The position numbers and the translations under genes are program-made. Shown here in pieces: positions 1 to 64,000 of a stretch of 64,000 bases of DNA; within the stretch, counting starts at the first letter, position 1, and each line of letters starts with the position of its first letter. The notes under the pieces are model-generated. The model searched no databases, was not told the DNA's origin, and saw nothing but the letters and a program-made list of their open reading frames with translations. Origin of the DNA: Mycolicibacterium parafortuitum (lineage in GTDB: Bacteria; Actinomycetota; Actinomycetes; Mycobacteriales; Mycobacteriaceae); NCBI RefSeq assembly GCF_010725485.1, contig NZ_AP022598.1:3782001-3846000 (forward strand). The letters are read 5' to 3'.

Positions 1-253
1 CGAACCTACCGAGAGCTTCGTGGAGTTGGCGGATGCAGCGCACGCGCATTTCGGGGGAGCGGGCCCATGCGGTGTCGTCGAACGCGCGGCGGGCCGCACC
101 GATCGCGGCATCCATATCGACGGCGGTCGCATTCGCGACGGCGCCGATGACCTGCTCTGTCGCAGGGTTGACATTGTCGAAGGTCTCCCCGGACTCCGAC
201 GGAACCAGCCGTCCGTCGATAAGCATGTTTCCTTCGGTCCAGAAACTGCTCAT
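1..253 (-). CDS. Aldehyde dehydrogenase, N-terminal part (cut by window edge)
   Basis: Reading the reverse strand from an ATG at 253 gives MSSFWTEGNMLIDGRLVPSE followed by SGETFDNVNPATEQVIG and AIGAARRAFD. This is the typical N-terminus of NAD(P)-dependent aldehyde dehydrogenases: an N-terminal strand, the NPATE motif and the AAARxAFD helix. About 84 codons are inside the window; the NAD-binding core and the catalytic Cys and Glu lie beyond position 1. An AGGAG ribosome site sits just upstream of the ATG, which supports this start. The promoter region at 292-320 carries the TTGAAC element shared across the island. The enzyme probably oxidises an aldehyde made by the neighbouring oxidation or aldol-cleavage steps, which is inference from context. 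Confidence 0.85.
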   Translation of the reverse strand, partial: MSSFWTEGNMLIDGRLVPSESGETFDNVNPATEQVIGAVANATAVDMDAAIGAARRAFDDTAWARSPEMRVRCIRQLHEALGRF

Positions 254-291
254 GCCTCTCCTGACGTTCGCCACCGCGGACATGGAGAACA

Positions 292-320
292 GTAATACAG
301 GAGTTGTTCAATTGGATAGT
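292..320 (-). promoter_or_regulatory. TTGAAC-type operator/promoter of the aldehyde dehydrogenase gene
   Basis: On the minus strand CAATTGAAC (306-314) is followed by AACTCCT and then TATTAC (292-297), a plausible -10. The left arm matches the half-site found at the other promoters of this island; the second arm (GTAT) is poor. It lies about 40-60 nt before the start codon at 253, in the 89-nt gap between that gene and the TetR gene. Confidence 0.5.
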
Positions 321-342
321 AAACGGAGTTCGGTGATCCGCC

Positions 343-957
343 CTAGCGCAAGCCGTTCACCGCGAACTTCTCCACGTACGCGCGGACCGTTTCGGGCTTG
401 GACATGTCGAAGGTCTGTGCTTCGTTGACGGTCGAGAACGAGTAGATGATGCGGGCCAGCCATTCGCTGGCTGCGGTGACGTCGATTCCGGCGCCGACCT
501 CCCCGCGCTGCTGGGCTTCGCGGACGTAGGGAACAAGGAAATTGGTGGAGCGCCGGACCGCCGAGTCGCCGTCGGCGATCATGTGGCGCATGAGTTCGGC
601 ATCGTCAGCCATGAGCCTGTTGCGAGTGCGGTGGTCGAGCAGAATGGTCGCGTGCGTCTCGGCCATCGCGCCCAATTTTGCAGCCAGCGTTGTCTTCTTG
701 GCCATCGCGGCCGCGACGAGTCGGTAGAACTTCTGCGCGCCGAACTCGATCGCGGCTTCGATCAACACGGTGCGGTCTTCGAAGTAGCGGTATACGGTGC
801 CTCGTGAGACATTCGCCATCCGGGCGACATCCTGAACACTGGTGCGCTGGATGCCCAACTGGGTGAAGCACTGATTGGCGGCTTCGAGGATCTGATCGCG
901 CCGGTCGACTTCATCCTGCTGGACGTCGACCTCAGCTGTCGCACGTGACGTTGCCAT
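343..957 (-). CDS. TetR/AcrR family transcriptional regulator
   Basis: This 204-aa protein has an N-terminal TetR helix-turn-helix at about residues 39-60 (TSVQDVARMANVSRGTVYRY), the family signature, followed by a helical ligand-binding domain of normal length. An AAGGAG ribosome site precedes the ATG at 957. It lies downstream of a 199-nt gene-poor stretch and upstream of the aldehyde dehydrogenase gene on the same strand. It is one of two TetR candidates in the island (the other is at 6152-6784) that could bind the repeated TTGAAC element. No convincing copy of that element is seen before its own start, only a lone GTTCACAAT at 1016, so autoregulation is not evident. The ligand is unknown; an acyl-CoA intermediate would fit comparable catabolic TetR proteins. 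Confidence 0.9.
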   Translation of the reverse strand: MATSRATAEVDVQQDEVDRRDQILEAANQCFTQLGIQRTSVQDVARMANVSRGTVYRYFEDRTVLIEAAIEFGAQKFYRLVAAAMAKKTTLAAKLGAMAETHATILLDHRTRNRLMADDAELMRHMIADGDSAVRRSTNFLVPYVREAQQRGEVGAGIDVTAASEWLARIIYSFSTVNEAQTFDMSKPETVRAYVEKFAVNGLR

Positions 958-1156
958 GACGCTCCTTGCCTGATGGGACGGGCCCGATGGGACGACTCTT
1001 CAGCCTCATCGCCAAGTTCACAATCGTACGCGACATCGCGACTCGGAGCGTATCGGCGTTCTGGGTGTGCGTCAGACTGTGAGGAAAGTCCCTCGAAACG
1101 TCATCAACAGTGAGACAGGTCATGCCTCTGTGTCTCAGGAGATTCGCCTCAACGCT

Positions 1157-2272
1157 TTACAGCCCGATGCGGTCGGCGAGCATCCGGCGGTGGTGGTCGG
1201 CGTCGCCGAGCAGGTGGGCGGAGGACTTGGCTCGTTTGAAATACAGGTGTGCGGGGTGCTCCCAGGTGAAACCGATACCGCCGTGCAACTGGATGTTCGC
1301 TGCAGCCGCCTTCGCGTACACCTCCGAGCAGTGCGCCTGGGCCAATGCCGCCGCCGCGGGGAACTCTGCGGGAAATGCGGTCGCGGCGTGCGCGGCGTAC
1401 TGCGCCGCGCCACGGGCTCCCTCGATGTCGAGCATCAGGTTCGCGCACATGTGCCGGATCGCCTGGAACGAGCCGATGGGTTTGCCGAACTGGTGGCGCA
1501 CCTTGACGTAGCCGACGGCCTGGTCCAGGCAGCGCTGGGCGCCCCCAACCTGTTCGGCGGCCAACGCGGCGGCGGCGAAGCTCAACGCACACTCCAGTCG
1601 CGTTTCGGAGATGTCCAGGCGTGCCGCGGGTGTCGACCGGAACTCGACGACGGCCTGGCGACGTGTCGCATCCAACGTCGACTGTGCCCGTCGGGTGCAG
1701 GAGGAGGCCTCGACGCAGAACACCCCGACGTCAGTGGCGGTGCGGGCCACGACCAGCAGGAGATCAGCTGACATCCCCTCGGGCACAAAGTGTTTCACCC
1801 CTTGGAGGATCCAGCCTCCGGAGGCCGGCTCGGCCCGCGTGGTGATGTCGCCGACGTTCCACCGCCCGCTGCGCTCGGTGAGTGCCAGAGTGGCGATGGT
1901 GTGTCCCGCCGCGATTCCGGGCAGGTGCCGCTTCTTGGCCTGCTCATCGTCGGACTCCACGAGGGTCCGTGCAGCCAGCACCGCCGACGCGAAGTAGGGC
2001 CCTGGAAGCAGGGCCGCGCCTGTCTCCTCGAGTACGAGTGCGAGTTCGGTGAGTCCGAGTCCTTCGCCGCCGTACTCCTCCGGGATGGCCAGGCCCTGCA
2101 GGTTCAACTGGTCGGCCATCGCGTGCCACACCGCAGGGTCGTACCCATGGGGAGATTCCATCGCGCGCCGGACGTCTTCTTCCGAGACGTGCCGCTCCAG
2201 AAAGGACCGCAGCGCGGACCGGAACTGCCGCTGGTCCTCGGTGTCGGTGAAACCCGTTGTGTAATCGGTCAT
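1157..2272 (-). CDS. Acyl-CoA dehydrogenase family protein, likely non-catalytic subunit type
   Basis: This 371-aa protein (MTDYTTGFTDTEDQRQFRSA) shows the ACAD fold: an N-terminal helical domain, a central beta domain with LTERSGRW, and a C-terminal helical domain with VKVRHQFGKPIGSFQAIRHM and GGIGFTWEHPAHLYFKRA. It lacks the YERG/AER motif carrying a candidate catalytic glutamate near residue 246 that is visible in three other ACADs of this window. In actinobacterial sterol degradation such proteins are the partner subunits of alpha2beta2 FadE complexes. A longer reading frame continues upstream, but the ATG at 2272 follows the stop of the SnoaL gene by one base, so it is the likely start. 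It is the last gene of the 4-gene unit running down from 5343. Confidence 0.85.
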   Translation of the reverse strand: MTDYTTGFTDTEDQRQFRSALRSFLERHVSEEDVRRAMESPHGYDPAVWHAMADQLNLQGLAIPEEYGGEGLGLTELALVLEETGAALLPGPYFASAVLAARTLVESDDEQAKKRHLPGIAAGHTIATLALTERSGRWNVGDITTRAEPASGGWILQGVKHFVPEGMSADLLLVVARTATDVGVFCVEASSCTRRAQSTLDATRRQAVVEFRSTPAARLDISETRLECALSFAAAALAAEQVGGAQRCLDQAVGYVKVRHQFGKPIGSFQAIRHMCANLMLDIEGARGAAQYAAHAATAFPAEFPAAAALAQAHCSEVYAKAAAANIQLHGGIGFTWEHPAHLYFKRAKSSAHLLGDADHHRRMLADRIGL

Positions 2273-2273
2273 G

Positions 2274-2939
2274 TCAGAGGTTCCTCGGGTCGTCCTCGGT
2301 GCGGCCTGTGGAGCTGCCTCGGGGGACGGGGGCGCCGTGTCGCAAGGTGCGAATCCAGTCATCGATCGGCGCCGGCGCGGCCACAGGCGCGTCGAGGCGT
2401 CCCGGTTCGGCGGCGTGAAACTCCTGCCAGCTGGGAAATGCGGCGTGGAATCCACCGTCGTGGGCGGGCGTCCCCGGCCACCTCATCTTCTCGGGACCCA
2501 ACGGCGGGTCGGTGATGTCGCTCTCGTACCAGAAGAGCGGTTTGCGGCGGACGAAATACCATCGCCCGTAGCGACATTCATACGTGTCGAGGTAGGCCAG
2601 CAGTTCGATCACCCAGGCCGAGGACGTCTCGAGGTCGTTTCGGGAGTACACCAGGCCGGTCGCGTGGTGGGTGTCGTGCACGTCGATGACGTGGCCGTGT
2701 ACGCCGTGCGCACTGCCGAGCAGGCCGTGGCGCAACTCGCGGTCATACCATCGGCGCAGCGCGGGCCGGCCGTGGTCGTGACCTGGAACCGCGACGTCGT
2801 CGACGAACAGGTTGACCAACGAATCGAGATCGCGCATGTCCAGCGCAACAGCGTATTTGGCGGCGAGTTGGCGGATCTCGTCGAGCGCCTCCAATCGTTG
2901 GAGGCGTGCGATGAGTGCGGCCGGCGAGTTGTCGGTCAT
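2274..2939 (-). CDS. SnoaL/NTF2-like domain protein
   Basis: This 221-aa protein starts MTDNSPAALIARLQRLEALD and continues with IRQLAAKYAVALDMRDLDSL, the opening helices of the SnoaL-like (NTF2 fold) family. It goes on through a histidine-rich strand (HGHVIDVHDTHHATG) and LDTYECRYGRWYFVRRKPLF. Members act as small hydratases, isomerases or dehydratases, or as ligand binders; the reaction here cannot be assigned. The ATG at 2939 overlaps the stop of the acyl-CoA ligase gene by 4 nt (ATGA), which fixes the start; an upstream extension of the frame is shadow. Its tail of about 50 residues is longer than a bare NTF2 domain and has no motif I recognise. Three further SnoaL-like genes occur in this window. 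Confidence 0.75.
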   Translation of the reverse strand: MTDNSPAALIARLQRLEALDEIRQLAAKYAVALDMRDLDSLVNLFVDDVAVPGHDHGRPALRRWYDRELRHGLLGSAHGVHGHVIDVHDTHHATGLVYSRNDLETSSAWVIELLAYLDTYECRYGRWYFVRRKPLFWYESDITDPPLGPEKMRWPGTPAHDGGFHAAFPSWQEFHAAEPGRLDAPVAAPAPIDDWIRTLRHGAPVPRGSSTGRTEDDPRNL

Positions 2940-4579
2940 TTGAGGGCGCCCTCGGCCATCAGCTCCGCAAGGCGTCGTTTGTCGATCTTGTCGGTCGTGG
3001 TGTAGGGCAGCGCCTTGGGGTCGGTGAGGATGACCCACTTCTTCGGCACCTTGTAGGCTGCCAGACCGGCGCGGCATTGCGCGGTGAGGTGGGCGGCATC
3101 TGCGTGCCGGCCGTCATTGAGAACGACTGCGGCGCTGACGATCGCGCCGCGGTCGGGGTCGGGAACGCCGACCACGTAGGCAATGCGCACCTCGGGTAGC
3201 CGCCGCAGTGCTGCTTCGACCTCCATCGGGGCCACATTCGTGCCCGAGGTCTTGATCATTTCGTCGAGGCGCCCGGCGAAGTACAGATGACCGTCATCGT
3301 CGCGGTAGCCGGCGTCTTTGGTGTGCAGCCAACCGTCGCGGTCGACCAGCTCGTGCCAGTGTCGCCCGATCATGCCGCGCATCATGGCCTGACCCCGCAC
3401 ACAGATCTCGCCGGTGACACCGTTGGGGACTTCGGTGCCGGTGTCGTCGACGATCTTGTGTTCGTAACCGGGTGCCGAGACACCGAGGGAGCCGCGCTTG
3501 GACTCCGGTACCTGCTCGTGTGGTGGCCACCAGGTGTGGCTGCTGCATGTCTCGGTCATTCCGAGTTGGGCCACCCGCAGTGACGGGTCGGATGTCCGGC
3601 GGCCGGGAGGGAGCAGGACCTGCTGGTAGCCCTCTCGGAGGCTGGAAAGGTCGGTGCCGGCGAAGTCGGGATGATTGACCAGTGCCGGGCCGATGTGCGG
3701 GAAACCGGTGGTGTAGGTGGCTTTTTCGGCTTCCAGCAGGCGGCGTGTGTGGCCCGCGTCGAACTTGTGCTCGGTGAGCACGGTCGCTCCGTGCTGGAAC
3801 GGGCCGAGGAAGCCGAAGACCAGGCCGGCGACCCAGAAGAAGACCATCGGCACGTAGATGCGGTCGCCGGCCCCCCACTCGTGCTGTGCGGCGATGAACC
3901 GGGAGTGCGTGATTGCGGTCCCGTGGGTGTGCAGGATGCCCTTGGGATTCGACGTGCTGCCCGAGGTGTAGATCGCGAACAGGTCGTCGGTGGTGCGTAC
4001 GGTCTGTGCGCAGGCGGCCAGGAACTCCGGATCGACAGGATCGGGCCATTCCTGCGGCCAACGTGTGGTCACCACACCGAGCGGGAGCACGTTGCGCAGC
4101 TGGGGGAGCGCGCGCGACCGTAGCGGCATGTCCAGTTCGCCGGCCGCGGCGGCCAGCCGTGCCAGCATGTCGTTGCCCAGGATCGACTCGACGGACAACA
4201 CCGTGTGCACATCGGCGTCGCGGAGCACCCAGGCCAACTCGGCGGGTCCGAGGAAGGTGTTGAGCGGCACGGCTACCGCACCGATGCGCGTGACCGCGAG
4301 GAACGCGACGACGAAGTCGGGTCCGTTCGGCGCGAGAATGCCCACGCGCACGCCCTTGGTCACCCCCGCCGCGAGGAGGCGTGCCGCCATCGTCGCCGAG
4401 TCACAGTCAGCCTGTCCGTAGGTGATCCGCTCGCAAGCGCCGTCCGGCAGGCCGGCCACCACCAGGTCCGATTGCGCGTGTGAGGCCGTCACCGCGGCCA
4501 GCACGGCCGGCATGACGGGTTCGTAGGGCAGCGTCTCGTAGTGGAACGTGCGGGCGCTGGGAACCTGCGGCGAGGTCAT
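2936..4579 (-). CDS. Acyl-CoA synthetase (ANL superfamily, FadD-like)
   Basis: This 547-aa enzyme activates a carboxylic acid to its CoA thioester through an acyl-adenylate. It shows the ATP-binding loop YTSGSTSNPKGILHTHG, the adenylation motif LGMTE, the hinge motif with DGWLHTKDAGY and FAGRLDEMIKTSG, and a C-terminal lysine region (TDKIDKRRL). Length is normal for the family. The ATG at 4579 overlaps the upstream crotonase stop by 4 nt; an N-terminal extension in frame is rejected. It belongs to the unit crotonase - ligase - SnoaL - ACAD. Together with the ligase at 8788 it is probably an entry point of substrate or a side-chain acid into CoA metabolism. Substrate specificity is not readable from the sequence. 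Confidence 0.93.
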   Translation of the reverse strand: MTSPQVPSARTFHYETLPYEPVMPAVLAAVTASHAQSDLVVAGLPDGACERITYGQADCDSATMAARLLAAGVTKGVRVGILAPNGPDFVVAFLAVTRIGAVAVPLNTFLGPAELAWVLRDADVHTVLSVESILGNDMLARLAAAAGELDMPLRSRALPQLRNVLPLGVVTTRWPQEWPDPVDPEFLAACAQTVRTTDDLFAIYTSGSTSNPKGILHTHGTAITHSRFIAAQHEWGAGDRIYVPMVFFWVAGLVFGFLGPFQHGATVLTEHKFDAGHTRRLLEAEKATYTTGFPHIGPALVNHPDFAGTDLSSLREGYQQVLLPPGRRTSDPSLRVAQLGMTETCSSHTWWPPHEQVPESKRGSLGVSAPGYEHKIVDDTGTEVPNGVTGEICVRGQAMMRGMIGRHWHELVDRDGWLHTKDAGYRDDDGHLYFAGRLDEMIKTSGTNVAPMEVEAALRRLPEVRIAYVVGVPDPDRGAIVSAAVVLNDGRHADAAHLTAQCRAGLAAYKVPKKWVILTDPKALPYTTTDKIDKRRLAELMAEGALK

Positions 4580-5343
4580 TCGACGGTCCAGCGCGGTTCC
4601 CGCTTTTCGGCGAAGGCCACCATCCCTTCGCGGTAATCGGGATGAGTCATCTGGTGTTGCAGCACGTACCGGTAGGCGACGTCGTTCGCGGCGTGCAGAC
4701 CGACGTCCAGGCTGGTCCACATCGCTTTGACGGAGGTCTGGGTGGTCGCGGGCGACAAGGCTGCGATCGACAGGGCGATCTCGCGGGTGCGCTGCTGCAG
4801 GCGTTCACCGGGGACGACCTCGTTGACGAGCCCGATGTCATAGGCACGTTGAGCGCTGATACGGCCGTCCTTGGCCATCAGTGCGAGCTGCATGACCATC
4901 GAGAGGGGCATGCGGCGCAGCAGCACTGCCGGCTCGAGGGCGAACACGTTGCCCACGGCGAGGTGGGTGTCGATCAACTCGGCGTGGTCGGCGGCGATGA
5001 TGAGGTCGGCATCGGCGACCTGGTGCAGTCCGCCGCCGACGACCATGCCGTTGAGAGCGCAGATGACCGGTTTCCACACCCCGTGGTGGAGGCGGGAGCC
5101 TGGCACCTTGTTGCGGATGCCGCCGCTGGCCGTGGCCTTGATGTCCTGGCCGGCGCTGAAGGCGCGGTCCCCGGCGCCGGTGATGATGGCGACCCGGACA
5201 TCCGGGTCGTCGCGGACCTGCCCCCAGGCCCATCCGAGCTCGGTGCGGGTCAGATCGTCGGTGGCGTTGAGCCGTTCCGGCCGGTTGATGGTGATGGTCG
5301 CGACGTGCTCGTCGACGTCGTACAGAATCCTCTGTAGCTGCAC
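4576..5343 (-). CDS. Enoyl-CoA hydratase/isomerase (crotonase) family protein with non-canonical active site
   Basis: This 255-aa crotonase has the oxyanion-hole segments FSAGQDIKA and VVGGGLH. By eye, the two catalytic glutamates of classical enoyl-CoA hydratase are replaced: the first falls at His in GGGLHQV and the second at His in LIDTHL. A simple hydratase reaction is therefore doubtful; isomerase, hydrolase or C-C bond cleavage chemistry is possible. It starts with GTG at 5343 after an AAGGGG site and is the first gene of a minus-strand unit. Its upstream region at 5378-5405 has a good promoter (CTGACA, 16 nt, TAATCT) holding the TTGAAC element. Confidence 0.88.
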   Translation of the reverse strand: MQLQRILYDVDEHVATITINRPERLNATDDLTRTELGWAWGQVRDDPDVRVAIITGAGDRAFSAGQDIKATASGGIRNKVPGSRLHHGVWKPVICALNGMVVGGGLHQVADADLIIAADHAELIDTHLAVGNVFALEPAVLLRRMPLSMVMQLALMAKDGRISAQRAYDIGLVNEVVPGERLQQRTREIALSIAALSPATTQTSVKAMWTSLDVGLHAANDVAYRYVLQHQMTHPDYREGMVAFAEKREPRWTVE

Positions 5344-5377
5344 GCTCGGCCCCTTCGCTCTCGTCGCAAGAGTAAAC

Positions 5378-5405
5378 AGATTAGCAAAAGATGTTCAATT
5401 GTCAG
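5378..5405 (-). promoter_or_regulatory. Promoter with TTGAAC-type operator before the crotonase at 4576-5343
   Basis: On the minus strand CTGACA (5400-5405) is separated by 16 nt from TAATCT (5378-5383). The spacer holds ATTGAACATCTTTTGC, nearly the same as the spacer upstream of the mce operon (58106-58121). The start codon is 35 nt downstream of the -10. This is one of the clearest copies of the element. Confidence 0.65.
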
Positions 5406-5415
5406 ACAGATCCGC

Positions 5416-6162
5416 TCAGGGCATCCACTGGCCACCGGAGACCGAGATCAACTGACCGGTGAGATGTTTGGCGGCGTCGGAGCACAGGAACGCCACGGTG
5501 TTGGCGACATCCTCGGGATCGCCGATCGCACCGGTGAGCGTGGAGTCCCGCATGGAGCCGAGTTCCGCCTCGGTCTTTCGCGACAACAGCCACGGCGTGG
5601 CGGTCGTCCCCACCACGACGGTGTTGACGCGTACTCCCAGAGGTCCCAGTTGCACCGCCATCAGGCGGCTCAGGCCTTCGACGCCGGCCTTCGCGGCGGC
5701 ATACGCGGGTGGCCCTGTGCGCACTCCGTGCGCGGACACCGAACTGATGTTGACGATGACGCCGTGGTGCTGCTCGACCATCTGGCGGGCGGCCACCTGC
5801 GCCATGACGAATGTGCCTGTGAGGTTGACGGCCAGGATGCGGTCCCAGTCCTCGTCGGTCTGATCGAGGAATGACGCAGGCAGGGTCATGCCTGCGTTGT
5901 TGACCAGAGCGCGTACCGGTCCGTAGGCGTCGCGTAACGCGCTCAGTCCACGCTCGACTGCCTCCCGGTCGGTGATCGACAGTTCCACGGGTATCACCAG
6001 ACCCGCTCGTGCGCAGTCTGTTTCCCGCGTCCTCGCGATGGCCTTGGGGTTCACGTCGATGACCGCGACGCGGTGGCCGGTCGTCACCATCTCACTCACG
6101 ATGGCCTCGCCGATACCGCGTGCGCCGCCGGTCACCACGGCCAGGGGAAGATCATCCGGCAC
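5416..6162 (-). CDS. Short-chain dehydrogenase/reductase (SDR)
   Basis: This 248-aa classical SDR has the cofactor motif VVTGGARGIGEA near the N-terminus, NNAGMT, an active-site serine in NISSVSAHG and the YxxxK pair in PAYAAAKAGVEG. It ends GQLISVSGGQWMP, a normal SDR C-terminus. It probably oxidises or reduces a hydroxyl/keto group on a CoA intermediate. The proposed GTG start at 6162 (VPDDLPLAVVTGG) follows an AGAGGAG ribosome site and overlaps the end of the TetR gene by 11 nt; a longer frame begins at 6267 but adds a basic non-SDR tail. It closes the MaoC - TetR - SDR unit. Confidence 0.9.
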   Translation of the reverse strand: MPDDLPLAVVTGGARGIGEAIVSEMVTTGHRVAVIDVNPKAIARTRETDCARAGLVIPVELSITDREAVERGLSALRDAYGPVRALVNNAGMTLPASFLDQTDEDWDRILAVNLTGTFVMAQVAARQMVEQHHGVIVNISSVSAHGVRTGPPAYAAAKAGVEGLSRLMAVQLGPLGVRVNTVVVGTTATPWLLSRKTEAELGSMRDSTLTGAIGDPEDVANTVAFLCSDAAKHLTGQLISVSGGQWMP

Positions 6163-6784
6163 GGCGGCTCCTCTCGGCCCTGGTCGATCGTTCGATCCTG
6201 GTGATGGACGGTCGCAGCAGATCGTTGGCCTGACGCATCGATGCGACCAGATCGGCCGTTCCGCCACCGGCCACCCAGGTGTCGATCGCTGCCCGGTTGG
6301 CGCCGTTGACGACGTTGACGGCCAGCCGTGGACGCAGATCGGTGGTCGGATCCGCGTGCAGCCACGCCGCGACCTCGGTGGTCATCTGATCGATCCAATC
6401 GTCGTTGATGCGCAACCTGGCCGCGCGCAGCGCGGGGTGGTTGCCGTACAGCCGCGCACGGGCGACGAAGATGTCCGGCTGCGCGCTGATGGCCTGCGCG
6501 ACAGACGCCGACGCCTCGGCGAGTGCACCCCACAGCGACCGGGCGCCCGATGCGCGGAAGCGGCGGGTCGCCTCGTCGAGCCGCTCGCGGTAGCCGTCGA
6601 AGAGGATGTCGTCCTTGGCCGCGAAGTGATGGAAGAACGTCCGCGGCGCGACGCCGGCACGCGCGGCGATGTGATCCACCGTGGTCGCGTCGTAGCCCTT
6701 GTCCTCGAAAAGGGCGATCGCGGCGGCGATCAGGGCTTGCCTGTTGCGCTGTCCCCGCATTCGGCGCTGGTCCATGGTGGTCAT
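6152..6784 (-). CDS. TetR/AcrR family transcriptional regulator
   Basis: This 210-aa regulator has its helix-turn-helix at about residues 33-54 (ATTVDHIAARAGVAPRTFFH) followed by a helical sensor domain. It sits inside an operon, 10 nt after the MaoC hydratase stop and overlapping the following SDR by 11 nt, so it is co-transcribed with catabolic genes. That position suits a local repressor sensing a pathway intermediate. It is the second candidate for the factor reading the TTGAAC element found across the island. The C-terminus (RIERSTRAERSRRAG) is very basic, probably because that part of the gene is constrained by the overlap. Confidence 0.9.
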   Translation of the reverse strand: MTTMDQRRMRGQRNRQALIAAAIALFEDKGYDATTVDHIAARAGVAPRTFFHHFAAKDDILFDGYRERLDEATRRFRASGARSLWGALAEASASVAQAISAQPDIFVARARLYGNHPALRAARLRINDDWIDQMTTEVAAWLHADPTTDLRPRLAVNVVNGANRAAIDTWVAGGGTADLVASMRQANDLLRPSITRIERSTRAERSRRAG

Positions 6785-6794
6785 CCCCGTCGTG

Positions 6795-7634
6795 TCATGC
6801 TCGCAGGGTCGCCACGCCCGCAGCCAGGGCGACGACAGGGCCCTGGCTGGTGCGGAACCGCACCTGCCGGCCGGTGTGCCACACCTCGGTGGTCAGCGGT
6901 GCCCCCAGCAGAACCGGTTTGGCGAAACGACAGCTGATCGACTCCAGTGCCTGCGGGTCCTTCTGGCCGACGCTGTTGATGACCGCACGCGCGGCGAATC
7001 CGAGGGTGCACAGCCCGTGCAGGAAGACGTCGTCGAACCCGGCTCTGCGCGCGGCCGCTGGATCGATGTGCAGTGGGTTGCGGTCACCACTGAGCCGGTA
7101 GAGGGCCGCCTGCTCCGGGCGGATCTCGTCGCTGACCGTGACGTCCGGCGCGGTGTCCGGATCCTCCGGAGTCGTCGGGCCGCGCCTGCCGCCAAAGCCG
7201 CCGCCGCCCACGACGATGGTCTGCCCGATCGCGACGAACACCTCGCCGTCCTGGTCTGACCCCCGGGTCGTCACCTCGATGGCGGCATGCTTGCCCTTGT
7301 CCCATACGGCGGTCACCTCGCCGGTGACCCTCATCTCGCCCCGGGGTTGCGGATGCCGGCTCAGGGTCAGCGACTGCGCGCCGTGCACGATCGGCGCGCT
7401 ACCCAGGTCGAGCACGGCGCGCAGGTCCTTGACCGCCCACCAGTTGGCCAGCAGCGCGAACGTCGGCAGGACGGTGGGGCCGCGGTGTTCATCGATCAGA
7501 TCCAGTTCTTCGGGAGGGCGTGCGCCCACACCGAGCGCGTAGAGGATCGCGTCGGTTTCCGACCAGGCAAAGTCCACTGGTTTCAAGGCGGTTCCGACGG
7601 CTGCTTCCGTGACAGACAAACGGGCCCCTTTCAT
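6795..7634 (-). CDS. MaoC-like (R)-specific enoyl-CoA hydratase, double hot-dog
   Basis: This 279-aa protein has two hot-dog halves. The second carries the hydratase-2 motif YRLSGDRNPLHIDPAAARRA (catalytic Asp and His), continuing GFDDVFLHGLCTLGF. It resembles the dehydratase domain of peroxisomal MFE-2 and sterol-pathway MaoC hydratases. It would add water to a trans-2-enoyl-CoA. This is the only clear classical hydratase in the window, which matters because the seven crotonases lack the usual glutamate pair. The ATG is at 7634, divergent from the LLM gene with an 83-nt shared intergenic region; the TetR gene follows after 10 nt. Confidence 0.9.
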   Translation of the reverse strand: MKGARLSVTEAAVGTALKPVDFAWSETDAILYALGVGARPPEELDLIDEHRGPTVLPTFALLANWWAVKDLRAVLDLGSAPIVHGAQSLTLSRHPQPRGEMRVTGEVTAVWDKGKHAAIEVTTRGSDQDGEVFVAIGQTIVVGGGGFGGRRGPTTPEDPDTAPDVTVSDEIRPEQAALYRLSGDRNPLHIDPAAARRAGFDDVFLHGLCTLGFAARAVINSVGQKDPQALESISCRFAKPVLLGAPLTTEVWHTGRQVRFRTSQGPVVALAAGVATLRA

Positions 7635-7717
7635 ACACCTGCATTGAACGGATTGACGAAGTTTGTTACATCGTCCAATATAGTCGCAGTAACTGCAAAT
7701 AGTCCGTAGGAGCGCAC
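7635..7717. promoter_or_regulatory. Divergent promoter region, weak copy of the TTGAAC element
   Basis: This 83-nt region separates the MaoC (minus) and LLM (plus) starts. It contains GTTTGTTACATCGTCCAATA (7661-7680), where GTCCAAT imitates the usual GTTCNATTG arm, and a second GAAC at 7646-7649. Both are imperfect, so binding by the same factor is only possible. AATATAGT at 7677-7684 could serve as a -10 for the plus strand. Confidence 0.3.
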
Positions 7718-8791
7718 ATGAAGTTCGGCGTCTTTATCCTCGGCGACAAGCCCAACCACCTCACCGACGAAGAGGTTTTCGCCAACGTTCTGGAGGAGGC
7801 TCGGTGGGCCGAGGAACTCGGCTATGACCAGGTATGGCTTGCAGAGCACCACTTTTCGCCATACGGCATGCTGGCGGATCTGCCTCTGGTCGCCGCCGCC
7901 ATCGCCGCCCAGACCGACCGCATCCGGATCGGCACCGCCTGCATGGTGGCCCCGTTCCACAATCCGATCCAACTGGCCGAGCGCATCGCGATGGTCGACG
8001 TGTTGTCGGGTGGCCGGTTCGATGCCGGTTTCGGGCGCGGCTACCAGGCGCATGAGTTCAAGGGCTTCGGGATCCCGATGGACGAGGCGACCGGCCGCTA
8101 TTCCGAGTGTGTGGAGATCGTGAATGCGTTGCTCACCCAGGAGAACGTGAGTTACGAGGGCAAGTACTTCACCATCGACGACGCCACGGTGTACCCGCGG
8201 CCCGTGCAGCAGCCGGTCCCGGTGTGGGGAACGGTGATGAAGACGCCGTCGAGCTTCGAGTGGCTGGCGGACAAAGGTTTTGGGGCCATCATCGGCAACC
8301 CCTACACGGTCGACCCCGACCTGCAAGGTGCTCTCGACATCTATCTGGAGACCCAAGCCAAGAAGGGGCTCGAGGCCGCCACCGAGAACGTCTGGGCGCT
8401 GCTCAACGCGTTCTGCCATGTCGACGACGACTTCGCGCGCACCTACCCACGGGAGAGCGTCGAATTGTCGATCGAGCGCCACCGGGCGTACTCGAACCCG
8501 TTCGAGCGCGGCGGCGAGATTCCTGCGGACTACAAGGCGTACTCGGACTGGTTCGACAAGCACGACAAGCAGAGTTACGAACAGGTCCTCAACTCCCACC
8601 TGACCCTGATGGGCAATCCCGACCGCATCATCGAGAAGATGCGCACCGTCGTGGACATGGGCTGGCGCAACATCATGTTGCGGATGTCGCGCGGCGGAGC
8701 GATGGACCGAGCGAAGGTCTACGACTCGATGAAGTTGTTCGCCCAAGAGGTGATCCCGGCGGCCGTCGAACTCGCGGCAGCACCGGCTTGA
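7718..8791 (+). CDS. LLM-class flavin-dependent monooxygenase/oxidoreductase (luciferase-like)
   Basis: This 357-aa protein has the bacterial-luciferase-like TIM barrel: MKFGVFILGDKPNH, EELGYDQVWLAEHHF, TDRIRIGTACMVAPFHNP, LSGGRFDAGFGRGY and VWGTVMKTP. LLM enzymes use reduced FMN or F420 for oxygenation or hydride transfer; the cofactor cannot be told from sequence alone, and mycobacteria use both. A good AGGAG site precedes the ATG. It opens a plus-strand operon of five overlapping genes ending at 12249. It could hydroxylate the substrate or carry out a Baeyer-Villiger-like oxidation; this is inference. Confidence 0.9.
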   Translation: MKFGVFILGDKPNHLTDEEVFANVLEEARWAEELGYDQVWLAEHHFSPYGMLADLPLVAAAIAAQTDRIRIGTACMVAPFHNPIQLAERIAMVDVLSGGRFDAGFGRGYQAHEFKGFGIPMDEATGRYSECVEIVNALLTQENVSYEGKYFTIDDATVYPRPVQQPVPVWGTVMKTPSSFEWLADKGFGAIIGNPYTVDPDLQGALDIYLETQAKKGLEAATENVWALLNAFCHVDDDFARTYPRESVELSIERHRAYSNPFERGGEIPADYKAYSDWFDKHDKQSYEQVLNSHLTLMGNPDRIIEKMRTVVDMGWRNIMLRMSRGGAMDRAKVYDSMKLFAQEVIPAAVELAAAPA

Positions 8792-10284
8792 ACACTCTTC
8801 TGCAGTCCAGGCTGCGCACGATCCCTACGCTGGACCGCGACGCACCGGCCATCGAGCACTGCGGCGAATGGACCTCGTGGGGCGCGCTCGACGACATCGC
8901 CTGCGGCGTCGAGGCGTGTCTGGCCGAGGCGGGGTTGGGCACCGGTGCGCGCGTTGCCGTGGTCCTGCACAACCGGCCCGCGGTGGTCGGGTCGCTCATC
9001 GGGGTGCTGCGGGCCGGCGCGACGGTCGTCACGGTGAACGGGTCCTCCGGGGACGCCGGAGTGGCCGCCGACCTCGCCGAGGTCACGCCGGACGCGGTCG
9101 TCGCGCTGGAGACGGATTGGCGGCGAACGGGTTTCGCTGGCTCGGCGCCGGGTGCGCTCGGTATCGAGATCACGCACGCACCCGCGGAAGTGAGAGTGCG
9201 GTCCGGCGTCGCGCCTGCGGGGCCGGGTCCGGTCCCGGACGCGCGCGGCGGCGTCGCGGTGGAGATGCTGACCAGCGGGACCACCGGGCCGCCGAAAAGG
9301 ATTCCGTTGTCGTACCGGGCATTCGACGAAACCCTCACGGCGGCGGGAGAGCATTATTCGAGTTCCGGTGACGATGCCGTGCGGCTTCGTACCGGGGTCG
9401 CCCTGGTCAGTTCACCGCTGGTGCACATGTCCGGTCTCTTCCGCACGTTGCTCAACATCTGCCAGGGACGCAGGATCGTGCTGTTGGAGCGGTTCCGGGT
9501 GCCCGACTTCGTCGATGCGGTACGCCGGCACAGGCCTCGCGCCGTCAGCCTGGTGCCGTCGGCACTCGCGATGGTGCTCGACGCCGACGTCGATCCGGAG
9601 GTCTTCGCCGGGGTGCAGGTGGTCACGTCGGGGACCGCGCACCTGCCGGTGCAGGTTCAGGAGGCGTTCGAGCAGCGTTACGGTGTCGCGGTGCTGCCGT
9701 CCTACGGCGCAACCGAATTCGCCGGCGGTGTGGCGGGATGGAACCTTGCCCTGCACCGGGAGTGGGCGCAGCTCAAGCGCGGCAGTGTCGGCCGAGCTCA
9801 GCGTGGACGGCAGATCCGCATCACGTCACTGGAGGACGACGGCGAGGTGGCGCCGGGGGTGCAGGGCCGCATCGAGGTGCGCACCGGCACCGGTGACTGG
9901 GTGAGAACCACCGATCTCGGCCGTCTCGACGCCGACGGCTTTCTGTACGTCGACGGACGCACCGACGACGTGATCGTTCGTGGCGGCTTCAAGGTGACAC
10001 CCGCGGTCGTGGTGGAGGCGTTGCGCAGTCACCCGGCTGTGCGCGATGCCGGCGTCACCGGCTTGCCCGACCGACGCCTCGGCGCGGTACCGGTCGCCGC
10101 CGTGGAACTGGTCAGGGGCGCCAGTGCCGACAGTGACGACCTTCTGGACTACCTGCGCGAACGGCTGACCCGCTATCAGGTGCCCGCCAAGCTGATCGTC
10201 GTCGACGAACTCCCACGGACCGCGTCGCTGAAGGTCAGCCAGCCCGCCCTGCGGGAACTGTTCACCGAGGAGGTCACTGCGTGA
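8788..10284 (+). CDS. Acyl-CoA synthetase (ANL superfamily), TTG start
   Basis: This 498-aa ligase has the ATP loop EMLTSGTTGPPKRIPLSY, adenylate motif SYGATEFAGG, hinge region RTTDLGRLDADGF with VDGRTDDVIVRGG, and catalytic lysine in TASLKVSQPAL. It starts at a TTG (8788) that overlaps the LLM stop as TTGA; an open frame continues upstream to 8107, but that part lies over the LLM gene and is shadow. The N-terminus NTLLQSRLRTIPTL leads straight into the ligase fold. It is shorter than the ligase at 2936 and not closely similar to it, so a different acid is likely. It also overlaps the next gene by 4 nt. Confidence 0.92.
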   Translation: MNTLLQSRLRTIPTLDRDAPAIEHCGEWTSWGALDDIACGVEACLAEAGLGTGARVAVVLHNRPAVVGSLIGVLRAGATVVTVNGSSGDAGVAADLAEVTPDAVVALETDWRRTGFAGSAPGALGIEITHAPAEVRVRSGVAPAGPGPVPDARGGVAVEMLTSGTTGPPKRIPLSYRAFDETLTAAGEHYSSSGDDAVRLRTGVALVSSPLVHMSGLFRTLLNICQGRRIVLLERFRVPDFVDAVRRHRPRAVSLVPSALAMVLDADVDPEVFAGVQVVTSGTAHLPVQVQEAFEQRYGVAVLPSYGATEFAGGVAGWNLALHREWAQLKRGSVGRAQRGRQIRITSLEDDGEVAPGVQGRIEVRTGTGDWVRTTDLGRLDADGFLYVDGRTDDVIVRGGFKVTPAVVVEALRSHPAVRDAGVTGLPDRRLGAVPVAAVELVRGASADSDDLLDYLRERLTRYQVPAKLIVVDELPRTASLKVSQPALRELFTEEVTA

Positions 10285-11447
10285 CAGTGCGAGGATCGGC
10301 CGCTGTCGTCGGGGTTGCCGACGTGGTGTCGCCCGACGGCGTCATCGACGTCCCGCTGCGTGAATTGGAAGCTCAGGTGATCCGGGCCGCGCTCGACGAC
10401 GCGGGCCTGACGCTGCGCGATGTCGACGGATTGTGTACCTGCACCGGCGGCACCCTGATGCACTCGGTCGAGCTGGCCGAATACCTGGGCATCACACCGA
10501 GATTCACCGATGCCACGCAGACCGGGGGCGCCAGCTACGGACTCTACGTCGAGCATGCCGCCGCGGCGATCGCGGCCGGGATGGCCGAGACCGTCGTCAT
10601 CGTGTACGCGTCGACTCCCCGCGCTGCGCGCAAACGCGGAGAGAAGGGCCTCGGCGTGTTCGCCACCCCGGAGCGCCTCGAGTGGGAGACACCCCACGGC
10701 GTCATGCTGCCGATCAGCGCCTACGCACTGGCGGCCAATCGCCACATGGCCCAGTTCGGCACGACCGCCGAGCAGCTCGCGCAGATCGCCGTCGACACCA
10801 GGACGTGGGCGACCCGAAACCCGCGGGCCCACCTGCGGGACGCGATCACCGTCGACGATGTGCTCGGATCCGGTTTTCTCGCCGAGCCGATGCACAAACT
10901 CGAATGCTGTCTGGTCACCGACGGCGCCGCGGCGATCGTGGTCACCAGCGCCGAGCGTGCCCGCAGCTCGGCCAAGCCCGCCGCGTACGTGCTGGGTGCC
11001 GCATCTGCGGCATCGCACGCGATGATCTCGCAGATGCCCGACCTCACGGTCACCCCGGGTGCAGTCTCGGGTCCGGCGGCATTCGCCGCCGCGGGCCTGA
11101 CCCCCGCCGACGTGGACGTCGTCGAGCTCTACGACTCGTTCACCATCACTGTGCTGCTCGCCCTGGAGGATCTCGGGTTCTGTGCCAAGGGCGAGGGCGG
11201 CCCGTTCGCCGGCGGCGGTGCGTTGGCGCCCGGCGGTGCGCTGCCGGGACAGACCACCGGCGGTGGGCTCGCGTACACCCACCCGGGGGCGTTTGGTGCG
11301 TTCCTGCTGGTCGAGGCGACTCGCCAGTTGCGGGGTGAGTGCGCGGACCGCCAGGTGGCCGATGCGGACATCGCCCTGGCGCACGGCACCGGCGGTGTGC
11401 TCTCGGCGACGTCTACGGTGATCCTGGGAACGGAGGCCACCCTGTGA
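10281..11447 (+). CDS. Thiolase-fold lipid-transfer-type protein lacking the nucleophilic Cys (candidate retro-aldolase)
   Basis: This 388-aa protein has a thiolase-superfamily layout (LRELEAQVIRAALDDAGLTL, AAAAIAAGMAETVVIVYAS, VDVVELYDSFTITVL, GGGLAYTHPGAFGAF). Where thiolases have the Cys of NxxCATG, it reads DATQTGGASYG, so the nucleophile is missing by eye. Related mycobacterial Ltp proteins work with a DUF35 partner as retro-aldolases that remove short side chains from steroid CoA esters. The adjacent DUF35 gene (4-nt overlap) supports that role here. The start is GTG at 10281, overlapping the ligase stop. A C-C cleaving aldolase is inferred; classical thiolysis is unlikely. Confidence 0.85.
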   Translation: MTVRGSAAVVGVADVVSPDGVIDVPLRELEAQVIRAALDDAGLTLRDVDGLCTCTGGTLMHSVELAEYLGITPRFTDATQTGGASYGLYVEHAAAAIAAGMAETVVIVYASTPRAARKRGEKGLGVFATPERLEWETPHGVMLPISAYALAANRHMAQFGTTAEQLAQIAVDTRTWATRNPRAHLRDAITVDDVLGSGFLAEPMHKLECCLVTDGAAAIVVTSAERARSSAKPAAYVLGAASAASHAMISQMPDLTVTPGAVSGPAAFAAAGLTPADVDVVELYDSFTITVLLALEDLGFCAKGEGGPFAGGGALAPGGALPGQTTGGGLAYTHPGAFGAFLLVEATRQLRGECADRQVADADIALAHGTGGVLSATSTVILGTEATL

Positions 11448-11848
11448 GCGGCGATCAGCCCACCATCCCGGTGCCCGAGCCGACGACGGTGTCCGCACCG
11501 TTCTGGGATGCCACCCGCGAGCGGGAACTGCAGATGCAGCGGTGCTCGGACTGCAGTCGGCTGGTGTGGTATCCGCGGTTCGCGTGCCCGCACTGCGGAC
11601 ACGACCACCTGAGCTGGGAGCGGTTGTCCGGGCAGGGAGTGGTCTATGCGGTCAGTGTGCACCATCGGCCCGCGTTGCCCGCCCTGGCCGACCGCGTGCC
11701 CTACTCGGTGGTCCTGGTCGATCTGGTCGAGGGCGCGCGGATGATGGGCACCGTGTTCGGCGCCCCACCGGTCGTCGGCGACAGCGTGACGGTGGCGTGG
11801 ACTGCGCTGCCCGACGGCCGCCATCTGCCGCACTTCGAGCCGGCATGA
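11444..11848 (+). CDS. DUF35 OB-fold protein with zinc ribbon (partner of thiolase-fold protein)
   Basis: This 134-aa protein has a rubredoxin-like zinc ribbon (CSDC at about residues 31-34, CPHC at about 45-48) followed by an OB-fold domain (GQGVVYAVSVHHRPALPA, VPYSVVLVDLVEGARMMG). DUF35 proteins bind the acyl-CoA and complement thiolase-like or aldolase partners. The GTG start at 11444 overlaps the thiolase-fold gene by 4 nt, as expected for subunits of one complex. All four zinc cysteines are present, in contrast to the shortened homologue at 38586-38825. Confidence 0.9.
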   Translation: MSGDQPTIPVPEPTTVSAPFWDATRERELQMQRCSDCSRLVWYPRFACPHCGHDHLSWERLSGQGVVYAVSVHHRPALPALADRVPYSVVLVDLVEGARMMGTVFGAPPVVGDSVTVAWTALPDGRHLPHFEPA

Positions 11849-12249
11849 GCGGCGAGACGGAGTTGTACCGGCGCCGCGAGGCGCTGGTCCTGCGCCACGT
11901 GGCCGGTGAGAACGACCGCGATCTGGAAGCGATCATGGCCACCTTCGCCCATCCCCGGTACGAGATCGTGCCCAGCGGCGCGGTGTACGACGGCGACGAG
12001 GCGGTCCGGCAGATGATCGTTCAGCAGTGGGAGCAGCTGCCGAGAATGCACTACACCGCCGAGGGCGTGTTCCATGCCGCGGACGGTCTGGTCGTCGAGA
12101 CCCGCACCACCTGTCCGGGAACCGCGTTCGACATGCTCAGTATCAACGTGTTCGGGTTCGCCGGCGAGGCACTCGTCCTGGAGCGGTGCTACTTCGACCG
12201 CATGCTGTTCGCCGCGGAACTCGAGAAGGCGACAAGAATGCACGATTGA
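11845..12249 (+). CDS. SnoaL/NTF2-like protein
   Basis: This 134-aa protein (MSGETELYRRREALVLRHVA) is a single NTF2-fold domain with AHPRYEIVPSGAVYDGDEAV and INVFGFAGEALVLERCYFDR, matching the polyketide-cyclase-like SnoaL group. The ATG overlaps the DUF35 stop by 4 nt and it is the last gene of the operon from 7718. It may act on the aldol-cleavage product or as an isomerase/hydratase; no catalytic residues can be assigned with confidence. Confidence 0.75.
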   Translation: MSGETELYRRREALVLRHVAGENDRDLEAIMATFAHPRYEIVPSGAVYDGDEAVRQMIVQQWEQLPRMHYTAEGVFHAADGLVVETRTTCPGTAFDMLSINVFGFAGEALVLERCYFDRMLFAAELEKATRMHD

Positions 12250-12268
12250 ACACGGGACGTTCTATTGT
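12239..12268 (+). promoter_or_regulatory. Promoter/operator before the E1 gene (GAAC-N7-GTTC)
   Basis: TTGAAC (12246-12251) is followed by ACGGGAC and GTTC (12259-12262), a perfect GAAC-N7-GTTC, then TATTG. TCTATTGT could serve as -10. The left part overlaps the end of the SnoaL gene. The start codon lies 38 nt after the right arm, with a GAGGAG site between. Confidence 0.6.
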
Positions 12269-12299
12269 AGAAGTTCGTCGCCCCTGCCGAGGAGTATGG

Positions 12300-14321
12300 A
12301 TGTCAACCCAGTTGGACACCGCGCCGTCGTCGTCACCCGGCGATCACGCACTGGCTCTGTATGAGTTGATGAGCAAGGTCCATCACGGCGACAAACGGGT
12401 TCGCAAGGCGCTGTCCTCGGGCGAGGCGGCGATGAGCTACTGGCCGGTGGACGGCCACGAGGCGATGTCGGCGGGAGCGATGCTGGCCCTGGCCGACGAC
12501 GATCAACTCGTCACCACCTACCGCGGTCTGGGTGACGTGCTGGCCAAGGGCGTCGATCTGCGGGGGTATTTCGCCGAGATCCTCGGCCGGCGCGACGGCC
12601 TGTCGCGCGGGAAGGCCGGCGCGATGGGCATCTACGACCCCGATCACGGCATCGCGTGGACCACCGGCATCGTCGGCGCGGGACCGCTGATCGCCAACGG
12701 GGTGGCGCTGGCGGCCGCGCGTCGCGGCACCGGACAGGTGGTGCTCGTCAGCTTCGGTGACGGTGCGACCAGCATCGGCTACGTCCATGAGGCGATGAAC
12801 ATGGCCGCGCTGTGGTCGTTGCCGGTGATCTTCTTCTGCCAGAACAACTCCTGGGCGGAGGGGACATCGATCGAGCGCTACACCCACACCTCCCGGCTCT
12901 CCGATCGCGCGTCGGGCTACGGGATGCCGGGGACCACGGTCGACGGCACCGATCCGGGCGCGGTGTTCGATGCGGTGGCCGCGGCCGCCGAGCGCGCCCG
13001 GGCCGGGCAGGGACCGTCCTTTGTCGAGGCGGTGGCCTACCGGCTCCAGGGGCACTACTTCGGGGACGCGATGGGCTACGCCGACCCCGAGGTGTTGGCC
13101 GCCAAACGCGCCGACCCGCCGTTCGCGAAGTACCGCAGGTGGCTCATCGATGACGGCGTGGCGACCGCCGAGCAACTCACGGACATCGACGACCGGATCA
13201 GCGCGGAACTGGAGGAGGCGTTCGCCGCGGCGGTCGCCTCGGACCCGCCTGCACCCGAGGAGCTGGCCCGAGATGTGTTCGCCGGCAACGGGGGAGAGTT
13301 CTCCGCAGCGGAGCATCAACCGGTTGTTGCGCCAACCGGTGACACCGAGGAACTCGGACTGGTACAGGCGATCAACCGCACTCTCGACCGCGCGATGGCC
13401 GCCGATGAGTCGATCATCCTGCTCGGCGAGGACATCGGGGACCGCTCCGGCGGCGGCATGTTCAAAGTGACCGCGGGCCTGTCGGCCATGTACGGCGAGG
13501 ACCGCGTCCTCGACACGCCGATTGCCGAGTCATCGATCATCGGTGCGGCCATCGGCGCCTCGCTGGCGGGGTTGCGGCCGGTTGCCGAACTGATGTTCAT
13601 GGACTTCCTCGGTGTGGCGATGGACCAGATCGCCAACCATGCCGCGAAGGTGCGCTACATGTCCGGTGGCCGCCAGAGCGCTCCACTGGTGATCCGGACG
13701 ATGGTGGGAATGGCCGCGGGCCCCCAGCACTCACAGGCCTTCGAGGCATGGGCGATGCACACCCCCGGCCTGAAGGTGGTGTGGCCGAGCACCGCGGCCG
13801 ACGCGGTCGGTCTGCTCAATTCCTGCCTGGCCGACGAGGATCCGTGCCTGTTCGTGGAATCGATGAAGCTCTACTACGGCGGTGGCCGGGGACCGGTTCC
13901 GCTCGACGACTATGTCATCCCGCTCGGTCAGGCAGACATCAAACGCGATGGCACCGATGTCACGATCGTCACGTACGGCGTGATGGTGCATGCGGCCCTT
14001 GAGACGGCCGAGCAACTTAGTACCGACGGTGTCTCGGTCGAGGTGGTCGACCTGCGCACGCTGGTGCCGTTGGACCTGCCCACCGTCCTCGCCTCGGTGC
14101 GCCGCACCCGCCGGTTGATCGTCGCGCACGAGTCCGTCGGATTCTGCGGTCCGGGTGCCGAGATCGCCGCTGCCGTCGGCACCGAGTTGTTCGGCGTCCT
14201 CGACGCACCGATTCAACGGGTCGCGGGCACCTACACGCCGGTGCCGCGCGCTGCCACCCTCGAGGCGGCGTGTCGGCCCGGCGCCGCGCAGTTGATCGAC
14301 GCCGTCAGGAGGATCGTGTGA
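12300..14321 (+). CDS. 2-oxoacid dehydrogenase E1, alpha-beta fusion (thiamine diphosphate)
   Basis: This 673-aa protein joins the E1 alpha and beta subunits of acetoin/branched-chain-type 2-oxoacid dehydrogenases. The alpha half has TTYRGLGDVLAKG and the ThDP-binding motif beginning GDGATSIGYVHEAMN and ending CQNNSWAEGTS. The beta half, from about residue 350, has LLGEDIGDRSGGG, TPIAESSIIGAAIGASLAG, the segment VGMAAGPQHSQAFEAW and a C-terminal transketolase-type domain. It would decarboxylate a 2-oxo acid and reductively acylate a lipoyl group. A GAGGAG site precedes the ATG at 12300; an upstream in-frame extension to 12027 is shadow. The next gene is a free lipoyl domain. No E2 acyltransferase core or E3 gene is seen in the window. 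Confidence 0.92.
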   Translation: MSTQLDTAPSSSPGDHALALYELMSKVHHGDKRVRKALSSGEAAMSYWPVDGHEAMSAGAMLALADDDQLVTTYRGLGDVLAKGVDLRGYFAEILGRRDGLSRGKAGAMGIYDPDHGIAWTTGIVGAGPLIANGVALAAARRGTGQVVLVSFGDGATSIGYVHEAMNMAALWSLPVIFFCQNNSWAEGTSIERYTHTSRLSDRASGYGMPGTTVDGTDPGAVFDAVAAAAERARAGQGPSFVEAVAYRLQGHYFGDAMGYADPEVLAAKRADPPFAKYRRWLIDDGVATAEQLTDIDDRISAELEEAFAAAVASDPPAPEELARDVFAGNGGEFSAAEHQPVVAPTGDTEELGLVQAINRTLDRAMAADESIILLGEDIGDRSGGGMFKVTAGLSAMYGEDRVLDTPIAESSIIGAAIGASLAGLRPVAELMFMDFLGVAMDQIANHAAKVRYMSGGRQSAPLVIRTMVGMAAGPQHSQAFEAWAMHTPGLKVVWPSTAADAVGLLNSCLADEDPCLFVESMKLYYGGGRGPVPLDDYVIPLGQADIKRDGTDVTIVTYGVMVHAALETAEQLSTDGVSVEVVDLRTLVPLDLPTVLASVRRTRRLIVAHESVGFCGPGAEIAAAVGTELFGVLDAPIQRVAGTYTPVPRAATLEAACRPGAAQLIDAVRRIV

Positions 14322-14545
14322 CCGAAGTCCGCATGCCCAAACCCGGTGATGCCATCACCGAGGCCGAGGTGACGAGCTTCCACGTCGAGGACGGTGCGAC
14401 GGTCGCCGAGGGTGATCTGCTGTACGCGTTGGCCACCGACAAGGTCGAGATGGACATCGAGGCACCCGCGTCGGGCACCGTGTCCTGGAAAATCGAGGAA
14501 GGCGGCACCTATCCCGTCGGCGAGCTGATCGCCGTCATCGCATGA
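14318..14545 (+). CDS. Stand-alone lipoyl domain protein
   Basis: This 75-aa protein is a lipoyl/biotinyl attachment domain: VTEVRMPKPGDAITEAEVTS, then GDLLYALATDKVEMDIEAPA with the modifiable lysine at residue 42 in the DKVEMDI motif, and GTYPVGELIAVIA. Normally this domain is fused to an E2 acyltransferase. Here it ends after a single domain, like a GcvH-type or free carrier. The GTG start at 14318 overlaps the E1 stop by 4 nt, so it is surely made with E1 and is the likely acceptor of its acyl group. Confidence 0.9.
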   Translation: MTEVRMPKPGDAITEAEVTSFHVEDGATVAEGDLLYALATDKVEMDIEAPASGTVSWKIEEGGTYPVGELIAVIA

Positions 14546-15381
14546 CCGAGCTGCCGACCGAGGTCGACCTCGGGGCCGAGGAACTTTCGGGCCGGATCGA
14601 CGGCGACACGTTGACCGTGACGATCAGCCGGCCGGAAAAGCGGAACGCGCTGACCGCCGACGGTTATCACGGCATCAAGCGGGCCGCGATGATCGTCGCC
14701 GACGAACCTGCCCTGAACTTCCTCGTCATCACCGGTTCGGGGGACGTGTTCTGCGCCGGCGGTGACATGAACGCCGTCGGAAACCCCGACCGGAAATGGG
14801 ACGCCTTCACCGAAGCCTACGACGGCACACCGTTCGAGACGCTCGGCAAGATCCCGAAGATCGTCGTGTGCGCGGTCAACGGACTGGCGCTCGGCGGAGG
14901 CCTGGTGATGACGCTCTACGCCGACCTGGTGCTCGCCTCGGACCGGGCCCGGCTACGGATACCGGACCTGACACGCGGAGTGTACGAGGCGTTCGTCGCT
15001 GCCCGGCTCCCGCAGCGGATCGGTACGCTGCGCGCCAATCACCTTGTCTACGGTAATGATTGGATCGACGCGGCCGAAGCCGAGCGTCTCGGCCTGGTGG
15101 GCAAGGTGGTCGCGCACGACGCGCTGGAGGCCGAAACCCGCGCCCTGCTCGACCGCGTGCGCAACACGGGCCCGGCGGCGCGCGCGGCGATGAAGCGGGA
15201 GATGGCCCGCCCCCTGCCATCGGTGGACGTGTCCGGATATTGGGCGTCGATAGGAACCGCCGAGCAGATCGAGGCGTTCACCGCGTTTCTGCAGAAGCGG
15301 TCACCCGAGTGGCCGACGGCATCCGATCGGGACGCCTTCGTTTCGACCCGCCGGCCCGCCTGGGCGCCGCGAGATTCCTGA
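14542..15381 (+). CDS. Enoyl-CoA hydratase/isomerase family protein
   Basis: This 279-aa crotonase has the oxyanion-hole segments FCAGGDMNAVG and LALGGGLVM. The canonical glutamates fall at Val (GGGLVMT) and Asp (RIPDLTRG) by eye, so it is probably not a simple hydratase. It has a longer C-terminal tail (WPTASDRDAFVSTRRPAWAP) than usual. The ATG overlaps the lipoyl-domain stop by 4 nt, tying it to the E1-lipoyl unit. Possible chemistries are double-bond isomerisation, thioester hydrolysis or C-C cleavage. Confidence 0.87.
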   Translation: MTELPTEVDLGAEELSGRIDGDTLTVTISRPEKRNALTADGYHGIKRAAMIVADEPALNFLVITGSGDVFCAGGDMNAVGNPDRKWDAFTEAYDGTPFETLGKIPKIVVCAVNGLALGGGLVMTLYADLVLASDRARLRIPDLTRGVYEAFVAARLPQRIGTLRANHLVYGNDWIDAAEAERLGLVGKVVAHDALEAETRALLDRVRNTGPAARAAMKREMARPLPSVDVSGYWASIGTAEQIEAFTAFLQKRSPEWPTASDRDAFVSTRRPAWAPRDS

Positions 15382-17161
<1,780 letters not shown>

Positions 17162-17165
<4 letters not shown>

Positions 17166-17920
17166 GCGGGGCCCCGATGGAGCCGATGGTTGTCGTCGAG
17201 GACCACGACGGCGTCGCCCTCATCCTGCTCAACCGTCCCGCTCAGCGGAACTCGCTTCGCTACGAGTCCTGGACTCAGCTGTCGGGTGCCCTCTCGGATG
17301 CCGCAGACGCGCGTGCCATCGTAATCGCCGGCGCAGAAGGCTTTTTCAGCGCCGGCGGTGATCTGAAAACCGGTCCGGCGCATGGCAGCGGTCCCATGGG
17401 TCCGGCCGGCCGCGTTGAGCACGCTCAGCACGTGATGGCGCAGCTGCGGGCCGTCCCGGTTCCGACGATCGCTGCCGTCGAAGGCGCCGCAGTCGGCCTC
17501 GGTTGGAGCCTTGCGCTGTCCTGCGACCTGGTGGTCGCCGCACGCGACGCCTTCTTCTCGGCGCCCTTCGTGGCCCGTGCGGTGGTCCCCGACGGCGGGC
17601 TGGCCTGGCGACTGACCCAACAGCTGGGGCGGCACCGGGCCTCGTCGCTGCTGCTCCGGGGCCACCGACTTTCCGCGCCGGACGCACACCGGCGGGGACT
17701 GGTCACCGACCTCGCCGAGCCCGGAGCCGCGGTGGACGACGCGCTCACGATCGCCGCCGAGATGGCGAGCGCGGACCCCGGAGCGGTCGAACTGACCAAG
17801 CGGCTCATCGCATCGGTGGAAGCGGCGCAGCTGGCGGCATTCGAACCGTTGGAGTTGGCGATCGCGACCGTGGCGCAGCAGCGCTCGGCCGCGGCCGCGG
17901 GACGCGCCGAGTTCGCCTAA
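17162..17920 (+). CDS. Enoyl-CoA hydratase/isomerase family protein
   Basis: This 252-aa crotonase has FFSAGGDLKTGPAHG, AAVGLGWSLALSCDLVVAAR and AVVPDGGLAWRL. The canonical Glu pair is replaced (Ser in GLGWS, Pro/Phe in SAPF), while the PDGG segment resembles isomerases of the PaaG/dienoyl-CoA group. The GTG at 17162 overlaps the previous stop by 4 nt; an ATG at 17177 is an alternative start. It is the last gene of its operon and its TAA overlaps the stop codon of the convergent ACAD gene (17917). Confidence 0.87.
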
Positions 17921-19119
17921 CGCGGAAGACCCAGTCCCGCCGTCGAAATCAGGTCGCGCTGGATCTCGCTGGTACCACCGCCGATGGTGTGCAGCAACGA
18001 CAGCAGCAGCCCCTCGGAGAAGTGGCCGTGCAGCACGGCATCGGGATCGTCGGGCAGCAGCGCACCGGCGGGTCCGAGGAGCTGCGCGCCCAGGTCCCGC
18101 AGCGCCGCGGTGAGCTCGGAGTGGTAGAGCTTGGACAGCGAGGGCAGTGCCGGGTCCAGTTGGTCGGCGGCCTGCTGGTGGGCCACCTTGTACGACAGGG
18201 CGCGGCCCACCTCGACACGTTCCACCGCCCGGGTCAGCGCGAGCCGGTTGACCGGATCGGCGAGCGGGTCGTGGGCGGTTCCGCGCTGCTCGTGGCACCA
18301 GTCGACGAGCTCGTCGAGGTACCGCTGCGCTTGCGCGGCACGGGTGACATTGGAGCGTTCGGCGACCAGCAGGGCCTTGGCGACCTTCCAGCCCTCACCC
18401 TCGGCGCCCACCATGTTGGCCGCGGGCACCCGGACCCCGTCGAAGAACTCCTCGGCGAAGGTCGGGTAGCCGGTCATGGACCGGATCGGCCGGCGGGTGA
18501 TGCCGGGGCTGTCGAGGTCGACGAGGAAGAACGAGATGCCCTCCTGCCGCCTGTCTTTCACCGGTGAGGTGCGGGCCAGAACGAAGATCCAATCGGCCAG
18601 CACACCGTTGCTCGTCCACGTCTTCTGGCCGTCGAGGATGTAGTCGTCACCGTCGCGCCGCGCGGTCATGCGCAAGGCGGCGAGGTCGGATCCGGCCTCG
18701 GGCTCGGAGTAGCCCTGTGCCCACATCCGTTCGGAGTTCGCGATCTTCGGCAGATGCTCGGCCCGCTGCTCGGGGGTCCCGAACCGGAACAGCACGGGCG
18801 CCAGCATGTTGACGCCGTTGGTGTTGACCATCGGCGCGCCCGCGTAGGCCAGTTCCTCGCGGATGACGACCTGCTCGACCACACCGAGGCCACCTCCGCC
18901 GAACTGCACGGGCCAGTGCGGGACGAACCACCCCTGCTCGTGGAGCCGACGGCAGAACGCCACCGCCCGCTCGTGGGCGTCACGGGGAAGGTAGTCGGGA
19001 TTGGCTGCCGTGCGGCGAAACTCGTCGGGCAGGTGTTCGGCGAGCCACGACCGCAACCGGGTGCGCAGCGATTCGATTTGCGGTCCGCCCCCGAACCGCA
19101 CCACCGGAGCCAGCGGCAC
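17917..19119 (-). CDS. Acyl-CoA dehydrogenase, catalytic type
   Basis: This 400-aa flavoenzyme has the ACAD domains in order: an N-terminal helical part, QGYSEPEAGSDLAALRM (FAD/substrate strand), KTWTSNGVLADWIFVLAR, and a C-terminal domain ending HTIGGGTSEIQRDLIST. A glutamate in KALLVAERSNV lies where I find the YERG glutamate in the ACADs at 26728 and 43262, so I class it as a catalytic subunit. It would introduce a 2,3-double bond in an acyl-CoA. The GTG start at 19119 lies 2 nt after the crotonase stop; both form a two-gene minus-strand unit. Confidence 0.9.
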   Translation of the reverse strand: MPLAPVVRFGGGPQIESLRTRLRSWLAEHLPDEFRRTAANPDYLPRDAHERAVAFCRRLHEQGWFVPHWPVQFGGGGLGVVEQVVIREELAYAGAPMVNTNGVNMLAPVLFRFGTPEQRAEHLPKIANSERMWAQGYSEPEAGSDLAALRMTARRDGDDYILDGQKTWTSNGVLADWIFVLARTSPVKDRRQEGISFFLVDLDSPGITRRPIRSMTGYPTFAEEFFDGVRVPAANMVGAEGEGWKVAKALLVAERSNVTRAAQAQRYLDELVDWCHEQRGTAHDPLADPVNRLALTRAVERVEVGRALSYKVAHQQAADQLDPALPSLSKLYHSELTAALRDLGAQLLGPAGALLPDDPDAVLHGHFSEGLLLSLLHTIGGGTSEIQRDLISTAGLGLPR

Positions 19120-19121
19120 GG

Positions 19122-19961
19122 TCAGACCCGGTCGGCGGGCTTGGCGGCCTTCTTCATCAGTTCGGCGACGTAATTCTGGAATTCCTTGGATCCGGTCACG
19201 ACCGCCTGCAGGTCGTTGCTGGCCTGCTGGTGGGTTCGGAATCCCATGTTCTCCCAGGCGCGCAGGATTCCCGCCTTCGTCGCCTGCAGGGTGATCAACG
19301 GCGCTTTGGCAATCTTCGCCGCCAATTCTTCGACCTCCGTGTCGAGACGGTCACGCGGCACCACCCGATTGACCAAACCGAACTCGAGCGCCTGTTCGGC
19401 GGTGATCTTCTGTGCGGTGTAGAGATACTCGGCCGCCCGCTTGTAGTTCATGAACACCCACGGCTCGAACATCGTCTCCGAGCCGGGAAGCCCGAAGCCG
19501 GGCACCAGCGGCATCTGGAACCATGCGTCATCACTGCAGACGGTGATCTCCGGGATCAGCGCCCAGGTGGTGCCTCCGCCGATGGCGTATCCGTGGACCT
19601 GGGCGATGACCGGTTTGGGGAACTCCCAGAGCTTGAGCACGGGCCAGAGGAACAGTTGTGCCGCCGACCGCCAGACCTTGCCGGAGGCGTCGAGTTCGGC
19701 CTTGAACTCGGGGTAACTGCCGTCGGGGACGTGGCCTGAGCAAAATCCTTTGCCGTTGGCCTTGATGATGACGACCTTGATGTCGTAGTCGTACTGCGCG
19801 TCGTCGAGGGCGGCGTTGACACTGTGCACCATTTCGGAGGTCTGGGCGTTGGCCCGGTCCGGATTGTTCAGGATGATGCGCGCAATCGCGCCGTCCTTCT
19901 CGTAGACGACATGGTCCATCTCGCGCGTCTCCACCTGAGCTACCTCCTGCGTGCCGACCAT
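19122..19961 (-). CDS. Enoyl-CoA hydratase/isomerase family protein
   Basis: This 279-aa crotonase has FCSGHVPDGSYPEF and YAIGGGTTWALIPEITVCSD. The canonical Glu positions read Thr (GGGTT) and Pro/Leu (QMPL), again non-classical. It has an N-terminal extension (MVGTQEVAQVETREMDHVVY) before the fold; the inner Met in REMDHVVY is an alternative start. Divergent from the P450 at 20038, it is the first gene of the unit with the ACAD at 17917. Confidence 0.87.
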   Translation of the reverse strand: MVGTQEVAQVETREMDHVVYEKDGAIARIILNNPDRANAQTSEMVHSVNAALDDAQYDYDIKVVIIKANGKGFCSGHVPDGSYPEFKAELDASGKVWRSAAQLFLWPVLKLWEFPKPVIAQVHGYAIGGGTTWALIPEITVCSDDAWFQMPLVPGFGLPGSETMFEPWVFMNYKRAAEYLYTAQKITAEQALEFGLVNRVVPRDRLDTEVEELAAKIAKAPLITLQATKAGILRAWENMGFRTHQQASNDLQAVVTGSKEFQNYVAELMKKAAKPADRV

Positions 19962-19987
19962 TTGAATCTGCGAATGCTAACGCATGG

Positions 19988-20016
19988 TAGTGCAATTAAA
20001 CATTTACTGTAATAGT
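19988..20016 (+). promoter_or_regulatory. Promoter/operator before the P450 at 20038 (variant TTAAAC arm)
   Basis: CAATTAAAC (19993-20001) is followed by ATTTACTG and TAATAG (20010-20015, possible -10), the same layout as the other elements with G changed to A in the arm. The right arm is not recognisable at N7, although a GTTC sits at 20017-20020. The P450 ATG is 22 nt downstream with GGAGG sites between. The region also serves the divergent crotonase. Confidence 0.45.
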
Positions 20017-20037
20017 GTTCCGGAGGATGGAGGTGTC

Positions 20038-21234
20038 ATGACGACGACGGATCTGCGGTGGGATCCCTTCGACCGCACCCTGCACGCCGAACCCTACTCA
20101 GTGTGGAAACGGATGCGAGACGAATCGCCGGTGTATTACAACCCGGAGTACGACTTCTACGCGCTCAGCCGATTCGACGACGTCATGGACGCATCCCTGG
20201 ACACCGAGTCCTTCTCCTCCGAGCACGGGATCACGCTCGACATGATCACCGACGATCCGTGGGGTCCTCCGAAGGCGATGATCATGATGGACCCGCCGGA
20301 CCACACCTATCTGCGCAAGATGGTCAATCGCACGTTCTTCCGCAGCAGGATCGCGCAGTTGGAAGACCACGTCCGCGGGTTGTGTCGGGGTTACCTGGAC
20401 CGGTACGTCGGGTCGGGCGGTTTCGACTACGTCCAGGACTTCTCGGCCAAGTTGCCGGTCATGGTGATCAGCTCACTGCTGGGCTTTCCCGAGGAAGACC
20501 ACGACAACCTGCGCGAGTGGTCGGATGCACAGGTGCACCGCGACGAAGGCAATCCCGAGCGCAGCGCGGCCGGCGACGAGGCCTCGGCGAATCTGTTCGC
20601 CTACTACCGCGAGCAGATCGAGGTGCGGCGGCGTCACCGTACGGCGGATGTGGTCAGCGATCTGATGGATTCGGATCTGGTCGCGCCGGATGTCGACCCT
20701 CGCCGGCTCGACGACGGTGAGCTTTTGGTGTTCATCGCGATGATCAACGTCGCGGGCAACGAGACCGTCGCCAGGTTGTTGGGATGGGCGGCGCTGACCC
20801 TGGCGCGCAATCCCGACCAGCGAGCCCTCCTCGTCAACGACCCCGGTCTGATCGGTAATGCGGTGGAGGAACTCCTGCGCTACGACGCACCGTCACCGAT
20901 TCAGGGTCGCTTCAGTCGTAAGGAGACGACCTACCAGGACACCGTGATCCCGGCGGGCAAGAAGGTGGCGTTGCTCACCGGTTCGGCCGGCCGTGACGAG
21001 CGTCAGTACGACCGCGCCGATACGTTCGACGTGACGCGAAAAGGTATCCGCCACATCAGCTTCGGTCACGGTTCGCACTTCTGCCTCGGTGCCGCGCTGG
21101 CCAGGCTGGAGGCCAGGGTGGCGTTGGAGGAGACGCTCAAGCGGTTCCCGGAGTGGACGGTCGACGAATCCCTGGTGGAGTTCGTGCACACCAACTCGGT
21201 GCGCGGGCCGGCCAGCGTTCCGATCGCGCTGTGA
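20038..21234 (+). CDS. Cytochrome P450
   Basis: This 398-aa bacterial P450 has the I-helix oxygen motif AGNET (about residues 239-243), the K-helix ExxR in EELLRYDAP (278-281) and the haem loop SFGHGSHFCLGAALAR with the ligand Cys at about 349. It has no membrane anchor, so it is a soluble class I enzyme needing a ferredoxin and reductase, neither encoded nearby. The ATG at 20038 (MTTTDLRWDPFDRTLHAEPY) follows GGAGGATGGAGG; an upstream frame to 19984 is not needed. It heads a plus-strand operon to 25108 and probably hydroxylates the hydrophobic substrate or a side chain. Confidence 0.95.
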   Translation: MTTTDLRWDPFDRTLHAEPYSVWKRMRDESPVYYNPEYDFYALSRFDDVMDASLDTESFSSEHGITLDMITDDPWGPPKAMIMMDPPDHTYLRKMVNRTFFRSRIAQLEDHVRGLCRGYLDRYVGSGGFDYVQDFSAKLPVMVISSLLGFPEEDHDNLREWSDAQVHRDEGNPERSAAGDEASANLFAYYREQIEVRRRHRTADVVSDLMDSDLVAPDVDPRRLDDGELLVFIAMINVAGNETVARLLGWAALTLARNPDQRALLVNDPGLIGNAVEELLRYDAPSPIQGRFSRKETTYQDTVIPAGKKVALLTGSAGRDERQYDRADTFDVTRKGIRHISFGHGSHFCLGAALARLEARVALEETLKRFPEWTVDESLVEFVHTNSVRGPASVPIAL

Positions 21235-22031
21235 CCACCGGTCTGGCAGTTCGCACCGACGGGGGAGTGCGATGGCTGACTCTCGACCGTCCTGAGGTCG
21301 GTAACTCCATCACGCGCGCCATGCAGCGCGAGCTGATCGAGAATCTGGCTGATGCGTCGAGTGATCCGCAGATCCGCGCCGTGGTGTTCACTGCCGCAGG
21401 TGAGCGGCACTTCTGCACGGGACCCAATCTGCGCGACCCGAACATGCGTCCCAGCCAGGACCGGGTAGCCGGCGACGCTGCCCGCATTCTGCGCACCGGA
21501 TCCCAAGCTGTCGTGTCCGCGCTTCTCGACTGCGACAAACCGGTGATCTGCGCGTTGAACGGGGTCGCCGCAGGGGTGGGCGCCAGCATGGTGCTGGCGT
21601 GTGACCTCGTCGTCGCCGTCGAAAGCGCACGTCTGATCGAACTTTTCGTGCGGCGCGGGTTGGCGCCCGACGGGGGTGCCGCGTATCTGCTCGCCCGCAA
21701 GGTGCCGTTCAACGTCGCCAAGCGGCTACTGCTGTTCGGCGAGGAGTTGTCCGCATCAGAAGCGCACCGTATCGGTCTGGTCAACGAGATCGTCGCGGAC
21801 CGAGCGCATCTCGATGCGCTGGCCGCGGAGTGGGCCCAGCGCCTCTCCGATGGTCCGACGCGGGCGATCGCGGCGGCGAAGGCGATGCTCAACCAGGCCC
21901 TGGACGTGGATCGGGCGGCCGCGTTCCACACCGAGGCGTTGCTTGTCGAGCAGGTCGCCGGCACCGACGATGTCGCCGAAGGGGTGGCGGCGTTCACCGA
22001 GAAACGCGAACCGCGGTTCCAGGGCCGATGA
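21231..22031 (+). CDS. Enoyl-CoA hydratase/isomerase family protein
   Basis: This 266-aa crotonase has HFCTGPNLRDPNM, GVAAGVGASMVLACDLVVAV and RRGLAPDGGAAYLLAR. The first Glu position is Ser (GVGAS); the Asp in APDGG matches the PaaG-type isomerase residue. An isomerase is a reasonable guess. It starts with GTG at 21231, overlapping the P450 stop by 4 nt, which couples the oxidation step with CoA metabolism. Confidence 0.88.
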   Translation: MTTGLAVRTDGGVRWLTLDRPEVGNSITRAMQRELIENLADASSDPQIRAVVFTAAGERHFCTGPNLRDPNMRPSQDRVAGDAARILRTGSQAVVSALLDCDKPVICALNGVAAGVGASMVLACDLVVAVESARLIELFVRRGLAPDGGAAYLLARKVPFNVAKRLLLFGEELSASEAHRIGLVNEIVADRAHLDALAAEWAQRLSDGPTRAIAAAKAMLNQALDVDRAAAFHTEALLVEQVAGTDDVAEGVAAFTEKREPRFQGR

Positions 22032-22047
22032 AGAAAGGGAGCCGCTC

Positions 22048-22869
22048 ATGAGCTTGTTCGACGCCTTCTCCTATCGAGGCAAGCGCGTCCTCGTCGTGGG
22101 TGGTGCCACCGGAATGGGCAATGCCACCGCACGTTTGGCACTTGATGCCGGTGCCGAGGTCGTGGTGATGGATTACGCGCCGTGTGACTTGGCGGGTGTC
22201 AAGGCGATCCGAGTCGATCTGGCGGATAAGGCCGGCATCGAGAAGGCGGCCACTGAGTGCGGCGGCCCCGTCGATGCATTGTTCGCGTGCGCGGGTGTGG
22301 CCGACGGCCCCGGGATCGAGCGCATCAATTTCCTCGGGCACCGCCATCTCATCGAGCGGCTGCGTGCCGACGGCGCGCTGGCGCGTGGTTCGTCGATCGG
22401 TTTCATCTCGTCGGCCGCCGGACTGGCTTGGCGGTCGAACATGGACAAGCTCGTCGAGTTCCTCGACATCGCGGACTTCGACGTTGCGGCAGCTTGGGCG
22501 GTCGACAATGGCTGCGCACATTACATGTTCACCAAACAGGCGGTGTGCGCGTACGTCGCGCGTGAGGCGATGAACCTGATCGCCGACGGTATCCGGATCA
22601 ACGCCATCTGCCCCGGGCCCACCGACACCCCGCTCGCGCAGGCCAATGCCGAGCTGTGGCTGGATTTCGGGGCCGACTTCCGCGCCGCGGTCGGTGTGGA
22701 CGCCGCGACGCCGATGGAGCAGGCGTACCCACTGCTCTTCCTGTGCAGCGCGGCCGCCGGCGTGGTCAACGGGATCACGATGATCACCGATTCGGGCTAT
22801 CTCAGCGCGGGGATCACGGGGGTGTTTCCCGCGGGCACCCCGATGGCGAAGATGCTGCTGGACGGATGA
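22048..22869 (+). CDS. SDR family oxidoreductase, 3-alpha-hydroxysteroid/coniferyl-alcohol dehydrogenase-like
   Basis: This 273-aa SDR has VLVVGGATGMGNATARLA, FACAGVADGPG, FISSAAGLAW and the active pair in HYMFTKQAVCAYVA (YxxxK). A long insertion before the YxxxK (NMDKLVEFLDIADFDVAAA) is typical of the 3-alpha-hydroxysteroid dehydrogenase/coniferyl-alcohol dehydrogenase subgroup. It probably oxidises a cyclic alcohol, possibly the P450 product. The ATG at 22048 follows an AAGAAAGGGAG site, 16 nt after the crotonase stop; the reading frame upstream is shadow. Confidence 0.88.
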   Translation: MSLFDAFSYRGKRVLVVGGATGMGNATARLALDAGAEVVVMDYAPCDLAGVKAIRVDLADKAGIEKAATECGGPVDALFACAGVADGPGIERINFLGHRHLIERLRADGALARGSSIGFISSAAGLAWRSNMDKLVEFLDIADFDVAAAWAVDNGCAHYMFTKQAVCAYVAREAMNLIADGIRINAICPGPTDTPLAQANAELWLDFGADFRAAVGVDAATPMEQAYPLLFLCSAAAGVVNGITMITDSGYLSAGITGVFPAGTPMAKMLLDG

Positions 22870-23651
22870 CGGCGACGACTGCCGGCCTGGCCGGCCGCGT
22901 CGTCGCGATCACCGGCGCCAGCGGCGGGATCGGCCGGGTGTTGGCGCGTCGGTACGCCGCCCGCGGCGCAGCCGTCGCCCTGCTGGCGCGCCGGGCAGAC
23001 GAACTGGCGATCACCGCCGATGCGGTGACGGCCACGGGGGGCGCGGCCTCGGTCCATGTCATCGACATCCGCGACGAGGCACAGTGCGCTGACGCGGTCA
23101 GCGCGATCGCCGCTCGGTGGGACCGGCTCGACGTGCTCGTCAACAACGCGGCGGTTCCCGGCACCGATCAGCCGGTCAGCGAGGCGACGCTGGACAACTG
23201 GTGGGACGTGCTGGCCACCAACCTCGTCGCGCCGGCAATTCTGGCTCGGGAAACATTGCGGCAAATCATGATCCCGGCGCGCAGCGGCAACATCCAGTTC
23301 GTGTCGTCCAGTGCGGCACGCTCGGTGGTCCCATGCAAGGCGCATTACGCGGCCGCCAAGTTGGGCCTGTCCGCGCTGGCGCAGACCCTCGCACTCGAGG
23401 TCGGCGCAAGCGGCATCCGGGTCAACACGCTGGTGCTGGGCAGTGTCGAAGGCGAACTGATGGATGCCTACATCGCGCGCCGGTCCGCCGAGGACGGCGT
23501 GGACGCCGGCACTGTGCGTGCCCGCCTGTCAGCGACGAACAAGCTGGGCAGACTGATCTCGCCCGAGGAGGTGGCTGACGTGTCGCTGTGGTTGGCCTCC
23601 GACGCAGCCTCTGCCATGACCGGGCAGGACGTGTTCGTGACTGGGGGATGA
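22866..23651 (+). CDS. Short-chain dehydrogenase/reductase
   Basis: This 261-aa classical SDR has VAITGASGGIGRVLARRY, VLVNNAAVPG, FVSSSAARSV and YAAAKLGLSAL (YxxxK), ending TGQDVFVTGG. The ATG overlaps the previous SDR stop by 4 nt. Two consecutive SDRs after a P450 suggest successive oxidations of hydroxyl groups. The substrate is unknown. Confidence 0.9.
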   Translation: MTATTAGLAGRVVAITGASGGIGRVLARRYAARGAAVALLARRADELAITADAVTATGGAASVHVIDIRDEAQCADAVSAIAARWDRLDVLVNNAAVPGTDQPVSEATLDNWWDVLATNLVAPAILARETLRQIMIPARSGNIQFVSSSAARSVVPCKAHYAAAKLGLSALAQTLALEVGASGIRVNTLVLGSVEGELMDAYIARRSAEDGVDAGTVRARLSATNKLGRLISPEEVADVSLWLASDAASAMTGQDVFVTGG

Positions 23652-23655
23652 CGCG

Positions 23656-24180
23656 ATGACCGATCAGCGTCTGACCGATTTGCTTGCGCGCGAGGAGATT
23701 CGCACTCTGGCCTTGCGGTATTGTGCGGCCGTCGAAGCCCGCGATGTGGACGCGATGGCCGCGCTGTTCTCCCCGCGCGCACGTTTCGGCGGGCATGGCG
23801 TGGGACCTGACGGGCTGCGGAACCTGATGGCCGACAGTCTCGGTGGCAGCCTCGTCGCGGTGATCCTGGTGGCCAACCACCTGATCGAGCTCGACGGGGA
23901 CGACGCGGCGAGCGGGCAGGTCTGGGCACAGTGCTTCGCGCACACCAGGGCTGACGGGTTCCTCGATCAGTTGATCAGGTACGAGGACCGCTATGAGCGG
24001 GTGAACGGGCGGTGGCTGTTCCTGCACCGGCGTCACCGCCTGTGGTACGGCGCCGCACACGCGGTCTCACCGCTGGATCAGGCCGCGGCGGACTGGCCGC
24101 GTAGGCAGGTCGGAGTCGGGGACATCCCGCTCGCCGACCCGGACTTCCGAACCTGGTGGGAAGGACGGATGCATGACTGA
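23656..24180 (+). CDS. SnoaL/NTF2-like protein
   Basis: This 174-aa NTF2-fold protein starts MTDQRLTDLLAREEIRTLAL and continues RYCAAVEARDVDAMAALFSP, the SnoaL opening. Later it has YEDRYERVNGRWLFLHRRH, the closing strand also seen at 2274. It lies 4 nt after the SDR stop and overlaps the SMP-30 gene by 8 nt. A small hydratase, isomerase or dehydratase role is possible but not shown. Confidence 0.75.
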   Translation: MTDQRLTDLLAREEIRTLALRYCAAVEARDVDAMAALFSPRARFGGHGVGPDGLRNLMADSLGGSLVAVILVANHLIELDGDDAASGQVWAQCFAHTRADGFLDQLIRYEDRYERVNGRWLFLHRRHRLWYGAAHAVSPLDQAAADWPRRQVGVGDIPLADPDFRTWWEGRMHD

Positions 24181-25108
24181 AATACGTTGTCTGACCGATG
24201 CGCTGAAGTTTCCGGAGAGCCCGGTCGCCGAGCGTGAGGGCTCGGTGCTGGTCTCGGAGATGGCGGCCGGGCGCATCACCAGGGTGCATCGCGACGGCAC
24301 CACCGAAACGGTGGCCGAGGTCGGGGGCGGACCCAACGGGTTGGGTCGGCTACCCGACGGTCGCTCGGTGGTGTGCCAGAACGGCGGATCGTCGTTCGGC
24401 ACAGGCTGGTGGCCCTACGACTTCGATGGCGCCGAGTCGGTGTACCGCCCCGTCGGCCCGGCCGAGAGTCCGCTGACCCCGCAGTTGCAGCTGATCGAGG
24501 CGGACGGGTCGGTGCGCACCCTCGCCACAGAGTTCGTCGCGCGCAGCGGGCGGATTCTCCCGCTGGTCCGTCCCAGCGACATCTGTGTGGACGCCGACGG
24601 CGGGTTCTACGTGACCGACGGCGGCACCACAGCGGATCGTCAGCGTGCGATGACCGGGCTGCTCTACGGGACCGTCGAGGAGGGGTTGCGTGAGGTGGTC
24701 TACCCCCTGGAGATGCCCAACGGTGTCGCGCTGGCACCCGACGGAACTCGGGTGTACGTGGCGGAAACCCGCACCCGGCGGGTGTGGGAGTTCACCCTCA
24801 CCGGGCCGGGCCAGATCGCCGGTGGACGCGGTCTGGCCACCGTGCCCAGCGGCGGGCCACTGAACATCGGGGGAGCCGACGGTCTCTGCGTCGCCGACGA
24901 CGGCACGATCGTGGTCGCCACCCTGGGCGCCGGCGGCGTCACGGCGTTCTCCGCAGCGGGGGAGTTGCTCGGTGCGATACCGCTGGACGACCCGATGACG
25001 ACGAACATGACCCTCGATGCCACCGGTGAGACGCTGTTCGTCACCCTCGCCTCGTCGGGACGCCTGGTTGCCATCGACGGTTGGCGGGCACTTCTCGCCT
25101 CGCCCTGA
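24173..25108 (+). CDS. SMP-30/gluconolactonase-like beta-propeller hydrolase
   Basis: This 311-aa protein matches the SMP-30/gluconolactonase/LRE family: LTDALKFPESPVAEREGSVL, VRPSDICVDADGGFYVTDGG, MPNGVALAPDGTRVYVAETR and ADGLCVADDGTIVVATLGAG. These six-bladed propellers hydrolyse lactones with a bound divalent metal (Glu near the start, Asn and Asp in the PSD/NG and ADG segments). A lactone could come from a Baeyer-Villiger-type oxygenation in this pathway. It is the last gene of the operon from 20038; its stop lies in the stem of the inverted repeat at 25104-25136. Confidence 0.88.
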   Translation: MTEIRCLTDALKFPESPVAEREGSVLVSEMAAGRITRVHRDGTTETVAEVGGGPNGLGRLPDGRSVVCQNGGSSFGTGWWPYDFDGAESVYRPVGPAESPLTPQLQLIEADGSVRTLATEFVARSGRILPLVRPSDICVDADGGFYVTDGGTTADRQRAMTGLLYGTVEEGLREVVYPLEMPNGVALAPDGTRVYVAETRTRRVWEFTLTGPGQIAGGRGLATVPSGGPLNIGGADGLCVADDGTIVVATLGAGGVTAFSAAGELLGAIPLDDPMTTNMTLDATGETLFVTLASSGRLVAIDGWRALLASP

Positions 25109-25136
25109 TACCGCGCCTCGCGGGGCCGGTATCAGG
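25104..25136. terminator. Bidirectional hairpin between convergent genes
   Basis: CCTGATACCG (25104-25113) and CGGTATCAGG (25127-25136) form a perfect 10-bp inverted repeat with a 13-nt GC-rich loop. The TGA of the SMP-30 gene lies in the left arm and the stop of the convergent amidohydrolase in the right arm. There is no T-tract, as is common for mycobacterial terminators. Confidence 0.55.
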
Positions 25137-26436
25137 CCTTCTGCTCCTTGTTCTGCATCTGCTTGGCGAGGTTCTCGATGAACGCGCCGTATCCGACACC
25201 GCCGTGGTCGGACATCACCGCGTCGTAGTCGTACTCCGGGGGTTCGCCGTTGTTGGGGCGCCATCCGGTGTCGGCGGTGGTCGCCTTGAAGCCCTCCTCG
25301 GGGAAGGCGTACCAGCGCCGCGCGTTGAGCTCGACGATTTTGGCGGCGTCCTCGTCGGGGACGTTCGCCAGCATCTCCTCGGCCCGGGCCCGGCTCTTGG
25401 GCCAGAACGAATCCGAATGCGGATAGTCGCACTCCCAGGTGATGTTGTCGATGCCGATCTGGTGGCGCATCGCCACGCCGACCTCGTCCTCGATGAAGCA
25501 CCCGGTGATGTTGCGCCGGAACAGCTCTGACGGAGCGATCGTCGGGTGGATGTTCTGGTAGTACTTGTGCTTGCGCCACACGTAGTCGGCGCGTTCGACG
25601 AGGTAGGGCATCCAGCCGATCCCGCCCTCGGAGAACGCCACCTTCAGGTTGGGATGTTTGTGGAACACCGGCGAGAAGACCAGTTCGATGGCCGCGGCCA
25701 TCGACGTGGTGCCCATCAGCGTCACCATCACGGCGAAGGGCGCCTCCGGTGCGGTCGACGGCGGCATACCTCCGGACCCGAAGTGCATCACCGCGGTCAT
25801 ATTGGTTTCCTCGAGCGCCGACCACACCGGATCCCAGTGCGCGGTGTGAAAGCTCGGCAGCCCGAGGTTCATCGGATTGTCGGGCAGTCCCACGGCCCGG
25901 CAGCCCTTGGCGGCGTTGCGCTCGATCTCGGCGACCATCAATCCGACATCCCACAGCGGGCTGATCATCATCGGGATGAACCGGGCCGGATCCGTCGCGC
26001 ACCACTCGTCGAGCGAGAAATCGTTCCAGGCCTGCACGCTGAGCAGCGCCAGGTCCTTGTCGGTGCCTTCCAGGAAGACCGTGCCGCAGAACCGCGGAAA
26101 CGACGGGAAACACAGCATCGCGTGCACGCCGTCGATGTCCATGTCGGCCAGCCGGGCCTTCGGGTCGTAGCAACCGGGGATCATGTCGTCGTACCTGACG
26201 GGGTCGACACCGAACTCCTCCGGAGATTTGCCGGCTACGGCGTTCAGCCCGATGTTCGGATAGCTGCGGCCCTCGTACACCCACTGGTGCATCGGAGGTT
26301 TGCCGTCTCGGGGGAACTCGACGATGCGCGGGCCGTCCTCGCGGTACTTCTTCGGCAGCCGGTCGGTCCAGACGTGCGGCGGCTCGATCAGGTGATCGTC
26401 GACCGACAGGAGCTTCATGGACGGTTGCAGCGGCAT
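25132..26436 (-). CDS. Amidohydrolase family protein (ACMSD-like metal-dependent hydrolase/decarboxylase)
   Basis: This 434-aa amidohydrolase_2-type protein has the metal motif in LLSVDDHLIEPPHVW, VMHFGSGGMPP (His), AFSEGGIGWMPYLVERADY and the Asp of ECDYPHSDSFWP. The group includes ACMS decarboxylase-like enzymes that decarboxylate or hydrolyse cyclic or aromatic acids. It is strongly similar to the protein at 29876-31069 (shared NIGLNAVAGK versus TIGLNAVAGK and DMIPGCYDP) but has an extra C-terminal tail of about 45 residues. The ATG at 26436 follows AAAGGA; a longer frame to 26502 is less likely. It is divergent from a small gene. Confidence 0.9.
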   Translation of the reverse strand: MPLQPSMKLLSVDDHLIEPPHVWTDRLPKKYREDGPRIVEFPRDGKPPMHQWVYEGRSYPNIGLNAVAGKSPEEFGVDPVRYDDMIPGCYDPKARLADMDIDGVHAMLCFPSFPRFCGTVFLEGTDKDLALLSVQAWNDFSLDEWCATDPARFIPMMISPLWDVGLMVAEIERNAAKGCRAVGLPDNPMNLGLPSFHTAHWDPVWSALEETNMTAVMHFGSGGMPPSTAPEAPFAVMVTLMGTTSMAAAIELVFSPVFHKHPNLKVAFSEGGIGWMPYLVERADYVWRKHKYYQNIHPTIAPSELFRRNITGCFIEDEVGVAMRHQIGIDNITWECDYPHSDSFWPKSRARAEEMLANVPDEDAAKIVELNARRWYAFPEEGFKATTADTGWRPNNGEPPEYDYDAVMSDHGGVGYGAFIENLAKQMQNKEQKA

Positions 26437-26470
26437 CGTCGATCCTTTCGGGTGAACTGTTAGAGTGGGC

Positions 26471-26498
26471 TCGACAACTGAACAGTTTTTGATTAGTT
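26471..26498 (+). promoter_or_regulatory. TTGAAC-type promoter between amidohydrolase and small gene (CTGAAC variant)
   Basis: TCGACA (26471-26476), then a 16-nt spacer ACTGAACAGTTTTTGA, then TTAGTT (26493-26498). This is the same architecture as at 5378 and 58100. The arm here is CAACTGAAC (26475-26483) and the second arm is GATT. It points toward the small gene at 26532 and may also govern the divergent amidohydrolase. Confidence 0.55.
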
Positions 26499-26531
26499 GC
26501 ACTGTAGCGTGGCCGGCCGGGAAGGGCGAGG

Positions 26532-26726
26532 ATGGACCCCAGTGAACGCATTGCCCGCGACGATTGGGCCGATCAGGACCTGCTCACCCGTGATGAGGCG
26601 TGCGGACGCCTCGAGTCCGAGATCGCCGAGGTCGAGGCCAAGATCGATGCCGGCGAAGGTGATGAGCTGATGCGCCGGCGGCTGTCAGGGATGCGCGAGG
26701 CGCTGGAGCACTACCGCACCAAATAG
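26532..26726 (+). CDS. Small conserved-looking helical protein paired with amidohydrolase
   Basis: This 64-aa protein (MDPSERIARDDWADQDLLTR) is charged and predicted helical or coiled-coil (ESEIAEVEAKIDAGEGDELM). I do not recognise a named family. It is clearly similar to the start of the 100-aa protein at 31105-31407: DQDLLTRDEACGRLESEIAE versus DHDLLTFTEVGERLRREVAA. That protein sits upstream of the paralogous amidohydrolase. A GGAAGGGCGAGG site precedes the ATG, and a TTGAAC-type promoter lies upstream. It may be an accessory or stabilising subunit of the amidohydrolase. Its stop faces the convergent ACAD with a 1-nt gap. Confidence 0.75.
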   Translation: MDPSERIARDDWADQDLLTRDEACGRLESEIAEVEAKIDAGEGDELMRRRLSGMREALEHYRTK

Positions 26727-26727
26727 G

Positions 26728-27876
26728 TCAGCTTCGCGGCAGGCCCAGCACCCGTTGGGCCACGATGTTGCGCTGGATCTGCGCAGTACCGCCATAGATG
26801 CCCGCGGCCCGCGACCAGACGTAGAGATCCCACTCGATTCCCTCGGCGAGCACCGCGGCACTTGCGCGAAGGTCCATCATGGTGTGGCCGAAGGTCTGAT
26901 CGGCCCGGCACATCAGCAGCTTGTCGACCGAACCTTCCGCACCGGGCAGCGTTCCGTTGCACCGTTCGGTCAGCGACCGCTGCACCTTGACTTCAAGCGC
27001 GCGCAGCTCGGTGTAGGCCTGCCCCAGCCGGGCCCGTGTCGACGGCGTGTCGGGTATGCGGCCGCACCGCACATCGTCCTCAAGCCCGCGCAGCTGCACG
27101 GCGAGCCGGCTGATCCAGTTGATGTCGCTGGGCCCGCGCTCATAGGCCAGTAGCTGGTTGGCGATCGACCAGCCCTGTCCGCGTTCGCCGAGAAGGTTCT
27201 CCGCGGGCACCTCGACGTCGGTGAAGGTCACCTCCGCGAACTCCCGGTTCCGGGCCGCGTTGACGATGGGGCACACCTCGATGCCGGGTGTCGACATCGG
27301 TACCAGCAGGACCGAGATTCCCGCATGCTTGACCGCCTCGGGCTCGGTGCGGCACAGCAGGAAACACCAGTCCGCGACCGCCGCGAAACTGGTCCAGATC
27401 TTGCGGCCGTTGATGCGGAATCTCGCCGGGCCCTCGCCATCAGCGCCGCCGACGGCCTCGGCTCTCGTCTTGAGGCCGGCGAGGTCGGACCCCGCCTCGG
27501 GCTCGCTGAACCCCTGACACCAGCGGACCGCCCCCGAGAGCAGCCCGGGCAGCAGTTCGGCACGTTGCCACTGGGATCCGAACAATCGCAACGCGTTGGC
27601 CAGGTGCCCGATCCCCTCGATCGGCGGGGCGGAGGCGCGGCCCAGTTCGTCGTTCAGGATGGCCTCGTAGACGGGAGAGAGGCCGTGTCCGCCGTACTCG
27701 ACCGGGAACGACAAGCCGATGTACCCGGCCTGGTAGAGCGTGTGATGCCACGCGTTCGCGGCGTCCGCTCGTGCCGCGGGATCGTCGGGAATGGCCGCTG
27801 CCGCGGCATTCTCGTTCAACCAGCTGCGCAGGCGTGCCCGGAACTCGCCTTCCTCGGGGGTGTCGGTGAAGTCCAT
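26728..27876 (-). CDS. Acyl-CoA dehydrogenase, catalytic subunit type
   Basis: This 382-aa ACAD has WCQGFSEPEAGSDLAGLKTR, GRKIWTSFAAVADWCFLLCR, and a C-terminus ending AGIYGGTAQIQRNIVAQRVL. Glu246 in LLAYERGPSD matches, by position and context, the unusual catalytic glutamate described in steroid side-chain ACADs (FadE26-like); the medium-chain-type Glu position is Gly (IYGGT). The start chosen is the ATG at 27876 (MDFTDTPEEGEFRARLRSWL). It is preceded 8 nt upstream by the stop of a second, shorter ACAD, so a heteromeric enzyme is likely. Confidence 0.9.
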   Translation of the reverse strand: MDFTDTPEEGEFRARLRSWLNENAAAAAIPDDPAARADAANAWHHTLYQAGYIGLSFPVEYGGHGLSPVYEAILNDELGRASAPPIEGIGHLANALRLFGSQWQRAELLPGLLSGAVRWCQGFSEPEAGSDLAGLKTRAEAVGGADGEGPARFRINGRKIWTSFAAVADWCFLLCRTEPEAVKHAGISVLLVPMSTPGIEVCPIVNAARNREFAEVTFTDVEVPAENLLGERGQGWSIANQLLAYERGPSDINWISRLAVQLRGLEDDVRCGRIPDTPSTRARLGQAYTELRALEVKVQRSLTERCNGTLPGAEGSVDKLLMCRADQTFGHTMMDLRASAAVLAEGIEWDLYVWSRAAGIYGGTAQIQRNIVAQRVLGLPRS

Positions 27877-27884
27877 GATCCTCG

Positions 27885-28937
27885 CTAGCCCAGGTCGCGA
27901 TCGTTGATCCGCAGATCGGCGATCGCGGCGTATTGCGTGTTCTCGTCGCCGAAAAGCCGTCGATTCAACAGCGTCCGGCGTAGCCGCAGATGAGCTTCGT
28001 GTTCCCACGTGATGGAGATTCCGCCCAATACCTGCATCGCCGTCTCGACGACATCCCGTCCCGCCGCCGACGCGTAAGCCTTTGCCGTGCGGGCGGCCAG
28101 CAGGGCTTCGCCGGCGCTCAGATGATCGACCGCCCAAGCGGCGTGCCAGAGGCAACTGCGCGCGCCTTCGAGCCGTACGAGCGAGTCGGCGAGCAGGTGT
28201 CCGATGGCCTGGAAGCTGCCGATCTTGACTCCGAACTGCACCCGTTCGCCCGCGTAGCGCACCGCGCCGTCGAGCGCGCCGGCCATCACACCGACCAGAT
28301 CCGCGGCAACCGCGGTCAGCGCCATCGCCTGCACTGCCGTCCACCGCTCCGCGCTGATCGGATCCCCGAGGGGGCTCGCTGCTTCGGCATCGTCGAACGT
28401 GAGCGTGCGCATTGTGCGGGTGAGGTCCAGATTCGTTCCGGGGCTTCCCGATCCGTCATCCAGCGCGGTACACATCAGACGGCGTGCCGCGCCGTCGCGT
28501 ATCCCATAGAGAACGTGAGTCGCACCCGCGGCGTCCAGTGCGACGCCGGCCTTCGGCGAGTCGGCGAAATCGCTCAGGTCGGGCGACAGCACCGGCGCGG
28601 CTCGCCACGTACCCTCGGCGACCAACTCGATTTCTTTGTCGGAACCCGCCGCGGACAACAGTTCCGTGGCCAACGCTCCCTGCCCGAGCACGGGGACCGC
28701 CACCAGTCGGCGACTCAATTCCTCAAGCACGAGCGCGGTTTCCACACCGCTGGCGTCCAAGCCGCAGTACTCGCGGGCTCGCAGCGCCGGAACCCCGAGT
28801 TCGACGATTCGACGCCACTGGTCGTCGAGACGGTGCCCGGTCGCGACGTCATCGGCGGCGGTGGTGGCCAGCGACTCAGCCAGGCGCGCGGTGGTTTCGC
28901 GCAGTAGGGCCTGCTCGTCGGTGAGTCCTATGCGCAT
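27885..28937 (-). CDS. Acyl-CoA dehydrogenase family protein, probable partner subunit
   Basis: This roughly 350-aa ACAD fold protein has FGVKIGSFQAIGHLLADSLV and ends with GGISITWEHEAHLRLRRTLL, the C-terminal pattern of FadE partner subunits. The catalytic YERG glutamate segment is absent (AMALTAVAADLVGVM). It probably forms an alpha2beta2 enzyme with the ACAD at 26728, as in mycobacterial sterol degradation. The ATG at 28937 (MRIGLTDEQALLRETT) is preferred; a GTG at 28973 is possible, but its AAAGG site is too close. The upstream element at 29018-29045 is shared with a divergent SDR. Confidence 0.86.
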   Translation of the reverse strand: MRIGLTDEQALLRETTARLAESLATTAADDVATGHRLDDQWRRIVELGVPALRAREYCGLDASGVETALVLEELSRRLVAVPVLGQGALATELLSAAGSDKEIELVAEGTWRAAPVLSPDLSDFADSPKAGVALDAAGATHVLYGIRDGAARRLMCTALDDGSGSPGTNLDLTRTMRTLTFDDAEAASPLGDPISAERWTAVQAMALTAVAADLVGVMAGALDGAVRYAGERVQFGVKIGSFQAIGHLLADSLVRLEGARSCLWHAAWAVDHLSAGEALLAARTAKAYASAAGRDVVETAMQVLGGISITWEHEAHLRLRRTLLNRRLFGDENTQYAAIADLRINDRDLG

Positions 28938-29017
28938 CGCGTGGATACCCGGTCGTCGATCCGCATCCGGCACCCCTTTCCGCCACCGCAGTCCGGCGGT
29001 CTGTCATCATACTGAAT

Positions 29018-29045
29018 GATAGAACGAACTCTGTTCAACTGTTAC
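29018..29045. promoter_or_regulatory. Divergent promoter/operator, perfect GAAC-N7-GTTC
   Basis: GAAC (29022-29025), GAACTCT, GTTC (29033-29036), then AACTG. On the minus strand this reads CAGTTGAAC with GTAACA (-35-like), 16 nt, TCTATC (-10-like) toward the ACAD pair. On the plus strand the SDR start is 26 nt downstream of the right arm, with a GGGAGGAA ribosome site. Confidence 0.6.
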
Positions 29046-29061
29046 ACGCAGGGAGGAACCC

Positions 29062-29862
29062 ATGGCGCGGTTGGAGAACCGGAACGCGTTGGTCACCGGC
29101 GGAGCCCAAGGTCTCGGCAGGGCCATCTCGCGACGACTCGCGGCCGAGGGGGCCCGGGTTACCATCGTCGATCTCAACGAGGGCAAGGCCGCGGAATGTG
29201 TCGGCCTCATCGAGCAGGCGGGCGGCTCGGCGCATTTCGTGCGCGCCAACGTCGCGAAACGTGAGGACATCGCCGCCGCGGTCGACGCGGCCGCCGCCGG
29301 CGGGGCGCTACATGTTCTGGTCAATGCCGCCCAGTACTTCGCGATGCCCAAAGCGTTGGAACTGGTCAGTGACAAGGACTGGGAGCTGTCGGAGGCCACC
29401 GGCCCGAAGGCGACGTTCCGCTTCATGCAACTGGCGCATCCGTTCCTCAAGGCGGCCGGTAAGGCCTCGGTGATCAACTTCGTGTCCGGTTCCGCACTCG
29501 GCGGAATCGCCTATACCGGACCGTATTCCGCGGCCAAAGGTGCGATCGGAGCATTGACCAAGGTCGCGGCCAACGAGTGGGCGGCGCACGGCATCCGCGT
29601 CAACGCCGTCTGTCCGTTCGCCCTCACCGACGTGCAACGCGACATGATCGGCACCGAGTGGGACAACTACACCCGGACTGCCGAGGCGTCGCCGATGAAG
29701 CGGGGTGCCGATCCTGACTCCGAGATCGCTCCCGCGGTGGCCTTCCTCGCCAGTGACGATTCCGCGTTCGTGACCGGGACGGTGCTGCACATCGACGGCG
29801 GGATGACCGAGTTGTCCACCGTGGACTACGCGAAGTCACCGGGGGTGTTCTCCCCGGCGTGA
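29062..29862 (+). CDS. Short-chain dehydrogenase/reductase
   Basis: This 266-aa SDR has NALVTGGAQGLGRAISRRLA, LVNAAQYFAMP, NFVSGSALGG and PYSAAKGAIGALTK (YxxxK), ending GTVLHIDGGMTEL plus a 17-residue tail. A GGGAGGAACCC ribosome site precedes the ATG. It is a single-gene unit between the ACAD pair (divergent) and the second amidohydrolase (convergent, 13-nt gap). Its substrate is unknown; the tail beyond the usual GG end is slightly long. Confidence 0.9.
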   Translation: MARLENRNALVTGGAQGLGRAISRRLAAEGARVTIVDLNEGKAAECVGLIEQAGGSAHFVRANVAKREDIAAAVDAAAAGGALHVLVNAAQYFAMPKALELVSDKDWELSEATGPKATFRFMQLAHPFLKAAGKASVINFVSGSALGGIAYTGPYSAAKGAIGALTKVAANEWAAHGIRVNAVCPFALTDVQRDMIGTEWDNYTRTAEASPMKRGADPDSEIAPAVAFLASDDSAFVTGTVLHIDGGMTELSTVDYAKSPGVFSPA

Positions 29863-29875
29863 GGTCCCCGAACGC

Positions 29876-31069
29876 TCAGGCGGCGGTCCTGGGGAAGTTC
29901 AGCATCCGGCGGGCATTCTCCTCGACGATCAGTGAACATTCGTCATCGGGCACCTCGGCGAGCACCTCGGCCGCGCGCTTGCGCGTATTGGGCCACGTCG
30001 AATCGGAGTGCGGGTAGTCGCTTTCGATGGTGATGCGGTCCACACCGATCGTGTGCCGGTTCGCCAAACCATGCTCATCGTCGATGAAGCAGCCGTAGAA
30101 ATGGCCACGGAACAGCTCTGACGGGCGTGCGTCGAAGTCGATCGACTGGTAGTAGCGGTGGCGCTCCCACACGTAGTCCGATCGCTCGAGAATGTAAGGC
30201 ACCCAGCCGATACCGCCCTCGGCGAGCGAGAACTGCAGATCGGGGAACTGCTGCAGCTTGCCCGAGAAGAGCAGGTCGACGGTCGACCACATCAGGTTGG
30301 TGGCGAACAGGGTGATCGCCACCGCGAACGGTGAGTCGGGCATCGCGCGTTGTCCGTTCGACGCCTCCAGCGTCGAATATTTCGCCATGGACGAGTAGGA
30401 GAAGCCGGGCACGTAGCCACCGGAGCCGAAGTGCATCGAGACCGGCATCTTGTGCTCTGAGCACACCCGCCACAGCGGGTCCCAGTGATCGGAATGGAAC
30501 GACGGAAGACCCAGTGGCACCGGGCTGTCCGGAAACGACACCGTACGTGCCCCCATCGCCGCCGTCCGTTCGGCCTCGGCGACACAGGCGTCGATGTCCC
30601 AGATGGGTAGCAGCGCCAGGGGGATATAGCGGTCCGGCGCCGTCGCACACCACTCGTCGATGTAGAAATCGTTCCACGCCTTGACGCAGAGCAACGCGAG
30701 TTCCTTGTCCTTGGCGCGCTGGAAGGTGCCGGCGGCAAAACCGGGAAACGACGGGAAACACAGCGCCGCCTGGATTCCGTCGAGGTCCATGTCGGCCAGA
30801 CGTGCGACCGGGTCGTAACAACCGGGGATCATGTCCTCGTAGCGCACCGGATCCATGCCCCATTCCTCCATCGGCTTACCCGCGACGGCATTCAGGCCGA
30901 TGGTCGGATAGGTGATGTCCTCGTAGGACCAGAGGTGTTTGCCGTCGCGCTCGATGATCCGCGGTCCTGCCTCACGGTGCTTGGCGGGGAGCCTGTCCTG
31001 CCATACCCGGGGGTGTTCCACGAGGTGGTCATCGACGGAGATGATCTGGTGATGATCTTGCAGGGGCAT
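29876..31069 (-). CDS. Amidohydrolase family protein (ACMSD-like), paralogue of 25132-26436
   Basis: This 397-aa protein has the metal motif IISVDDHLVEHPRVW, MPVSMHFGSGGYVPGF, FSLAEGGIGWVPYILERSDY and ESDYPHSDSTWPNTRKR. It parallels the protein at 25132 over nearly its whole length but lacks the C-terminal tail. The two are probably ancient duplicates with different substrates. The small helical protein at 31105 lies 35 nt upstream on the same strand, part of the run VOC - P450 - SnoaL - small protein - amidohydrolase. A GAGGAAATCGAG site precedes the ATG. Confidence 0.9.
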   Translation of the reverse strand: MPLQDHHQIISVDDHLVEHPRVWQDRLPAKHREAGPRIIERDGKHLWSYEDITYPTIGLNAVAGKPMEEWGMDPVRYEDMIPGCYDPVARLADMDLDGIQAALCFPSFPGFAAGTFQRAKDKELALLCVKAWNDFYIDEWCATAPDRYIPLALLPIWDIDACVAEAERTAAMGARTVSFPDSPVPLGLPSFHSDHWDPLWRVCSEHKMPVSMHFGSGGYVPGFSYSSMAKYSTLEASNGQRAMPDSPFAVAITLFATNLMWSTVDLLFSGKLQQFPDLQFSLAEGGIGWVPYILERSDYVWERHRYYQSIDFDARPSELFRGHFYGCFIDDEHGLANRHTIGVDRITIESDYPHSDSTWPNTRKRAAEVLAEVPDDECSLIVEENARRMLNFPRTAA

Positions 31070-31104
31070 CTCGATTTCCTCATCTGAGAGCGACGGTTCA
31101 CACT

Positions 31105-31407
31105 CTAGTCGGCGCCGGACCCGCGCCGGGCTTTACCGGGATAGCCGAAGAAGCGCTCGAAGTTCTCGTCGTTGATCGGTTGTGCCGTATTGCGGCGGGC
31201 GGCGGCGCGCAGGTCTCGGAGGCGGGCTTCGGCTCGGGTGAGCTCGGGTGTCGGGCCTAGCGCCGCGAGCCGGGTGACTTCCCGTTCCGCTGCCGCAACC
31301 TCGCGGCGCAGGCGTTCGCCGACCTCGGTGAAGGTCAGCAGGTCGTGGTCGTCCTCATCGAGCTTGGTGCGGTCAGACGATCGCTCCGGCTTTCCGGCCT
31401 CTGTCAT
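31105..31407 (-). CDS. Small helical protein related to 26532-26726
   Basis: This 100-aa, charge-rich, probably coiled-coil protein (MTEAGKPERSSDRTKLDEDD, then EVAAAEREVTRLAALGPTPE) is of unknown family. Its middle aligns with the 64-aa protein at 26532 (D-x-DLLT-x(2)-E and RL-x(2)-E). It extends further with NTAQPINDENFERFFGYPGK. A strong AGGAG site 5 nt before the ATG supports it. The position next to an amidohydrolase repeats the arrangement at 25-26.7 kb. Confidence 0.75.
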   Translation of the reverse strand: MTEAGKPERSSDRTKLDEDDHDLLTFTEVGERLRREVAAAEREVTRLAALGPTPELTRAEARLRDLRAAARRNTAQPINDENFERFFGYPGKARRGSGAD

Positions 31408-31422
31408 CGTTTCTCCTGCAAC

Positions 31423-31974
31423 TCATCGCGGCCACAGTGGGACCGGGGTGGCTCCGGCCGGATAGTAACCGGGAGGAATCACGCCCTCTGCCCGGCTGCT
31501 GAGGCGCCCGAGCATCGTTGGGCTCAGGTGACCGCGTGCCGCCAGATCGGCGAAGACCAGGGCGACGTGGCTTCGGTCGAAGACATCGCGCTGCCAGGCG
31601 AACCTGCCGTCCGGTGCGAAACCGAACCAGCTCGCTCCGATCCCGTGCACTTCACGTGGTGTGTCACCGGATTCGTCGACGAACTGTCGCCAGAAGCCGA
31701 CCATCTCGCCCGCCTCGTCGTCGATGAGAAGCCGGGCATACGGATAGCGCCAGCCGAGAAGACCGTCCATCTCGCGTCCCAGCGCGATATCGCGGATCTC
31801 GTCGATACCGACACACATCACGTCCCACTCGGTACCTGCGCTCCACCCGTAGGTCGCGTCGTCGGCGTAGAACGCCGACAGGCTTCGCCAGTCGCCTGCA
31901 GTCTCGGCTTCGGCATTCGCCCGTGTCCATCGCTGCGCGATCGTAGTGAGTTGTTCGCGGGTCAGTGTGCTCAT
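31423..31974 (-). CDS. SnoaL/NTF2-like protein
   Basis: This 183-aa protein (MSTLTREQLTTIAQRWTRAN) continues ETAGDWRSLSAFYADDATYG, the usual SnoaL start, then MVGFWRQFVDESGDTPREVH and GFAPDGRFAWQRDVFDRSHV. It may be a hydratase, cyclase or binding protein; no catalytic residue is assigned. It lies 26 nt after the P450 (32001) and 15 nt before the small protein, so it is probably co-transcribed with both. Confidence 0.72.
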   Translation of the reverse strand: MSTLTREQLTTIAQRWTRANAEAETAGDWRSLSAFYADDATYGWSAGTEWDVMCVGIDEIRDIALGREMDGLLGWRYPYARLLIDDEAGEMVGFWRQFVDESGDTPREVHGIGASWFGFAPDGRFAWQRDVFDRSHVALVFADLAARGHLSPTMLGRLSSRAEGVIPPGYYPAGATPVPLWPR

Positions 31975-32000
31975 CGGGTCGCTCCTTCGTCACTCGCAGG

Positions 32001-33194
32001 TCAGCGCAACGTCATCTCCACGCTCGTGTAGCCGCGGACCGTGGCGGTCAGTACCCGTTCGTGCGCTCCGATGGTGTAGTTCGGGAAGTTCTTGGCCACG
32101 TACTCGAAGACCATCTGCGCTTCGCGGCGGGCCAACCACTGACCCAGGCAGATGTGGATGCCCCAGCCGAAGTAGACGTCGGTGCCCCGGGGACGGTTGA
32201 GGATGAATCGGTCGGGATCCTCGTAGCGGCGCTCGTCGCGATTTGCGCTGCCCAGTAGCAGCAGTACCCAATCCCCGGCGTCCATGGTGACGCCGTGCAA
32301 CTCGACGGGACGGGTGAGTGTGCGCGCCACCCAGTGGCTGGGCGTGTCGTAACGCAGGGCCTCGTTGACCGCGGCGGGTATGAGGCTGAGGTCGTTGACG
32401 ATTCGCTGCCACTGATCGGGGTGATCGTGCATGGCGACCAGGCCGTTCGAGATCAACTTCTGCGTGGTCTCAGAGCCCGCGGCCGACAGCAGATTGCAGA
32501 ACATCAACACCTCGTGCGGCGTCAGCGCCCGATCCTCACCGATCTCCGGGTCGTGGAACGTGGCCTGCAGCACGATGCTGATCAGGTCGTCGCCGGGTGC
32601 GCTGCGCCGGGTTTCGATCAGGTCGCCGATGTAGGCACTGATCTTGCGATTGGCGTCGATCGCGCTCGCGGGCATCGCCACCTCACCCTCGTGCCTGGTC
32701 AGGAAGGCCTCCCACCAGACGCGCAACTGTTCGCGATCCGCGTGCGGGACACCGAGCAGATCGCCGATCACATCCGTGGGCACGGAGAAGGCGAATGCCT
32801 CCATCGCGTCCACGGTGGTGCCCGCTTTCAACCGGCCGAGGTGATGATCGACCACGGCCTGCAGGGCGTTCTCCATGGCCGCGACGGCGCGCGGGGTGAA
32901 GAATCCTTTGAGCACTCCGCGAATTCGGTCGTGCCGAGGGGGATCCATCGAGATCACCGAGTACTTGCGGCCGTCGTCATCCGGATTCTCCGGGGCCGGG
33001 CCTGATTTCGACGAGTACGTCTCCCAGTCGCGCAGGGCCGCGGTCACATCGTCGAACCGGGACAGCACCCACCAGCGTTGCTCGGGATCGCGATACACGG
33101 GCGCTTCCGCGCGTAACCGCCGATACACCGGATACGGATCGTCGAAGATCGCCTTGGAGAAGGGCGAGTAGATCAACTCGCTGGTCGCGGGCAC
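32001..33194 (-). CDS. Cytochrome P450
   Basis: This 397-aa soluble P450 has AAGSETT in the I helix (about 238-244), ExxR in NEALRYDTP and the haem loop YFGWGIHICLGQWLARRE with Cys about 349. It starts with GTG at 33194. It follows the VOC gene by 51 nt; that gap carries its own TTGAAC-type element, so it may have an independent promoter. It differs from the other two P450s in the haem loop (GWGIHIC), suggesting another substrate or position. No ferredoxin gene is adjacent. Confidence 0.95.
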   Translation of the reverse strand: MPATSELIYSPFSKAIFDDPYPVYRRLRAEAPVYRDPEQRWWVLSRFDDVTAALRDWETYSSKSGPAPENPDDDGRKYSVISMDPPRHDRIRGVLKGFFTPRAVAAMENALQAVVDHHLGRLKAGTTVDAMEAFAFSVPTDVIGDLLGVPHADREQLRVWWEAFLTRHEGEVAMPASAIDANRKISAYIGDLIETRRSAPGDDLISIVLQATFHDPEIGEDRALTPHEVLMFCNLLSAAGSETTQKLISNGLVAMHDHPDQWQRIVNDLSLIPAAVNEALRYDTPSHWVARTLTRPVELHGVTMDAGDWVLLLLGSANRDERRYEDPDRFILNRPRGTDVYFGWGIHICLGQWLARREAQMVFEYVAKNFPNYTIGAHERVLTATVRGYTSVEMTLR

Positions 33195-33219
33195 GCTGGC
33201 ACTCTATCACTCGGCTGTA

Positions 33220-33239
33220 CAAATGAACGTATAGTGATC
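33220..33239 (-). promoter_or_regulatory. TTGAAC-type element before P450 at 32001 (ATGAAC variant)
   Basis: CAAATGAAC (33220-33228), GTATAGT, GATC (33236-33239): one arm ATGAAC and the opposite arm GATC at the same N7 spacing. It overlaps a second inverted repeat, ATCACT (33206-33211) / AGTGAT (33233-33238). It lies 26 nt upstream of the P450 start. Confidence 0.45.
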
Positions 33240-33245
33240 ATCTGA

Positions 33246-33698
33246 CTAATCCCCGGCGGGTGCGATTCGTTCGATGAGCTCGAGGAGGTTCCCGTCCGGG
33301 TCGGTCAGCATCAGTCCGCGGTTGCCCCCGCCGAACGTGACCGTGCGGTCGGCCAGCAGGTGTCCGCCGTGCTCGACGATCGTCGCGCTCAGCGCATCGA
33401 CATCGTCCACGCGGAACGAGAGATGGGTCAGGCCGACGGCGTTCATCGCCCGGGGGGTGGCGTCACCCGTCGTCTCCGGGTGGGTGTAGCTGAGCAGCTC
33501 GATCCGGAAGCCGTCTCGGTGCAGGTAAACCAGGTCCAGTACGAGGCCCGGGACAGCGAGCAGGCGCGCACTCGCGTCGTCGTCGACGTGCATGTCGCCG
33601 ATCTTCTCGAATCCGAGCGCAGTGCAGTAGAACTCGACGGCAACCGCGAGGTCTTGCACGCAGATGCCGATATGGGTGAGACGATGCCCGTTCGTCAT
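33246..33698 (-). CDS. VOC/glyoxalase family protein
   Basis: This 150-aa single-chain VOC protein has HRLTHIGICVQDLAVAVEFY, GLTHLSFRVDDVDAL and MLTDPDGNLLELIERI. The His near residue 9, His in GLTHLS and Glu in LLELIE are the usual metal ligands of glyoxalases, methylmalonyl-CoA epimerases and extradiol-like dioxygenases. In a CoA pathway an epimerase-like function is plausible. The ATG overlaps the downstream end of the CoA-transferase gene (33695) by 4 nt, so it is co-transcribed with the two CoA-transferases above it. Confidence 0.85.
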   Translation of the reverse strand: MTNGHRLTHIGICVQDLAVAVEFYCTALGFEKIGDMHVDDDASARLLAVPGLVLDLVYLHRDGFRIELLSYTHPETTGDATPRAMNAVGLTHLSFRVDDVDALSATIVEHGGHLLADRTVTFGGGNRGLMLTDPDGNLLELIERIAPAGD

Positions 33699-34939
33699 CG
33701 GTCGGTATCGGGGTGCGCAGGAAAGAGGATGTCGTCGAAAGCGCTGTTGTGTTCGCCGAGCAGGGGAGCCCGCGTAGGCGGCGTGGCCGGAGTCGCGCTG
33801 AACAGATACGGCGCACCTGGGTAGGTCACCGTGCGGCCCAACTCGGGATGGTCGACCGGCACGTGCATTCCCCGCGTCACGTTGTGCTCGTCGTCGAACG
33901 CTTCATGGGGCGGCAGGATCGCACCGGCGGGGAAGCCGCGCCGCTGGCTCGCGACAAAGAACTCCTTGGCCGACAGCTGGGATGCGATCAGTGTGATCGC
34001 TTCCCGCGCCGCGCTCAGGATCGCCGTCGTCTCGTCGTCCTCGCCGATGGCCGACAGGTCGACGGCTTCCTCACGCGCGGCGCCCAACTCGAGGAAGAAG
34101 GCTTCCGGGAAATCGTCGGTGAGTCCCAGTTCGACAAGCCAGTCGTGAAGCCGGGCGAACTCCTCGGGACGGCGGGGAAGCACACCTGTGGTCGCGTAGT
34201 GCCCGTCAGCACAGCGCACCTGCACCGGAGAGCTGGGTATGGGGTAGGCATGCCGTCCGGTCTGTCTCTGGCAGACCGCCTGATTGACCAGCCAGTGGTA
34301 TGTCGTCTGCTCGCAGGTCACGTTGCAGGCGGCGGTCACGCTGACGTCGACGAACTGACCCGCCCCGGTGTGGTCACGGTGGGCCAGTGCGATCAGCGCA
34401 CCGATGGCGCCGTACAGGCCACCGATGTTCACGGACTGTTCGCCCGCACCGCGCATCGGCGGGATCGAGTGGTCGTCGTAGCCGCAGTTCCACACCGGGC
34501 CGCCGCCGGCGAGCATGGTGAGGTCGGTGACGGGATCGTCGGCGCGCGGGCTCGCGACCCCGAAGGGGGTGACCGCGACCCAGATCAACGACGGAAGACC
34601 GGCGGCGAGGTCGGAGTACCCGAGGCTCCCGCCGGGAACGTGGTCGCCGCCGGCGACCACGATGTCTGCGGTGGCGATCAGGCGGTGTAGCGCCCGGATT
34701 CCCTTCGTTGTGCCGGAATCGACAGTGACACTGCGCTTTCCGGCATTGCCCGCCCACCACCGCAGGCTGCGGTCCACACCGGGCTCGTCGTCGACGAAGG
34801 GCGGCCGCGACCGGTGCGGTGAGCCGGCCGGTGGTTCGACGACGACGACCTCGGCGCCCAGTTCGGCGAGGACGCGTCCGGCGACCGGGGTGAACTGGGC
34901 GCTGAGTTCGACGACGCGAAGGTCGGCAAGGGCGGTCAG
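33695..34939 (-). CDS. Class III (CaiB/BaiF) CoA-transferase-like protein lacking the catalytic Asp; probable CTG start
   Basis: This roughly 414-aa protein has the family N-terminus LADLRVVELSAQFTPVAGRV, AELGAEVVVVEPP, GNAGKRSVTVDSG and a C-terminal RRGFPAGAILPPHEAF. Where class III enzymes carry the nucleophilic Asp (GD/AD 7 residues before a Gly-Ala pair), it reads SVNIGGLYGAIG, so the Asp is absent by eye. The gene above it (34936) keeps the Asp, suggesting a heterodimer with one dead half. The only ATG/GTG/TTG in frame is a GTG at 35053 deep inside that gene; a CTG at 34939 in a CTGA overlap, with GCGAGG 6 nt upstream, fits the family N-terminus better. Confidence 0.8.
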   Translation of the reverse strand: MTALADLRVVELSAQFTPVAGRVLAELGAEVVVVEPPAGSPHRSRPPFVDDEPGVDRSLRWWAGNAGKRSVTVDSGTTKGIRALHRLIATADIVVAGGDHVPGGSLGYSDLAAGLPSLIWVAVTPFGVASPRADDPVTDLTMLAGGGPVWNCGYDDHSIPPMRGAGEQSVNIGGLYGAIGALIALAHRDHTGAGQFVDVSVTAACNVTCEQTTYHWLVNQAVCQRQTGRHAYPIPSSPVQVRCADGHYATTGVLPRRPEEFARLHDWLVELGLTDDFPEAFFLELGAAREEAVDLSAIGEDDETTAILSAAREAITLIASQLSAKEFFVASQRRGFPAGAILPPHEAFDDEHNVTRGMHVPVDHPELGRTVTYPGAPYLFSATPATPPTRAPLLGEHNSAFDDILFPAHPDTDR

Positions 34940-36162
34940 ATCACACCTCGCTCGGCCCAGTCGTCGATCACGGTGTCGTCGTGCCCGAGCAGGCCACCGA
35001 GTATCTCGCGGTTGTGCTGACCCAATTTCGGCGCGGCGACGTCTACGTGCCACGGAGTCGCCGAGAATGTCATCGGCAGCCCTTCGACGCGGACCGGGCC
35101 GATGTCGGGGTGGGACACCGTGGGAAACAGGCCCATGCGAGCCACGTCGGGATCGGCGTCGATGCGCTCGCGCGGGCTCTTGACCACACTCGCCGGCACG
35201 CCTGCGCGGACGAGGTCGTCGGCGAGCGCCACCGCGTCACGGGTTGCCGTCGCCGCGCTGATGAGTTCGTCGATCTCGTCGGCAGATCTCAGTCGCTCGG
35301 CGAGGGACGCGTACCGTTCGGACGACAGTGCGGGCTCGTCGAGGATCTTTCCCAGCAGGGCGACTTCGCGGTCGTCGCGGCAGGTGATGGCGACCCAGCG
35401 ATCCTGCCCGGCACAGGGATAGATGCCGTGCGGCGCGTACTCGTCGAAGTCGGAGCGATTGCCGCCGCGGCCGGTCGGTCGGGCGTTGACCGTCCAGTTC
35501 AGGATCTCGGTCGGGAGCATCGAGGTACCGGCGGGCACGGTCGCCAGATCGACGTGCTGACCTTCACCCGTGCGCGCCCTGTGGTGCAGGGCTGCCATGA
35601 TCGCGACGGTCATGTAGAACGCCGATCCGTGGTCCATGTAGGAGAAGCCCCACCCGGCGGGTTCGGCGTCGGGAAGCCCGGAGGTGTATGTCAGCCCGCT
35701 GACGGCCTGCACGATCGGGCCCCACGTCTTGAAATCCCGATACGGGCCGGTGTGGCCGAAACCGCAGTTGGAGACGTAGACGATATCGGGCTTGATCCGC
35801 TTGAGGTCCTCGTAGCCGAAGCCTCGCTTGGCCATGACGCCGGCGGCGAAGTTCTCACAGACGACGTCGCTGACCGCGATGAGTTCCCGGAGCAGTTGCC
35901 TGCCTTCGTCGGTGCGCAGATTGATGGTGACGCCGTACTTGCCGACGTTGTGATTGTTGAATCCTGCTCCGAGGTCGACCCCCCGCCGTTCGTCGACGTA
36001 GGGTCCGACGCCGCGCAACGCATCCCACAGACCCCGCGTGACAGGGTCTTCCACCCGGATCACCTGCGCCCCGAAGGCGGCCAGGATCTTCGTCGCCCCC
36101 GCACCGGCCAGCTGCCCGCTGAGATCGCACACTCGAAGGTGGGACAAGGCGCCGTCGGTCAC
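34936..36162 (-). CDS. Class III (CaiB/BaiF) CoA-transferase
   Basis: This 408-aa CoA-transferase (VTDGALSHLRVCDLSGQLAG) has ILAAFGAQVIRVEDP, NNHNVGKYGVTINLRTDEGR, and the catalytic region GFSYMDHGSAFYMTVA with Asp present, then RTGEGQHVDLATV. It moves CoA between acids through an aspartyl anhydride. The GTG at 36162 is proposed; the frame stays open upstream to 36501 but overlaps a divergent gene. It is the first gene of a unit with the Asp-less CoA-transferase and the VOC protein. The upstream element at 36183-36209 is shared with the divergent CoA-transferase at 36250. Confidence 0.9.
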   Translation of the reverse strand: MTDGALSHLRVCDLSGQLAGAGATKILAAFGAQVIRVEDPVTRGLWDALRGVGPYVDERRGVDLGAGFNNHNVGKYGVTINLRTDEGRQLLRELIAVSDVVCENFAAGVMAKRGFGYEDLKRIKPDIVYVSNCGFGHTGPYRDFKTWGPIVQAVSGLTYTSGLPDAEPAGWGFSYMDHGSAFYMTVAIMAALHHRARTGEGQHVDLATVPAGTSMLPTEILNWTVNARPTGRGGNRSDFDEYAPHGIYPCAGQDRWVAITCRDDREVALLGKILDEPALSSERYASLAERLRSADEIDELISAATATRDAVALADDLVRAGVPASVVKSPRERIDADPDVARMGLFPTVSHPDIGPVRVEGLPMTFSATPWHVDVAAPKLGQHNREILGGLLGHDDTVIDDWAERGVI

Positions 36163-36182
36163 CGGGCAACCATATCGCAAAT

Positions 36183-36209
36183 GGACAACTGATGTTCTAT
36201 TGTTCAAGT
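36183..36209. promoter_or_regulatory. Divergent operator between two CoA-transferase genes
   Basis: GGAC (36183-36186), AACTGAT, GTTC (36194-36197), then TATTG, and a second GTTCAAG (36202-36208). On the minus strand it reads CTTGAACAATAGAAC. The sequence contains two overlapping right arms, possibly a double site, 20-65 nt from both start codons. Confidence 0.5.
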
Positions 36210-36249
36210 CCGACACCTTTTGTCCCGAGTGCGCGAGGAGTGCCGATCG

Positions 36250-37470
36250 ATGAGCGGACCGATGTCCGGAGTGCGTGTCCTCGAGGTGGCGCAGTGGACC
36301 TTTGTTCCTGCGGCAGGCGCAGTGCTCGCGGACTGGGGGGCGGATGTCATCAAGATCGAACATCCGCAGACCGGCGATTCGCAGCGCGGACTGCGGCAAC
36401 TCGGCCACATCCAGATCGAAGGTGAGCGTAATCCGGTGATGGAGCACGCCAATCGCGGTAAGCGGTCGGTGGCCCTGGACATGTCGACCCCGGACGGGCA
36501 CGCACTACTGCTGGACATCGCGCGTACCAGTGATGTGTTCCTGACCAACTTCCTGCCCGATGCGCGTGCGAAATTGGCCATCGACGTCGAGGACATCCGC
36601 GCCGTGAACCCCGACATCATCTATGCCAGGGGCAGCGCCTATGGACCGTTGGGGCCGGATGCAGGTACCGGCGGCTACGACATGACGGGGTTCTGGAGTC
36701 GTGCCGGTGCAGCGATGGGATCCACCCCCTGTGATCTCGATGGCGTTGTGCCGCAACCCGGTCCGGCCTATGGCGATTCGATGGGCGGAATGACCATCGC
36801 CGGCGGGGTCGCTGCGGCGCTGTTCGAGCGCGAGCGCACCGGCACCGCGCGGGTGGTGGACATCTCGCTGCTCGGGGTCGGTGTCTGGGCTTCCGGTGTC
36901 GCCGTCAATGCGGCGCTGCTCAGCGGCCGGCCGTGGCAGACGAATCCGGGCGGGGCCAACGTCACTCCGAACAATCCGCTCGTCGGCTTCTATCGCACCT
37001 CCGACGGACGTTTCCTGTCCTTGTCGATGCTGCAGGGCTTTCGCTACTTCGCGGAGTTCTGTCGACGGGTCGGTGCCGCCGATCTCGCCACCGATGACCG
37101 CTTCGCCACCTACGCCGCGTTCGCCGAGAACGCCCAGGTCGCCATCGATGTGCTGCGCGGTGTGATCTCGGCGCATCCGCTCGCGCATTGGCGGGAGGTG
37201 CTCGCCGGGTTCGACGGGCAGTGGGCGCCCGTTCAGAACACCGCGGAGGTGGCGGTCGATCCGCAGGTCCGGGCGAACGGCAACATCGTAGCCGTCGACC
37301 AGGACGGTCAGTCCTTCGATCTGGTCGCCAGCCCGGTGCTTTACGACGAGACGCCGCTGCAGCTGACGCCCATGCCCGAATTCTCCGCGCACACCGAAGA
37401 ATTGATCCTGGAACTGGGCGGGGATTGGGATCGGATCATGGCGCTCAAAGAAAGCGGTGCGATCGCCTGA
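36250..37470 (+). CDS. Class III (CaiB/BaiF) CoA-transferase
   Basis: This 406-aa CoA-transferase has MSGVRVLEVAQWTFVPAAGA, DWGADVIKIEHPQTGDSQRG, NRGKRSVALDM and the catalytic stretch PAYGDSMGGMTIAGGVAAAL with Asp in place, then RTGTARVVDISLLG. The start chosen is the ATG at 36250 after GCGAGGAG; a start at 36220 is possible but would lie closer to the operator. It is a single-gene unit; its stop is directly followed by the stop of the convergent thiolase-fold gene (TGATCA). Confidence 0.92.
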   Translation: MSGPMSGVRVLEVAQWTFVPAAGAVLADWGADVIKIEHPQTGDSQRGLRQLGHIQIEGERNPVMEHANRGKRSVALDMSTPDGHALLLDIARTSDVFLTNFLPDARAKLAIDVEDIRAVNPDIIYARGSAYGPLGPDAGTGGYDMTGFWSRAGAAMGSTPCDLDGVVPQPGPAYGDSMGGMTIAGGVAAALFERERTGTARVVDISLLGVGVWASGVAVNAALLSGRPWQTNPGGANVTPNNPLVGFYRTSDGRFLSLSMLQGFRYFAEFCRRVGAADLATDDRFATYAAFAENAQVAIDVLRGVISAHPLAHWREVLAGFDGQWAPVQNTAEVAVDPQVRANGNIVAVDQDGQSFDLVASPVLYDETPLQLTPMPEFSAHTEELILELGGDWDRIMALKESGAIA

Positions 37471-38589
37471 TCATGCTGTGAGGACGGCCGCAGCGCAGGA
37501 ACCGCCGCCGCCCACGGCCTGGACCAGGCCGATGCGCGGATCACGGACCTGCCGGTCGCCGGCCTCATGGCGTAGCTGGCGCACCACCTCGGCGGCCTGG
37601 GCCAGGCCGGTGGCGCCGATCGGGTGTCCGCGTGCGATGCAACCACCGTCGGTGTTGGTGGGCAGGAGCCCGTCGTTGGCGAGCCCTCCGGTTCGGGCGA
37701 GCTCGATCACCCCGGCGGTGTCGGTCAATCCCATCGCGATCAACGCCGTGATCTCCTCGCTGGCGCACATATCGTGCAGCGACACCACATCGACGTCACC
37801 GGGTTCGATACCTGCCGCCCGGTACGCGCGTTGAGCCGTCATCGTTATCTGCGAGGGTGGGCCCACGACGGGTCCCTCCTGAGGCCATTGCGGGTCCACC
37901 GGCCAGCTGGTCTGTTCGATCGCCAGTACCGATACCGATCTGGGCAGCCGATCGGCCGTGACGACGACTGCGGCGCCGCCGTCCACCGAGGCGTGGCACA
38001 TCATCTTCGTCAGGGGTTCGGCCACCGAACGCGCACCCAGTACGTCGTCGACGGTGACCGGTTGCTCGCTGCGCCGAGCGGCGAACGGGTTCAGCCTCGC
38101 CTGATTATGGGATTTCGCCGCGACCGCCGCGATGACGTCCGGTCCGCATCCGGCGTCGTACAACCACCGTGCCGCCTCGATCGCATAGTGCGTCTGCGGG
38201 GGAAAGCGGTCCCAGAAACCCACTGCGGCGGGCACCACACCTCCCGGCTCCAGCGCGGTGGTCTTCTCGTATCCGACGGCCAACGCGATTCGGCACCGAC
38301 CGGACGCCACCGCCCACACCGCATGACGCAGCGCGACCAAGCCTCCCGCCGAAGCGCTTTCGGTGGCCGTGACCGGAATTCCAGTGTGACCCAACGAAAG
38401 TGCGACACGCATTCCCGTCTGCGGCGGTGCCAGTGCCGACGCGGTGAACACCTCTCCGACGTCGTCGTAGGCGATGCCGGCATCGGCCAGCGCCTCGTGC
38501 GCTGCGGCAACACCCAAGTCGGCGAGTGCGGTATCACCGTGCCGTCCGAAATGGGTGATCCCGATCCCGCTGAGGTAGACCCCGGTCAT
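37471..38589 (-). CDS. Thiolase-fold protein lacking the N-terminal nucleophilic Cys
   Basis: This 372-aa thiolase-superfamily protein has MTGVYLSGIGITHFGRHGDT, VVSLHDMCASEEITALIAMG, GGCIARGHPIGATGLAQAAE and VQAVGGGGSCAAAVLTA. The C-terminal His (GHPIGATG) and Cys are kept. The N-terminal nucleophile position reads ATESASAGGLVAL, so the usual Cys is missing. With the adjacent OB protein (38586, 4-nt overlap) it fits the aldolase/lipid-transfer pattern rather than a 3-ketoacyl-CoA thiolase. It lies downstream of a fused CoA-transferase. Confidence 0.85.
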   Translation of the reverse strand: MTGVYLSGIGITHFGRHGDTALADLGVAAAHEALADAGIAYDDVGEVFTASALAPPQTGMRVALSLGHTGIPVTATESASAGGLVALRHAVWAVASGRCRIALAVGYEKTTALEPGGVVPAAVGFWDRFPPQTHYAIEAARWLYDAGCGPDVIAAVAAKSHNQARLNPFAARRSEQPVTVDDVLGARSVAEPLTKMMCHASVDGGAAVVVTADRLPRSVSVLAIEQTSWPVDPQWPQEGPVVGPPSQITMTAQRAYRAAGIEPGDVDVVSLHDMCASEEITALIAMGLTDTAGVIELARTGGLANDGLLPTNTDGGCIARGHPIGATGLAQAAEVVRQLRHEAGDRQVRDPRIGLVQAVGGGGSCAAAVLTA

Positions 38590-38825
38590 TGTGCGCCCGC
38601 CGAGAACATCTCGACGGTGTCCTCGCCGAGGCTACGCAGGATCAGCCGCCCGACCGCGCCCGGCGCCGGCCTGGATCCCTCCACCAACACCTGTCGCCGA
38701 CCCTCGGCGGTGTCGACCCACGCCACGCTGTAACCCTCGGTGCCCCAGTCCTGGAAGGGAGCTTTCGTCGGTACGAACGTCGAAGCCCACACCGTCGCGG
38801 TGCGCTCAGATGGGGATGTCGGCAT
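38586..38825 (-). CDS. Short OB-fold (DUF35-like) protein without zinc ribbon
   Basis: This 79-aa protein contains no cysteine. TVWASTFVPTKAPFQDWGTE followed by GYSVAWVDTAEGRRQVLVEG resembles the OB-fold half of DUF35 (compare VVYAVSVHHRPALPA and YSVVLVDLVEGARMMG at 11444). The rubredoxin-like zinc-ribbon half is missing. Position next to a thiolase-fold gene (4-nt overlap downstream) and 20-nt overlap with the CoA-transferase upstream support a functional partner. The assignment to DUF35 rests on my by-eye comparison and on context. Confidence 0.7.
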   Translation of the reverse strand: MPTSPSERTATVWASTFVPTKAPFQDWGTEGYSVAWVDTAEGRRQVLVEGSRPAPGAVGRLILRSLGEDTVEMFSAGAQ

Positions 38826-40890
38826 GTGTCGTCCTTGCGAAGTCGGCGTTGGAACTGCCGAGGGCGGGCGGGGGGCGTAGCGGAATCGGCGGGTCGCCGA
38901 GGAACCTCCAGGGCAGCCCGACGAGGGAGCCGGTGTCGAGATCGGGATCGGGGTGGTCTATCCGCGGAAAGAAGCCGCGCCGATTCAGGTGTGGGTCGGA
39001 CACCAGCTCGTCGGCACGACGGACGACGGCGGCCTCCACACCCGCGTTCAGGAGCTTGTATGCGGCGTCCTCTGCCCGGTTGGTGGTGATCAGCGCGGCG
39101 ACGAGGTCGGCGTTGTCGCGTTGTGCGCCGCGGAGTTCGACGGCCACCGAGCGGCCGTCGGTCGCGGGATGGACCGCGCGAACGACGTCGCCATCTGCCG
39201 GTTCGTCCCCCGTCGAGGCGGACGCGACGAATTCCGCCACGGTCGAGGCCACGACTTCGGCCATCGACAGGTCGACGACCGCCCCGGTCGATCGGCTCGA
39301 CCCGAGCGCCCACGCGGCGATCACCACGGCACCGAACACCGAGGACAGCGGATCGGCGAGGACGGTCGAAAGCCGTGCCGGGGTGCCGTCCGCCGCGGTG
39401 CACACGCCGGCGAGCCCGCCATAGGCCTGAACATTGTTGGCGTACACCCGATAGCCGGCCAGTGGGCCGTCGGAACCGAACCCCGACACGCGAAGGGTCA
39501 GCAGCCCGGTGCCGGCCAGAGCCGACGGATCCACCCCGAGTCGGTGCAGACGCGACGACCCCACGTTCTCGATGAGAACGTCCGACTCCGCGAGGACGGC
39601 GCCGACATGCTCAGCGGTATGCGCCGGGTCGAGGAGGACACTGCGCTTCGAATGGTTCGCGACGGCGAAGTAGGCGCCCCGTTCCGGGCCGGCGACGCCG
39701 TCGGCGAAAGGCCCGCTCCTGCGGTAGATGTCGAGCCGGTCCGGGTCCTCGAGTCGGACGACGTCAGCGCCCATCGCGCCCAGCAGCGCCCCGACGATGG
39801 GGCCGGCGAGGACGTGGGTCAGTTCGGCGATGCGCAGACCGGTCAGCCCCGGCCGCTTGATCGCGGACGCAGGGCTGTGCGCGACCGACCATGGTGGCCC
39901 GAGAACGGTGGCGTCGCGCCCCTCGAGCGTGGCCGGGCGCAGCGCGCCGCGGTGCCTTAGCTGACGGGACGCCAGCAGTTCTCCCGGCCGGTTGACCGGG
40001 GTCGACGGCACGCCGTTGGCCTGAAGCAGGGCTGCGCAGTCGTCCTTGAGCCGCTCGGCGGCCCATTCCGCGACCCGGGCGTTGATGAGGTCGGCGTGGT
40101 CGATGCGAGCCGGTCGTTCGTCGAGCCCTGCGGCCCACTCCGGGTCGCCGAGCGCGGTGCGCAGACCCTTCCACTGGTGGTTCTCCACCGCGGTGATGCG
40201 GACGAGTCCATCCCTGCAGGCGAACACGCCCGACGGCGCGAGGTAGCGACCGCTGCCGGCCCGTCCGGGGCACCGGTACATCACATGGGCGCACTCGGGC
40301 AGCGCGGCGCAGAAGATCACCGCTTCCTGGGCCGACACGTCGACGGCCACCGCGCCGCCGTCGCGATTGCGTCGCTCGAGGCCGTGCAGGGCGGCCAGCG
40401 CGGCCACCGCTCCGACCGCACGCGATGCCACGTAGCCGGGGATGGGGACCGGATGTCCGTCGGGGTCCTCGACGCCGGCCAGCAGACCCCCGCTTGCCTG
40501 TGCGGTGATCTCGCCCCGGGGCAGCCGATGGTCGGGTGGACCGTCCGCGCCGAACGCGGAGATCATCACGAGCACCGTTCCGTCGTGTTCGGAAACGGGG
40601 CCGGTCTCCGGTGTCTGCTGCGCGCCGTCGACGATCACGATGTCGTAATCACCGGAATCGAAGCCTTGTGTCCGGCAATTTTTTTCGCGATCCAACACCA
40701 GATCGACGGCAGCGGCCATGCCTCGTGATGTACGGATCGCGGGGCCGTGGCGGTGGATCTCCGTCGCTTGGCCCCGGGTCACCGTCGCGCCGAGTTGGGC
40801 CAGCAGTGCCGAGGCCGCCGAACCCGCAATGCCGTCACCCAGTTGGAGCACGCGCACATCCGTCAGGAACCGCGCGGCGGCGTCGGTCAC
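38806..40890 (-). CDS. Tandem-fused class III CoA-transferase, first half degenerate
   Basis: This 694-aa protein holds two CaiB/BaiF domains. The first (about 1-345: FLTDVRVLQLGDGIAGSAAS, GGLLAGVEDPDGHPVPIPGY) lacks the catalytic Asp (GYVASRAVGAVAALAAL). The second (from about 350: LTGLRIAELTHVLAGPIVGA, NHSKRSVLLD) keeps it in STVLADPLSSVFGAV. Class III enzymes normally work as interlocked homodimers of about 400 residues, so this looks like a pseudo-dimer with one active half. It parallels the separate pair at 33695/34936. The gene is transcribed from the divergent element at 40926-40954 with the OB protein and thiolase-fold gene downstream. Confidence 0.88.
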   Translation of the reverse strand: MTDAAARFLTDVRVLQLGDGIAGSAASALLAQLGATVTRGQATEIHRHGPAIRTSRGMAAAVDLVLDREKNCRTQGFDSGDYDIVIVDGAQQTPETGPVSEHDGTVLVMISAFGADGPPDHRLPRGEITAQASGGLLAGVEDPDGHPVPIPGYVASRAVGAVAALAALHGLERRNRDGGAVAVDVSAQEAVIFCAALPECAHVMYRCPGRAGSGRYLAPSGVFACRDGLVRITAVENHQWKGLRTALGDPEWAAGLDERPARIDHADLINARVAEWAAERLKDDCAALLQANGVPSTPVNRPGELLASRQLRHRGALRPATLEGRDATVLGPPWSVAHSPASAIKRPGLTGLRIAELTHVLAGPIVGALLGAMGADVVRLEDPDRLDIYRRSGPFADGVAGPERGAYFAVANHSKRSVLLDPAHTAEHVGAVLAESDVLIENVGSSRLHRLGVDPSALAGTGLLTLRVSGFGSDGPLAGYRVYANNVQAYGGLAGVCTAADGTPARLSTVLADPLSSVFGAVVIAAWALGSSRSTGAVVDLSMAEVVASTVAEFVASASTGDEPADGDVVRAVHPATDGRSVAVELRGAQRDNADLVAALITTNRAEDAAYKLLNAGVEAAVVRRADELVSDPHLNRRGFFPRIDHPDPDLDTGSLVGLPWRFLGDPPIPLRPPPALGSSNADFARTTHADIPI

Positions 40891-40925
40891 GCGGCCCTCC
40901 CTTGATCTGCTGGCACGTCAGCGCA

Positions 40926-40954
40926 ACGACAATTGAACAATATTCGTTCGATTG
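40926..40954. promoter_or_regulatory. Near-perfect TTGAAC palindrome, divergent promoter
   Basis: CAATTGAAC (40930-40938), AATATTC, GTTCGATTG (40946-40954): 25 bp with one mismatch between the 9-bp arms. It is the best copy of the island's element. ACGACA (40926-40931), 16 nt, TCGATT could be the plus-strand promoter of the P450 at 40988; the symmetric sequence faces the fused CoA-transferase at 40890. Confidence 0.7.
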
Positions 40955-40987
40955 TGTCCATGTTGGGTGTGCTCTAAGGTCTATCGC

Positions 40988-42202
40988 ATGGTGACGACCA
41001 GAGCCCAGTCCGCGGCCCGCTTCGACGACGCCTCCTTCTACCTCGGCGATCCCAACGCGACGTTCCGCGAGCTGCGCGAGACCGATCCGGTGCACTGGTA
41101 CGAGGAGGGCAAGTTCTGGGTCGTCACCAAATACGATGACATCAAGGCCATTTCGGCTCGGCCGGAGAAGTTCAAGTCCGAGCGTATCGCGATCATGATG
41201 GATCTCGTGGCTCGTCGCGAGGGCCGTGACCCGCAGGGATACGGCGCCCGTGGCATCCTGTTCATGGACCCGCCCAAGCACCGCTCGCACCGCAAGGCGC
41301 TGGGTGTGCGCTTCACTCCCGCCGCGGTCGGCAAGATCGAGAGCCGCGTCCGTGAGGTGATCGCGTCCATCTTCGACGAGTTGCCCGACGGCGAGTTCGA
41401 CTGGATCGAACATGTCGCCGAGCCGTTCCCGGTGTACGTCTTCGCGCACCTGCTCGGGGTTCCGTCGGCCGACTGGCCGAAGGTGGCCGGGTGGGCGACC
41501 ACGATCGCGAAGGTGGGTTCAGGAGTCGCCGAGGACAGCGACATGGAAACCATCTTCGGCGAGGTCGCTCCGTATCTGATGGACTTGGTGGCCCGCCGTG
41601 CCGCCGAACCCGCCGACGACCTGCTGTCGATGCTGTCGCAGGTGCGCATCGACGGCGAACCCTTCAACGAGATCGAGGTGATGACCTACGCGCTCACGTT
41701 GTTGGCGGCGGGCAGCGAGACCACCCAGAGCCTGATCGCCGGTATCGCCGCGTGTTTCGACATGCACCCCGACCAGGCTGAGCAGGCGTTCGCCGACCCG
41801 GAGGTCGGCAACAACGCGGTGGAAGAGGTCCTTCGGTGGTGGACGCCGGTGATGAGCATGGCCCGACAGGCCGCGCACGACGTCGACGTGCGCGGTGTCA
41901 CCATTCGCGAGGGAGACGGTCTGCTGCTGGCGTACGCGTCGGCCAATCGTGATGCCGAGCATTGGGGCCCCACGGCGGAGGAGTTCGATGTCCACCGCAC
42001 CGACGCGTCCAGCCACCTGGGCTTCGGGGTGGGGGAGCATTTCTGCATGGGCGCCGCACTGGCCCGCCGTGAAGCCCGGGTCGTTCTCGACGAGGTGATC
42101 AAGCGCGCCAAGGGTTTGCGGGTCACCGGGGAAGCCGTGCCCCGGCCGTCAGCGCTGGTGCACACCTTCGACCGGTTGCCTGTCACCCTCGACTATCGCT
42201 GA
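40988..42202 (+). CDS. Cytochrome P450
   Basis: This 404-aa soluble P450 has AAGSETTQSLIAG in the I helix (about 240-252), ExxR in EEVLRWWTP and the haem loop LGFGVGEHFCMGAALARRE with Cys about 353. The ATG at 40988 (MVTTRAQSAARFDDASFYLG) is used; an upstream frame from 40952 starts inside the operator and is unlikely. It has its own promoter on the shared palindrome and is a single-gene unit whose 3' end overlaps the convergent ACAD by 10 nt. It is closer in motif style to CYP125/CYP142-like lipid hydroxylases than the others, but subfamily cannot be assigned by eye. Confidence 0.95.
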   Translation: MVTTRAQSAARFDDASFYLGDPNATFRELRETDPVHWYEEGKFWVVTKYDDIKAISARPEKFKSERIAIMMDLVARREGRDPQGYGARGILFMDPPKHRSHRKALGVRFTPAAVGKIESRVREVIASIFDELPDGEFDWIEHVAEPFPVYVFAHLLGVPSADWPKVAGWATTIAKVGSGVAEDSDMETIFGEVAPYLMDLVARRAAEPADDLLSMLSQVRIDGEPFNEIEVMTYALTLLAAGSETTQSLIAGIAACFDMHPDQAEQAFADPEVGNNAVEEVLRWWTPVMSMARQAAHDVDVRGVTIREGDGLLLAYASANRDAEHWGPTAEEFDVHRTDASSHLGFGVGEHFCMGAALARREARVVLDEVIKRAKGLRVTGEAVPRPSALVHTFDRLPVTLDYR

Positions 42203-43272
42203 CCGCTCTTTCGAGAGCGGCGCCTGCGCAGCCAGTCCGCCACGACGGCGCGGTGCTCGGCCCGCGACCCCAGGGCCGCGATCCGCGTCGCGGCCTGTCG
42301 CAGATGCACGTGCGCGTCGTGTTCCCAGGTGTAGGCGATGCCGCCGAAGACCTGAGTGGCTCCCTCTGGCACGCGGCGAAGTGAATCGATGGCCCAGAAG
42401 ACCGCCAGCGAGACGAGCGCGTCGGCGTCGGGGTGTCCGAGTTCGACCGCGTCAGCGGCACGGTTGACCAGGGCCCGCGCGATCTCGATCGCCGAACGCT
42501 GTTCCACCAATCGATGTTTGATGGCCTGGCGGGCCCCGATGGGCCTGCCGAACGTGACCCTGACCTTGGCGTACTCGACGGCAGCGTCGTTGGCGGCCGA
42601 CGCGATGCCGATCAGTTCGGCGACCGTGGCCAGCCGGCACCTGTTCACCCCGGCGCGGTGGCGTGCGAGGGCGTCGGGTCCCGTCGCGATGACGTCCAGG
42701 TGGGCGTCCTCCAGAATTATGGCGGCGGCCGGGCTGTGATCGAGCGGTCGTTCGCTCTGACGCCTCACCCCGGGGGCGGCGGTGGACGTGACACCGAGCA
42801 CCGCTTCACCCGAGCGCTGCGCGAGCACGACCAGCCTGTCCGCGATGTCGCCGAACGGCACCAGCGACCATGTGCCGTTCACTCTGTCGCCGCTGACGGT
42901 GGCGCCGGCGTCGTCGAGGATCAACGCGATGTCGTCGGTGCGACGCTGCGTGCACCACGCCGCGGCGGCCGCCGCTGCCAACGGCACCGGGAGCGCGACC
43001 GCGCCTGCTGCTTCGGCCAGAACGCACAGTTCCCGCAGGCCGGCTCCGCCGCCTCCGTGCGCCTCGTCGAGCAGCACGTCCGGCCAGCCCATCTGCACGA
43101 CGGTGTGCCAGAGCCTCTCGTCGAAGGCCGGCGTGGTCGCGTCGAGCAGCGACCGGGTGCGTTCCACCGCCCACGCGCGGCGCAGGCTGTGGTCGGCGGT
43201 GGCGCGCAGTTCTGCGAGTTCGGCTGCGCTGTCGGCGATGTCGGCGAGCGACGGTTCGAGGTCACGGATCAC
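42193..43272 (-). CDS. Acyl-CoA dehydrogenase family protein, probable partner subunit
   Basis: This 359-aa ACAD-fold protein has KVRVTFGRPIGARQAIKHRL and ends GGIAYTWEHDAHVHLRQAAT, the partner-subunit pattern also found at 1157 and 27885. No YERG-type glutamate is seen. The GTG at 43272 overlaps the catalytic-type ACAD gene by 11 nt, so the two probably form a heterotetramer. Its C-terminus is very basic (LRRRRSRKSGQR). Confidence 0.86.
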   Translation of the reverse strand: MIRDLEPSLADIADSAAELAELRATADHSLRRAWAVERTRSLLDATTPAFDERLWHTVVQMGWPDVLLDEAHGGGGAGLRELCVLAEAAGAVALPVPLAAAAAAAWCTQRRTDDIALILDDAGATVSGDRVNGTWSLVPFGDIADRLVVLAQRSGEAVLGVTSTAAPGVRRQSERPLDHSPAAAIILEDAHLDVIATGPDALARHRAGVNRCRLATVAELIGIASAANDAAVEYAKVRVTFGRPIGARQAIKHRLVEQRSAIEIARALVNRAADAVELGHPDADALVSLAVFWAIDSLRRVPEGATQVFGGIAYTWEHDAHVHLRQAATRIAALGSRAEHRAVVADWLRRRRSRKSGQR

Positions 43273-44455
43273 GGGGCAGTCCCAGCAATTGTTCGGCGAT
43301 GACGTTGCGTTGGATCTCGGAGGTGCCGGCCCCGAAGGTCGCGGCCCGCATCACCAGATAGCTCTTGGCGACGTTGCCGTCCTTGGCTGCCGATGGTGAA
43401 CCGCGCTCCAGAGTGCCTGCCGGGCCGACCAGGTCCAGACCGAAGTTGGCCATGGCCTGGTCCACCTCAGAGGTCAGGAGCTTGGCCATCGATGCTTCGG
43501 GGCCGGGGCTCACACCCCGCACACCCGCGGCGGTGGCCTGCGCGGAGATCTGGCGTAACGCCTCGACCTGGGCGGCGAACCGCGCGAGATGGTCGGCCAG
43601 GTAACTGTCGTCGAGGCCTCGGTCGCTGAGCGCGTTCGGCGCATCCGCCAGTGCGACGAGGATGTCGAGCCGCCGCTCGATGCGGTGGGTGCGGCTCTGC
43701 CCGACCCGTTCGTACCCCAGGGTGGACTTCGCGACCTGCCAGCCTTTGTTGAGCGGGCCCAGCACCCTCGACAGCGGTACGCGCACCCCGTCGAAGAACA
43801 CCTCGCTGAACTCGGCGTCCCCGGAGATCTGCCGGATCGGCCGGACGTCGATGCCGTCGGTGTCGAGATCGACGAGCACGTAGCTGATGCCGTCTCGCGG
43901 TGCAGCGCTCGGGTCGGTGCGTACCAGCACGTAGATGCGATCGGCGTAGTGCGCCTTCGACGTCCAGATCTTCTGGCCGGTGATCACCAGGTCCTCGCCG
44001 TCGATGACGCCACGGGTGGTCAGCGACGCCAGATCGCTGCCCGCATCGGGCTCGCTGAAGCCCTGGCACCAGACATCGTCGGCCGACAGGATGCGGGGCA
44101 GGAAGTAGTCGCGCTGCTCGTCGGTGCCCCACTGGATGATCGTCGGGCCGAGCTGATTGATCGCACTGCGGTTGATCGGCTCGGGCGCACGCGCGGCCGC
44201 CATCTCGGCGTTGAAGATCAGCTGCTGCACCGGAGTGGCGCCGCGCCCGCCGAATTCGGCGGGCCACGATATGGCCGCCAGCCCGGCGTCGTGTAGACGG
44301 CGCTGCCACAGCCGCATCCGGTGGAGCCGGTCCGGGTCGCGGCCGCCGGCCTGCCGCCCGTCGGCGGTCAGCGCTGATGCCAGAAAGGCCCGGACCTCGT
44401 CGCGGAACGCCCGATCCTGCGCCGACAGCGCGACGCCGTAGTCGCCGTCTGTCAC
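43262..44455 (-). CDS. Acyl-CoA dehydrogenase, catalytic subunit type
   Basis: This 397-aa ACAD (VTDGDYGVALSAQDRAFRDE) has WCQGFSEPDAGSDLASLTTR, GQKIWTSKAHYADRIYVLVR and GAGTSEIQRNVIAEQLLGLP. The glutamate of STLGYERVGQSR corresponds to the YERG glutamate at 26728. The GTG at 44455 overlaps the SRPBCC stop by 4 nt, giving the unit SRPBCC - ACAD - ACAD. It would oxidise an acyl-CoA together with the subunit at 42193. Confidence 0.9.
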   Translation of the reverse strand: MTDGDYGVALSAQDRAFRDEVRAFLASALTADGRQAGGRDPDRLHRMRLWQRRLHDAGLAAISWPAEFGGRGATPVQQLIFNAEMAAARAPEPINRSAINQLGPTIIQWGTDEQRDYFLPRILSADDVWCQGFSEPDAGSDLASLTTRGVIDGEDLVITGQKIWTSKAHYADRIYVLVRTDPSAAPRDGISYVLVDLDTDGIDVRPIRQISGDAEFSEVFFDGVRVPLSRVLGPLNKGWQVAKSTLGYERVGQSRTHRIERRLDILVALADAPNALSDRGLDDSYLADHLARFAAQVEALRQISAQATAAGVRGVSPGPEASMAKLLTSEVDQAMANFGLDLVGPAGTLERGSPSAAKDGNVAKSYLVMRAATFGAGTSEIQRNVIAEQLLGLPRDP

Positions 44456-44898
44456 GAGGGGTCTCGATGCGCGGCGCCGTCCGCGAGCCACTGCGCCATC
44501 AGCCCGTAGACGGCCTCGACGGCCTCGCGGGCCGCCACGGCGTCGGAGTCGGTCGGTCCCGCCGGATCGTAATCCACCTCCCAGGTGATCTCCGATCCCG
44601 TCGGAGATCCCGACGGAGCGGGACGGACTGTGACGAGGGCGTCGAACCGCGATACGGGCAGCGGGTTGTCGGCGATGGTATAGCCGATTCGCATCCTCTC
44701 CGGCTCGAGCAGGGTCAGCGTCTCGACCACCGGCGTCTCACCGGTGCCGTGAATCGACCTGCGCATACCGATGCCCGCACCGTCGATCTCGACGTGACCG
44801 GCGACGGGTATCCAGCTGATATCGGCGAAGTTCTCGAGCAGGGCCCACACGTCTGCCGCCTGCGCATCGACGTCCTTGGTGATCGCAATCCGTGGCAT
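44452..44898 (-). CDS. SRPBCC (START/polyketide-cyclase-like) family protein
   Basis: This 148-aa protein (MPRIAITKDVDAQAADVWAL) continues LENFADISWIPVAGHVEIDG and SEITWEVDYDPAGPTDSDAV, the helix-grip pattern of SRPBCC proteins that bind hydrophobic ligands. It may carry or shelter a lipophilic intermediate, or act as a cyclase/hydratase. It is the first gene of the minus-strand unit with the ACAD pair and is divergent from the crotonase at 44986. Confidence 0.8.
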   Translation of the reverse strand: MPRIAITKDVDAQAADVWALLENFADISWIPVAGHVEIDGAGIGMRRSIHGTGETPVVETLTLLEPERMRIGYTIADNPLPVSRFDALVTVRPAPSGSPTGSEITWEVDYDPAGPTDSDAVAAREAVEAVYGLMAQWLADGAAHRDPS

Positions 44899-44924
44899 GC
44901 GCGAACTTTAACAGTCAAACGAGA

Positions 44925-44949
44925 CACTTGATCGATTAGTGTTCTGATG
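44925..44949. promoter_or_regulatory. Divergent TTGAAC-type element (GATC/GTTC arms)
   Basis: CACTTGATC (44925-44933), GATTAGT, GTTC (44941-44944), TGATG. The right arm is exact, the left has GATC for GAAC, at the usual N7. It lies 27 nt from the SRPBCC start and 37 nt from the crotonase start. Confidence 0.5.
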
Positions 44950-44985
44950 TACATCGACGGTATGTACGAGGAGGAGGCCGCCGCC

Positions 44986-45882
44986 ATGGGTGGAACGCCG
45001 CAGGAGGCCGACGATTTCGAGATCGACGAGGACTGGGTGCGCTATGAGGTGGTCGAGCCGCATATCGCGATGATCACCATCAATCGGCCCGACCGGCGCA
45101 ATGCGATCCTCTCGCCGGACATGCATCGGCTCTTCAAGGACCGGCTCGACCGGGCCGAGGAGGACGACGACGTCAAGGTCGTGGTGCTCGCGGCCGAGGG
45201 GAAGGACTTCTCCAGCGGCGACGACGTCCGCCGGCTGCCGGTCGAACAGGCGGGATTGACCAAGGGTAAACGGCTGCCGCAGACGGCTCGGCTGGGAAAC
45301 GCCCGTCGCCTGCATCGTCATCTGACGAACTGGCTGGAGTTCCCCAAGACAGTCATCGCCGCGTGTCAGGGTGCCACTCTGGGTGCCGGGATGAACCTGG
45401 CCTTGGCCGCCGACATCCTCGTCGTGTCGGAGGACATGTACCTGGCCCGGCCGCAGGCGCGGATCGGGTTCGCCGGATTCTCCACCGCGATGCCCCTCGC
45501 GCTGCTCAAACTCGGGCCGAACCGGGGCTACGAGGCGATGATCACCGGCCGAAAGGTCCCTGCGGCCGAACTCAAAGACTGGGGAGTGGCCGCGTCGGTG
45601 GTGCCCGCCGACGGACTGCGCGACGAGGCGATGCGGTACGCGCGGGCTATCGCCCATCATTCGGCTGACGGCTTGATGATCGGTAAGCACGCGTTGATCA
45701 CCTTCTGGAACGCCGTCGGGATGGCGCAGTTCGGCGACTGGGTGCCGATGGGCCACAGCGTGTTCACGAATCTGTCCTGGCGTGACGACGAGTTCAACTT
45801 CATGAAAGAGCGCGGGACGCGTGGTGGGCGGGAAGCGATGGCCGAACTCGAGCGGCGCTACGCAGAGTGGGGCTTTGAATAA
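44986..45882 (+). CDS. Enoyl-CoA hydratase/isomerase family protein
   Basis: This 298-aa crotonase has DFSSGDDVRRLP and ATLGAGMNLALAADILVVSE, with both canonical Glu positions replaced (Asn in GAGMN, Gln in RPQA). The start at 44986 (MGGTPQEADDFEIDEDWVRY) is chosen because GAGGAGGAGG lies 8 nt upstream; an earlier ATG at 44947 falls inside the operator. The C-terminal part (EFNFMKERGTRGGREAMAEL) is longer than in classical hydratases. It is followed after 68 nt by the MFE2-type SDR. Confidence 0.88.
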   Translation: MGGTPQEADDFEIDEDWVRYEVVEPHIAMITINRPDRRNAILSPDMHRLFKDRLDRAEEDDDVKVVVLAAEGKDFSSGDDVRRLPVEQAGLTKGKRLPQTARLGNARRLHRHLTNWLEFPKTVIAACQGATLGAGMNLALAADILVVSEDMYLARPQARIGFAGFSTAMPLALLKLGPNRGYEAMITGRKVPAAELKDWGVAASVVPADGLRDEAMRYARAIAHHSADGLMIGKHALITFWNAVGMAQFGDWVPMGHSVFTNLSWRDDEFNFMKERGTRGGREAMAELERRYAEWGFE

Positions 45883-45883
45883 T

Positions 45884-45908
45884 CAGATAGACATATCCTG
45901 TTTATCTG
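45884..45908. promoter_or_regulatory. 25-bp palindromic operator of a second type
   Basis: CAGATAGAC (45884-45892) and GTTTATCTG (45900-45908) are inverted with a 7-nt centre and one mismatch. The sequence differs from the TTGAAC element, so another TetR-like factor may act here, although GTTCTGTATAG starts at 45908. It lies between the crotonase stop and the SDR start at 45951. Confidence 0.5.
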
Positions 45909-45950
45909 TTCTGTATAGTGAAATGCGACTCGGAGCGCGAAGGAGTGACG

Positions 45951-46856
45951 ATGGGTGTGCTTGACGGGCGCAGGGCGCTAGTGACCGGTGCCGGCCGTGG
46001 GATCGGTGCCGCCGTCGCCGAAGGCCTCGCCGCTGAGGGTGCCACCGTCATGGTCTCCGACGCCGGCGTCGCCGTCGACGGCACGGGGCGTGACGCGGGC
46101 CCGGCCGAAACCGTCGCCGCTGCCATCAATGAGCGTGGCGGCAAGGCGTTCCCGGACACCACCGACATCACCGACTTCGCTGCATGCGAGGAATTGATCA
46201 ATCGGGCCGCGGCGACCCTCGGGGGGTTCGACATCATGGTGAACGCGGCAGGCATCCTGCGCGACGGCATGATCTTCAAGATGAGCGAACAGGACTTCGA
46301 CTCGGTTGTTGCCGTGCACCTCAAGGGCACGTTCAACCTCACCCGTCACGCCGCTGCCTGGTGGCGCGAAAACCGCGGCGGCCAGTATCGCCTGATCAAC
46401 TTCACGTCGATGTCCGGGCTCCAGGGCGCACCCAGTCAGCCCAACTACGCCGCGGCGAAGATGGGTATCGTCGGACTGACGTTCTCGTGCGCGAACGCAC
46501 TCAAGGGATACGGTGTGCGCTCCAATGCGATCGCGCCCATCGCCGGTACCAGGATGACCCAGGGCATCAAAGGCGGTGGCAGCATGGACTATTCGCCGGA
46601 GAACAAGAGACTCGCTCCCGAGAACGTCGTGCCGCCGGTCGTCTATCTGGCCAGCGAACAGTCCGAGTGGCTCAACCGCCGGGTGATCTTCGCCGGCAAC
46701 GGACGGATCAGCCTGATGTCCAATCCCGTCGTCGAACGCGAGATCGTGTCGGCGTCGGGAACCTGGGACATCCCCACAGCCTTCACCGAGATCGAGACAT
46801 CGTTCAAGGAAGCGCTGCTCTATCCCAACATTTTCGACAAGCCGCCCGCGGGCTGA
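45951..46856 (+). CDS. SDR, MFE2-type 3-hydroxyacyl-CoA dehydrogenase-like
   Basis: This 301-aa SDR has ALVTGAGRGIGAAVAEGLAA, the segment VNAAGILRDGMIFKMSEQDF (NAGILRD is typical of the dehydrogenase domain of peroxisomal MFE-2), NFTSMSGLQG and NYAAAKMGIVGL (YxxxK). It extends about 50 residues beyond the usual SDR core. It would oxidise a (3R)-hydroxyacyl-CoA to the 3-keto form and could act after the MaoC hydratase. The ATG at 45951 follows GCGAAGGAG. It opens the unit SDR - Rieske - DUF35 - thiolase-fold. Confidence 0.9.
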   Translation: MGVLDGRRALVTGAGRGIGAAVAEGLAAEGATVMVSDAGVAVDGTGRDAGPAETVAAAINERGGKAFPDTTDITDFAACEELINRAAATLGGFDIMVNAAGILRDGMIFKMSEQDFDSVVAVHLKGTFNLTRHAAAWWRENRGGQYRLINFTSMSGLQGAPSQPNYAAAKMGIVGLTFSCANALKGYGVRSNAIAPIAGTRMTQGIKGGGSMDYSPENKRLAPENVVPPVVYLASEQSEWLNRRVIFAGNGRISLMSNPVVEREIVSASGTWDIPTAFTEIETSFKEALLYPNIFDKPPAG

Positions 46857-46877
46857 CGCATCGGAAGGGGCCGCTCG

Positions 46878-48287
46878 ATGACCGCAGTCGAGGACACAAC
46901 CGACTCTGAGGCGACCGGCAAGGTGCCGCCGCGATATGCGTGCGGGGAGACGTTCGTCCCCAAGGGTCGGTACATCGATCCCGAATTCCTGCAGCTCGAA
47001 CTCGACCGTCTTTTCACCCAGGTCTGGCAACCCGCCTGCCGCGAAGAGGAGATCCCCGATCCAGGGAGATACTGCGAGTACGTGATCGGCCGCCAGTCGA
47101 TCATGGTGGTCAGGCAGAAGGACGGCGGCATCAAGGCTTTCTACAACGCGTGCACCCATCGCGGTATGAAGGTGGTCCGCGGTACGGGATGCGCCGTCGA
47201 CGGCGATCTTCGCTGCGAGTTCCACGGGTGGCGCTTCGGTTTCGACGGCCGCTCGTCGTTCGTGCCGTCGCGGGACGAGTTCTTGAGCCGGTCCAGGGAG
47301 GCGTGGTCGCTTCGCCCGGTGGCAGTGGGCACCTGGGGCGGTTGGGTGTTCATCAGCATGGCCGAGAATCCCCCCGAGTTGCTTGACTGGCTCGACCCGT
47401 TGGTGACAGCGTTGGCCCCGTTCCGGCTGGAGGACATGAGGTTTCGCTGGCGGAAGCGAACCCGGCTGGCGGCCAACTACAAAACCGTCATCGATGCGTT
47501 CATCGAGGGGTACCACACGGCCGGTACGCATCCGCAGACCTTGCGACCGACGCAGGGGCCGCGACCGTCGGCCGAACCGGCGCCACCGCAGGAGTACGTC
47601 TACGCGCCTTACACACCTACCACCGCGTACCGGAATCATTCGCGGTTCATCTACACCGCGCGTCCCGATTCCGGGGATCGCGACAGCGCCCGGAAAGCGC
47701 AAGCCGCCCGTCCGGAGGTCTTCGCGAACTCCATGCAGTACAACTACCTTGAGGTCGGATCCCTGGTGACCGAACGCGACTACCGCGCCGCACGGCAGCT
47801 GGCGAGGATGGAACCGGGGGAGGTTCCGCCCTTTGTGCTGTACCACCAGATGTGTGAGGAGTTGGCCCTCGCCGAGGGCGTCGACTACCCCAGGATGTCG
47901 ATGCAGGAGTACTTCGCAGGCAACGGCGACTGGCACGTCTTCCCGACTCTGGTGATCCTGGTCGAGAAGTCCTGCGTGCTCGGCTATCGCATGCTGCCTG
48001 ACGCCGAGGATCCCAATCGGTGTGTGTTCGAGATGTTCTCGCTCGAACACTTCGCGCCCGGGGAGGTTCCCGAGACGCGCTGGCTGGAAGTGCAGCGGTG
48101 GCAGGATCACGACGGTTGGGGAGAGTTACCCACCCAGGATCTCCGCAATATCGATGCGATTCATGCCGGCATGCACTCCCGCGGCTTCGACGGTCTGTGG
48201 CTGAACACGGCGCAGGAGATGTCGATCCGCAACCAGCACGCGATCGCCGACCGCTTCATCTTCGGCGTCGACGACCACGATGCCTGA
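46878..48287 (+). CDS. Rieske non-haem iron oxygenase, alpha subunit
   Basis: This 469-aa oxygenase has the Rieske ligands Cys92/His94 in NACTHRGMKV and Cys113/His116 in LRCEFHGWRF. The mononuclear iron site has His213 and His218 in EGYHTAGTHPQ. Length and order fit ring-hydroxylating and KshA-like oxygenases. It needs a ferredoxin reductase; none is encoded in the window. It overlaps the DUF35 gene by 8 nt. It probably hydroxylates a ring or a carboxylated CoA/acid intermediate. Confidence 0.93.
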   Translation: MTAVEDTTDSEATGKVPPRYACGETFVPKGRYIDPEFLQLELDRLFTQVWQPACREEEIPDPGRYCEYVIGRQSIMVVRQKDGGIKAFYNACTHRGMKVVRGTGCAVDGDLRCEFHGWRFGFDGRSSFVPSRDEFLSRSREAWSLRPVAVGTWGGWVFISMAENPPELLDWLDPLVTALAPFRLEDMRFRWRKRTRLAANYKTVIDAFIEGYHTAGTHPQTLRPTQGPRPSAEPAPPQEYVYAPYTPTTAYRNHSRFIYTARPDSGDRDSARKAQAARPEVFANSMQYNYLEVGSLVTERDYRAARQLARMEPGEVPPFVLYHQMCEELALAEGVDYPRMSMQEYFAGNGDWHVFPTLVILVEKSCVLGYRMLPDAEDPNRCVFEMFSLEHFAPGEVPETRWLEVQRWQDHDGWGELPTQDLRNIDAIHAGMHSRGFDGLWLNTAQEMSIRNQHAIADRFIFGVDDHDA

Positions 48288-48729
48288 GGCGTCCACGGGC
48301 AACAGGGTGCTGCCCGCCCTCACGGCGACCAATCGTGTCTACTGGACGTCCGGCCGCGACGGCGTATGGCGTCTGCAACGCTGTCCGGAGTGCGCCCGGT
48401 TCATTCACCCGCCGGCTCTGCGTTGCCAATTCGACCAGGCGATCCCGGAATGGGAGTCGGTGTCGGGTCGGGGCACGGTGGAATCGTGGACGGTCAACAC
48501 CCACCCGTTCTTCCCGGGCATTCCCACGCCGTATGTCATCGCGTTCGTGAACCCTGTCGAGGATGACCGCGTGCGGGTGTTGACCAATCTGGTGGATGTG
48601 GCGGTCGACCGGATCCATGTGGGCATGCCGGTGCGGGTCGTTTTCGAACGCTGTGCGGATGGCGACAGAGCCGATGACGACGGGGCCGACGATGTGGTGT
48701 ACCTGCCGTTGTTCGCTCCGGAGCGGTGA
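48280..48729 (+). CDS. DUF35 OB-fold protein with partial zinc ribbon
   Basis: This 149-aa protein has WRLQRCPECARFIHPPALRC, three of the four usual zinc cysteines (CPEC then LRCQFD, so the last Cys is missing), and an OB domain (GRGTVESWTVNTHPFFPGIP, TPYVIAFVNPVEDDRVRVLT). It is the partner of the thiolase-fold protein that follows by a 1-nt overlap. Unlike the other pairs, DUF35 comes first. Whether zinc is still bound is unclear. Confidence 0.88.
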   Translation: MPEASTGNRVLPALTATNRVYWTSGRDGVWRLQRCPECARFIHPPALRCQFDQAIPEWESVSGRGTVESWTVNTHPFFPGIPTPYVIAFVNPVEDDRVRVLTNLVDVAVDRIHVGMPVRVVFERCADGDRADDDGADDVVYLPLFAPER

Positions 48730-49907
48730 TGAGCGGTCGGCTCACCGACGAGGTGATCATCAGCGGTATCGGTCAGTCCGATATCGGTCGTCGTCTCGGG
48801 CGTGATCCGTTGGAGCTCACGATCGACGCATGCCTGGCCGCGATCGAGGATGCCGGGTTGACCCCGGCCGACATCAACGGGCTGACCACGTATCCGGGTG
48901 CCTCGATGGCGGGGGCGGGTTTTTCGGGCGCAGGCTTACGGGAGGTGCACGACGCACTCGGGGTCCAACCCGACTGGGTCGCAGGCGGAGTGGAGTACCC
49001 CGGTCAACTGGGCGCCGTCGTCGATGCGATGCTGGCCGTTGCGGGCGGCATGGCCGAGCATGTGTTGTGTTGGCGCAGTATCTGGGAGGGGACGGCGCAG
49101 GGGAGTGGGCGGCGGCGAGGATACAGCGTGCCCGCAGGCTCGCGCGCGACCGGACAACTGGGCTGGCAGCTGCCCTACGGTGCGTCGGCGGCAAACCTTG
49201 CCGCGTTGCAGATCCGTTCCCGTATGCAGCGTTTCGGATTGACGCGAGAACAACTGGGCCAGGTGGCCGTCGTCCAGCGGACGCACGCCCGGCTCAACCC
49301 CAATGCGGTGTACCGCGACGTCATCGGGATCGAGGACTACCTCGAGGCGCGGATGGTCTCCGACCCGTTGTGCATGTACGACTGTGACATCGCCTGTGAC
49401 GGTGCGACGGCGTTCGTGATCTCGCGCGCAGAACACGCCGGCGCACTCGATCATCCCGGAGTCACCGTCGAAGCACTCGACTGTGCCCACCACGACAGGT
49501 TCATGTGGGAAGGCGGTCAGGACATCGCCCGGCTCAACTCTCGGTGGTCCACCCTCTGGGACCGTACCGACTTCCTGCCCCCCGACATCGACTATGCCTC
49601 GCTCTACGACGGATTCAGTGTCTTCGTGTTGTGCTTCCTTGAGGACTTCGGCATCTGCGAGTTCGGCGAGTCGGGGGAGTGGGTTTCTGACCCGACTCGC
49701 TTCACCCTCGGCGGGCAGCTGCCGATCAACACCTCGGGTGGGCAGCTCTCGGGTGGGCGGTTGCACGGCTTCGGGCATCTGCACGAGGCCTGCCTGCAGG
49801 TGCGCGGTGACGCGGGCGCCCGTCAGGTCGACGGTGCTGACCTCGCGGCCTGCGGGGTGGGCGGTGCGAACAGCGGGACAACAATGATGTTGTTGCGACG
49901 CAGTTGA
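48729..49907 (+). CDS. Thiolase-fold lipid-transfer-type protein lacking nucleophilic Cys
   Basis: This 392-aa protein (MSGRLTDEVIISGIGQSDIG) has LELTIDACLAAIEDAGLTPA, SLYDGFSVFVLCFLEDFGIC and GGQLSGGRLHGFGHLHEACL with a C-terminal His. The N-terminal nucleophile region reads GGVEYPGQLGAVVDAML without Cys. It is similar in style to Ltp aldolases that cooperate with DUF35 subunits. The ATG at 48729 overlaps the DUF35 stop by 1 nt (TGATG); a GTG at 48726 is the alternative. It is the last gene of the Rieske operon. Confidence 0.86.
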   Translation: MSGRLTDEVIISGIGQSDIGRRLGRDPLELTIDACLAAIEDAGLTPADINGLTTYPGASMAGAGFSGAGLREVHDALGVQPDWVAGGVEYPGQLGAVVDAMLAVAGGMAEHVLCWRSIWEGTAQGSGRRRGYSVPAGSRATGQLGWQLPYGASAANLAALQIRSRMQRFGLTREQLGQVAVVQRTHARLNPNAVYRDVIGIEDYLEARMVSDPLCMYDCDIACDGATAFVISRAEHAGALDHPGVTVEALDCAHHDRFMWEGGQDIARLNSRWSTLWDRTDFLPPDIDYASLYDGFSVFVLCFLEDFGICEFGESGEWVSDPTRFTLGGQLPINTSGGQLSGGRLHGFGHLHEACLQVRGDAGARQVDGADLAACGVGGANSGTTMMLLRRS

Positions 49908-49936
49908 TCTGAGACTCAGGTGAGCTTGGCCCATTC

Positions 49937-50500
49937 ATGACAGATAGTGAGAAGGTGTTCTATCGTTTACCGATGCGCCCCGTTCGGGTCTTCCTGCGGA
50001 GCGGCGCCTGGCTGCTGGCGGGGATCGGCGTGTGCGTGACGGGTCAGTGGAACATTCCGGTCTCTCACGGCGTCGAGCCTGAACTGGCGATCAACGGCAC
50101 GTACACCGCTGTGTCGATGGGTAATTGGTCCAAGAGGAATGAGGTCTATTTCGACGAGCGCACGGTTCGCAGCATCTGGACGATTGTGTCCTCGTGCTCG
50201 GATCCGCAGACGTGCTCCGGCCAGGTGCACAGCGACCAGGGGTGGTCGGCTGAGCTGACGATGCAATCGAACATGTGGAGCGTGCGCCGTGACGTTCCCG
50301 ATTGGGTCCCGTGCCCTGACGGCACGACCTATCCCGGGCGGCAACTGTTTCGCTTCTCGCCCACGGCCCAGGGCGGCCGCAGAGTCGTCGGTTCACCGGT
50401 GCTCGCGGGGGAGGACGTGACGGCAGGACCTGCGGGTGCGTGCGGCGTAGGCCAACCCCTCGTCATCCGGATGCCGTTCCGGCTCGACAAGATCAGCTGA
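49937..50500 (+). CDS. Secreted protein of unknown function next to mce operon
   Basis: This 187-aa protein has a signal-peptide-like N-terminus (MRPVRVFLRSGAWLLAGIGV from the internal Met at 49973) and a mature part with NGTYTAVSMGNWSKRNEVYF and paired cysteines (SSCSDPQTCSG, VPCPDG, AGACG). Exported proteins with this NGTYT...W pattern are, as I recall, widespread in mycobacteria but without known function. The start is uncertain: 49937 gives the full frame, while 49973 gives a better signal peptide. A lone GTTCTATCG arm lies at 49957-49965. It is convergent with mceF (7-nt gap). Confidence 0.72.
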   Translation: MTDSEKVFYRLPMRPVRVFLRSGAWLLAGIGVCVTGQWNIPVSHGVEPELAINGTYTAVSMGNWSKRNEVYFDERTVRSIWTIVSSCSDPQTCSGQVHSDQGWSAELTMQSNMWSVRRDVPDWVPCPDGTTYPGRQLFRFSPTAQGGRRVVGSPVLAGEDVTAGPAGACGVGQPLVIRMPFRLDKIS

Positions 50501-50507
50501 CCACAAC

Positions 50508-51953
50508 TTAATTCGGCATCAGGTCCTGCCAGCTTTTCGGCGGGTCGTCGGTGACCAGATCGGACTGCTGGTGAGTCCGGCCATCATGGGTGACGTAGCG
50601 TCCGGTCGCCGGGTCGTACTGGGCGAAGCCCACCGGGCCCGGCGGAAGTGGGGTGCCCTCGACCGGCCCGTAGAGTCGCTCGCCGGGCGGGATGCGGTCG
50701 TCGGGCGGGATCCCCTGGGCAATGGCGTTGGGGTCGATCGGATTCGGTCCCAGAGCGTGCTGGCGCAGGGCCAGCGGCTGATACGGCTGGTCACTTCGAC
50801 AGATTTCGACGGTCGGGGCTCGCTTGCCCGGGTAGTCGGCGCACGGGGTGTTACGGGCGCCACGGACGGCGATCGGCGAATCCTGCGGAAGCTTGCAGAA
50901 CAGGTTGTCGGGAGTGTCGATGTCGGTGACGTCGGCCGGGGAACGCCACTCCGATGCGGGCAGAAAGCCGACAGTGCAGGCGGGCGGGTCGCCACTGGTG
51001 GCGGTGAAGTCCCCGAGCGGCCAACCGGTCGGATTGTTCCAGGGAAGCGCAAAGCCCTGCAGTGCGGCGATATACGGGGGGAAGAGCACCAGCAGCTGTT
51101 CGACCCCTGGCCGGTATGTCAATGCGATCTGGCCGACGGTGGTCAGATTGGCCAGGAGTAGCGGAAGGGTGGGCCTGACATCCCGAAGCAGACGCGCCGC
51201 CTCATCCGCGGCTGGGGGCCCGACGTGCAGAATGCTCCGCACAGCGGTGTCGTTCTCGTCGATCTGGCGGGTCACTCCAGCCAGGCTTCGTGCCCATTGT
51301 CGCAGCGAATCGGTGGTCTGCGCCTGGGCGTCGAGCAGAGGAACGCTGTCGTCGGTGAGGGTGCTCACCGTATCGGCGTTGGTTTTGAGGGCGTCGCCGA
51401 GTGTGGACGACGAATCGATGAGAGATCCGAGGTCGAAGTCCGCTCCATCGAGGGCCTGGGAGGTCTCGTCGAGCAGGTCGGCGATTCGATCCTCGGGGAT
51501 GCTGCCCAGCAGCGCGCTGATCTGATCGAGCATCGGTCCGACCTTCTGGGGGACGGTCACATCGCCGGCGCGGATGACAGACCCCTCGCCGAGGTATGGG
51601 CCGGTGTCGGCGCGGGGACGAAGATCGACGTACTGTTCACCCACCGCTGACACACTTCGTACCTCGGCGCTCAGGTCGGCGGGGATCTTGGGGGAGGTCT
51701 GGAGACTGAGCTTGGCGCGAGGACCGCTCGGCGTCAGCTCCAGTTCGGTGACCTTGCCTACCTGCACGCCGCGCACTGTCACGTTGCTGAAGCGGTACAG
51801 TCCGCCGCCTTCGGGAAGTTCCATCGTGACGGTGTATCGTCCGATGCCCAACAGGGTCGGTGCCTGGACGTAGACGACGACCATCGCGGTCACGCCCACC
51901 ACCGAGGCGATGGCGAAGAGCACCAGCTGGATGCGGACCAGACGGCTGAGCAT
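50508..51953 (-). CDS. mceF: Mce family protein MceF
   Basis: This 481-aa Mce protein has one N-terminal membrane segment (LVRIQLVLFAIASVVGVTAM), then the MCE/MlaD domain (RYTVTMELPEGGGLYRFSNV, VRGVQVGKVTELEL), a long helical middle part and a Pro-rich C-terminus. It is the last of six mce genes and would form part of the periplasmic lipid-uptake tunnel. The ATG overlaps the mceE stop by 1 nt. Confidence 0.95.
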   Translation of the reverse strand: MLSRLVRIQLVLFAIASVVGVTAMVVVYVQAPTLLGIGRYTVTMELPEGGGLYRFSNVTVRGVQVGKVTELELTPSGPRAKLSLQTSPKIPADLSAEVRSVSAVGEQYVDLRPRADTGPYLGEGSVIRAGDVTVPQKVGPMLDQISALLGSIPEDRIADLLDETSQALDGADFDLGSLIDSSSTLGDALKTNADTVSTLTDDSVPLLDAQAQTTDSLRQWARSLAGVTRQIDENDTAVRSILHVGPPAADEAARLLRDVRPTLPLLLANLTTVGQIALTYRPGVEQLLVLFPPYIAALQGFALPWNNPTGWPLGDFTATSGDPPACTVGFLPASEWRSPADVTDIDTPDNLFCKLPQDSPIAVRGARNTPCADYPGKRAPTVEICRSDQPYQPLALRQHALGPNPIDPNAIAQGIPPDDRIPPGERLYGPVEGTPLPPGPVGFAQYDPATGRYVTHDGRTHQQSDLVTDDPPKSWQDLMPN

Positions 51954-53203
51954 CAGCGCGCGCCCGGGTAGGGGCCGGCGAAGATCTGATCATGTTGCGG
52001 TGGTTGACCGCTCGGCTGTCCGCTGGGCGGTGGTGCGACGGGTAGTACGGGCTCGGCGAGTGTCGGTGCCGGCGGAGCACCCGCCTGCGGCGGCTCGGGG
52101 GAGACGATCGTGCTGCCGAGGGGATCGTAGGTGTAGTTGGCGAACCATGGGTCGCCCGGAGCGGGCACCAATCGGGCGTGCGGTTCACCGAATCGGGTAC
52201 CGAGCGCCAGGGTGCGTCTGATCCGGGGATACGTCAGGTCCAGTGTGACGAACAGGTTCATGAAGTCTCCCTTCATCCCACGGTCGATGACGTTCTGGGT
52301 GAAGGGGAACGTCGTCAAATAGGCCAGCACGGTGTCGAGGTCGGTGCCGAGATCGGCGACTGCGCGCAAGGTCGGTTCCAGGTTGCGCAGGTTCCGGATG
52401 AGGTCCTCCTGCGTATCGTCGATCAGCCCGGTGGCGGTGTCGCTGAAAGTCCGTAGACGGTCCAATGCCGTTGTCAGTTGTGGCCGTTGGCGCACCAAGA
52501 CATCCAGGGCCGCGGGAATCTTGAGGATCGCCGCGTCAATGGCGCCCGACCCGTCGGCCAGAGTCCTGCTGAGGTCGGCGAGTTCCTCGAGAGTGACGAC
52601 CACGTCGTGTCGCTGGTCTGCCAGCACGCCCGCGATCTCGTCGAGCCGTGTGAGCAGATCACGGACCTGTGGCTCCCGCCCGGACAGCGCGGCGTTCGAT
52701 TCACCGATGATGTCGCTGATCTGGCCGAGACCACCGCCGTTGACGATGGTGGACAGCGACGACAAGGTCCGCTCGGTGGACGGGAAGGTCGAGGACCTGT
52801 TCAGCGGCAGTGTCGCACCGGGTGAGAGACGACCGCGAGGCTGTTCGCCCGGCGGAGGGTTCAGTGCCAGATGCATCGATCCGAGCAGGCTGCTCTGACC
52901 GACGGTGGCCACCGCGTTCTCGGCGACCGCCGTGTCGGGTTCGATGGAGACCTGGACAGTGGCATGCCAGTTGTCGACGGTGAGCCCCTCGACAGTGCCG
53001 ACCGTCACGTCAGAGATCAACACGGGCGAATTTGGTTCCAAAGTACCGACATTGGCGATCTCGACGAAGTACGTCGCAGTGTCTGCGCCTCGCCCGATCG
53101 TACCGGGCAGAGGCAGCGAGTTGATCCCCTGGAAACCGCAGCCCGCGGTGACCAAGACCACCATGGCGCAGAATGCGGCGCGGCTCGAAGCGAGGGATCT
53201 CAC
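51953..53203 (-). CDS. mceE: Mce family lipoprotein MceE
   Basis: This 416-aa protein has a lipoprotein signal (AAFCAMVVLVTAGCGFQGIN; lipobox VTAGC, modified Cys at about residue 22) and an MCE domain (NVGTLEPNSPVLISDVTVGT), followed by helices. MceE is the usual lipoprotein of mce operons, anchored to the plasma membrane. The GTG start at 53203 overlaps the mceD stop by 4 nt. Its C-terminus is Pro/Ala-rich (PEPPQAGAPPAPTLAEPVLP). Confidence 0.95.
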   Translation of the reverse strand: MRSLASSRAAFCAMVVLVTAGCGFQGINSLPLPGTIGRGADTATYFVEIANVGTLEPNSPVLISDVTVGTVEGLTVDNWHATVQVSIEPDTAVAENAVATVGQSSLLGSMHLALNPPPGEQPRGRLSPGATLPLNRSSTFPSTERTLSSLSTIVNGGGLGQISDIIGESNAALSGREPQVRDLLTRLDEIAGVLADQRHDVVVTLEELADLSRTLADGSGAIDAAILKIPAALDVLVRQRPQLTTALDRLRTFSDTATGLIDDTQEDLIRNLRNLEPTLRAVADLGTDLDTVLAYLTTFPFTQNVIDRGMKGDFMNLFVTLDLTYPRIRRTLALGTRFGEPHARLVPAPGDPWFANYTYDPLGSTIVSPEPPQAGAPPAPTLAEPVLPVAPPPSGQPSGQPPQHDQIFAGPYPGAR

Positions 53204-54558
53204 GGGTGCGGCACCCCCGACGACGTGGGAGACTGCTGCGGCGGTGCGGGCAAGATGAGGTTGTCGACGGTCGCGGGGGCGACCGGCGGTGGACTGTAGC
53301 CCGGGGGTGGTGGGACATCACCGTTGCTTCCGGTGTATGCGGACACGGCAGGGGGTATGTCAGGCGGCCCAGGCGGCGTCCCTGCGGCGCCAGGAGCCAG
53401 ACGCGGATCCGAGTACACCAGGTTCTGCGGCTGGGCGGCCGCACTGAGCAGAGGATTCAGCGGGAACGGAAGATAGTTGAAGTTCAGCAATCGCAGTGCA
53501 GGTCCGAGGTATTCGGCACACAGGCGCGCGGTTTCGGGCGCCGTCGCGTTCTCCACGGCGCCTATTCCCGAACAGAGAAACTGGACCGGGTTCGAGAAGT
53601 TCTGGAAGACAAAGGAACCGACGAATGTTCCGGTGTCTGGGTTGTACATGTTGTAGGTGTTGGCCAGCGACGTCGGCGCGGCGTGCAGGATGTTCTCGAC
53701 CGATGTCCGCTGCTCGACGAGGACCTGGGTGAGGTCGGCCAACCGTTCGACCTGCTCGGTGGTCTGGGCTCGGCTTCCTGCGATGAAGCGCCGAGCGTCA
53801 TCGATGGCTCCGGACAACGTTGTCAGAGCGGAGTCGAGGTCGCTTCTGCTGTCGTTGACGACGGTGGTCAGGGCCGCGAAGCGGTCCTGGAACTGCACAA
53901 TCTGGATGTTGCTGTCGCGCAACGCCGAGACGAAACGCTGCAGATTGGTGACGATGTCGACCAAGTCGCCGCTTCCCTCGGCGAAGATGCGACCTGCCGC
54001 GGACAATTGGGCAAGCGTTTCGCGAAGTTTGGCGCCGTTGCCGTCCATCGCGTTTGCGGCGCTGTCGATGAACCGCGCGACCGAGGTCTGTTGGCCGGGT
54101 GAGGCCGGGCCCAGGTCTTCGGCGATTCGCGCCAGTTGTTTTTTGACCTCGTCCCATTCGACGGGAACCGCCGTGCGATCCTGCGGAATGGCGCCGCCGT
54201 CGGGCATGGTGGGCCCTTCGGCATCGTAGGCGGGCGCCAACTGAACATACCGCGCGGCAACAAGATTCGGTGCGACGATGATCGCCTGGACATCGGCGGG
54301 AATCGGCACTTCCCGATCGATGTGCATCGTGACCTTGGACTGGGTTCCGGTCGACTCGATCGAGGCGATCGTCCCGACCTCGACGCCGAGAACCCGAACC
54401 TGATCGCCCGGGTAGATGGCCGTGGTGGAGGAGAAGTACGCGTAGATCGTCGACGGCGCGAAGAACGTCTGGCGTGCCATGAACGCCGAGGACACGATGA
54501 TCAGCACCACGAAAGTGGCTGCGATGCCGGCCCTCGCGTGTCTACGGGTTACCGTCAT
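53200..54558 (-). CDS. mceD: Mce family protein MceD
   Basis: This 452-aa protein (MTVTRRHARAGIAATFVVLI) has a single N-terminal membrane segment, MCE domain (YPGDQVRVLGVEVGTIASIE, APNLVAARYVQLAP), coiled helices and a long Pro-rich tail (GTPPGPPDIPPAVSAYTGSN). The ATG at 54558 follows AGGAG and overlaps mceC by 17 nt. It is one subunit of the presumed heterohexameric Mce shuttle. Confidence 0.95.
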   Translation of the reverse strand: MTVTRRHARAGIAATFVVLIIVSSAFMARQTFFAPSTIYAYFSSTTAIYPGDQVRVLGVEVGTIASIESTGTQSKVTMHIDREVPIPADVQAIIVAPNLVAARYVQLAPAYDAEGPTMPDGGAIPQDRTAVPVEWDEVKKQLARIAEDLGPASPGQQTSVARFIDSAANAMDGNGAKLRETLAQLSAAGRIFAEGSGDLVDIVTNLQRFVSALRDSNIQIVQFQDRFAALTTVVNDSRSDLDSALTTLSGAIDDARRFIAGSRAQTTEQVERLADLTQVLVEQRTSVENILHAAPTSLANTYNMYNPDTGTFVGSFVFQNFSNPVQFLCSGIGAVENATAPETARLCAEYLGPALRLLNFNYLPFPLNPLLSAAAQPQNLVYSDPRLAPGAAGTPPGPPDIPPAVSAYTGSNGDVPPPPGYSPPPVAPATVDNLILPAPPQQSPTSSGVPHP

Positions 54559-55645
54559 CGGGGAGATCTCCTGGTTGCGGGATGCCGTTGACTGGGAAGG
54601 GGAGCTCTGCGCGTGGGCCGGCGTTGTCCGGCGGCTGGCCGGCGTTGACGCCTCGTCGGAACCCGAAGGCGTAGTCGAGGAAGGGCTGCAGGAACTGCGA
54701 CGGGATGAGATTGGCGACGAACGCGTTGTAGTAGCCCCCGGAGGCGATCGTCTCACCTTGGGTGCGCTGGAACTTCTCGAGGCCGGGAAGCGCCGCTGCT
54801 ATGTTGTCGCGATTCTTCTGCAGCATCGCATTGACCGAATTCAGCTTGGCCAGCATCGGGGCGAGTTCGGCTTCGTTGTCGTCGACGAGCCCGGAGATCT
54901 GTTGGGATACCGCAGAGGTGTTGGCCAGAAGATTGGCGATGGCGATCCGTCTGTCGACGAGCACTGCCATCAGATCGTTGGCGTTGAGGATCAAGGTGTT
55001 GACCTGTGCACTGCGGTCTGAGATCACCTGTGTGACGTCGGCCGAGTGCGCGAGCAGCTGGCTGATGTCGTTGTTGCGCTCGTTGAGCATGCGTGACACG
55101 CGCGTCAGGCCCTCGAAGGTGGGTCCCAGTTGCGGGGCGATCTGGTCGAGCGTTTCGGCCAGGACGTCCAGGGATTGGTTGACGTCGGCGGTGTCGGTTC
55201 CGGCGATCTGTGTCGACAGGTCGCCCACGGCGTCGTTGAGCGAATACGGAGATGAGGTGCGTGTCAACGGGATCGCTTCCGATGAATCCAAGACGCCCGA
55301 CCCGGCTGACTCCACGGTCAGCGTCCGCTCGCCGAGTAACGAGCCTGTGCGGATATGGGCGGTGGAGTCGCGTCCGAAGGTCACGGTGGCGTCGGCGGTG
55401 AACCCGACTTTGACCTGATTTCCGTCCAGCGCGACGCTCGTGACGTGGCCGACTTTGATGCCGGAGACAACCACGTCGTTGCCGGCCTGCAGGCCGCCGG
55501 CCTCGGCGAACACGGCCTGATAGCGGATGTCGGTGGCCAGCGACAGCAGCCGTTCCGGTTGGAGGCCGACCAGGATGACGAGTACGGCGACGACGACGCC
55601 GATGAATCCGGCCCGGATGAGGTGCTTGCCTTTGTATTTCAGCAT
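54542..55645 (-). CDS. mceC: Mce family protein MceC
   Basis: This 367-aa protein (MLKYKGKHLIRAGFIGVVVA) has an N-terminal membrane segment, MCE domain (EAGGLQAGNDVVVSGIKVGH, TGSLLGERTLTVESAG), helical region and short acidic end. It starts at 55645, overlapping the mceB stop by 1 nt. The frame upstream is shadow. Its length is on the short side for MceC. Confidence 0.95.
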   Translation of the reverse strand: MLKYKGKHLIRAGFIGVVVAVLVILVGLQPERLLSLATDIRYQAVFAEAGGLQAGNDVVVSGIKVGHVTSVALDGNQVKVGFTADATVTFGRDSTAHIRTGSLLGERTLTVESAGSGVLDSSEAIPLTRTSSPYSLNDAVGDLSTQIAGTDTADVNQSLDVLAETLDQIAPQLGPTFEGLTRVSRMLNERNNDISQLLAHSADVTQVISDRSAQVNTLILNANDLMAVLVDRRIAIANLLANTSAVSQQISGLVDDNEAELAPMLAKLNSVNAMLQKNRDNIAAALPGLEKFQRTQGETIASGGYYNAFVANLIPSQFLQPFLDYAFGFRRGVNAGQPPDNAGPRAELPFPVNGIPQPGDLPDDGNP

Positions 55646-56664
55646 CAGGGGTCCGCACACCTTCCGGCGCCCTGGTTCTTGACCCACGGGAACACCGCGG
55701 TCTGGCCTTCGAGGTCGCTCACGCGCAGGGTGATGCCGCACAGGTAGTAGTTGATCCAGCTGCCGTAGGCGCCGAGTCGGACCAGCTTCTTGAAATTGCC
55801 CGGCGCCTTCTGCAGGGCGATATCGATCTTGTCTTTGTCGGCGTCGAGTGGCACCGAGAGACGGTTCAGTTGGTCGATGGTGGCGGCCAGTGGTGGTCTG
55901 CCGTTGTCCAGGAGATCGGTAAGTGACGCCGTGCCTTTTTCCAGCGACTCGATCGATGCTCCGATCGGGTCTCGGTCGGCGGCGAGGCCGGTGACCAGAG
56001 AGTCGAGGCGCTCGATCGTGTCGGAGAACTGACGGCTGTCTTTTGCCAGGACGGCGGTCAAGTCGCGAAGGTTGCCGATGACCTCCTGGATCACGTCGCT
56101 GTGATCCGCCAGTGTCGCGGTGAACGTCGAGGTCTTCGACAGCAGCGATTCCATCACGCCGCCTTGTCCTTGAAGTGCTTGCAGTAGAGACGAGGTGAGC
56201 ACGTTGATGTCCTCGGCATCGAGGCCCTGGGTCAGGGGTCGCAGTCCACCGAGAAGCAGGTCGAGATCGAGTGCGGGTGCGGTGCGCTCGGCTGGGATTT
56301 GCCCGCCGTCAGGCAGGGTCCGGGTCGATCCCGGGGAATCGACCAGTTCGAGGTAGCGATCGCCGACGAGATTGAGGTACCGCACTTCCGCACGAGTGCC
56401 GACTGTGAGCACCACCTTGCGGTCTGCGTCGAAGGACACCACGGCGGATTTGTCCGGCCGCAACCGAACGTCGTCGACCGTGCCGACGCGAACCCCGGCA
56501 ATTCGGACCGAATCTCCTGGCTTGAGGCGGGCGACGTCGTGGAAGACGGCAGAGTAGCTGTTGGTGGCACCGCCCCGGTAATCGGCGAACATCATGACCA
56601 GGAAGGCCGTCAGCACGCTCATCACTGCGGCGAAGGCCAGAAATTTGATACTCGATCGGCGCAT
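55645..56664 (-). CDS. mceB: Mce family protein MceB
   Basis: This 339-aa protein (MRRSSIKFLAFAAVMSVLTA) has an N-terminal membrane segment, MCE domain (VARLKPGDSVRIAGVRVGTV, VRYLNLVGDRYLELVDSP), helices and a C-terminus with Cys residues (YYLCGITLRVSDLEG, AGRCADP). The ATG at 56664 comes 2 nt after the mceA stop. Confidence 0.95.
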   Translation of the reverse strand: MRRSSIKFLAFAAVMSVLTAFLVMMFADYRGGATNSYSAVFHDVARLKPGDSVRIAGVRVGTVDDVRLRPDKSAVVSFDADRKVVLTVGTRAEVRYLNLVGDRYLELVDSPGSTRTLPDGGQIPAERTAPALDLDLLLGGLRPLTQGLDAEDINVLTSSLLQALQGQGGVMESLLSKTSTFTATLADHSDVIQEVIGNLRDLTAVLAKDSRQFSDTIERLDSLVTGLAADRDPIGASIESLEKGTASLTDLLDNGRPPLAATIDQLNRLSVPLDADKDKIDIALQKAPGNFKKLVRLGAYGSWINYYLCGITLRVSDLEGQTAVFPWVKNQGAGRCADP

Positions 56665-56666
56665 AC

Positions 56667-57857
56667 CTAGCCCGGCATTCCGATCTGTGAGGAGTTGCGG
56701 GGAGGACCGTCGATGGGGCCGAAGAGGAGTTGTTTGAGCCCGTCGGAGTTCAAGACGATGCCTTCGTTGCCATACCGCCATCTGTTCCCGCCGATGTCGG
56801 TGACCAGGAAGGGCGAGATCTCCTGCGGTTGCAGCACCGGCATTCCGACCTTCTCGCAGTTTGAGCCGCCACTCGCCGCCACCTTGGGCAGGTCGCCCGG
56901 GTACCGGTAACGCTCGATGCCCCAGGTGAATCCGATCGACACCATGATTCCCGGTTCGGGGAGGGGAAGTCCCTGGGTGAATGGGACCAGCCCCTTGAGG
57001 GTGCAGTCGACGTTCTGCCGATACTGGTAGAGCAGGTCCGTCGTCGGCGCCAGAATTCTCAGCAGGTCTGTCAGAGGCTGGCGATTCTCTGCCAGCACGG
57101 CTGTGCCGATTTCGCCGAACCCGATGGTGCTCAACAGAAGCGCGTCGAGATTCTGCTGCTCGTCGACGATCGTCTCACTGATCCGGGTCGAATGTTGAAG
57201 CACCTGGATGAAGTCAGGCGCGGCATCTGCGTATGCAGTCACCACGGTGGGTTGGGCAGCGAGATCGCGAGAGAAATTGGGAATGCTTTTGCCGAAGCGT
57301 GTGAGGAACGCGTCGAGGTCGGCCAGTACCTGGTTGATCTTGTGGCCCCGGCCGTCCAGCGCTCGTGAGAGCTGACCCAAAGTCGTGTTGAGCTCGACGG
57401 GGTCGACGGTGTCGAGCAGATTGGTCAGTCGTTCGAAAACTGTGTTGATCTCGACGGTGACATGGTCGCCGGTGAGTACCTGGCCGGCGAAGAGAGCAGT
57501 CGATGCCGGATGTGGCGGCGGCACCAGATCGACGAACTTCGCGCCGAACACGGTCGACGACGTGATGTCGACGTTCACGTTTTCCGGGATCATCGCCATC
57601 TGTTCAGGGTTCAACTCAAGGTGCAGCGCCGAACGCCCGTCCGGGAGGGGTTCGACGGAGCCGACCCGGCCCACCGTGATGCCCTGCATCTTGACCTTGG
57701 CGTCGGGGTTCATGACAAGGCCTGCGCGGGGGGAGAGCACGGTGACCGTGGCAGTCCGCGTGAGATCTCCGTGAAACAGCACCACCGAGAGCCCGGCCAG
57801 AAGGGCCACCACGGTGATCAAGGACAGCCCGGCCAGCGGTCGCACGAGGTTGTTCAA
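56667..57857 (-). CDS. mceA: Mce family protein MceA
   Basis: This 396-aa protein has one N-terminal membrane segment (LAGLSLITVVALLAGLSVVL), MCE domain (RAGLVMNPDAKVKMQGITVG, TVFGAKFVDLVPPP) and the long helical region of MceA proteins. The TTG start at 57857 follows an AGGGAG site. In typical mycobacterial loci yrbEA and yrbEB encode the permease just upstream; here only a 43-codon ORF precedes it, so a permease must be supplied elsewhere. Confidence 0.94.
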   Translation of the reverse strand: MNNLVRPLAGLSLITVVALLAGLSVVLFHGDLTRTATVTVLSPRAGLVMNPDAKVKMQGITVGRVGSVEPLPDGRSALHLELNPEQMAMIPENVNVDITSSTVFGAKFVDLVPPPHPASTALFAGQVLTGDHVTVEINTVFERLTNLLDTVDPVELNTTLGQLSRALDGRGHKINQVLADLDAFLTRFGKSIPNFSRDLAAQPTVVTAYADAAPDFIQVLQHSTRISETIVDEQQNLDALLLSTIGFGEIGTAVLAENRQPLTDLLRILAPTTDLLYQYRQNVDCTLKGLVPFTQGLPLPEPGIMVSIGFTWGIERYRYPGDLPKVAASGGSNCEKVGMPVLQPQEISPFLVTDIGGNRWRYGNEGIVLNSDGLKQLLFGPIDGPPRNSSQIGMPG

Positions 57858-57866
57858 CTCGGCTCC

Positions 57867-57998
57867 CTAGCCGGACGCTTCGACGTTGCGGTGAGAGCCG
57901 TGGATCGGCAGAGACACGTCCGCCATCCTGCGTGCTGCCAGATTTACGCTCACGTCAAGCGCCCTTCGAAGCGGCCGGAAGGTGCTTATCGATGACAT
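57867..57998 (-). CDS. Possible 43-aa small protein upstream of mceA
   Basis: The minus-strand frame reads MSSISTFRPLRRALDVSVNL then AARRMADVSLPIHGSHRNVE. It starts at an ATG (57998) with a strong GGGAGGGG ribosome site 5 nt upstream and stops 9 nt before the mceA start. An in-frame ATG at 58040 would add 14 residues. It lies downstream of the mce promoter at 58100-58127, so it would be translated as the first gene of the mce transcript. Basic and partly amphipathic; no family recognised. It could be a leader peptide, a small Mce-associated protein or a remnant. Confidence 0.45.
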   Translation of the reverse strand: MSSISTFRPLRRALDVSVNLAARRMADVSLPIHGSHRNVEASG

Positions 57999-58436
57999 CA
58001 CGACCCCTCCCGTACCGGCTGCCACGTTGGCGCGCTTCATGATTGGGCGAGGACCGGGACGGCCTTCGGTCTCGGTCGCCTGCGGCACGCGTAGTGAACA
58101 ATATAGCAAAAAGTGTTCTACTGACAATACGGTGGGGCGCGGTAAGGATGAACGCTCGGACCGGTGATCTGCAGGCCCGGATTGGCTGCCAAGTGTCCTT
58201 TTGCGTGGATTTTCACCTGCTCTCCGGTATCGGAACGCTGCGCATTCAGCGATGCCGGGGCGGTCGACGTCGGCCGAGATCCTCGGTCGTTCGATGTAGG
58301 GAGTCTTCGTCAAAGGCCACGTGGTCATCGGACGACGGCCGCCCGGGCCGTTCTCGGGCCGAAAGTCAGAATCCCCGAACGTGTGCTCGCGCGTGATGCC
58401 CGTCGCCGATCGATCCGAATGTGACAGCCTGAAGGC
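57999..58436. other. Gene-poor stretch between mce operon and alpha/beta hydrolase
   Basis: Apart from the mce promoter at 58091-58127 I see no gene that I can support in these 438 bases. Several open frames cross it in antisense but have shadow composition. The promoter of the hydrolase gene at 58437 must lie in its right part; no clear hexamers or TTGAAC element were found there, and no good ribosome site precedes the hydrolase ATG. Confidence 0.6.
58091..58127 (-). promoter_or_regulatory. mceA: mce operon promoter with TTGAAC-type operator (AGAAC variant)
   Basis: Minus strand: TTGTCA (58122-58127), 16-nt spacer GTAGAACACTTTTTGC, TATATT (58100-58105), a near-consensus promoter. The spacer matches that of the crotonase promoter at 5378 (ATTGAACATCTTTTGC) at 11 of 16 positions. 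A second GAAC at 58096-58099 faces GTTC at 58115-58118. This ties mce expression to the catabolic island. Confidence 0.6.
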
Positions 58437-59396
58437 ATGGGACGGTACGCAGGAGCCTTCGGCCCGCACGCACCAGAAGCCACCTACGTCGGGCACACCT
58501 ACCCGGAGCACGTCTTCGACACCGGCGAGGTGCGGCTGAACTATGCGGTCGCCGGCGATGACTCCAAGCCCGCGCTGCTGCTGATCCCGGGCCAGTCCGA
58601 ATCGTGGTGGGGCTACGAGGAGGCGATGCCGCTGCTGGCCCGGCACTTCCACGTGCACGCCGTGGATCTGCGCGGGCAGGGCCGTTCGACGCGCACTCCG
58701 CACCGCTACACCCTCGACAACGTCGGCAATGACCTGGTCCGATTCCTCGACGGCGTGATCGGCAGGCCCGCGTTCGTCAGCGGGCTGTCCTCGGGCGGTC
58801 TGGCCAGCGCGTGGCTGTCCGCCTTCGCAAAGCCGGGCCAGGTCATCGCGGCCTGTTGGGAGGACCCGCCGTTCTTCAGCTCGGAGACCTCACCGGTGGT
58901 CGGGCCCGCGATCACCGCCAGCATCGGGCCGCTGTTCGGGATGTGGGCGCGCTACCTGGGAGACCAGTGGAGCGTGGGGGACTGGGACGGCTTCGTCGCT
59001 GCCGTCCCACACGAACTCGCCGACTGGCAGGCCCACGTCGCGCTGGTCGTCGGCACCGCCGAACCCGCGCAGAACCTGCGCGAATACGACCCCGAGTGGG
59101 GAAAGGCGTTCATCACAGGGACATTCACGGCCAGCTGCCCACACCATGTGATGCTCAGCCAGGTCAAGGTGCCGGTGCTCTACACCCACCACTTCCGGAT
59201 GATCGACGAGGGATCGGGCGGTCTCATCGGCGCATGCTCGGACATCCAGGCCGGGCGCGTCACGCAGTTGGCCAAGAGCGGCGGGCAGTCGATCACGTAC
59301 AAGTCGTTCCCGATGATGGCGCACTCCATGCACGGTCAGGATCCGACGTTGTTCTCCGAGACGCTCGTCGAGTTCTTCTCCCGGTTCACCGGCTGA
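58437..59396 (+). CDS. Alpha/beta hydrolase
   Basis: This 319-aa alpha/beta-fold hydrolase has ALLLIPGQSESWWGYEEAMP (oxyanion region), HAVDLRGQGRSTRTPHRYTL, nucleophile elbow VSGLSSGGLASAW with Ser at about 118, and a C-terminal His in FPMMAHSMHGQDP. An acid residue is probably supplied near FRMIDEGSGG. It could hydrolyse an ester, lactone or C-C bond. It stands alone between the mce promoter region and a convergent membrane protein whose end overlaps it by 61 nt. No TTGAAC element precedes it. Confidence 0.9.
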   Translation: MGRYAGAFGPHAPEATYVGHTYPEHVFDTGEVRLNYAVAGDDSKPALLLIPGQSESWWGYEEAMPLLARHFHVHAVDLRGQGRSTRTPHRYTLDNVGNDLVRFLDGVIGRPAFVSGLSSGGLASAWLSAFAKPGQVIAACWEDPPFFSSETSPVVGPAITASIGPLFGMWARYLGDQWSVGDWDGFVAAVPHELADWQAHVALVVGTAEPAQNLREYDPEWGKAFITGTFTASCPHHVMLSQVKVPVLYTHHFRMIDEGSGGLIGACSDIQAGRVTQLAKSGGQSITYKSFPMMAHSMHGQDPTLFSETLVEFFSRFTG

Positions 59397-60481
59397 CCCG
59401 AGGTGAGCACCGCCGCGAGGCTCAGCCCCGCGATCACGAAGCACACCACCGTGTACCAGAGGCTGCCGATCGGATCGCCTGCCGCGGTGACACCGTCGGT
59501 CGCGCCGAACCAGTTCGGCAGCGCGGTCACCCACAGCACCGCCATCACCGCCAGATACGCCGCTGCGTAACCGAGGATCAGCCTGCTGTGGGCCGGCTTG
59601 TCCTCCGGTGAGCGCCACTGCTTGACCAGCACCGGGATCGCGACGACGGTGATCACCACCAGCTCAAGGGCATACACGACGCCGCCCACGGTGGTGCTGC
59701 CCGAGATGCCCGCGGCCGCCGTCGCCGGCAGCGGCAGGATCGCGGTGCCGATCGAGGCCAGCAGCCCGACCACCACGGTGCGCCACACAATCTGGCCTCC
59801 GGTGAACGTGCGACCCGCGTCGACGTGGCGCCCGACGAAGAACTGCACGCACAGCGCCAGCGACATCGGCCACAGGGTGGCGAACACCACGACGCTGGGC
59901 AGCGGTACCGAATCGAAGAACGGCTGGGCGAACGGATGGTCCAGCGTCCACTCCCACCACCGCAACTGCGGGCCGAGGTGGTCGAAGATCTCGTAGAACG
60001 CGTGGTGCACGAACCCGACGCAGACCGCCCCGACCAGCGTGCCGTAGCGGCGGAAGACACCGAGGCCGCGCACGATCTCGAACGCGACCGTGGCCATCAT
60101 CGGGTAGATCGCGACGATGTAGAGAGGCAGCCTGCCCCACAGGAACTCGACCGTGAACACGTTGTGGGCGAACATCGTGTCGACGTAGTCGGCGATGCCG
60201 AACGCGCCAGGGAAGTACAGCGGGGGTTCGATGATCAGCAGATAGGCGATCGCGCCGAACCACAGCACGATGTTCGTCGGATCGTTGTGCCTGCGCAGTC
60301 GCACCACGGCGTACCACAGCGCGAGCACCGCGCCGACGATCACGGTGAGCTCCAGCACCGGCAACGACAGGTTCTCCAGGGCGAACGGGTTGCGGAACTC
60401 GACGAGCCCGCCTGCGGTCTCACACGAGAACCCGAGGCGTGCAGCGAGATCGGCGAAAGTCGGGGTGCACAGGTCAGACAT
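59336..60481 (-). CDS. Polytopic membrane protein of unknown function
   Basis: This 381-aa protein has about nine hydrophobic stretches, e.g. LPVLELTVIVGAVLALWYAV, IVLWFGAIAYLLIIEPPLYF, VVFATLWPMSLALCVQFFVG and LILGYAAAYLAVMAVLWVTA. I do not recognise a family. Conserved-looking His and Trp residues (FVHHAFYEIFDHLGPQLRWW) suggest a metal or haem site. It follows the diiron-candidate gene with an 8-nt overlap, so the two are functionally linked. The 3' end runs 61 nt into the convergent hydrolase gene. Confidence 0.8.
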   Translation of the reverse strand: MSDLCTPTFADLAARLGFSCETAGGLVEFRNPFALENLSLPVLELTVIVGAVLALWYAVVRLRRHNDPTNIVLWFGAIAYLLIIEPPLYFPGAFGIADYVDTMFAHNVFTVEFLWGRLPLYIVAIYPMMATVAFEIVRGLGVFRRYGTLVGAVCVGFVHHAFYEIFDHLGPQLRWWEWTLDHPFAQPFFDSVPLPSVVVFATLWPMSLALCVQFFVGRHVDAGRTFTGGQIVWRTVVVGLLASIGTAILPLPATAAAGISGSTTVGGVVYALELVVITVVAIPVLVKQWRSPEDKPAHSRLILGYAAAYLAVMAVLWVTALPNWFGATDGVTAAGDPIGSLWYTVVCFVIAGLSLAAVLTSGQPVNREKNSTSVSENNVGS

Positions 60482-61409
60482 GGGCAGTCTCGTTCTCGTC
60501 GGCGGTGTACCACCGGGTCACGTCGTAACCGGCGTCGTAGCGGTCGAACCACACTTGCGCGAGCGCGGGGAGTTTCTCGTGGGCGGGGTTGTGGCCCGGG
60601 ATCTGGCTGCGCACCACCCCGTTGAGCGCCACCACCTGTTCGCGCAGCGGTAGATGGCTGAACGCATTCGCGAACGGACCGTCATACGGTGCGTCGACGA
60701 ACGGAAGCCGTTGTAGCAGAGCCTTCTTGCGCCGGTGGATGCGGAACGTCGACATCGCGTCGACCTTGCGGGCCTCCAACGGGACATGCCTGTTGAAGTC
60801 CTCCGACACCAGCCGGATGATGTCCATCACGTGCTTGAAAATCGACGGCGCCACTCGCATCCGGTACCACGGGTCGTCGACCACGGCGTCGTAGATGATC
60901 AGCGCCGAGCTGCGGTGCTCGACCTCTTCGACGAAGTGCCACAGGAACAGTGACGCGACACGGTCGTCGCCGGGGGCGAACAGCGTGTCGTCGTGGTCGA
61001 GCATCAGCTTGAACACCGGGGTGAACGTCGCCTCCAGATCGGCGGTGTAGGCCAACCGGTACTTCCACGGGGTGTTCGCGGTCATCTCGTCGTAGGCGTC
61101 GATGACCTTGTCCAGCGTGTCCTTGAGCCCGGGGTACTCCTTGATCAGTCCCTTCACGTGCTGGCGGTGGGCCATCGAGTGCTGGCCCTCCTGCCGGACG
61201 AACGCGTCGGCCTCCTCACGGACCGCCGGATCGGTGATGTGCGGCATCACCTCGGGGATCATCGCGCCGATCATCTTCTCGAAGCCGACGGCCAGGAACG
61301 ACACCGCATTCGCCATCGCCGAGAAGGCCGGGTTGGGCTCGTTCCACAGGAACGGCACCGGCCGGCTCGCAAACGCGAAGCGCAGTTTGCGCACGATCAG
61401 ATCGGTCAT
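60474..61409 (-). CDS. Predicted metal-dependent hydrolase (PF10118-like), ferritin-like diiron candidate
   Basis: This 311-aa protein resembles the family annotated as predicted metal-dependent hydrolase (MTDLIVRKLRFAFASRPVPF, LWNEPNPAFSAMANAVSFLA). It has two ExxH motifs, E74-GQ-H77 (DAFVRQEGQHSMAHRQH) and E162-VE-H165 (HFVEEVEHRSSAL), plus Glu near 44 and 126. That is the ligand pattern of ferritin-like diiron carboxylate proteins, so an oxygenase/oxidase-like role is possible. It is the first gene of the unit with the membrane protein, divergent from a TetR gene with a strong palindrome between them. Confidence 0.85.
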   Translation of the reverse strand: MTDLIVRKLRFAFASRPVPFLWNEPNPAFSAMANAVSFLAVGFEKMIGAMIPEVMPHITDPAVREEADAFVRQEGQHSMAHRQHVKGLIKEYPGLKDTLDKVIDAYDEMTANTPWKYRLAYTADLEATFTPVFKLMLDHDDTLFAPGDDRVASLFLWHFVEEVEHRSSALIIYDAVVDDPWYRMRVAPSIFKHVMDIIRLVSEDFNRHVPLEARKVDAMSTFRIHRRKKALLQRLPFVDAPYDGPFANAFSHLPLREQVVALNGVVRSQIPGHNPAHEKLPALAQVWFDRYDAGYDVTRWYTADENETAHV

Positions 61410-61430
61410 CGCGGACGTCCTCGCTCACTG

Positions 61431-61466
61431 GTAATCATACAAATGCGGACCGGTTTGTATGATTAC
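61431..61466. promoter_or_regulatory. Perfect 13-bp inverted repeat, TetR-type operator
   Basis: GTAATCATACAAA (61431-61443) and TTTGTATGATTAC (61454-61466) are exact inverted repeats separated by 10 nt. It lies between the divergent diiron-candidate gene (start 61409) and the TetR gene (start 61514), the classical position of an autoregulatory TetR operator. TATGAT within the right arm could be a -10. Confidence 0.85.
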
Positions 61467-61513
61467 TGGACGCCCGGGTCGGAGTCAATCCCTGTGCTAC
61501 CGTCGGGAGCACG

Positions 61514-62137
61514 ATGGCACGCAAACGCCGAGGTTGGGGCGGTGATCCACCCGCCACCGACGACGAAGCCGCACAGCGCATCGTCGCCACCGCCGTCGAG
61601 CTGATCGCCGAGACCGGAGCGGCCATCACGATCGCCGACGTCGCGGAATCCCTCGGGGTGATCCGCCAGACCGTCTACCGCTACTTCCCCACGGCCGATG
61701 AGCTGATGCGTGCCGCGGCGATCGCGTCGGTGGACGGTTTCCTCGACCGCCTCGCCGTGCACGTGCGCGGGATCCACGACCCCGCCGACGCGATGACCGA
61801 GGGTTTCCTGTTCACTCTCGAGGCCGTCGCGACCACGCCTCATCTGGGGATCGTGCTGTCGGCGCCGAATTCGGCGGCCGGACCCAGCCACGTCGCGTCG
61901 GCGCTGGCACAGGACTTCGGCATGCGGATGATCACACGCTTCGACGTCGACTGGGCGAGTTTCGGTTACGACGACGCCGCGCTGCGCGATCTCGTCGAGT
62001 TCACGCTGCGCGCCATGCTGTCGTTCTTCGTCGCGCCCAACGACCCGTCGCGCTCACCTGAGGAGCTGCGGCGCTTTCTGCGGCGCTGGCTGGGCAGCGC
62101 GATCCTGGCGCAGCGCGCCGACGGCCTCACGCGGTAG
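61514..62137 (+). CDS. TetR/AcrR family transcriptional regulator
   Basis: This 207-aa regulator has its helix-turn-helix at about residues 38-59 (ITIADVAESLGVIRQTVYRY) and a helical ligand domain. The palindrome 48 nt before its start is the likely binding site, so it probably represses both itself and the divergent diiron/membrane pair. Its 3' end overlaps the convergent oxidoreductase gene by 11 nt. Confidence 0.92.
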   Translation: MARKRRGWGGDPPATDDEAAQRIVATAVELIAETGAAITIADVAESLGVIRQTVYRYFPTADELMRAAAIASVDGFLDRLAVHVRGIHDPADAMTEGFLFTLEAVATTPHLGIVLSAPNSAAGPSHVASALAQDFGMRMITRFDVDWASFGYDDAALRDLVEFTLRAMLSFFVAPNDPSRSPEELRRFLRRWLGSAILAQRADGLTR

Positions 62138-62768
62138 CGAGATCCATCTCGGCCGGGTTCGATCCGGCGATCGCCTGCGACACAAAGCTCTTGGTGGTCA
62201 GTGGTCCACCGAACTGCTGCAGCAGCCCGCCTCCGGCATTGCGGCCGAGATCCACCGGCTCGAATCCGAACTGCGAGATCAGTTGCGCGATATCGGCATT
62301 GGCGCTCGGGTCATTCCCGGAGACGAAGAGTACCCGTCGGCCCCCGTGGCCGTCGCCGGGTTCGCGGGCGAGGATCCTCGCCCAGGTATGTCCGAATGCC
62401 TTCACCACACGGGCCCCGACGGCCCACTCTGCGACCAGGTCCGAGGATGCCCGCCCACCCAGGTCCGCCGGACCGAAGGTCGCGAAGTCGATCGCGTTGG
62501 TCGCGTCGACGACGATCCTGTCCTGCCAGTCGGTCACGCGGCCGACGAGCTCGCGCACACTGTCGAACGGCACCGCGAGGATGACGACGTCCGCGTCGAG
62601 GGCCTCGGTCACCTCGACGGCGGTGACGTGCGGGCCGAGTGCGTCCGTGGTGCCGCGCAGCGCCTCGACACCGCGGGACGCGGCGAGGCCCACGTCGATG
62701 CCGCTGCGGACGAAATGGCCGGCGAGCGCCGTCCCGATGTTGCCTGCTCCGATGATGGCGTATCGCAT
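62127..62768 (-). CDS. NADP/F420-dependent oxidoreductase-like protein (NADPH:F420 reductase family fold)
   Basis: This 213-aa Rossmann protein has MRYAIIGAGNIGTALAGHFV, ADVVILAVPFDSVRELVGRV, DATNAIDFATF and VVKAFGHTWARILAREPGDG, followed by LFVSGNDPSANADIAQLISQ. It matches the coenzyme F420-dependent NADP oxidoreductase/dinucleotide-binding group. The start at 62768 is chosen because GGGGAG lies upstream and the Rossmann motif begins at once. Substrate unknown; no clear link to its convergent neighbour. Confidence 0.85.
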   Translation of the reverse strand: MRYAIIGAGNIGTALAGHFVRSGIDVGLAASRGVEALRGTTDALGPHVTAVEVTEALDADVVILAVPFDSVRELVGRVTDWQDRIVVDATNAIDFATFGPADLGGRASSDLVAEWAVGARVVKAFGHTWARILAREPGDGHGGRRVLFVSGNDPSANADIAQLISQFGFEPVDLGRNAGGGLLQQFGGPLTTKSFVSQAIAGSNPAEMDLATA

Positions 62769-62957
62769 GATGTGCTCCCCGTCCGGCATTTACATGATGC
62801 GTCACGCAACTGCCGGCGGCCGTCGCCTATTCCCCGTGTTCCCGACCGGTTTCCCCTCAGCGCCTCACCGTGACCCCGGCCCAGATGTGAGAACGAGTTT
62901 TCTCGGCGGTCACCGATGTGCAATGGACCGGGAATGACCTGGGCTTTCACTGGGCGC

Positions 62958-64000
62958 ATGGCGAAACGAACGCGCGATATCGAAACCTGGGATCCTGAGG
63001 ACGTCGAGGCCTGGGAATCCGGTGGCAAGGACATTGCGAAACGCAACCTGATCTGGTCGGTCGTGGCCGAGCACGTCGGCTTCTCGGTGTGGTCGATCTG
63101 GTCGGTCATGGTGCTGTTCATGCCGCAGGACGTCTACGGCATCGACGCGGCGGGCAAGTTCTACCTGGTCGCCGTCCCCACCCTGGTCGGCGCGTTCATT
63201 CGGATCCCGTACACCATCGCCCCGGCGAAGTTCGGCGGCCGCAACTGGACGATCGTCAGCGCGCTGCTGCTGCTCATCCCGACGCTGCTGACGCTGTACT
63301 ACATGAAGAACCCGGCGTCCTACACCACCTACATGGTGATCGCCGCGTTCGCCGGCCTCGGCGGCGGCAACTTCGCGTCGTCGATGACCAACATCAACGC
63401 GTTCTACCCGCAACGCCTCAAGGGCTGGGCGCTGGGACTCAACGCCGGCGGCGGCAACATCGGGGTGCCCGTCATCCAGCTGATCGGTCTGCTGGTCATC
63501 GCCACCCTGGGAAATGCCCGTCCCGAAATCGTCTGCGCCATCTACCTTGTCGCGATCAGCGCCGCCGCCCTCGGTGCCGCGCTGTTCATGGACAACCTGC
63601 GCAACCAGAAGTCGAACTTCCGCGCGCTGGTGGAGGCCATGAAGTACAAGCACTCCTGGGTGATGAGCTTCCTGTACATCGGGACCTTCGGCTCGTTCAT
63701 CGGGTTCTCGTTCGCATTCGGCCAGGTGCTGCAGATCAACTACCTCGCCGGTGGTGACACCCCCGCCCAGGCATCGCTGCACGCGGCCCAGATCGCTTTC
63801 CTGGGGCCGCTTCTCGGCTCCATCTCGCGCCCGTACGGTGGCAAGCTCGCCGACCGTGTCGGTGGCGGCAAGATCACCCTGTACGTGTTCGTCGCGATGA
63901 TGTTCGCCGCGGGCATCCTCGTCGTGACGGGCGTGATGGACGACGGCACGACCGGAGCGCCGACGGGAGCCCAGATGATCGGCTACGTCGCCGGGTTCAT
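62958..64000 (+). CDS. narK: NarK-type nitrate/nitrite transporter (MFS), 5' part, cut by window edge
   Basis: From the ATG at 62958 (MAKRTRDIETWDPEDVEAWE) the frame stays open to the end of the window, 347 codons. It has several membrane helices and the nitrate/nitrite porter signature AGLGGGNFASSMTNINAFYP continuing into GWALGLNAGGGNIGVPVIQL, plus FLGPLLGSISRPYGGKLADR. This identifies the NNP family of the major facilitator superfamily. An ATG at 62934 would add 8 residues. It is probably unrelated to the catabolic island. The 189-nt region before it shows no clear promoter to my eye. Confidence 0.9.
   Translation, partial: MAKRTRDIETWDPEDVEAWESGGKDIAKRNLIWSVVAEHVGFSVWSIWSVMVLFMPQDVYGIDAAGKFYLVAVPTLVGAFIRIPYTIAPAKFGGRNWTIVSALLLLIPTLLTLYYMKNPASYTTYMVIAAFAGLGGGNFASSMTNINAFYPQRLKGWALGLNAGGGNIGVPVIQLIGLLVIATLGNARPEIVCAIYLVAISAAALGAALFMDNLRNQKSNFRALVEAMKYKHSWVMSFLYIGTFGSFIGFSFAFGQVLQINYLAGGDTPAQASLHAAQIAFLGPLLGSISRPYGGKLADRVGGGKITLYVFVAMMFAAGILVVTGVMDDGTTGAPTGAQMIGYVAGF

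Follow-up and report, generated by a model that had tools for sequence, protein, structure and literature searches.

The stretch of the Mycolicibacterium parafortuitum genome studied here (64,000 nucleotides, called the window below) carries a catabolic island next to an mce operon, and a preliminary description had noticed that a TTGAAC / GAAC-N7-GTTC element recurs in eleven places, almost all of them short intergenic or divergent regions. This raises the question of whether the element is a genuine regulatory site and, if it is, which protein recognizes it and whether a single regulator governs import and degradation together.

The repeated element is real. Every one of the eleven coordinates bears a copy, and all eleven align as 25-mers which fit the palindrome CAATTGAAC-N7-GTTCAATTG (starts at 290, 5377, 12243, 19993, 26475, 29017, 33220, 36178, 40930, 44925 and 58099). 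The copy at 40930-40954, already singled out as the best, has the top score (34.3 bits) in the matrix built from these eleven sites. Leave-one-out scores of the eleven sites range from 20.5 to 32.1 bits, and 16 positions of the window reach at least 10 bits, where an order-3 Markov model of the window predicts 2.8. The next-ranked independent positions are 45884 (20.9 bits), 49941 (15.3 bits) and 7649 (13.0 bits). Together with the eleven listed sites they make up a 14-site matrix, in which their scores of 25.5, 18.7 and 17.9 bits are raised by construction and the best remaining independent score in the window is 8.1 bits. An extra copy lies 5.5 kb to the left of the window (L002:14457, 26.3 bits). 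Matrix and consensus are tested here on their own source sites, a circularity which the leave-one-out scores and the relatives lessen while some of it stays.

The short motif behaves differently: with at most one mismatch, GAAC-N7-GTTC is found 35 times in the window against 25.5 +/- 5.4 expected, a count reached by 7 of 100 shuffles, which is no clear enrichment, and its exact form occurs 167 times genome-wide. We dropped it as evidence for this reason. What carries the signal is the longer version that includes the outer CA...TG; the element first described stands as a 25-bp palindrome and not in its short version. The half-sites follow each other with a period of 8 bp. The top exact dyad of the window's non-coding DNA, AACA-N13-TGTT (4 found, 0.025 expected, p 1.6e-8, 5376 tests), consists of one outer and one inner half-site of this palindrome.

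Predicted operators stand before about 14 promoter regions. They are given below in window coordinates with their scores in the 14-site matrix, a site being counted as kept in a relative when it scores at least 14 bits there; the mce operon follows.

290..314, predicted operator, 28.0 bits, before an aldehyde dehydrogenase gene running left out of the window; kept in 3/3 relatives counted
5377..5401, predicted operator, 30.2 bits, before enoyl-CoA hydratase 4576-5343 (-) and its downstream genes; kept in 17/17 genomes
7649..7673, predicted operator, 17.9 bits, between the MaoC-TetR2-SDR genes (-) and a luciferase-like gene (+); kept in 14/15 genomes at MaoC and 15/15 at the luciferase-like gene
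12243..12267, predicted operator, 24.2 bits, before a 2-oxoacid dehydrogenase E1-like gene (+), whose real start is to the right of the listed ORF start; kept in 7/9 genomes
19993..20017, predicted operator, 28.1 bits, between enoyl-CoA hydratase 19122-19961 (-) and P450 19984-21234 (+); kept in 6/6 genomes at both genes
26475..26499, predicted operator, 28.9 bits, before DitZ-like amidohydrolase 25132-26502 (-); kept in 6/6 genomes
29017..29041, predicted operator, 24.6 bits, before SDR 29062-29862 (+); kept in 11/11 genomes
33220..33244, predicted operator, 28.1 bits, before P450 32001-33194 (-) (P450_b); kept in 3/5 genomes
36178..36202, predicted operator, 30.7 bits, between two CoA-transferase III genes; kept in 5/5 genomes at CoAT_c and 1/5 at CoAT_b, whose listed start is doubtful
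40930..40954, predicted operator, the best, 32.9 bits, between CoA-transferase 38806-40890 (-) and P450 40952-42202 (+); kept in 5/5 genomes at both genes
44925..44949, predicted operator, 21.7 bits, between a polyketide-cyclase-like gene (-) and an enoyl-CoA hydratase gene (+); kept in 5/5 genomes at both genes
45884..45908, predicted operator absent from the preliminary description, 25.5 bits, before SDR 45918-46856 (+); kept in 5/5 genomes
49941..49965, predicted operator absent from the preliminary description, 18.7 bits, before a gene of unknown function, 49937-50500 (+), whose real start is probably further in; kept in 3/3 genomes
58099..58123, predicted operator, 29.6 bits, upstream of mceA by 242 bp
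50508..57857 (-), mce operon of six MlaD genes that lacks a yrbE pair

Rieske oxygenase, OB-fold and thiolase-like genes lie downstream of the 45884..45908 site.

A scan of the whole genome and of related genomes, which had been suggested as a check, confines the element sharply. With at most one mismatch to the site-derived consensus there are 10 places in the 6.04-Mb genome, all of them within 64 kb (3776457-3840123), and 31 stretches of control DNA (620 kb) contain two positions of at least 14 bits, both in the stretch L140. A match at the start of a transposase gene, L002:7697 (15.8 bits), has a letter-for-letter copy in L140 and probably reflects chance resemblance within a repeated element. 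Orthologous gene starts were compared in up to 19 relatives: the site is kept at 124 of 134, against 10 of 233 for genes without a site in the window. A divergent site enters this comparison for both its genes, and close orthologues are among the 166 sites collected from related loci, the left flank and the window itself, so that the counts are not independent.

The site before mceA is found in the window and in three relatives (G085, G120 and G135), in differing gene neighbourhoods. The genome has 66 MlaD and 20 MlaE matches; none of the 20 MlaE matches is near the window, and yrbE has no match in the window. The operon is therefore not a full Mce transporter operon (yrbEA-yrbEB and six mce genes), the permease pair being missing. 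Two genes for TetR-type proteins had been put forward as encoding the regulator:

343..957 (-), TetR1, TetR_N domain, likeliest regulator
6152..6784 (-), TetR2, C-terminal domain like that of MftR; follows the MaoC gene and is predicted to belong to the regulon

The sequence comparisons point to TetR1 as the most likely binder of the palindrome. Its TetR_N helix-turn-helix domain scores 50 bits (cut-off 24) and shows almost no variation in sets of 20 and 47 sequences. TetR1 is present in 28 of 198 genomes of the genus at 79-92% identity, with a second copy in G039 at 70%, and has no match in the plasmid collection at 1e-40; its structure model (mean pLDDT 54) was not used. A motif match is found in 25 of the 28 genomes with TetR1 against 24 of the 170 without it (Fisher p = 4e-15), and in the three which have TetR1 and no motif by pattern search (G085, G119 and G173) the matrix finds sites. 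Of 19 genomes, 11 have a site of at least 14 bits in the 300 bp upstream of TetR1 and 8 do not; in the window itself the TetR1 promoter has a degenerate match only (7.8 bits at 1108). Where TetR1 and an SDR gene are divergent within 700 bp, a site stands between them in 12 of 12 loci (9 distinct places).

These phyletic data cannot by themselves separate TetR1 from TetR2, because TetR2 co-occurs nearly as well (27 of 198 genomes, the same ones as TetR1). TetR2 also has a TetR_N match and sits behind the site kept at MaoC, and one could suppose that it binds, alone or as a partner of TetR1, with TetR1 controlling something else. We consider this unlikely. Three locus stretches, L064, L081 and L082, have TetR1 or a paralogue together with sites and contain no TetR2, and these stretches, with the site between divergent TetR1 and SDR genes, are the reason why we favour TetR1. 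TetR2 is present elsewhere in the L064 strain and in the genome G039; it is found nowhere in G089, the genome of L081, which is only 92% complete, so that its absence there could be a gap. TetR2 is moreover less conserved (63-78% identity, mostly 79-92% for TetR1) and has a site directly upstream in 1 of 16 genomes, against the 11 of 19 for TetR1, though TetR2 is operon-internal. Its score against the MftR equivalog TIGR03968 is 83.2 bits, under the cut-off of 224.9. A third protein, TetR3 (61514-62137), was rejected as the regulator: it occurs in 148 of 198 genomes, and of the five relatives which have it at 83% identity or more, four (G027, G184, G139 and G037) are without TetR1 and one (G178) has it.

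An alternative already raised in the preliminary description is that the element serves a special sigma factor as promoter, or an activator as binding site, and is no repressor operator. Several copies had been seen with a fixed 16-nt spacer between -35-like and -10-like hexamers, and a modest downstream preference does exist: among 90 gene-oriented sites, TANNNT stands 16 nt after the TTGAAC-like hexamer in 14 cases downstream and in 3 at the mirror position, and TNNANT in 21 against 16. The motif centre of one-sided sites is at a median of 42 bp from the mapped gene start, and the downstream outer bases (T24 0.91, G25 0.97) are somewhat better conserved than the upstream ones (A2 0.72, C1 0.87). 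However, the consensus of the 166 sites is nearly symmetric about its centre, with inner halves equally conserved in oriented sites (C9 0.97 and G17 0.99, A10 0.83 and T16 0.82, A8 0.82 and T18 0.83), as expected of a dimer and not of a directional promoter, and the phyletic link of the motif is to a TetR; we therefore hold the sigma-factor or activator reading to be quite improbable, though an activator with a symmetric site would fit the symmetry as well. Still less weight, next to none, can be given to the reading that AT-rich intergenic stretches of a GC-rich genome resemble each other by chance. It would fit the short form, which is not significantly enriched, and the pattern matches in genomes without TetR1, but not the near emptiness of the control stretches, the excess of the dyad or the retention of the site at orthologous gene starts; the relatives have already refuted it.

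We thus think it very probable that a TetR-family repressor, and most probably TetR1, uses the palindrome as its operator. From the sequence we infer the following scheme. TetR1 would bind the palindrome as one or more dimers. The palindrome would overlie the core promoter, its left half-site (TTGAAC/TAGAAC) at -35 and its right half-site just before -10, and TetR1 would thereby bar RNA polymerase from the promoters behind 15 sites (in the window and just left of it). Release of TetR1 would be brought about by an intermediate of the pathway, perhaps an acyl-CoA derived from a polycyclic terpenoid-like substrate, and would switch on the catabolic enzymes and the mce import operon at the same time. 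The proposal of one TetR regulon joining uptake and degradation agrees with the conservation of the sites, with their linkage to mce and with the co-occurrence of TetR1; most likely, one TetR-type repressor jointly switches the breakdown genes and the Mce import operon in certain environmental mycobacteria. Through such shared control an Mce operon without an assigned substrate would be connected with one particular catabolic pathway. The operator stands before an mce operon lacking yrbE both in the window and in three relatives, which makes the sharing of Mce permeases a testable question.

As to the substrate, both amidohydrolases of the window have DitZ (8uyr) as their closest solved structure (1e-77 and 2.3e-73), and the island also encodes P450s, a Rieske oxygenase, SDRs and thiolase-like proteins; the substrate is perhaps a polycyclic terpenoid-like acid, which is a guess. 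A larger picture, which we offer tentatively and do not on balance expect to hold in full, is that an undescribed TetR repressor, with an operator of four half-sites at an 8-bp period taking more than one dimer over core promoters, controls an undescribed mycobacterial pathway for such acids together with a permease-less Mce importer, which would then have to borrow YrbE proteins from another mce operon. If this is true, an Mce system acquires, through a single switch, a substrate that is neither a sterol nor a fatty acid. Regulator, operator and gene set are now named and directly testable.

A literature search covering few subscription journals or preprints found no description of this motif or regulator in the text available. 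One of the nearest known systems is that of KstR, whose targets include mce4 and cholesterol uptake. Against the KstR family NF033703, TetR1 reaches 23.1 bits, under the cut-off of 280; the KstR operator TnnAACnnGTTnnA has one match in the window, which falls within the gene 7718-8791 (at 8492), and the KstR2 operator, AnCAAGnnCTTGnT, has none there. The preliminary description, from the N7 spacing, had taken the element for a regulon separate from that of KstR. KstR is a repressor of the TetR family whose palindromes are numerous and scattered in front of genes of lipid catabolism, and its operator partly overlaps the -10 region in kstR's own promoter (PMC1995591). TetR-type control, multiple palindromes before catabolic genes and the half-site TAGAAC/GTTCTA are alike in the two systems, whereas here the spacing is N7 instead of N2, the site is longer and the sites lie in one island. 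Mce3R, as described in PMC11667970, similarly exerts TetR-type control on an mce operon and other genes through 25-bp sites; it is however a fused double TetR with asymmetric, non-palindromic sites, while TetR1 is a single TetR of 204 aa with a palindromic site. The Mce3R chain 9b7y has 406 aa, and its first half is matched by residues 12-147 of TetR1. BkaR, another mycobacterial TetR, likewise has a palindromic operator, present at its own promoter and at others, with a different sequence (core GTTA(N)T(N4)A(N)TAAC; PMC3920632). That core has no match in the window.

Among solved structures, the best sequence match of TetR1 is TtgR. TtgR binds its operator with two dimers. The palindrome studied here is long, as are the operators of TtgR and of QacR, the latter binding 28 bp as a tetramer (PMC4482099); the half-site period of 8 bp sets the present element apart from operators of this type. 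As for resin-acid catabolism, dit clusters occur in Pseudomonas and Paraburkholderia according to the available parts of PMC10710418 and PMC13063091; the latter, in that part, does not name DitZ, and we found in the available texts no support for DitZ as the defining gene of Dit diterpenoid catabolism. Like the dit clusters, the island combines DitZ-related amidohydrolases with the oxygenase, SDR and thiolase-like genes named above, the solved DitZ being the only Dit protein compared; unlike them, it is rich in CoA-transferases and adjoins an mce operon.

The eleven copies of a TTGAAC / GAAC-N7-GTTC element named in the preliminary description are all present, and they can be aligned as one 25-bp palindrome, a GAAC-N7-GTTC core with an outer CA...TG (best copy at 40930-40954). 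The short form GAAC-N7-GTTC is not enriched on its own: much of the motif signal lies in the outer CA...TG and in the flanking AT-rich positions. Genome-wide, the short form occurs 167 times against 12 for the reversed pattern, an excess possibly due to codon usage. A matrix built from the eleven sites added three window sites, at 45884, 49941 and 7649; with the resulting 14-site matrix, all 14 reach at least 17.9 bits while the best other independent window position scores 8.1. A further strong site precedes a SnoaL-like gene in the left flank, at a distance of 5.5 kb from the window (L002:14457, L002 being that flank). The half CGTCAATCCG of site 7649-7673 and of its orthologues is unusually strongly conserved among relatives, perhaps owing to an overlapping TTGACG-like -35 hexamer.

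Allowing up to three mismatches, the consensus has 47 matches in the whole genome versus 35 for the reversed-pattern control. All 10 matches with at most one mismatch fall within 3776457-3840123, as do 2 of the 5 with two mismatches and 1 of the 32 with three; as the consensus was derived from the same sites, these counts show where the motif is located and carry no independent p value. The site threshold of 14 bits is reached twice across 31 control stretches (620 kb), each time in L140 (15.8 and 17.5 bits); the flank stretches L001, L003 and L004 contain no such position. An identical 25-mer (15.8 bits) is found at L140:4600 and at L002:7697, where it lies at the start of a transposase gene: it is probably a chance match within a repeated element.

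Three TetR genes of the window have to be considered.

343-957, minus strand: TetR1, candidate regulator of the preliminary description
6152-6784, minus strand: TetR2, its other candidate
61514-62137: TetR3

TetR1 is found in 28 of the 198 genomes of the genus and TetR2 in 27, the same ones except G089. The motif pattern is matched in 25 of the 28 TetR1 genomes versus 24 of the 170 others (Fisher p 4e-15); in these 170 it matches at 28 places, versus 11 for the reversed pattern in all 198. Two observations favour TetR1 over TetR2: L082 (in G039), L064 and L081 (in G089) contain TetR1 or a paralogue together with sites, TetR2 being absent from the stretches examined, and wherever TetR1 is divergent from an SDR gene (12 loci, 9 distinct) a site lies between the two. 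TetR1's closest named relative among those retrieved is from Mycobacterium aurum (93%), which points to a non-tuberculous mycobacterium. TetR3 was rejected as the regulator: it is widespread (148/198), and of the five proteins most similar to it four come from genomes that lack TetR1. Another catabolic cluster, smaller than the island, is L082 (G039:C1:507491-527490), which has several operators and a separate TetR1 paralogue (69%); TetR2 was not found in its 20 kb. In some strains two TetR1 copies lie near each other, often adjoining an operator (L064, L065, L068, L071).

The island is mostly colinear in the two relatives mapped. The site sequence drifts between relatives, yet orthologous promoters retain a site: from 300 bp upstream to 60 bp inside the gene start, genes with a site-bearing orthologue in the window keep a site of at least 14 bits at 124 of 134 starts (up to 19 genomes), and such a site is found at 10 of 233 starts orthologous to window genes without one, four of these ten belonging to the SDR gene 22656-23651. 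Both counts score a divergent site for each of its two genes, and leave out matches below 50% identity, partial genes, genes close to locus ends, and TetR1, whose own upstream 300 bp hold a site in 11 of 19 genomes (degenerate in the window). Retention is weakest for one of the two CoA-transferase III genes flanking site 36178 (1/5, doubtful start), the P450 at 32001-33194, minus strand (3/5), and mceA (2/3); in G085, the third genome of the mceA count, the site is about 430 bp upstream.

The proposed link through the motif between the catabolic island and the mce operon (50508-57857, minus strand) is supported outside the window also. Close mceA orthologues exist only in G085 (85%) and G120 (70%), the remaining matches listed being at about 50-58%. 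A site precedes mceA in the window and in both genomes, with 29.4 bits in G085, about 293 kb away from TetR1, and 19.2 bits in G120; in G135, a 24.7-bit site lies upstream of a more distant mce operon (56%) adjoining the island. Since mceA has different neighbours in each of these four places, the operator travels with the operon through rearrangement. The operon has six genes and is devoid of the usual yrbE permease pair: a yrbE query gave no match in the stretches around it in the window, G085, G120 and G135, and the nearest MlaE gene is more than 500 kb off. The genome (6.04 Mb) has 66 MlaD matches, that is 11 sets of six, versus 20 MlaE genes, or 10 pairs. Gene 49937-50500, adjoining mceF, has no Pfam match; in G085, G120 and G135 as in the window, it has an operator to itself.

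In 90 gene-oriented sites the inner halves are equally conserved, the outer downstream bases are somewhat better kept than the upstream ones, and a weaker -10-like element lies 16 nt past the TTGAAC-like hexamer. The operator therefore appears to overlie the core promoter, a position suited to a repressor that would block RNA polymerase. When the matrix is shifted by 8 bp on 166 sites (orthologues included), the means are 1.7 and 2.6 bits, with 44 and 57 sites above 5 bits; other shifts from 1 to 14 give means of -9.3 to -21.4 and at most 10 such sites. Each arm can thus be read as a pair of TGAACA-like half-sites with a spacing of 8 bp. The centres of the two inner half-sites are separated by 11 bp or about 37 Angstrom, which falls within the 32-38 Angstrom that PMC11667970 quotes for DNA-bound TetR proteins; the outer half-sites may take extra dimers.

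The window (64 kb, 66.5% GC) encodes, according to Pfam, CoA-transferase III, acyl-CoA dehydrogenases, enoyl-CoA hydratases and thiolase-like proteins with ChsH2-like OB partners, as well as P450s, SDRs, a Rieske oxygenase, two amidohydrolases, an E1 2-oxoacid dehydrogenase-like protein and the mce operon. The closest solved structure for both amidohydrolases is DitZ, and PMC6891630 lists Mycobacterium strains that can grow on DHA (dehydroabietic acid) and IPA, which we read as isopimaric acid. For the substrate, a polycyclic terpenoid-like acid is therefore no more than a reasonable guess. Against it counts the P450 at 40952-42202, which is closest to the reconstructed ancestor of CYP125, a sterol oxidase, so that the substrate may be sterol-like instead.

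KstR is the nearest working analogue of this system, which differs from it in motif spacing and in the protein family of TetR1; the operators of Mce3R and BkaR are also unlike the window motif. The system falls within a known kind of control, its operator and its mce operon both being unusual.
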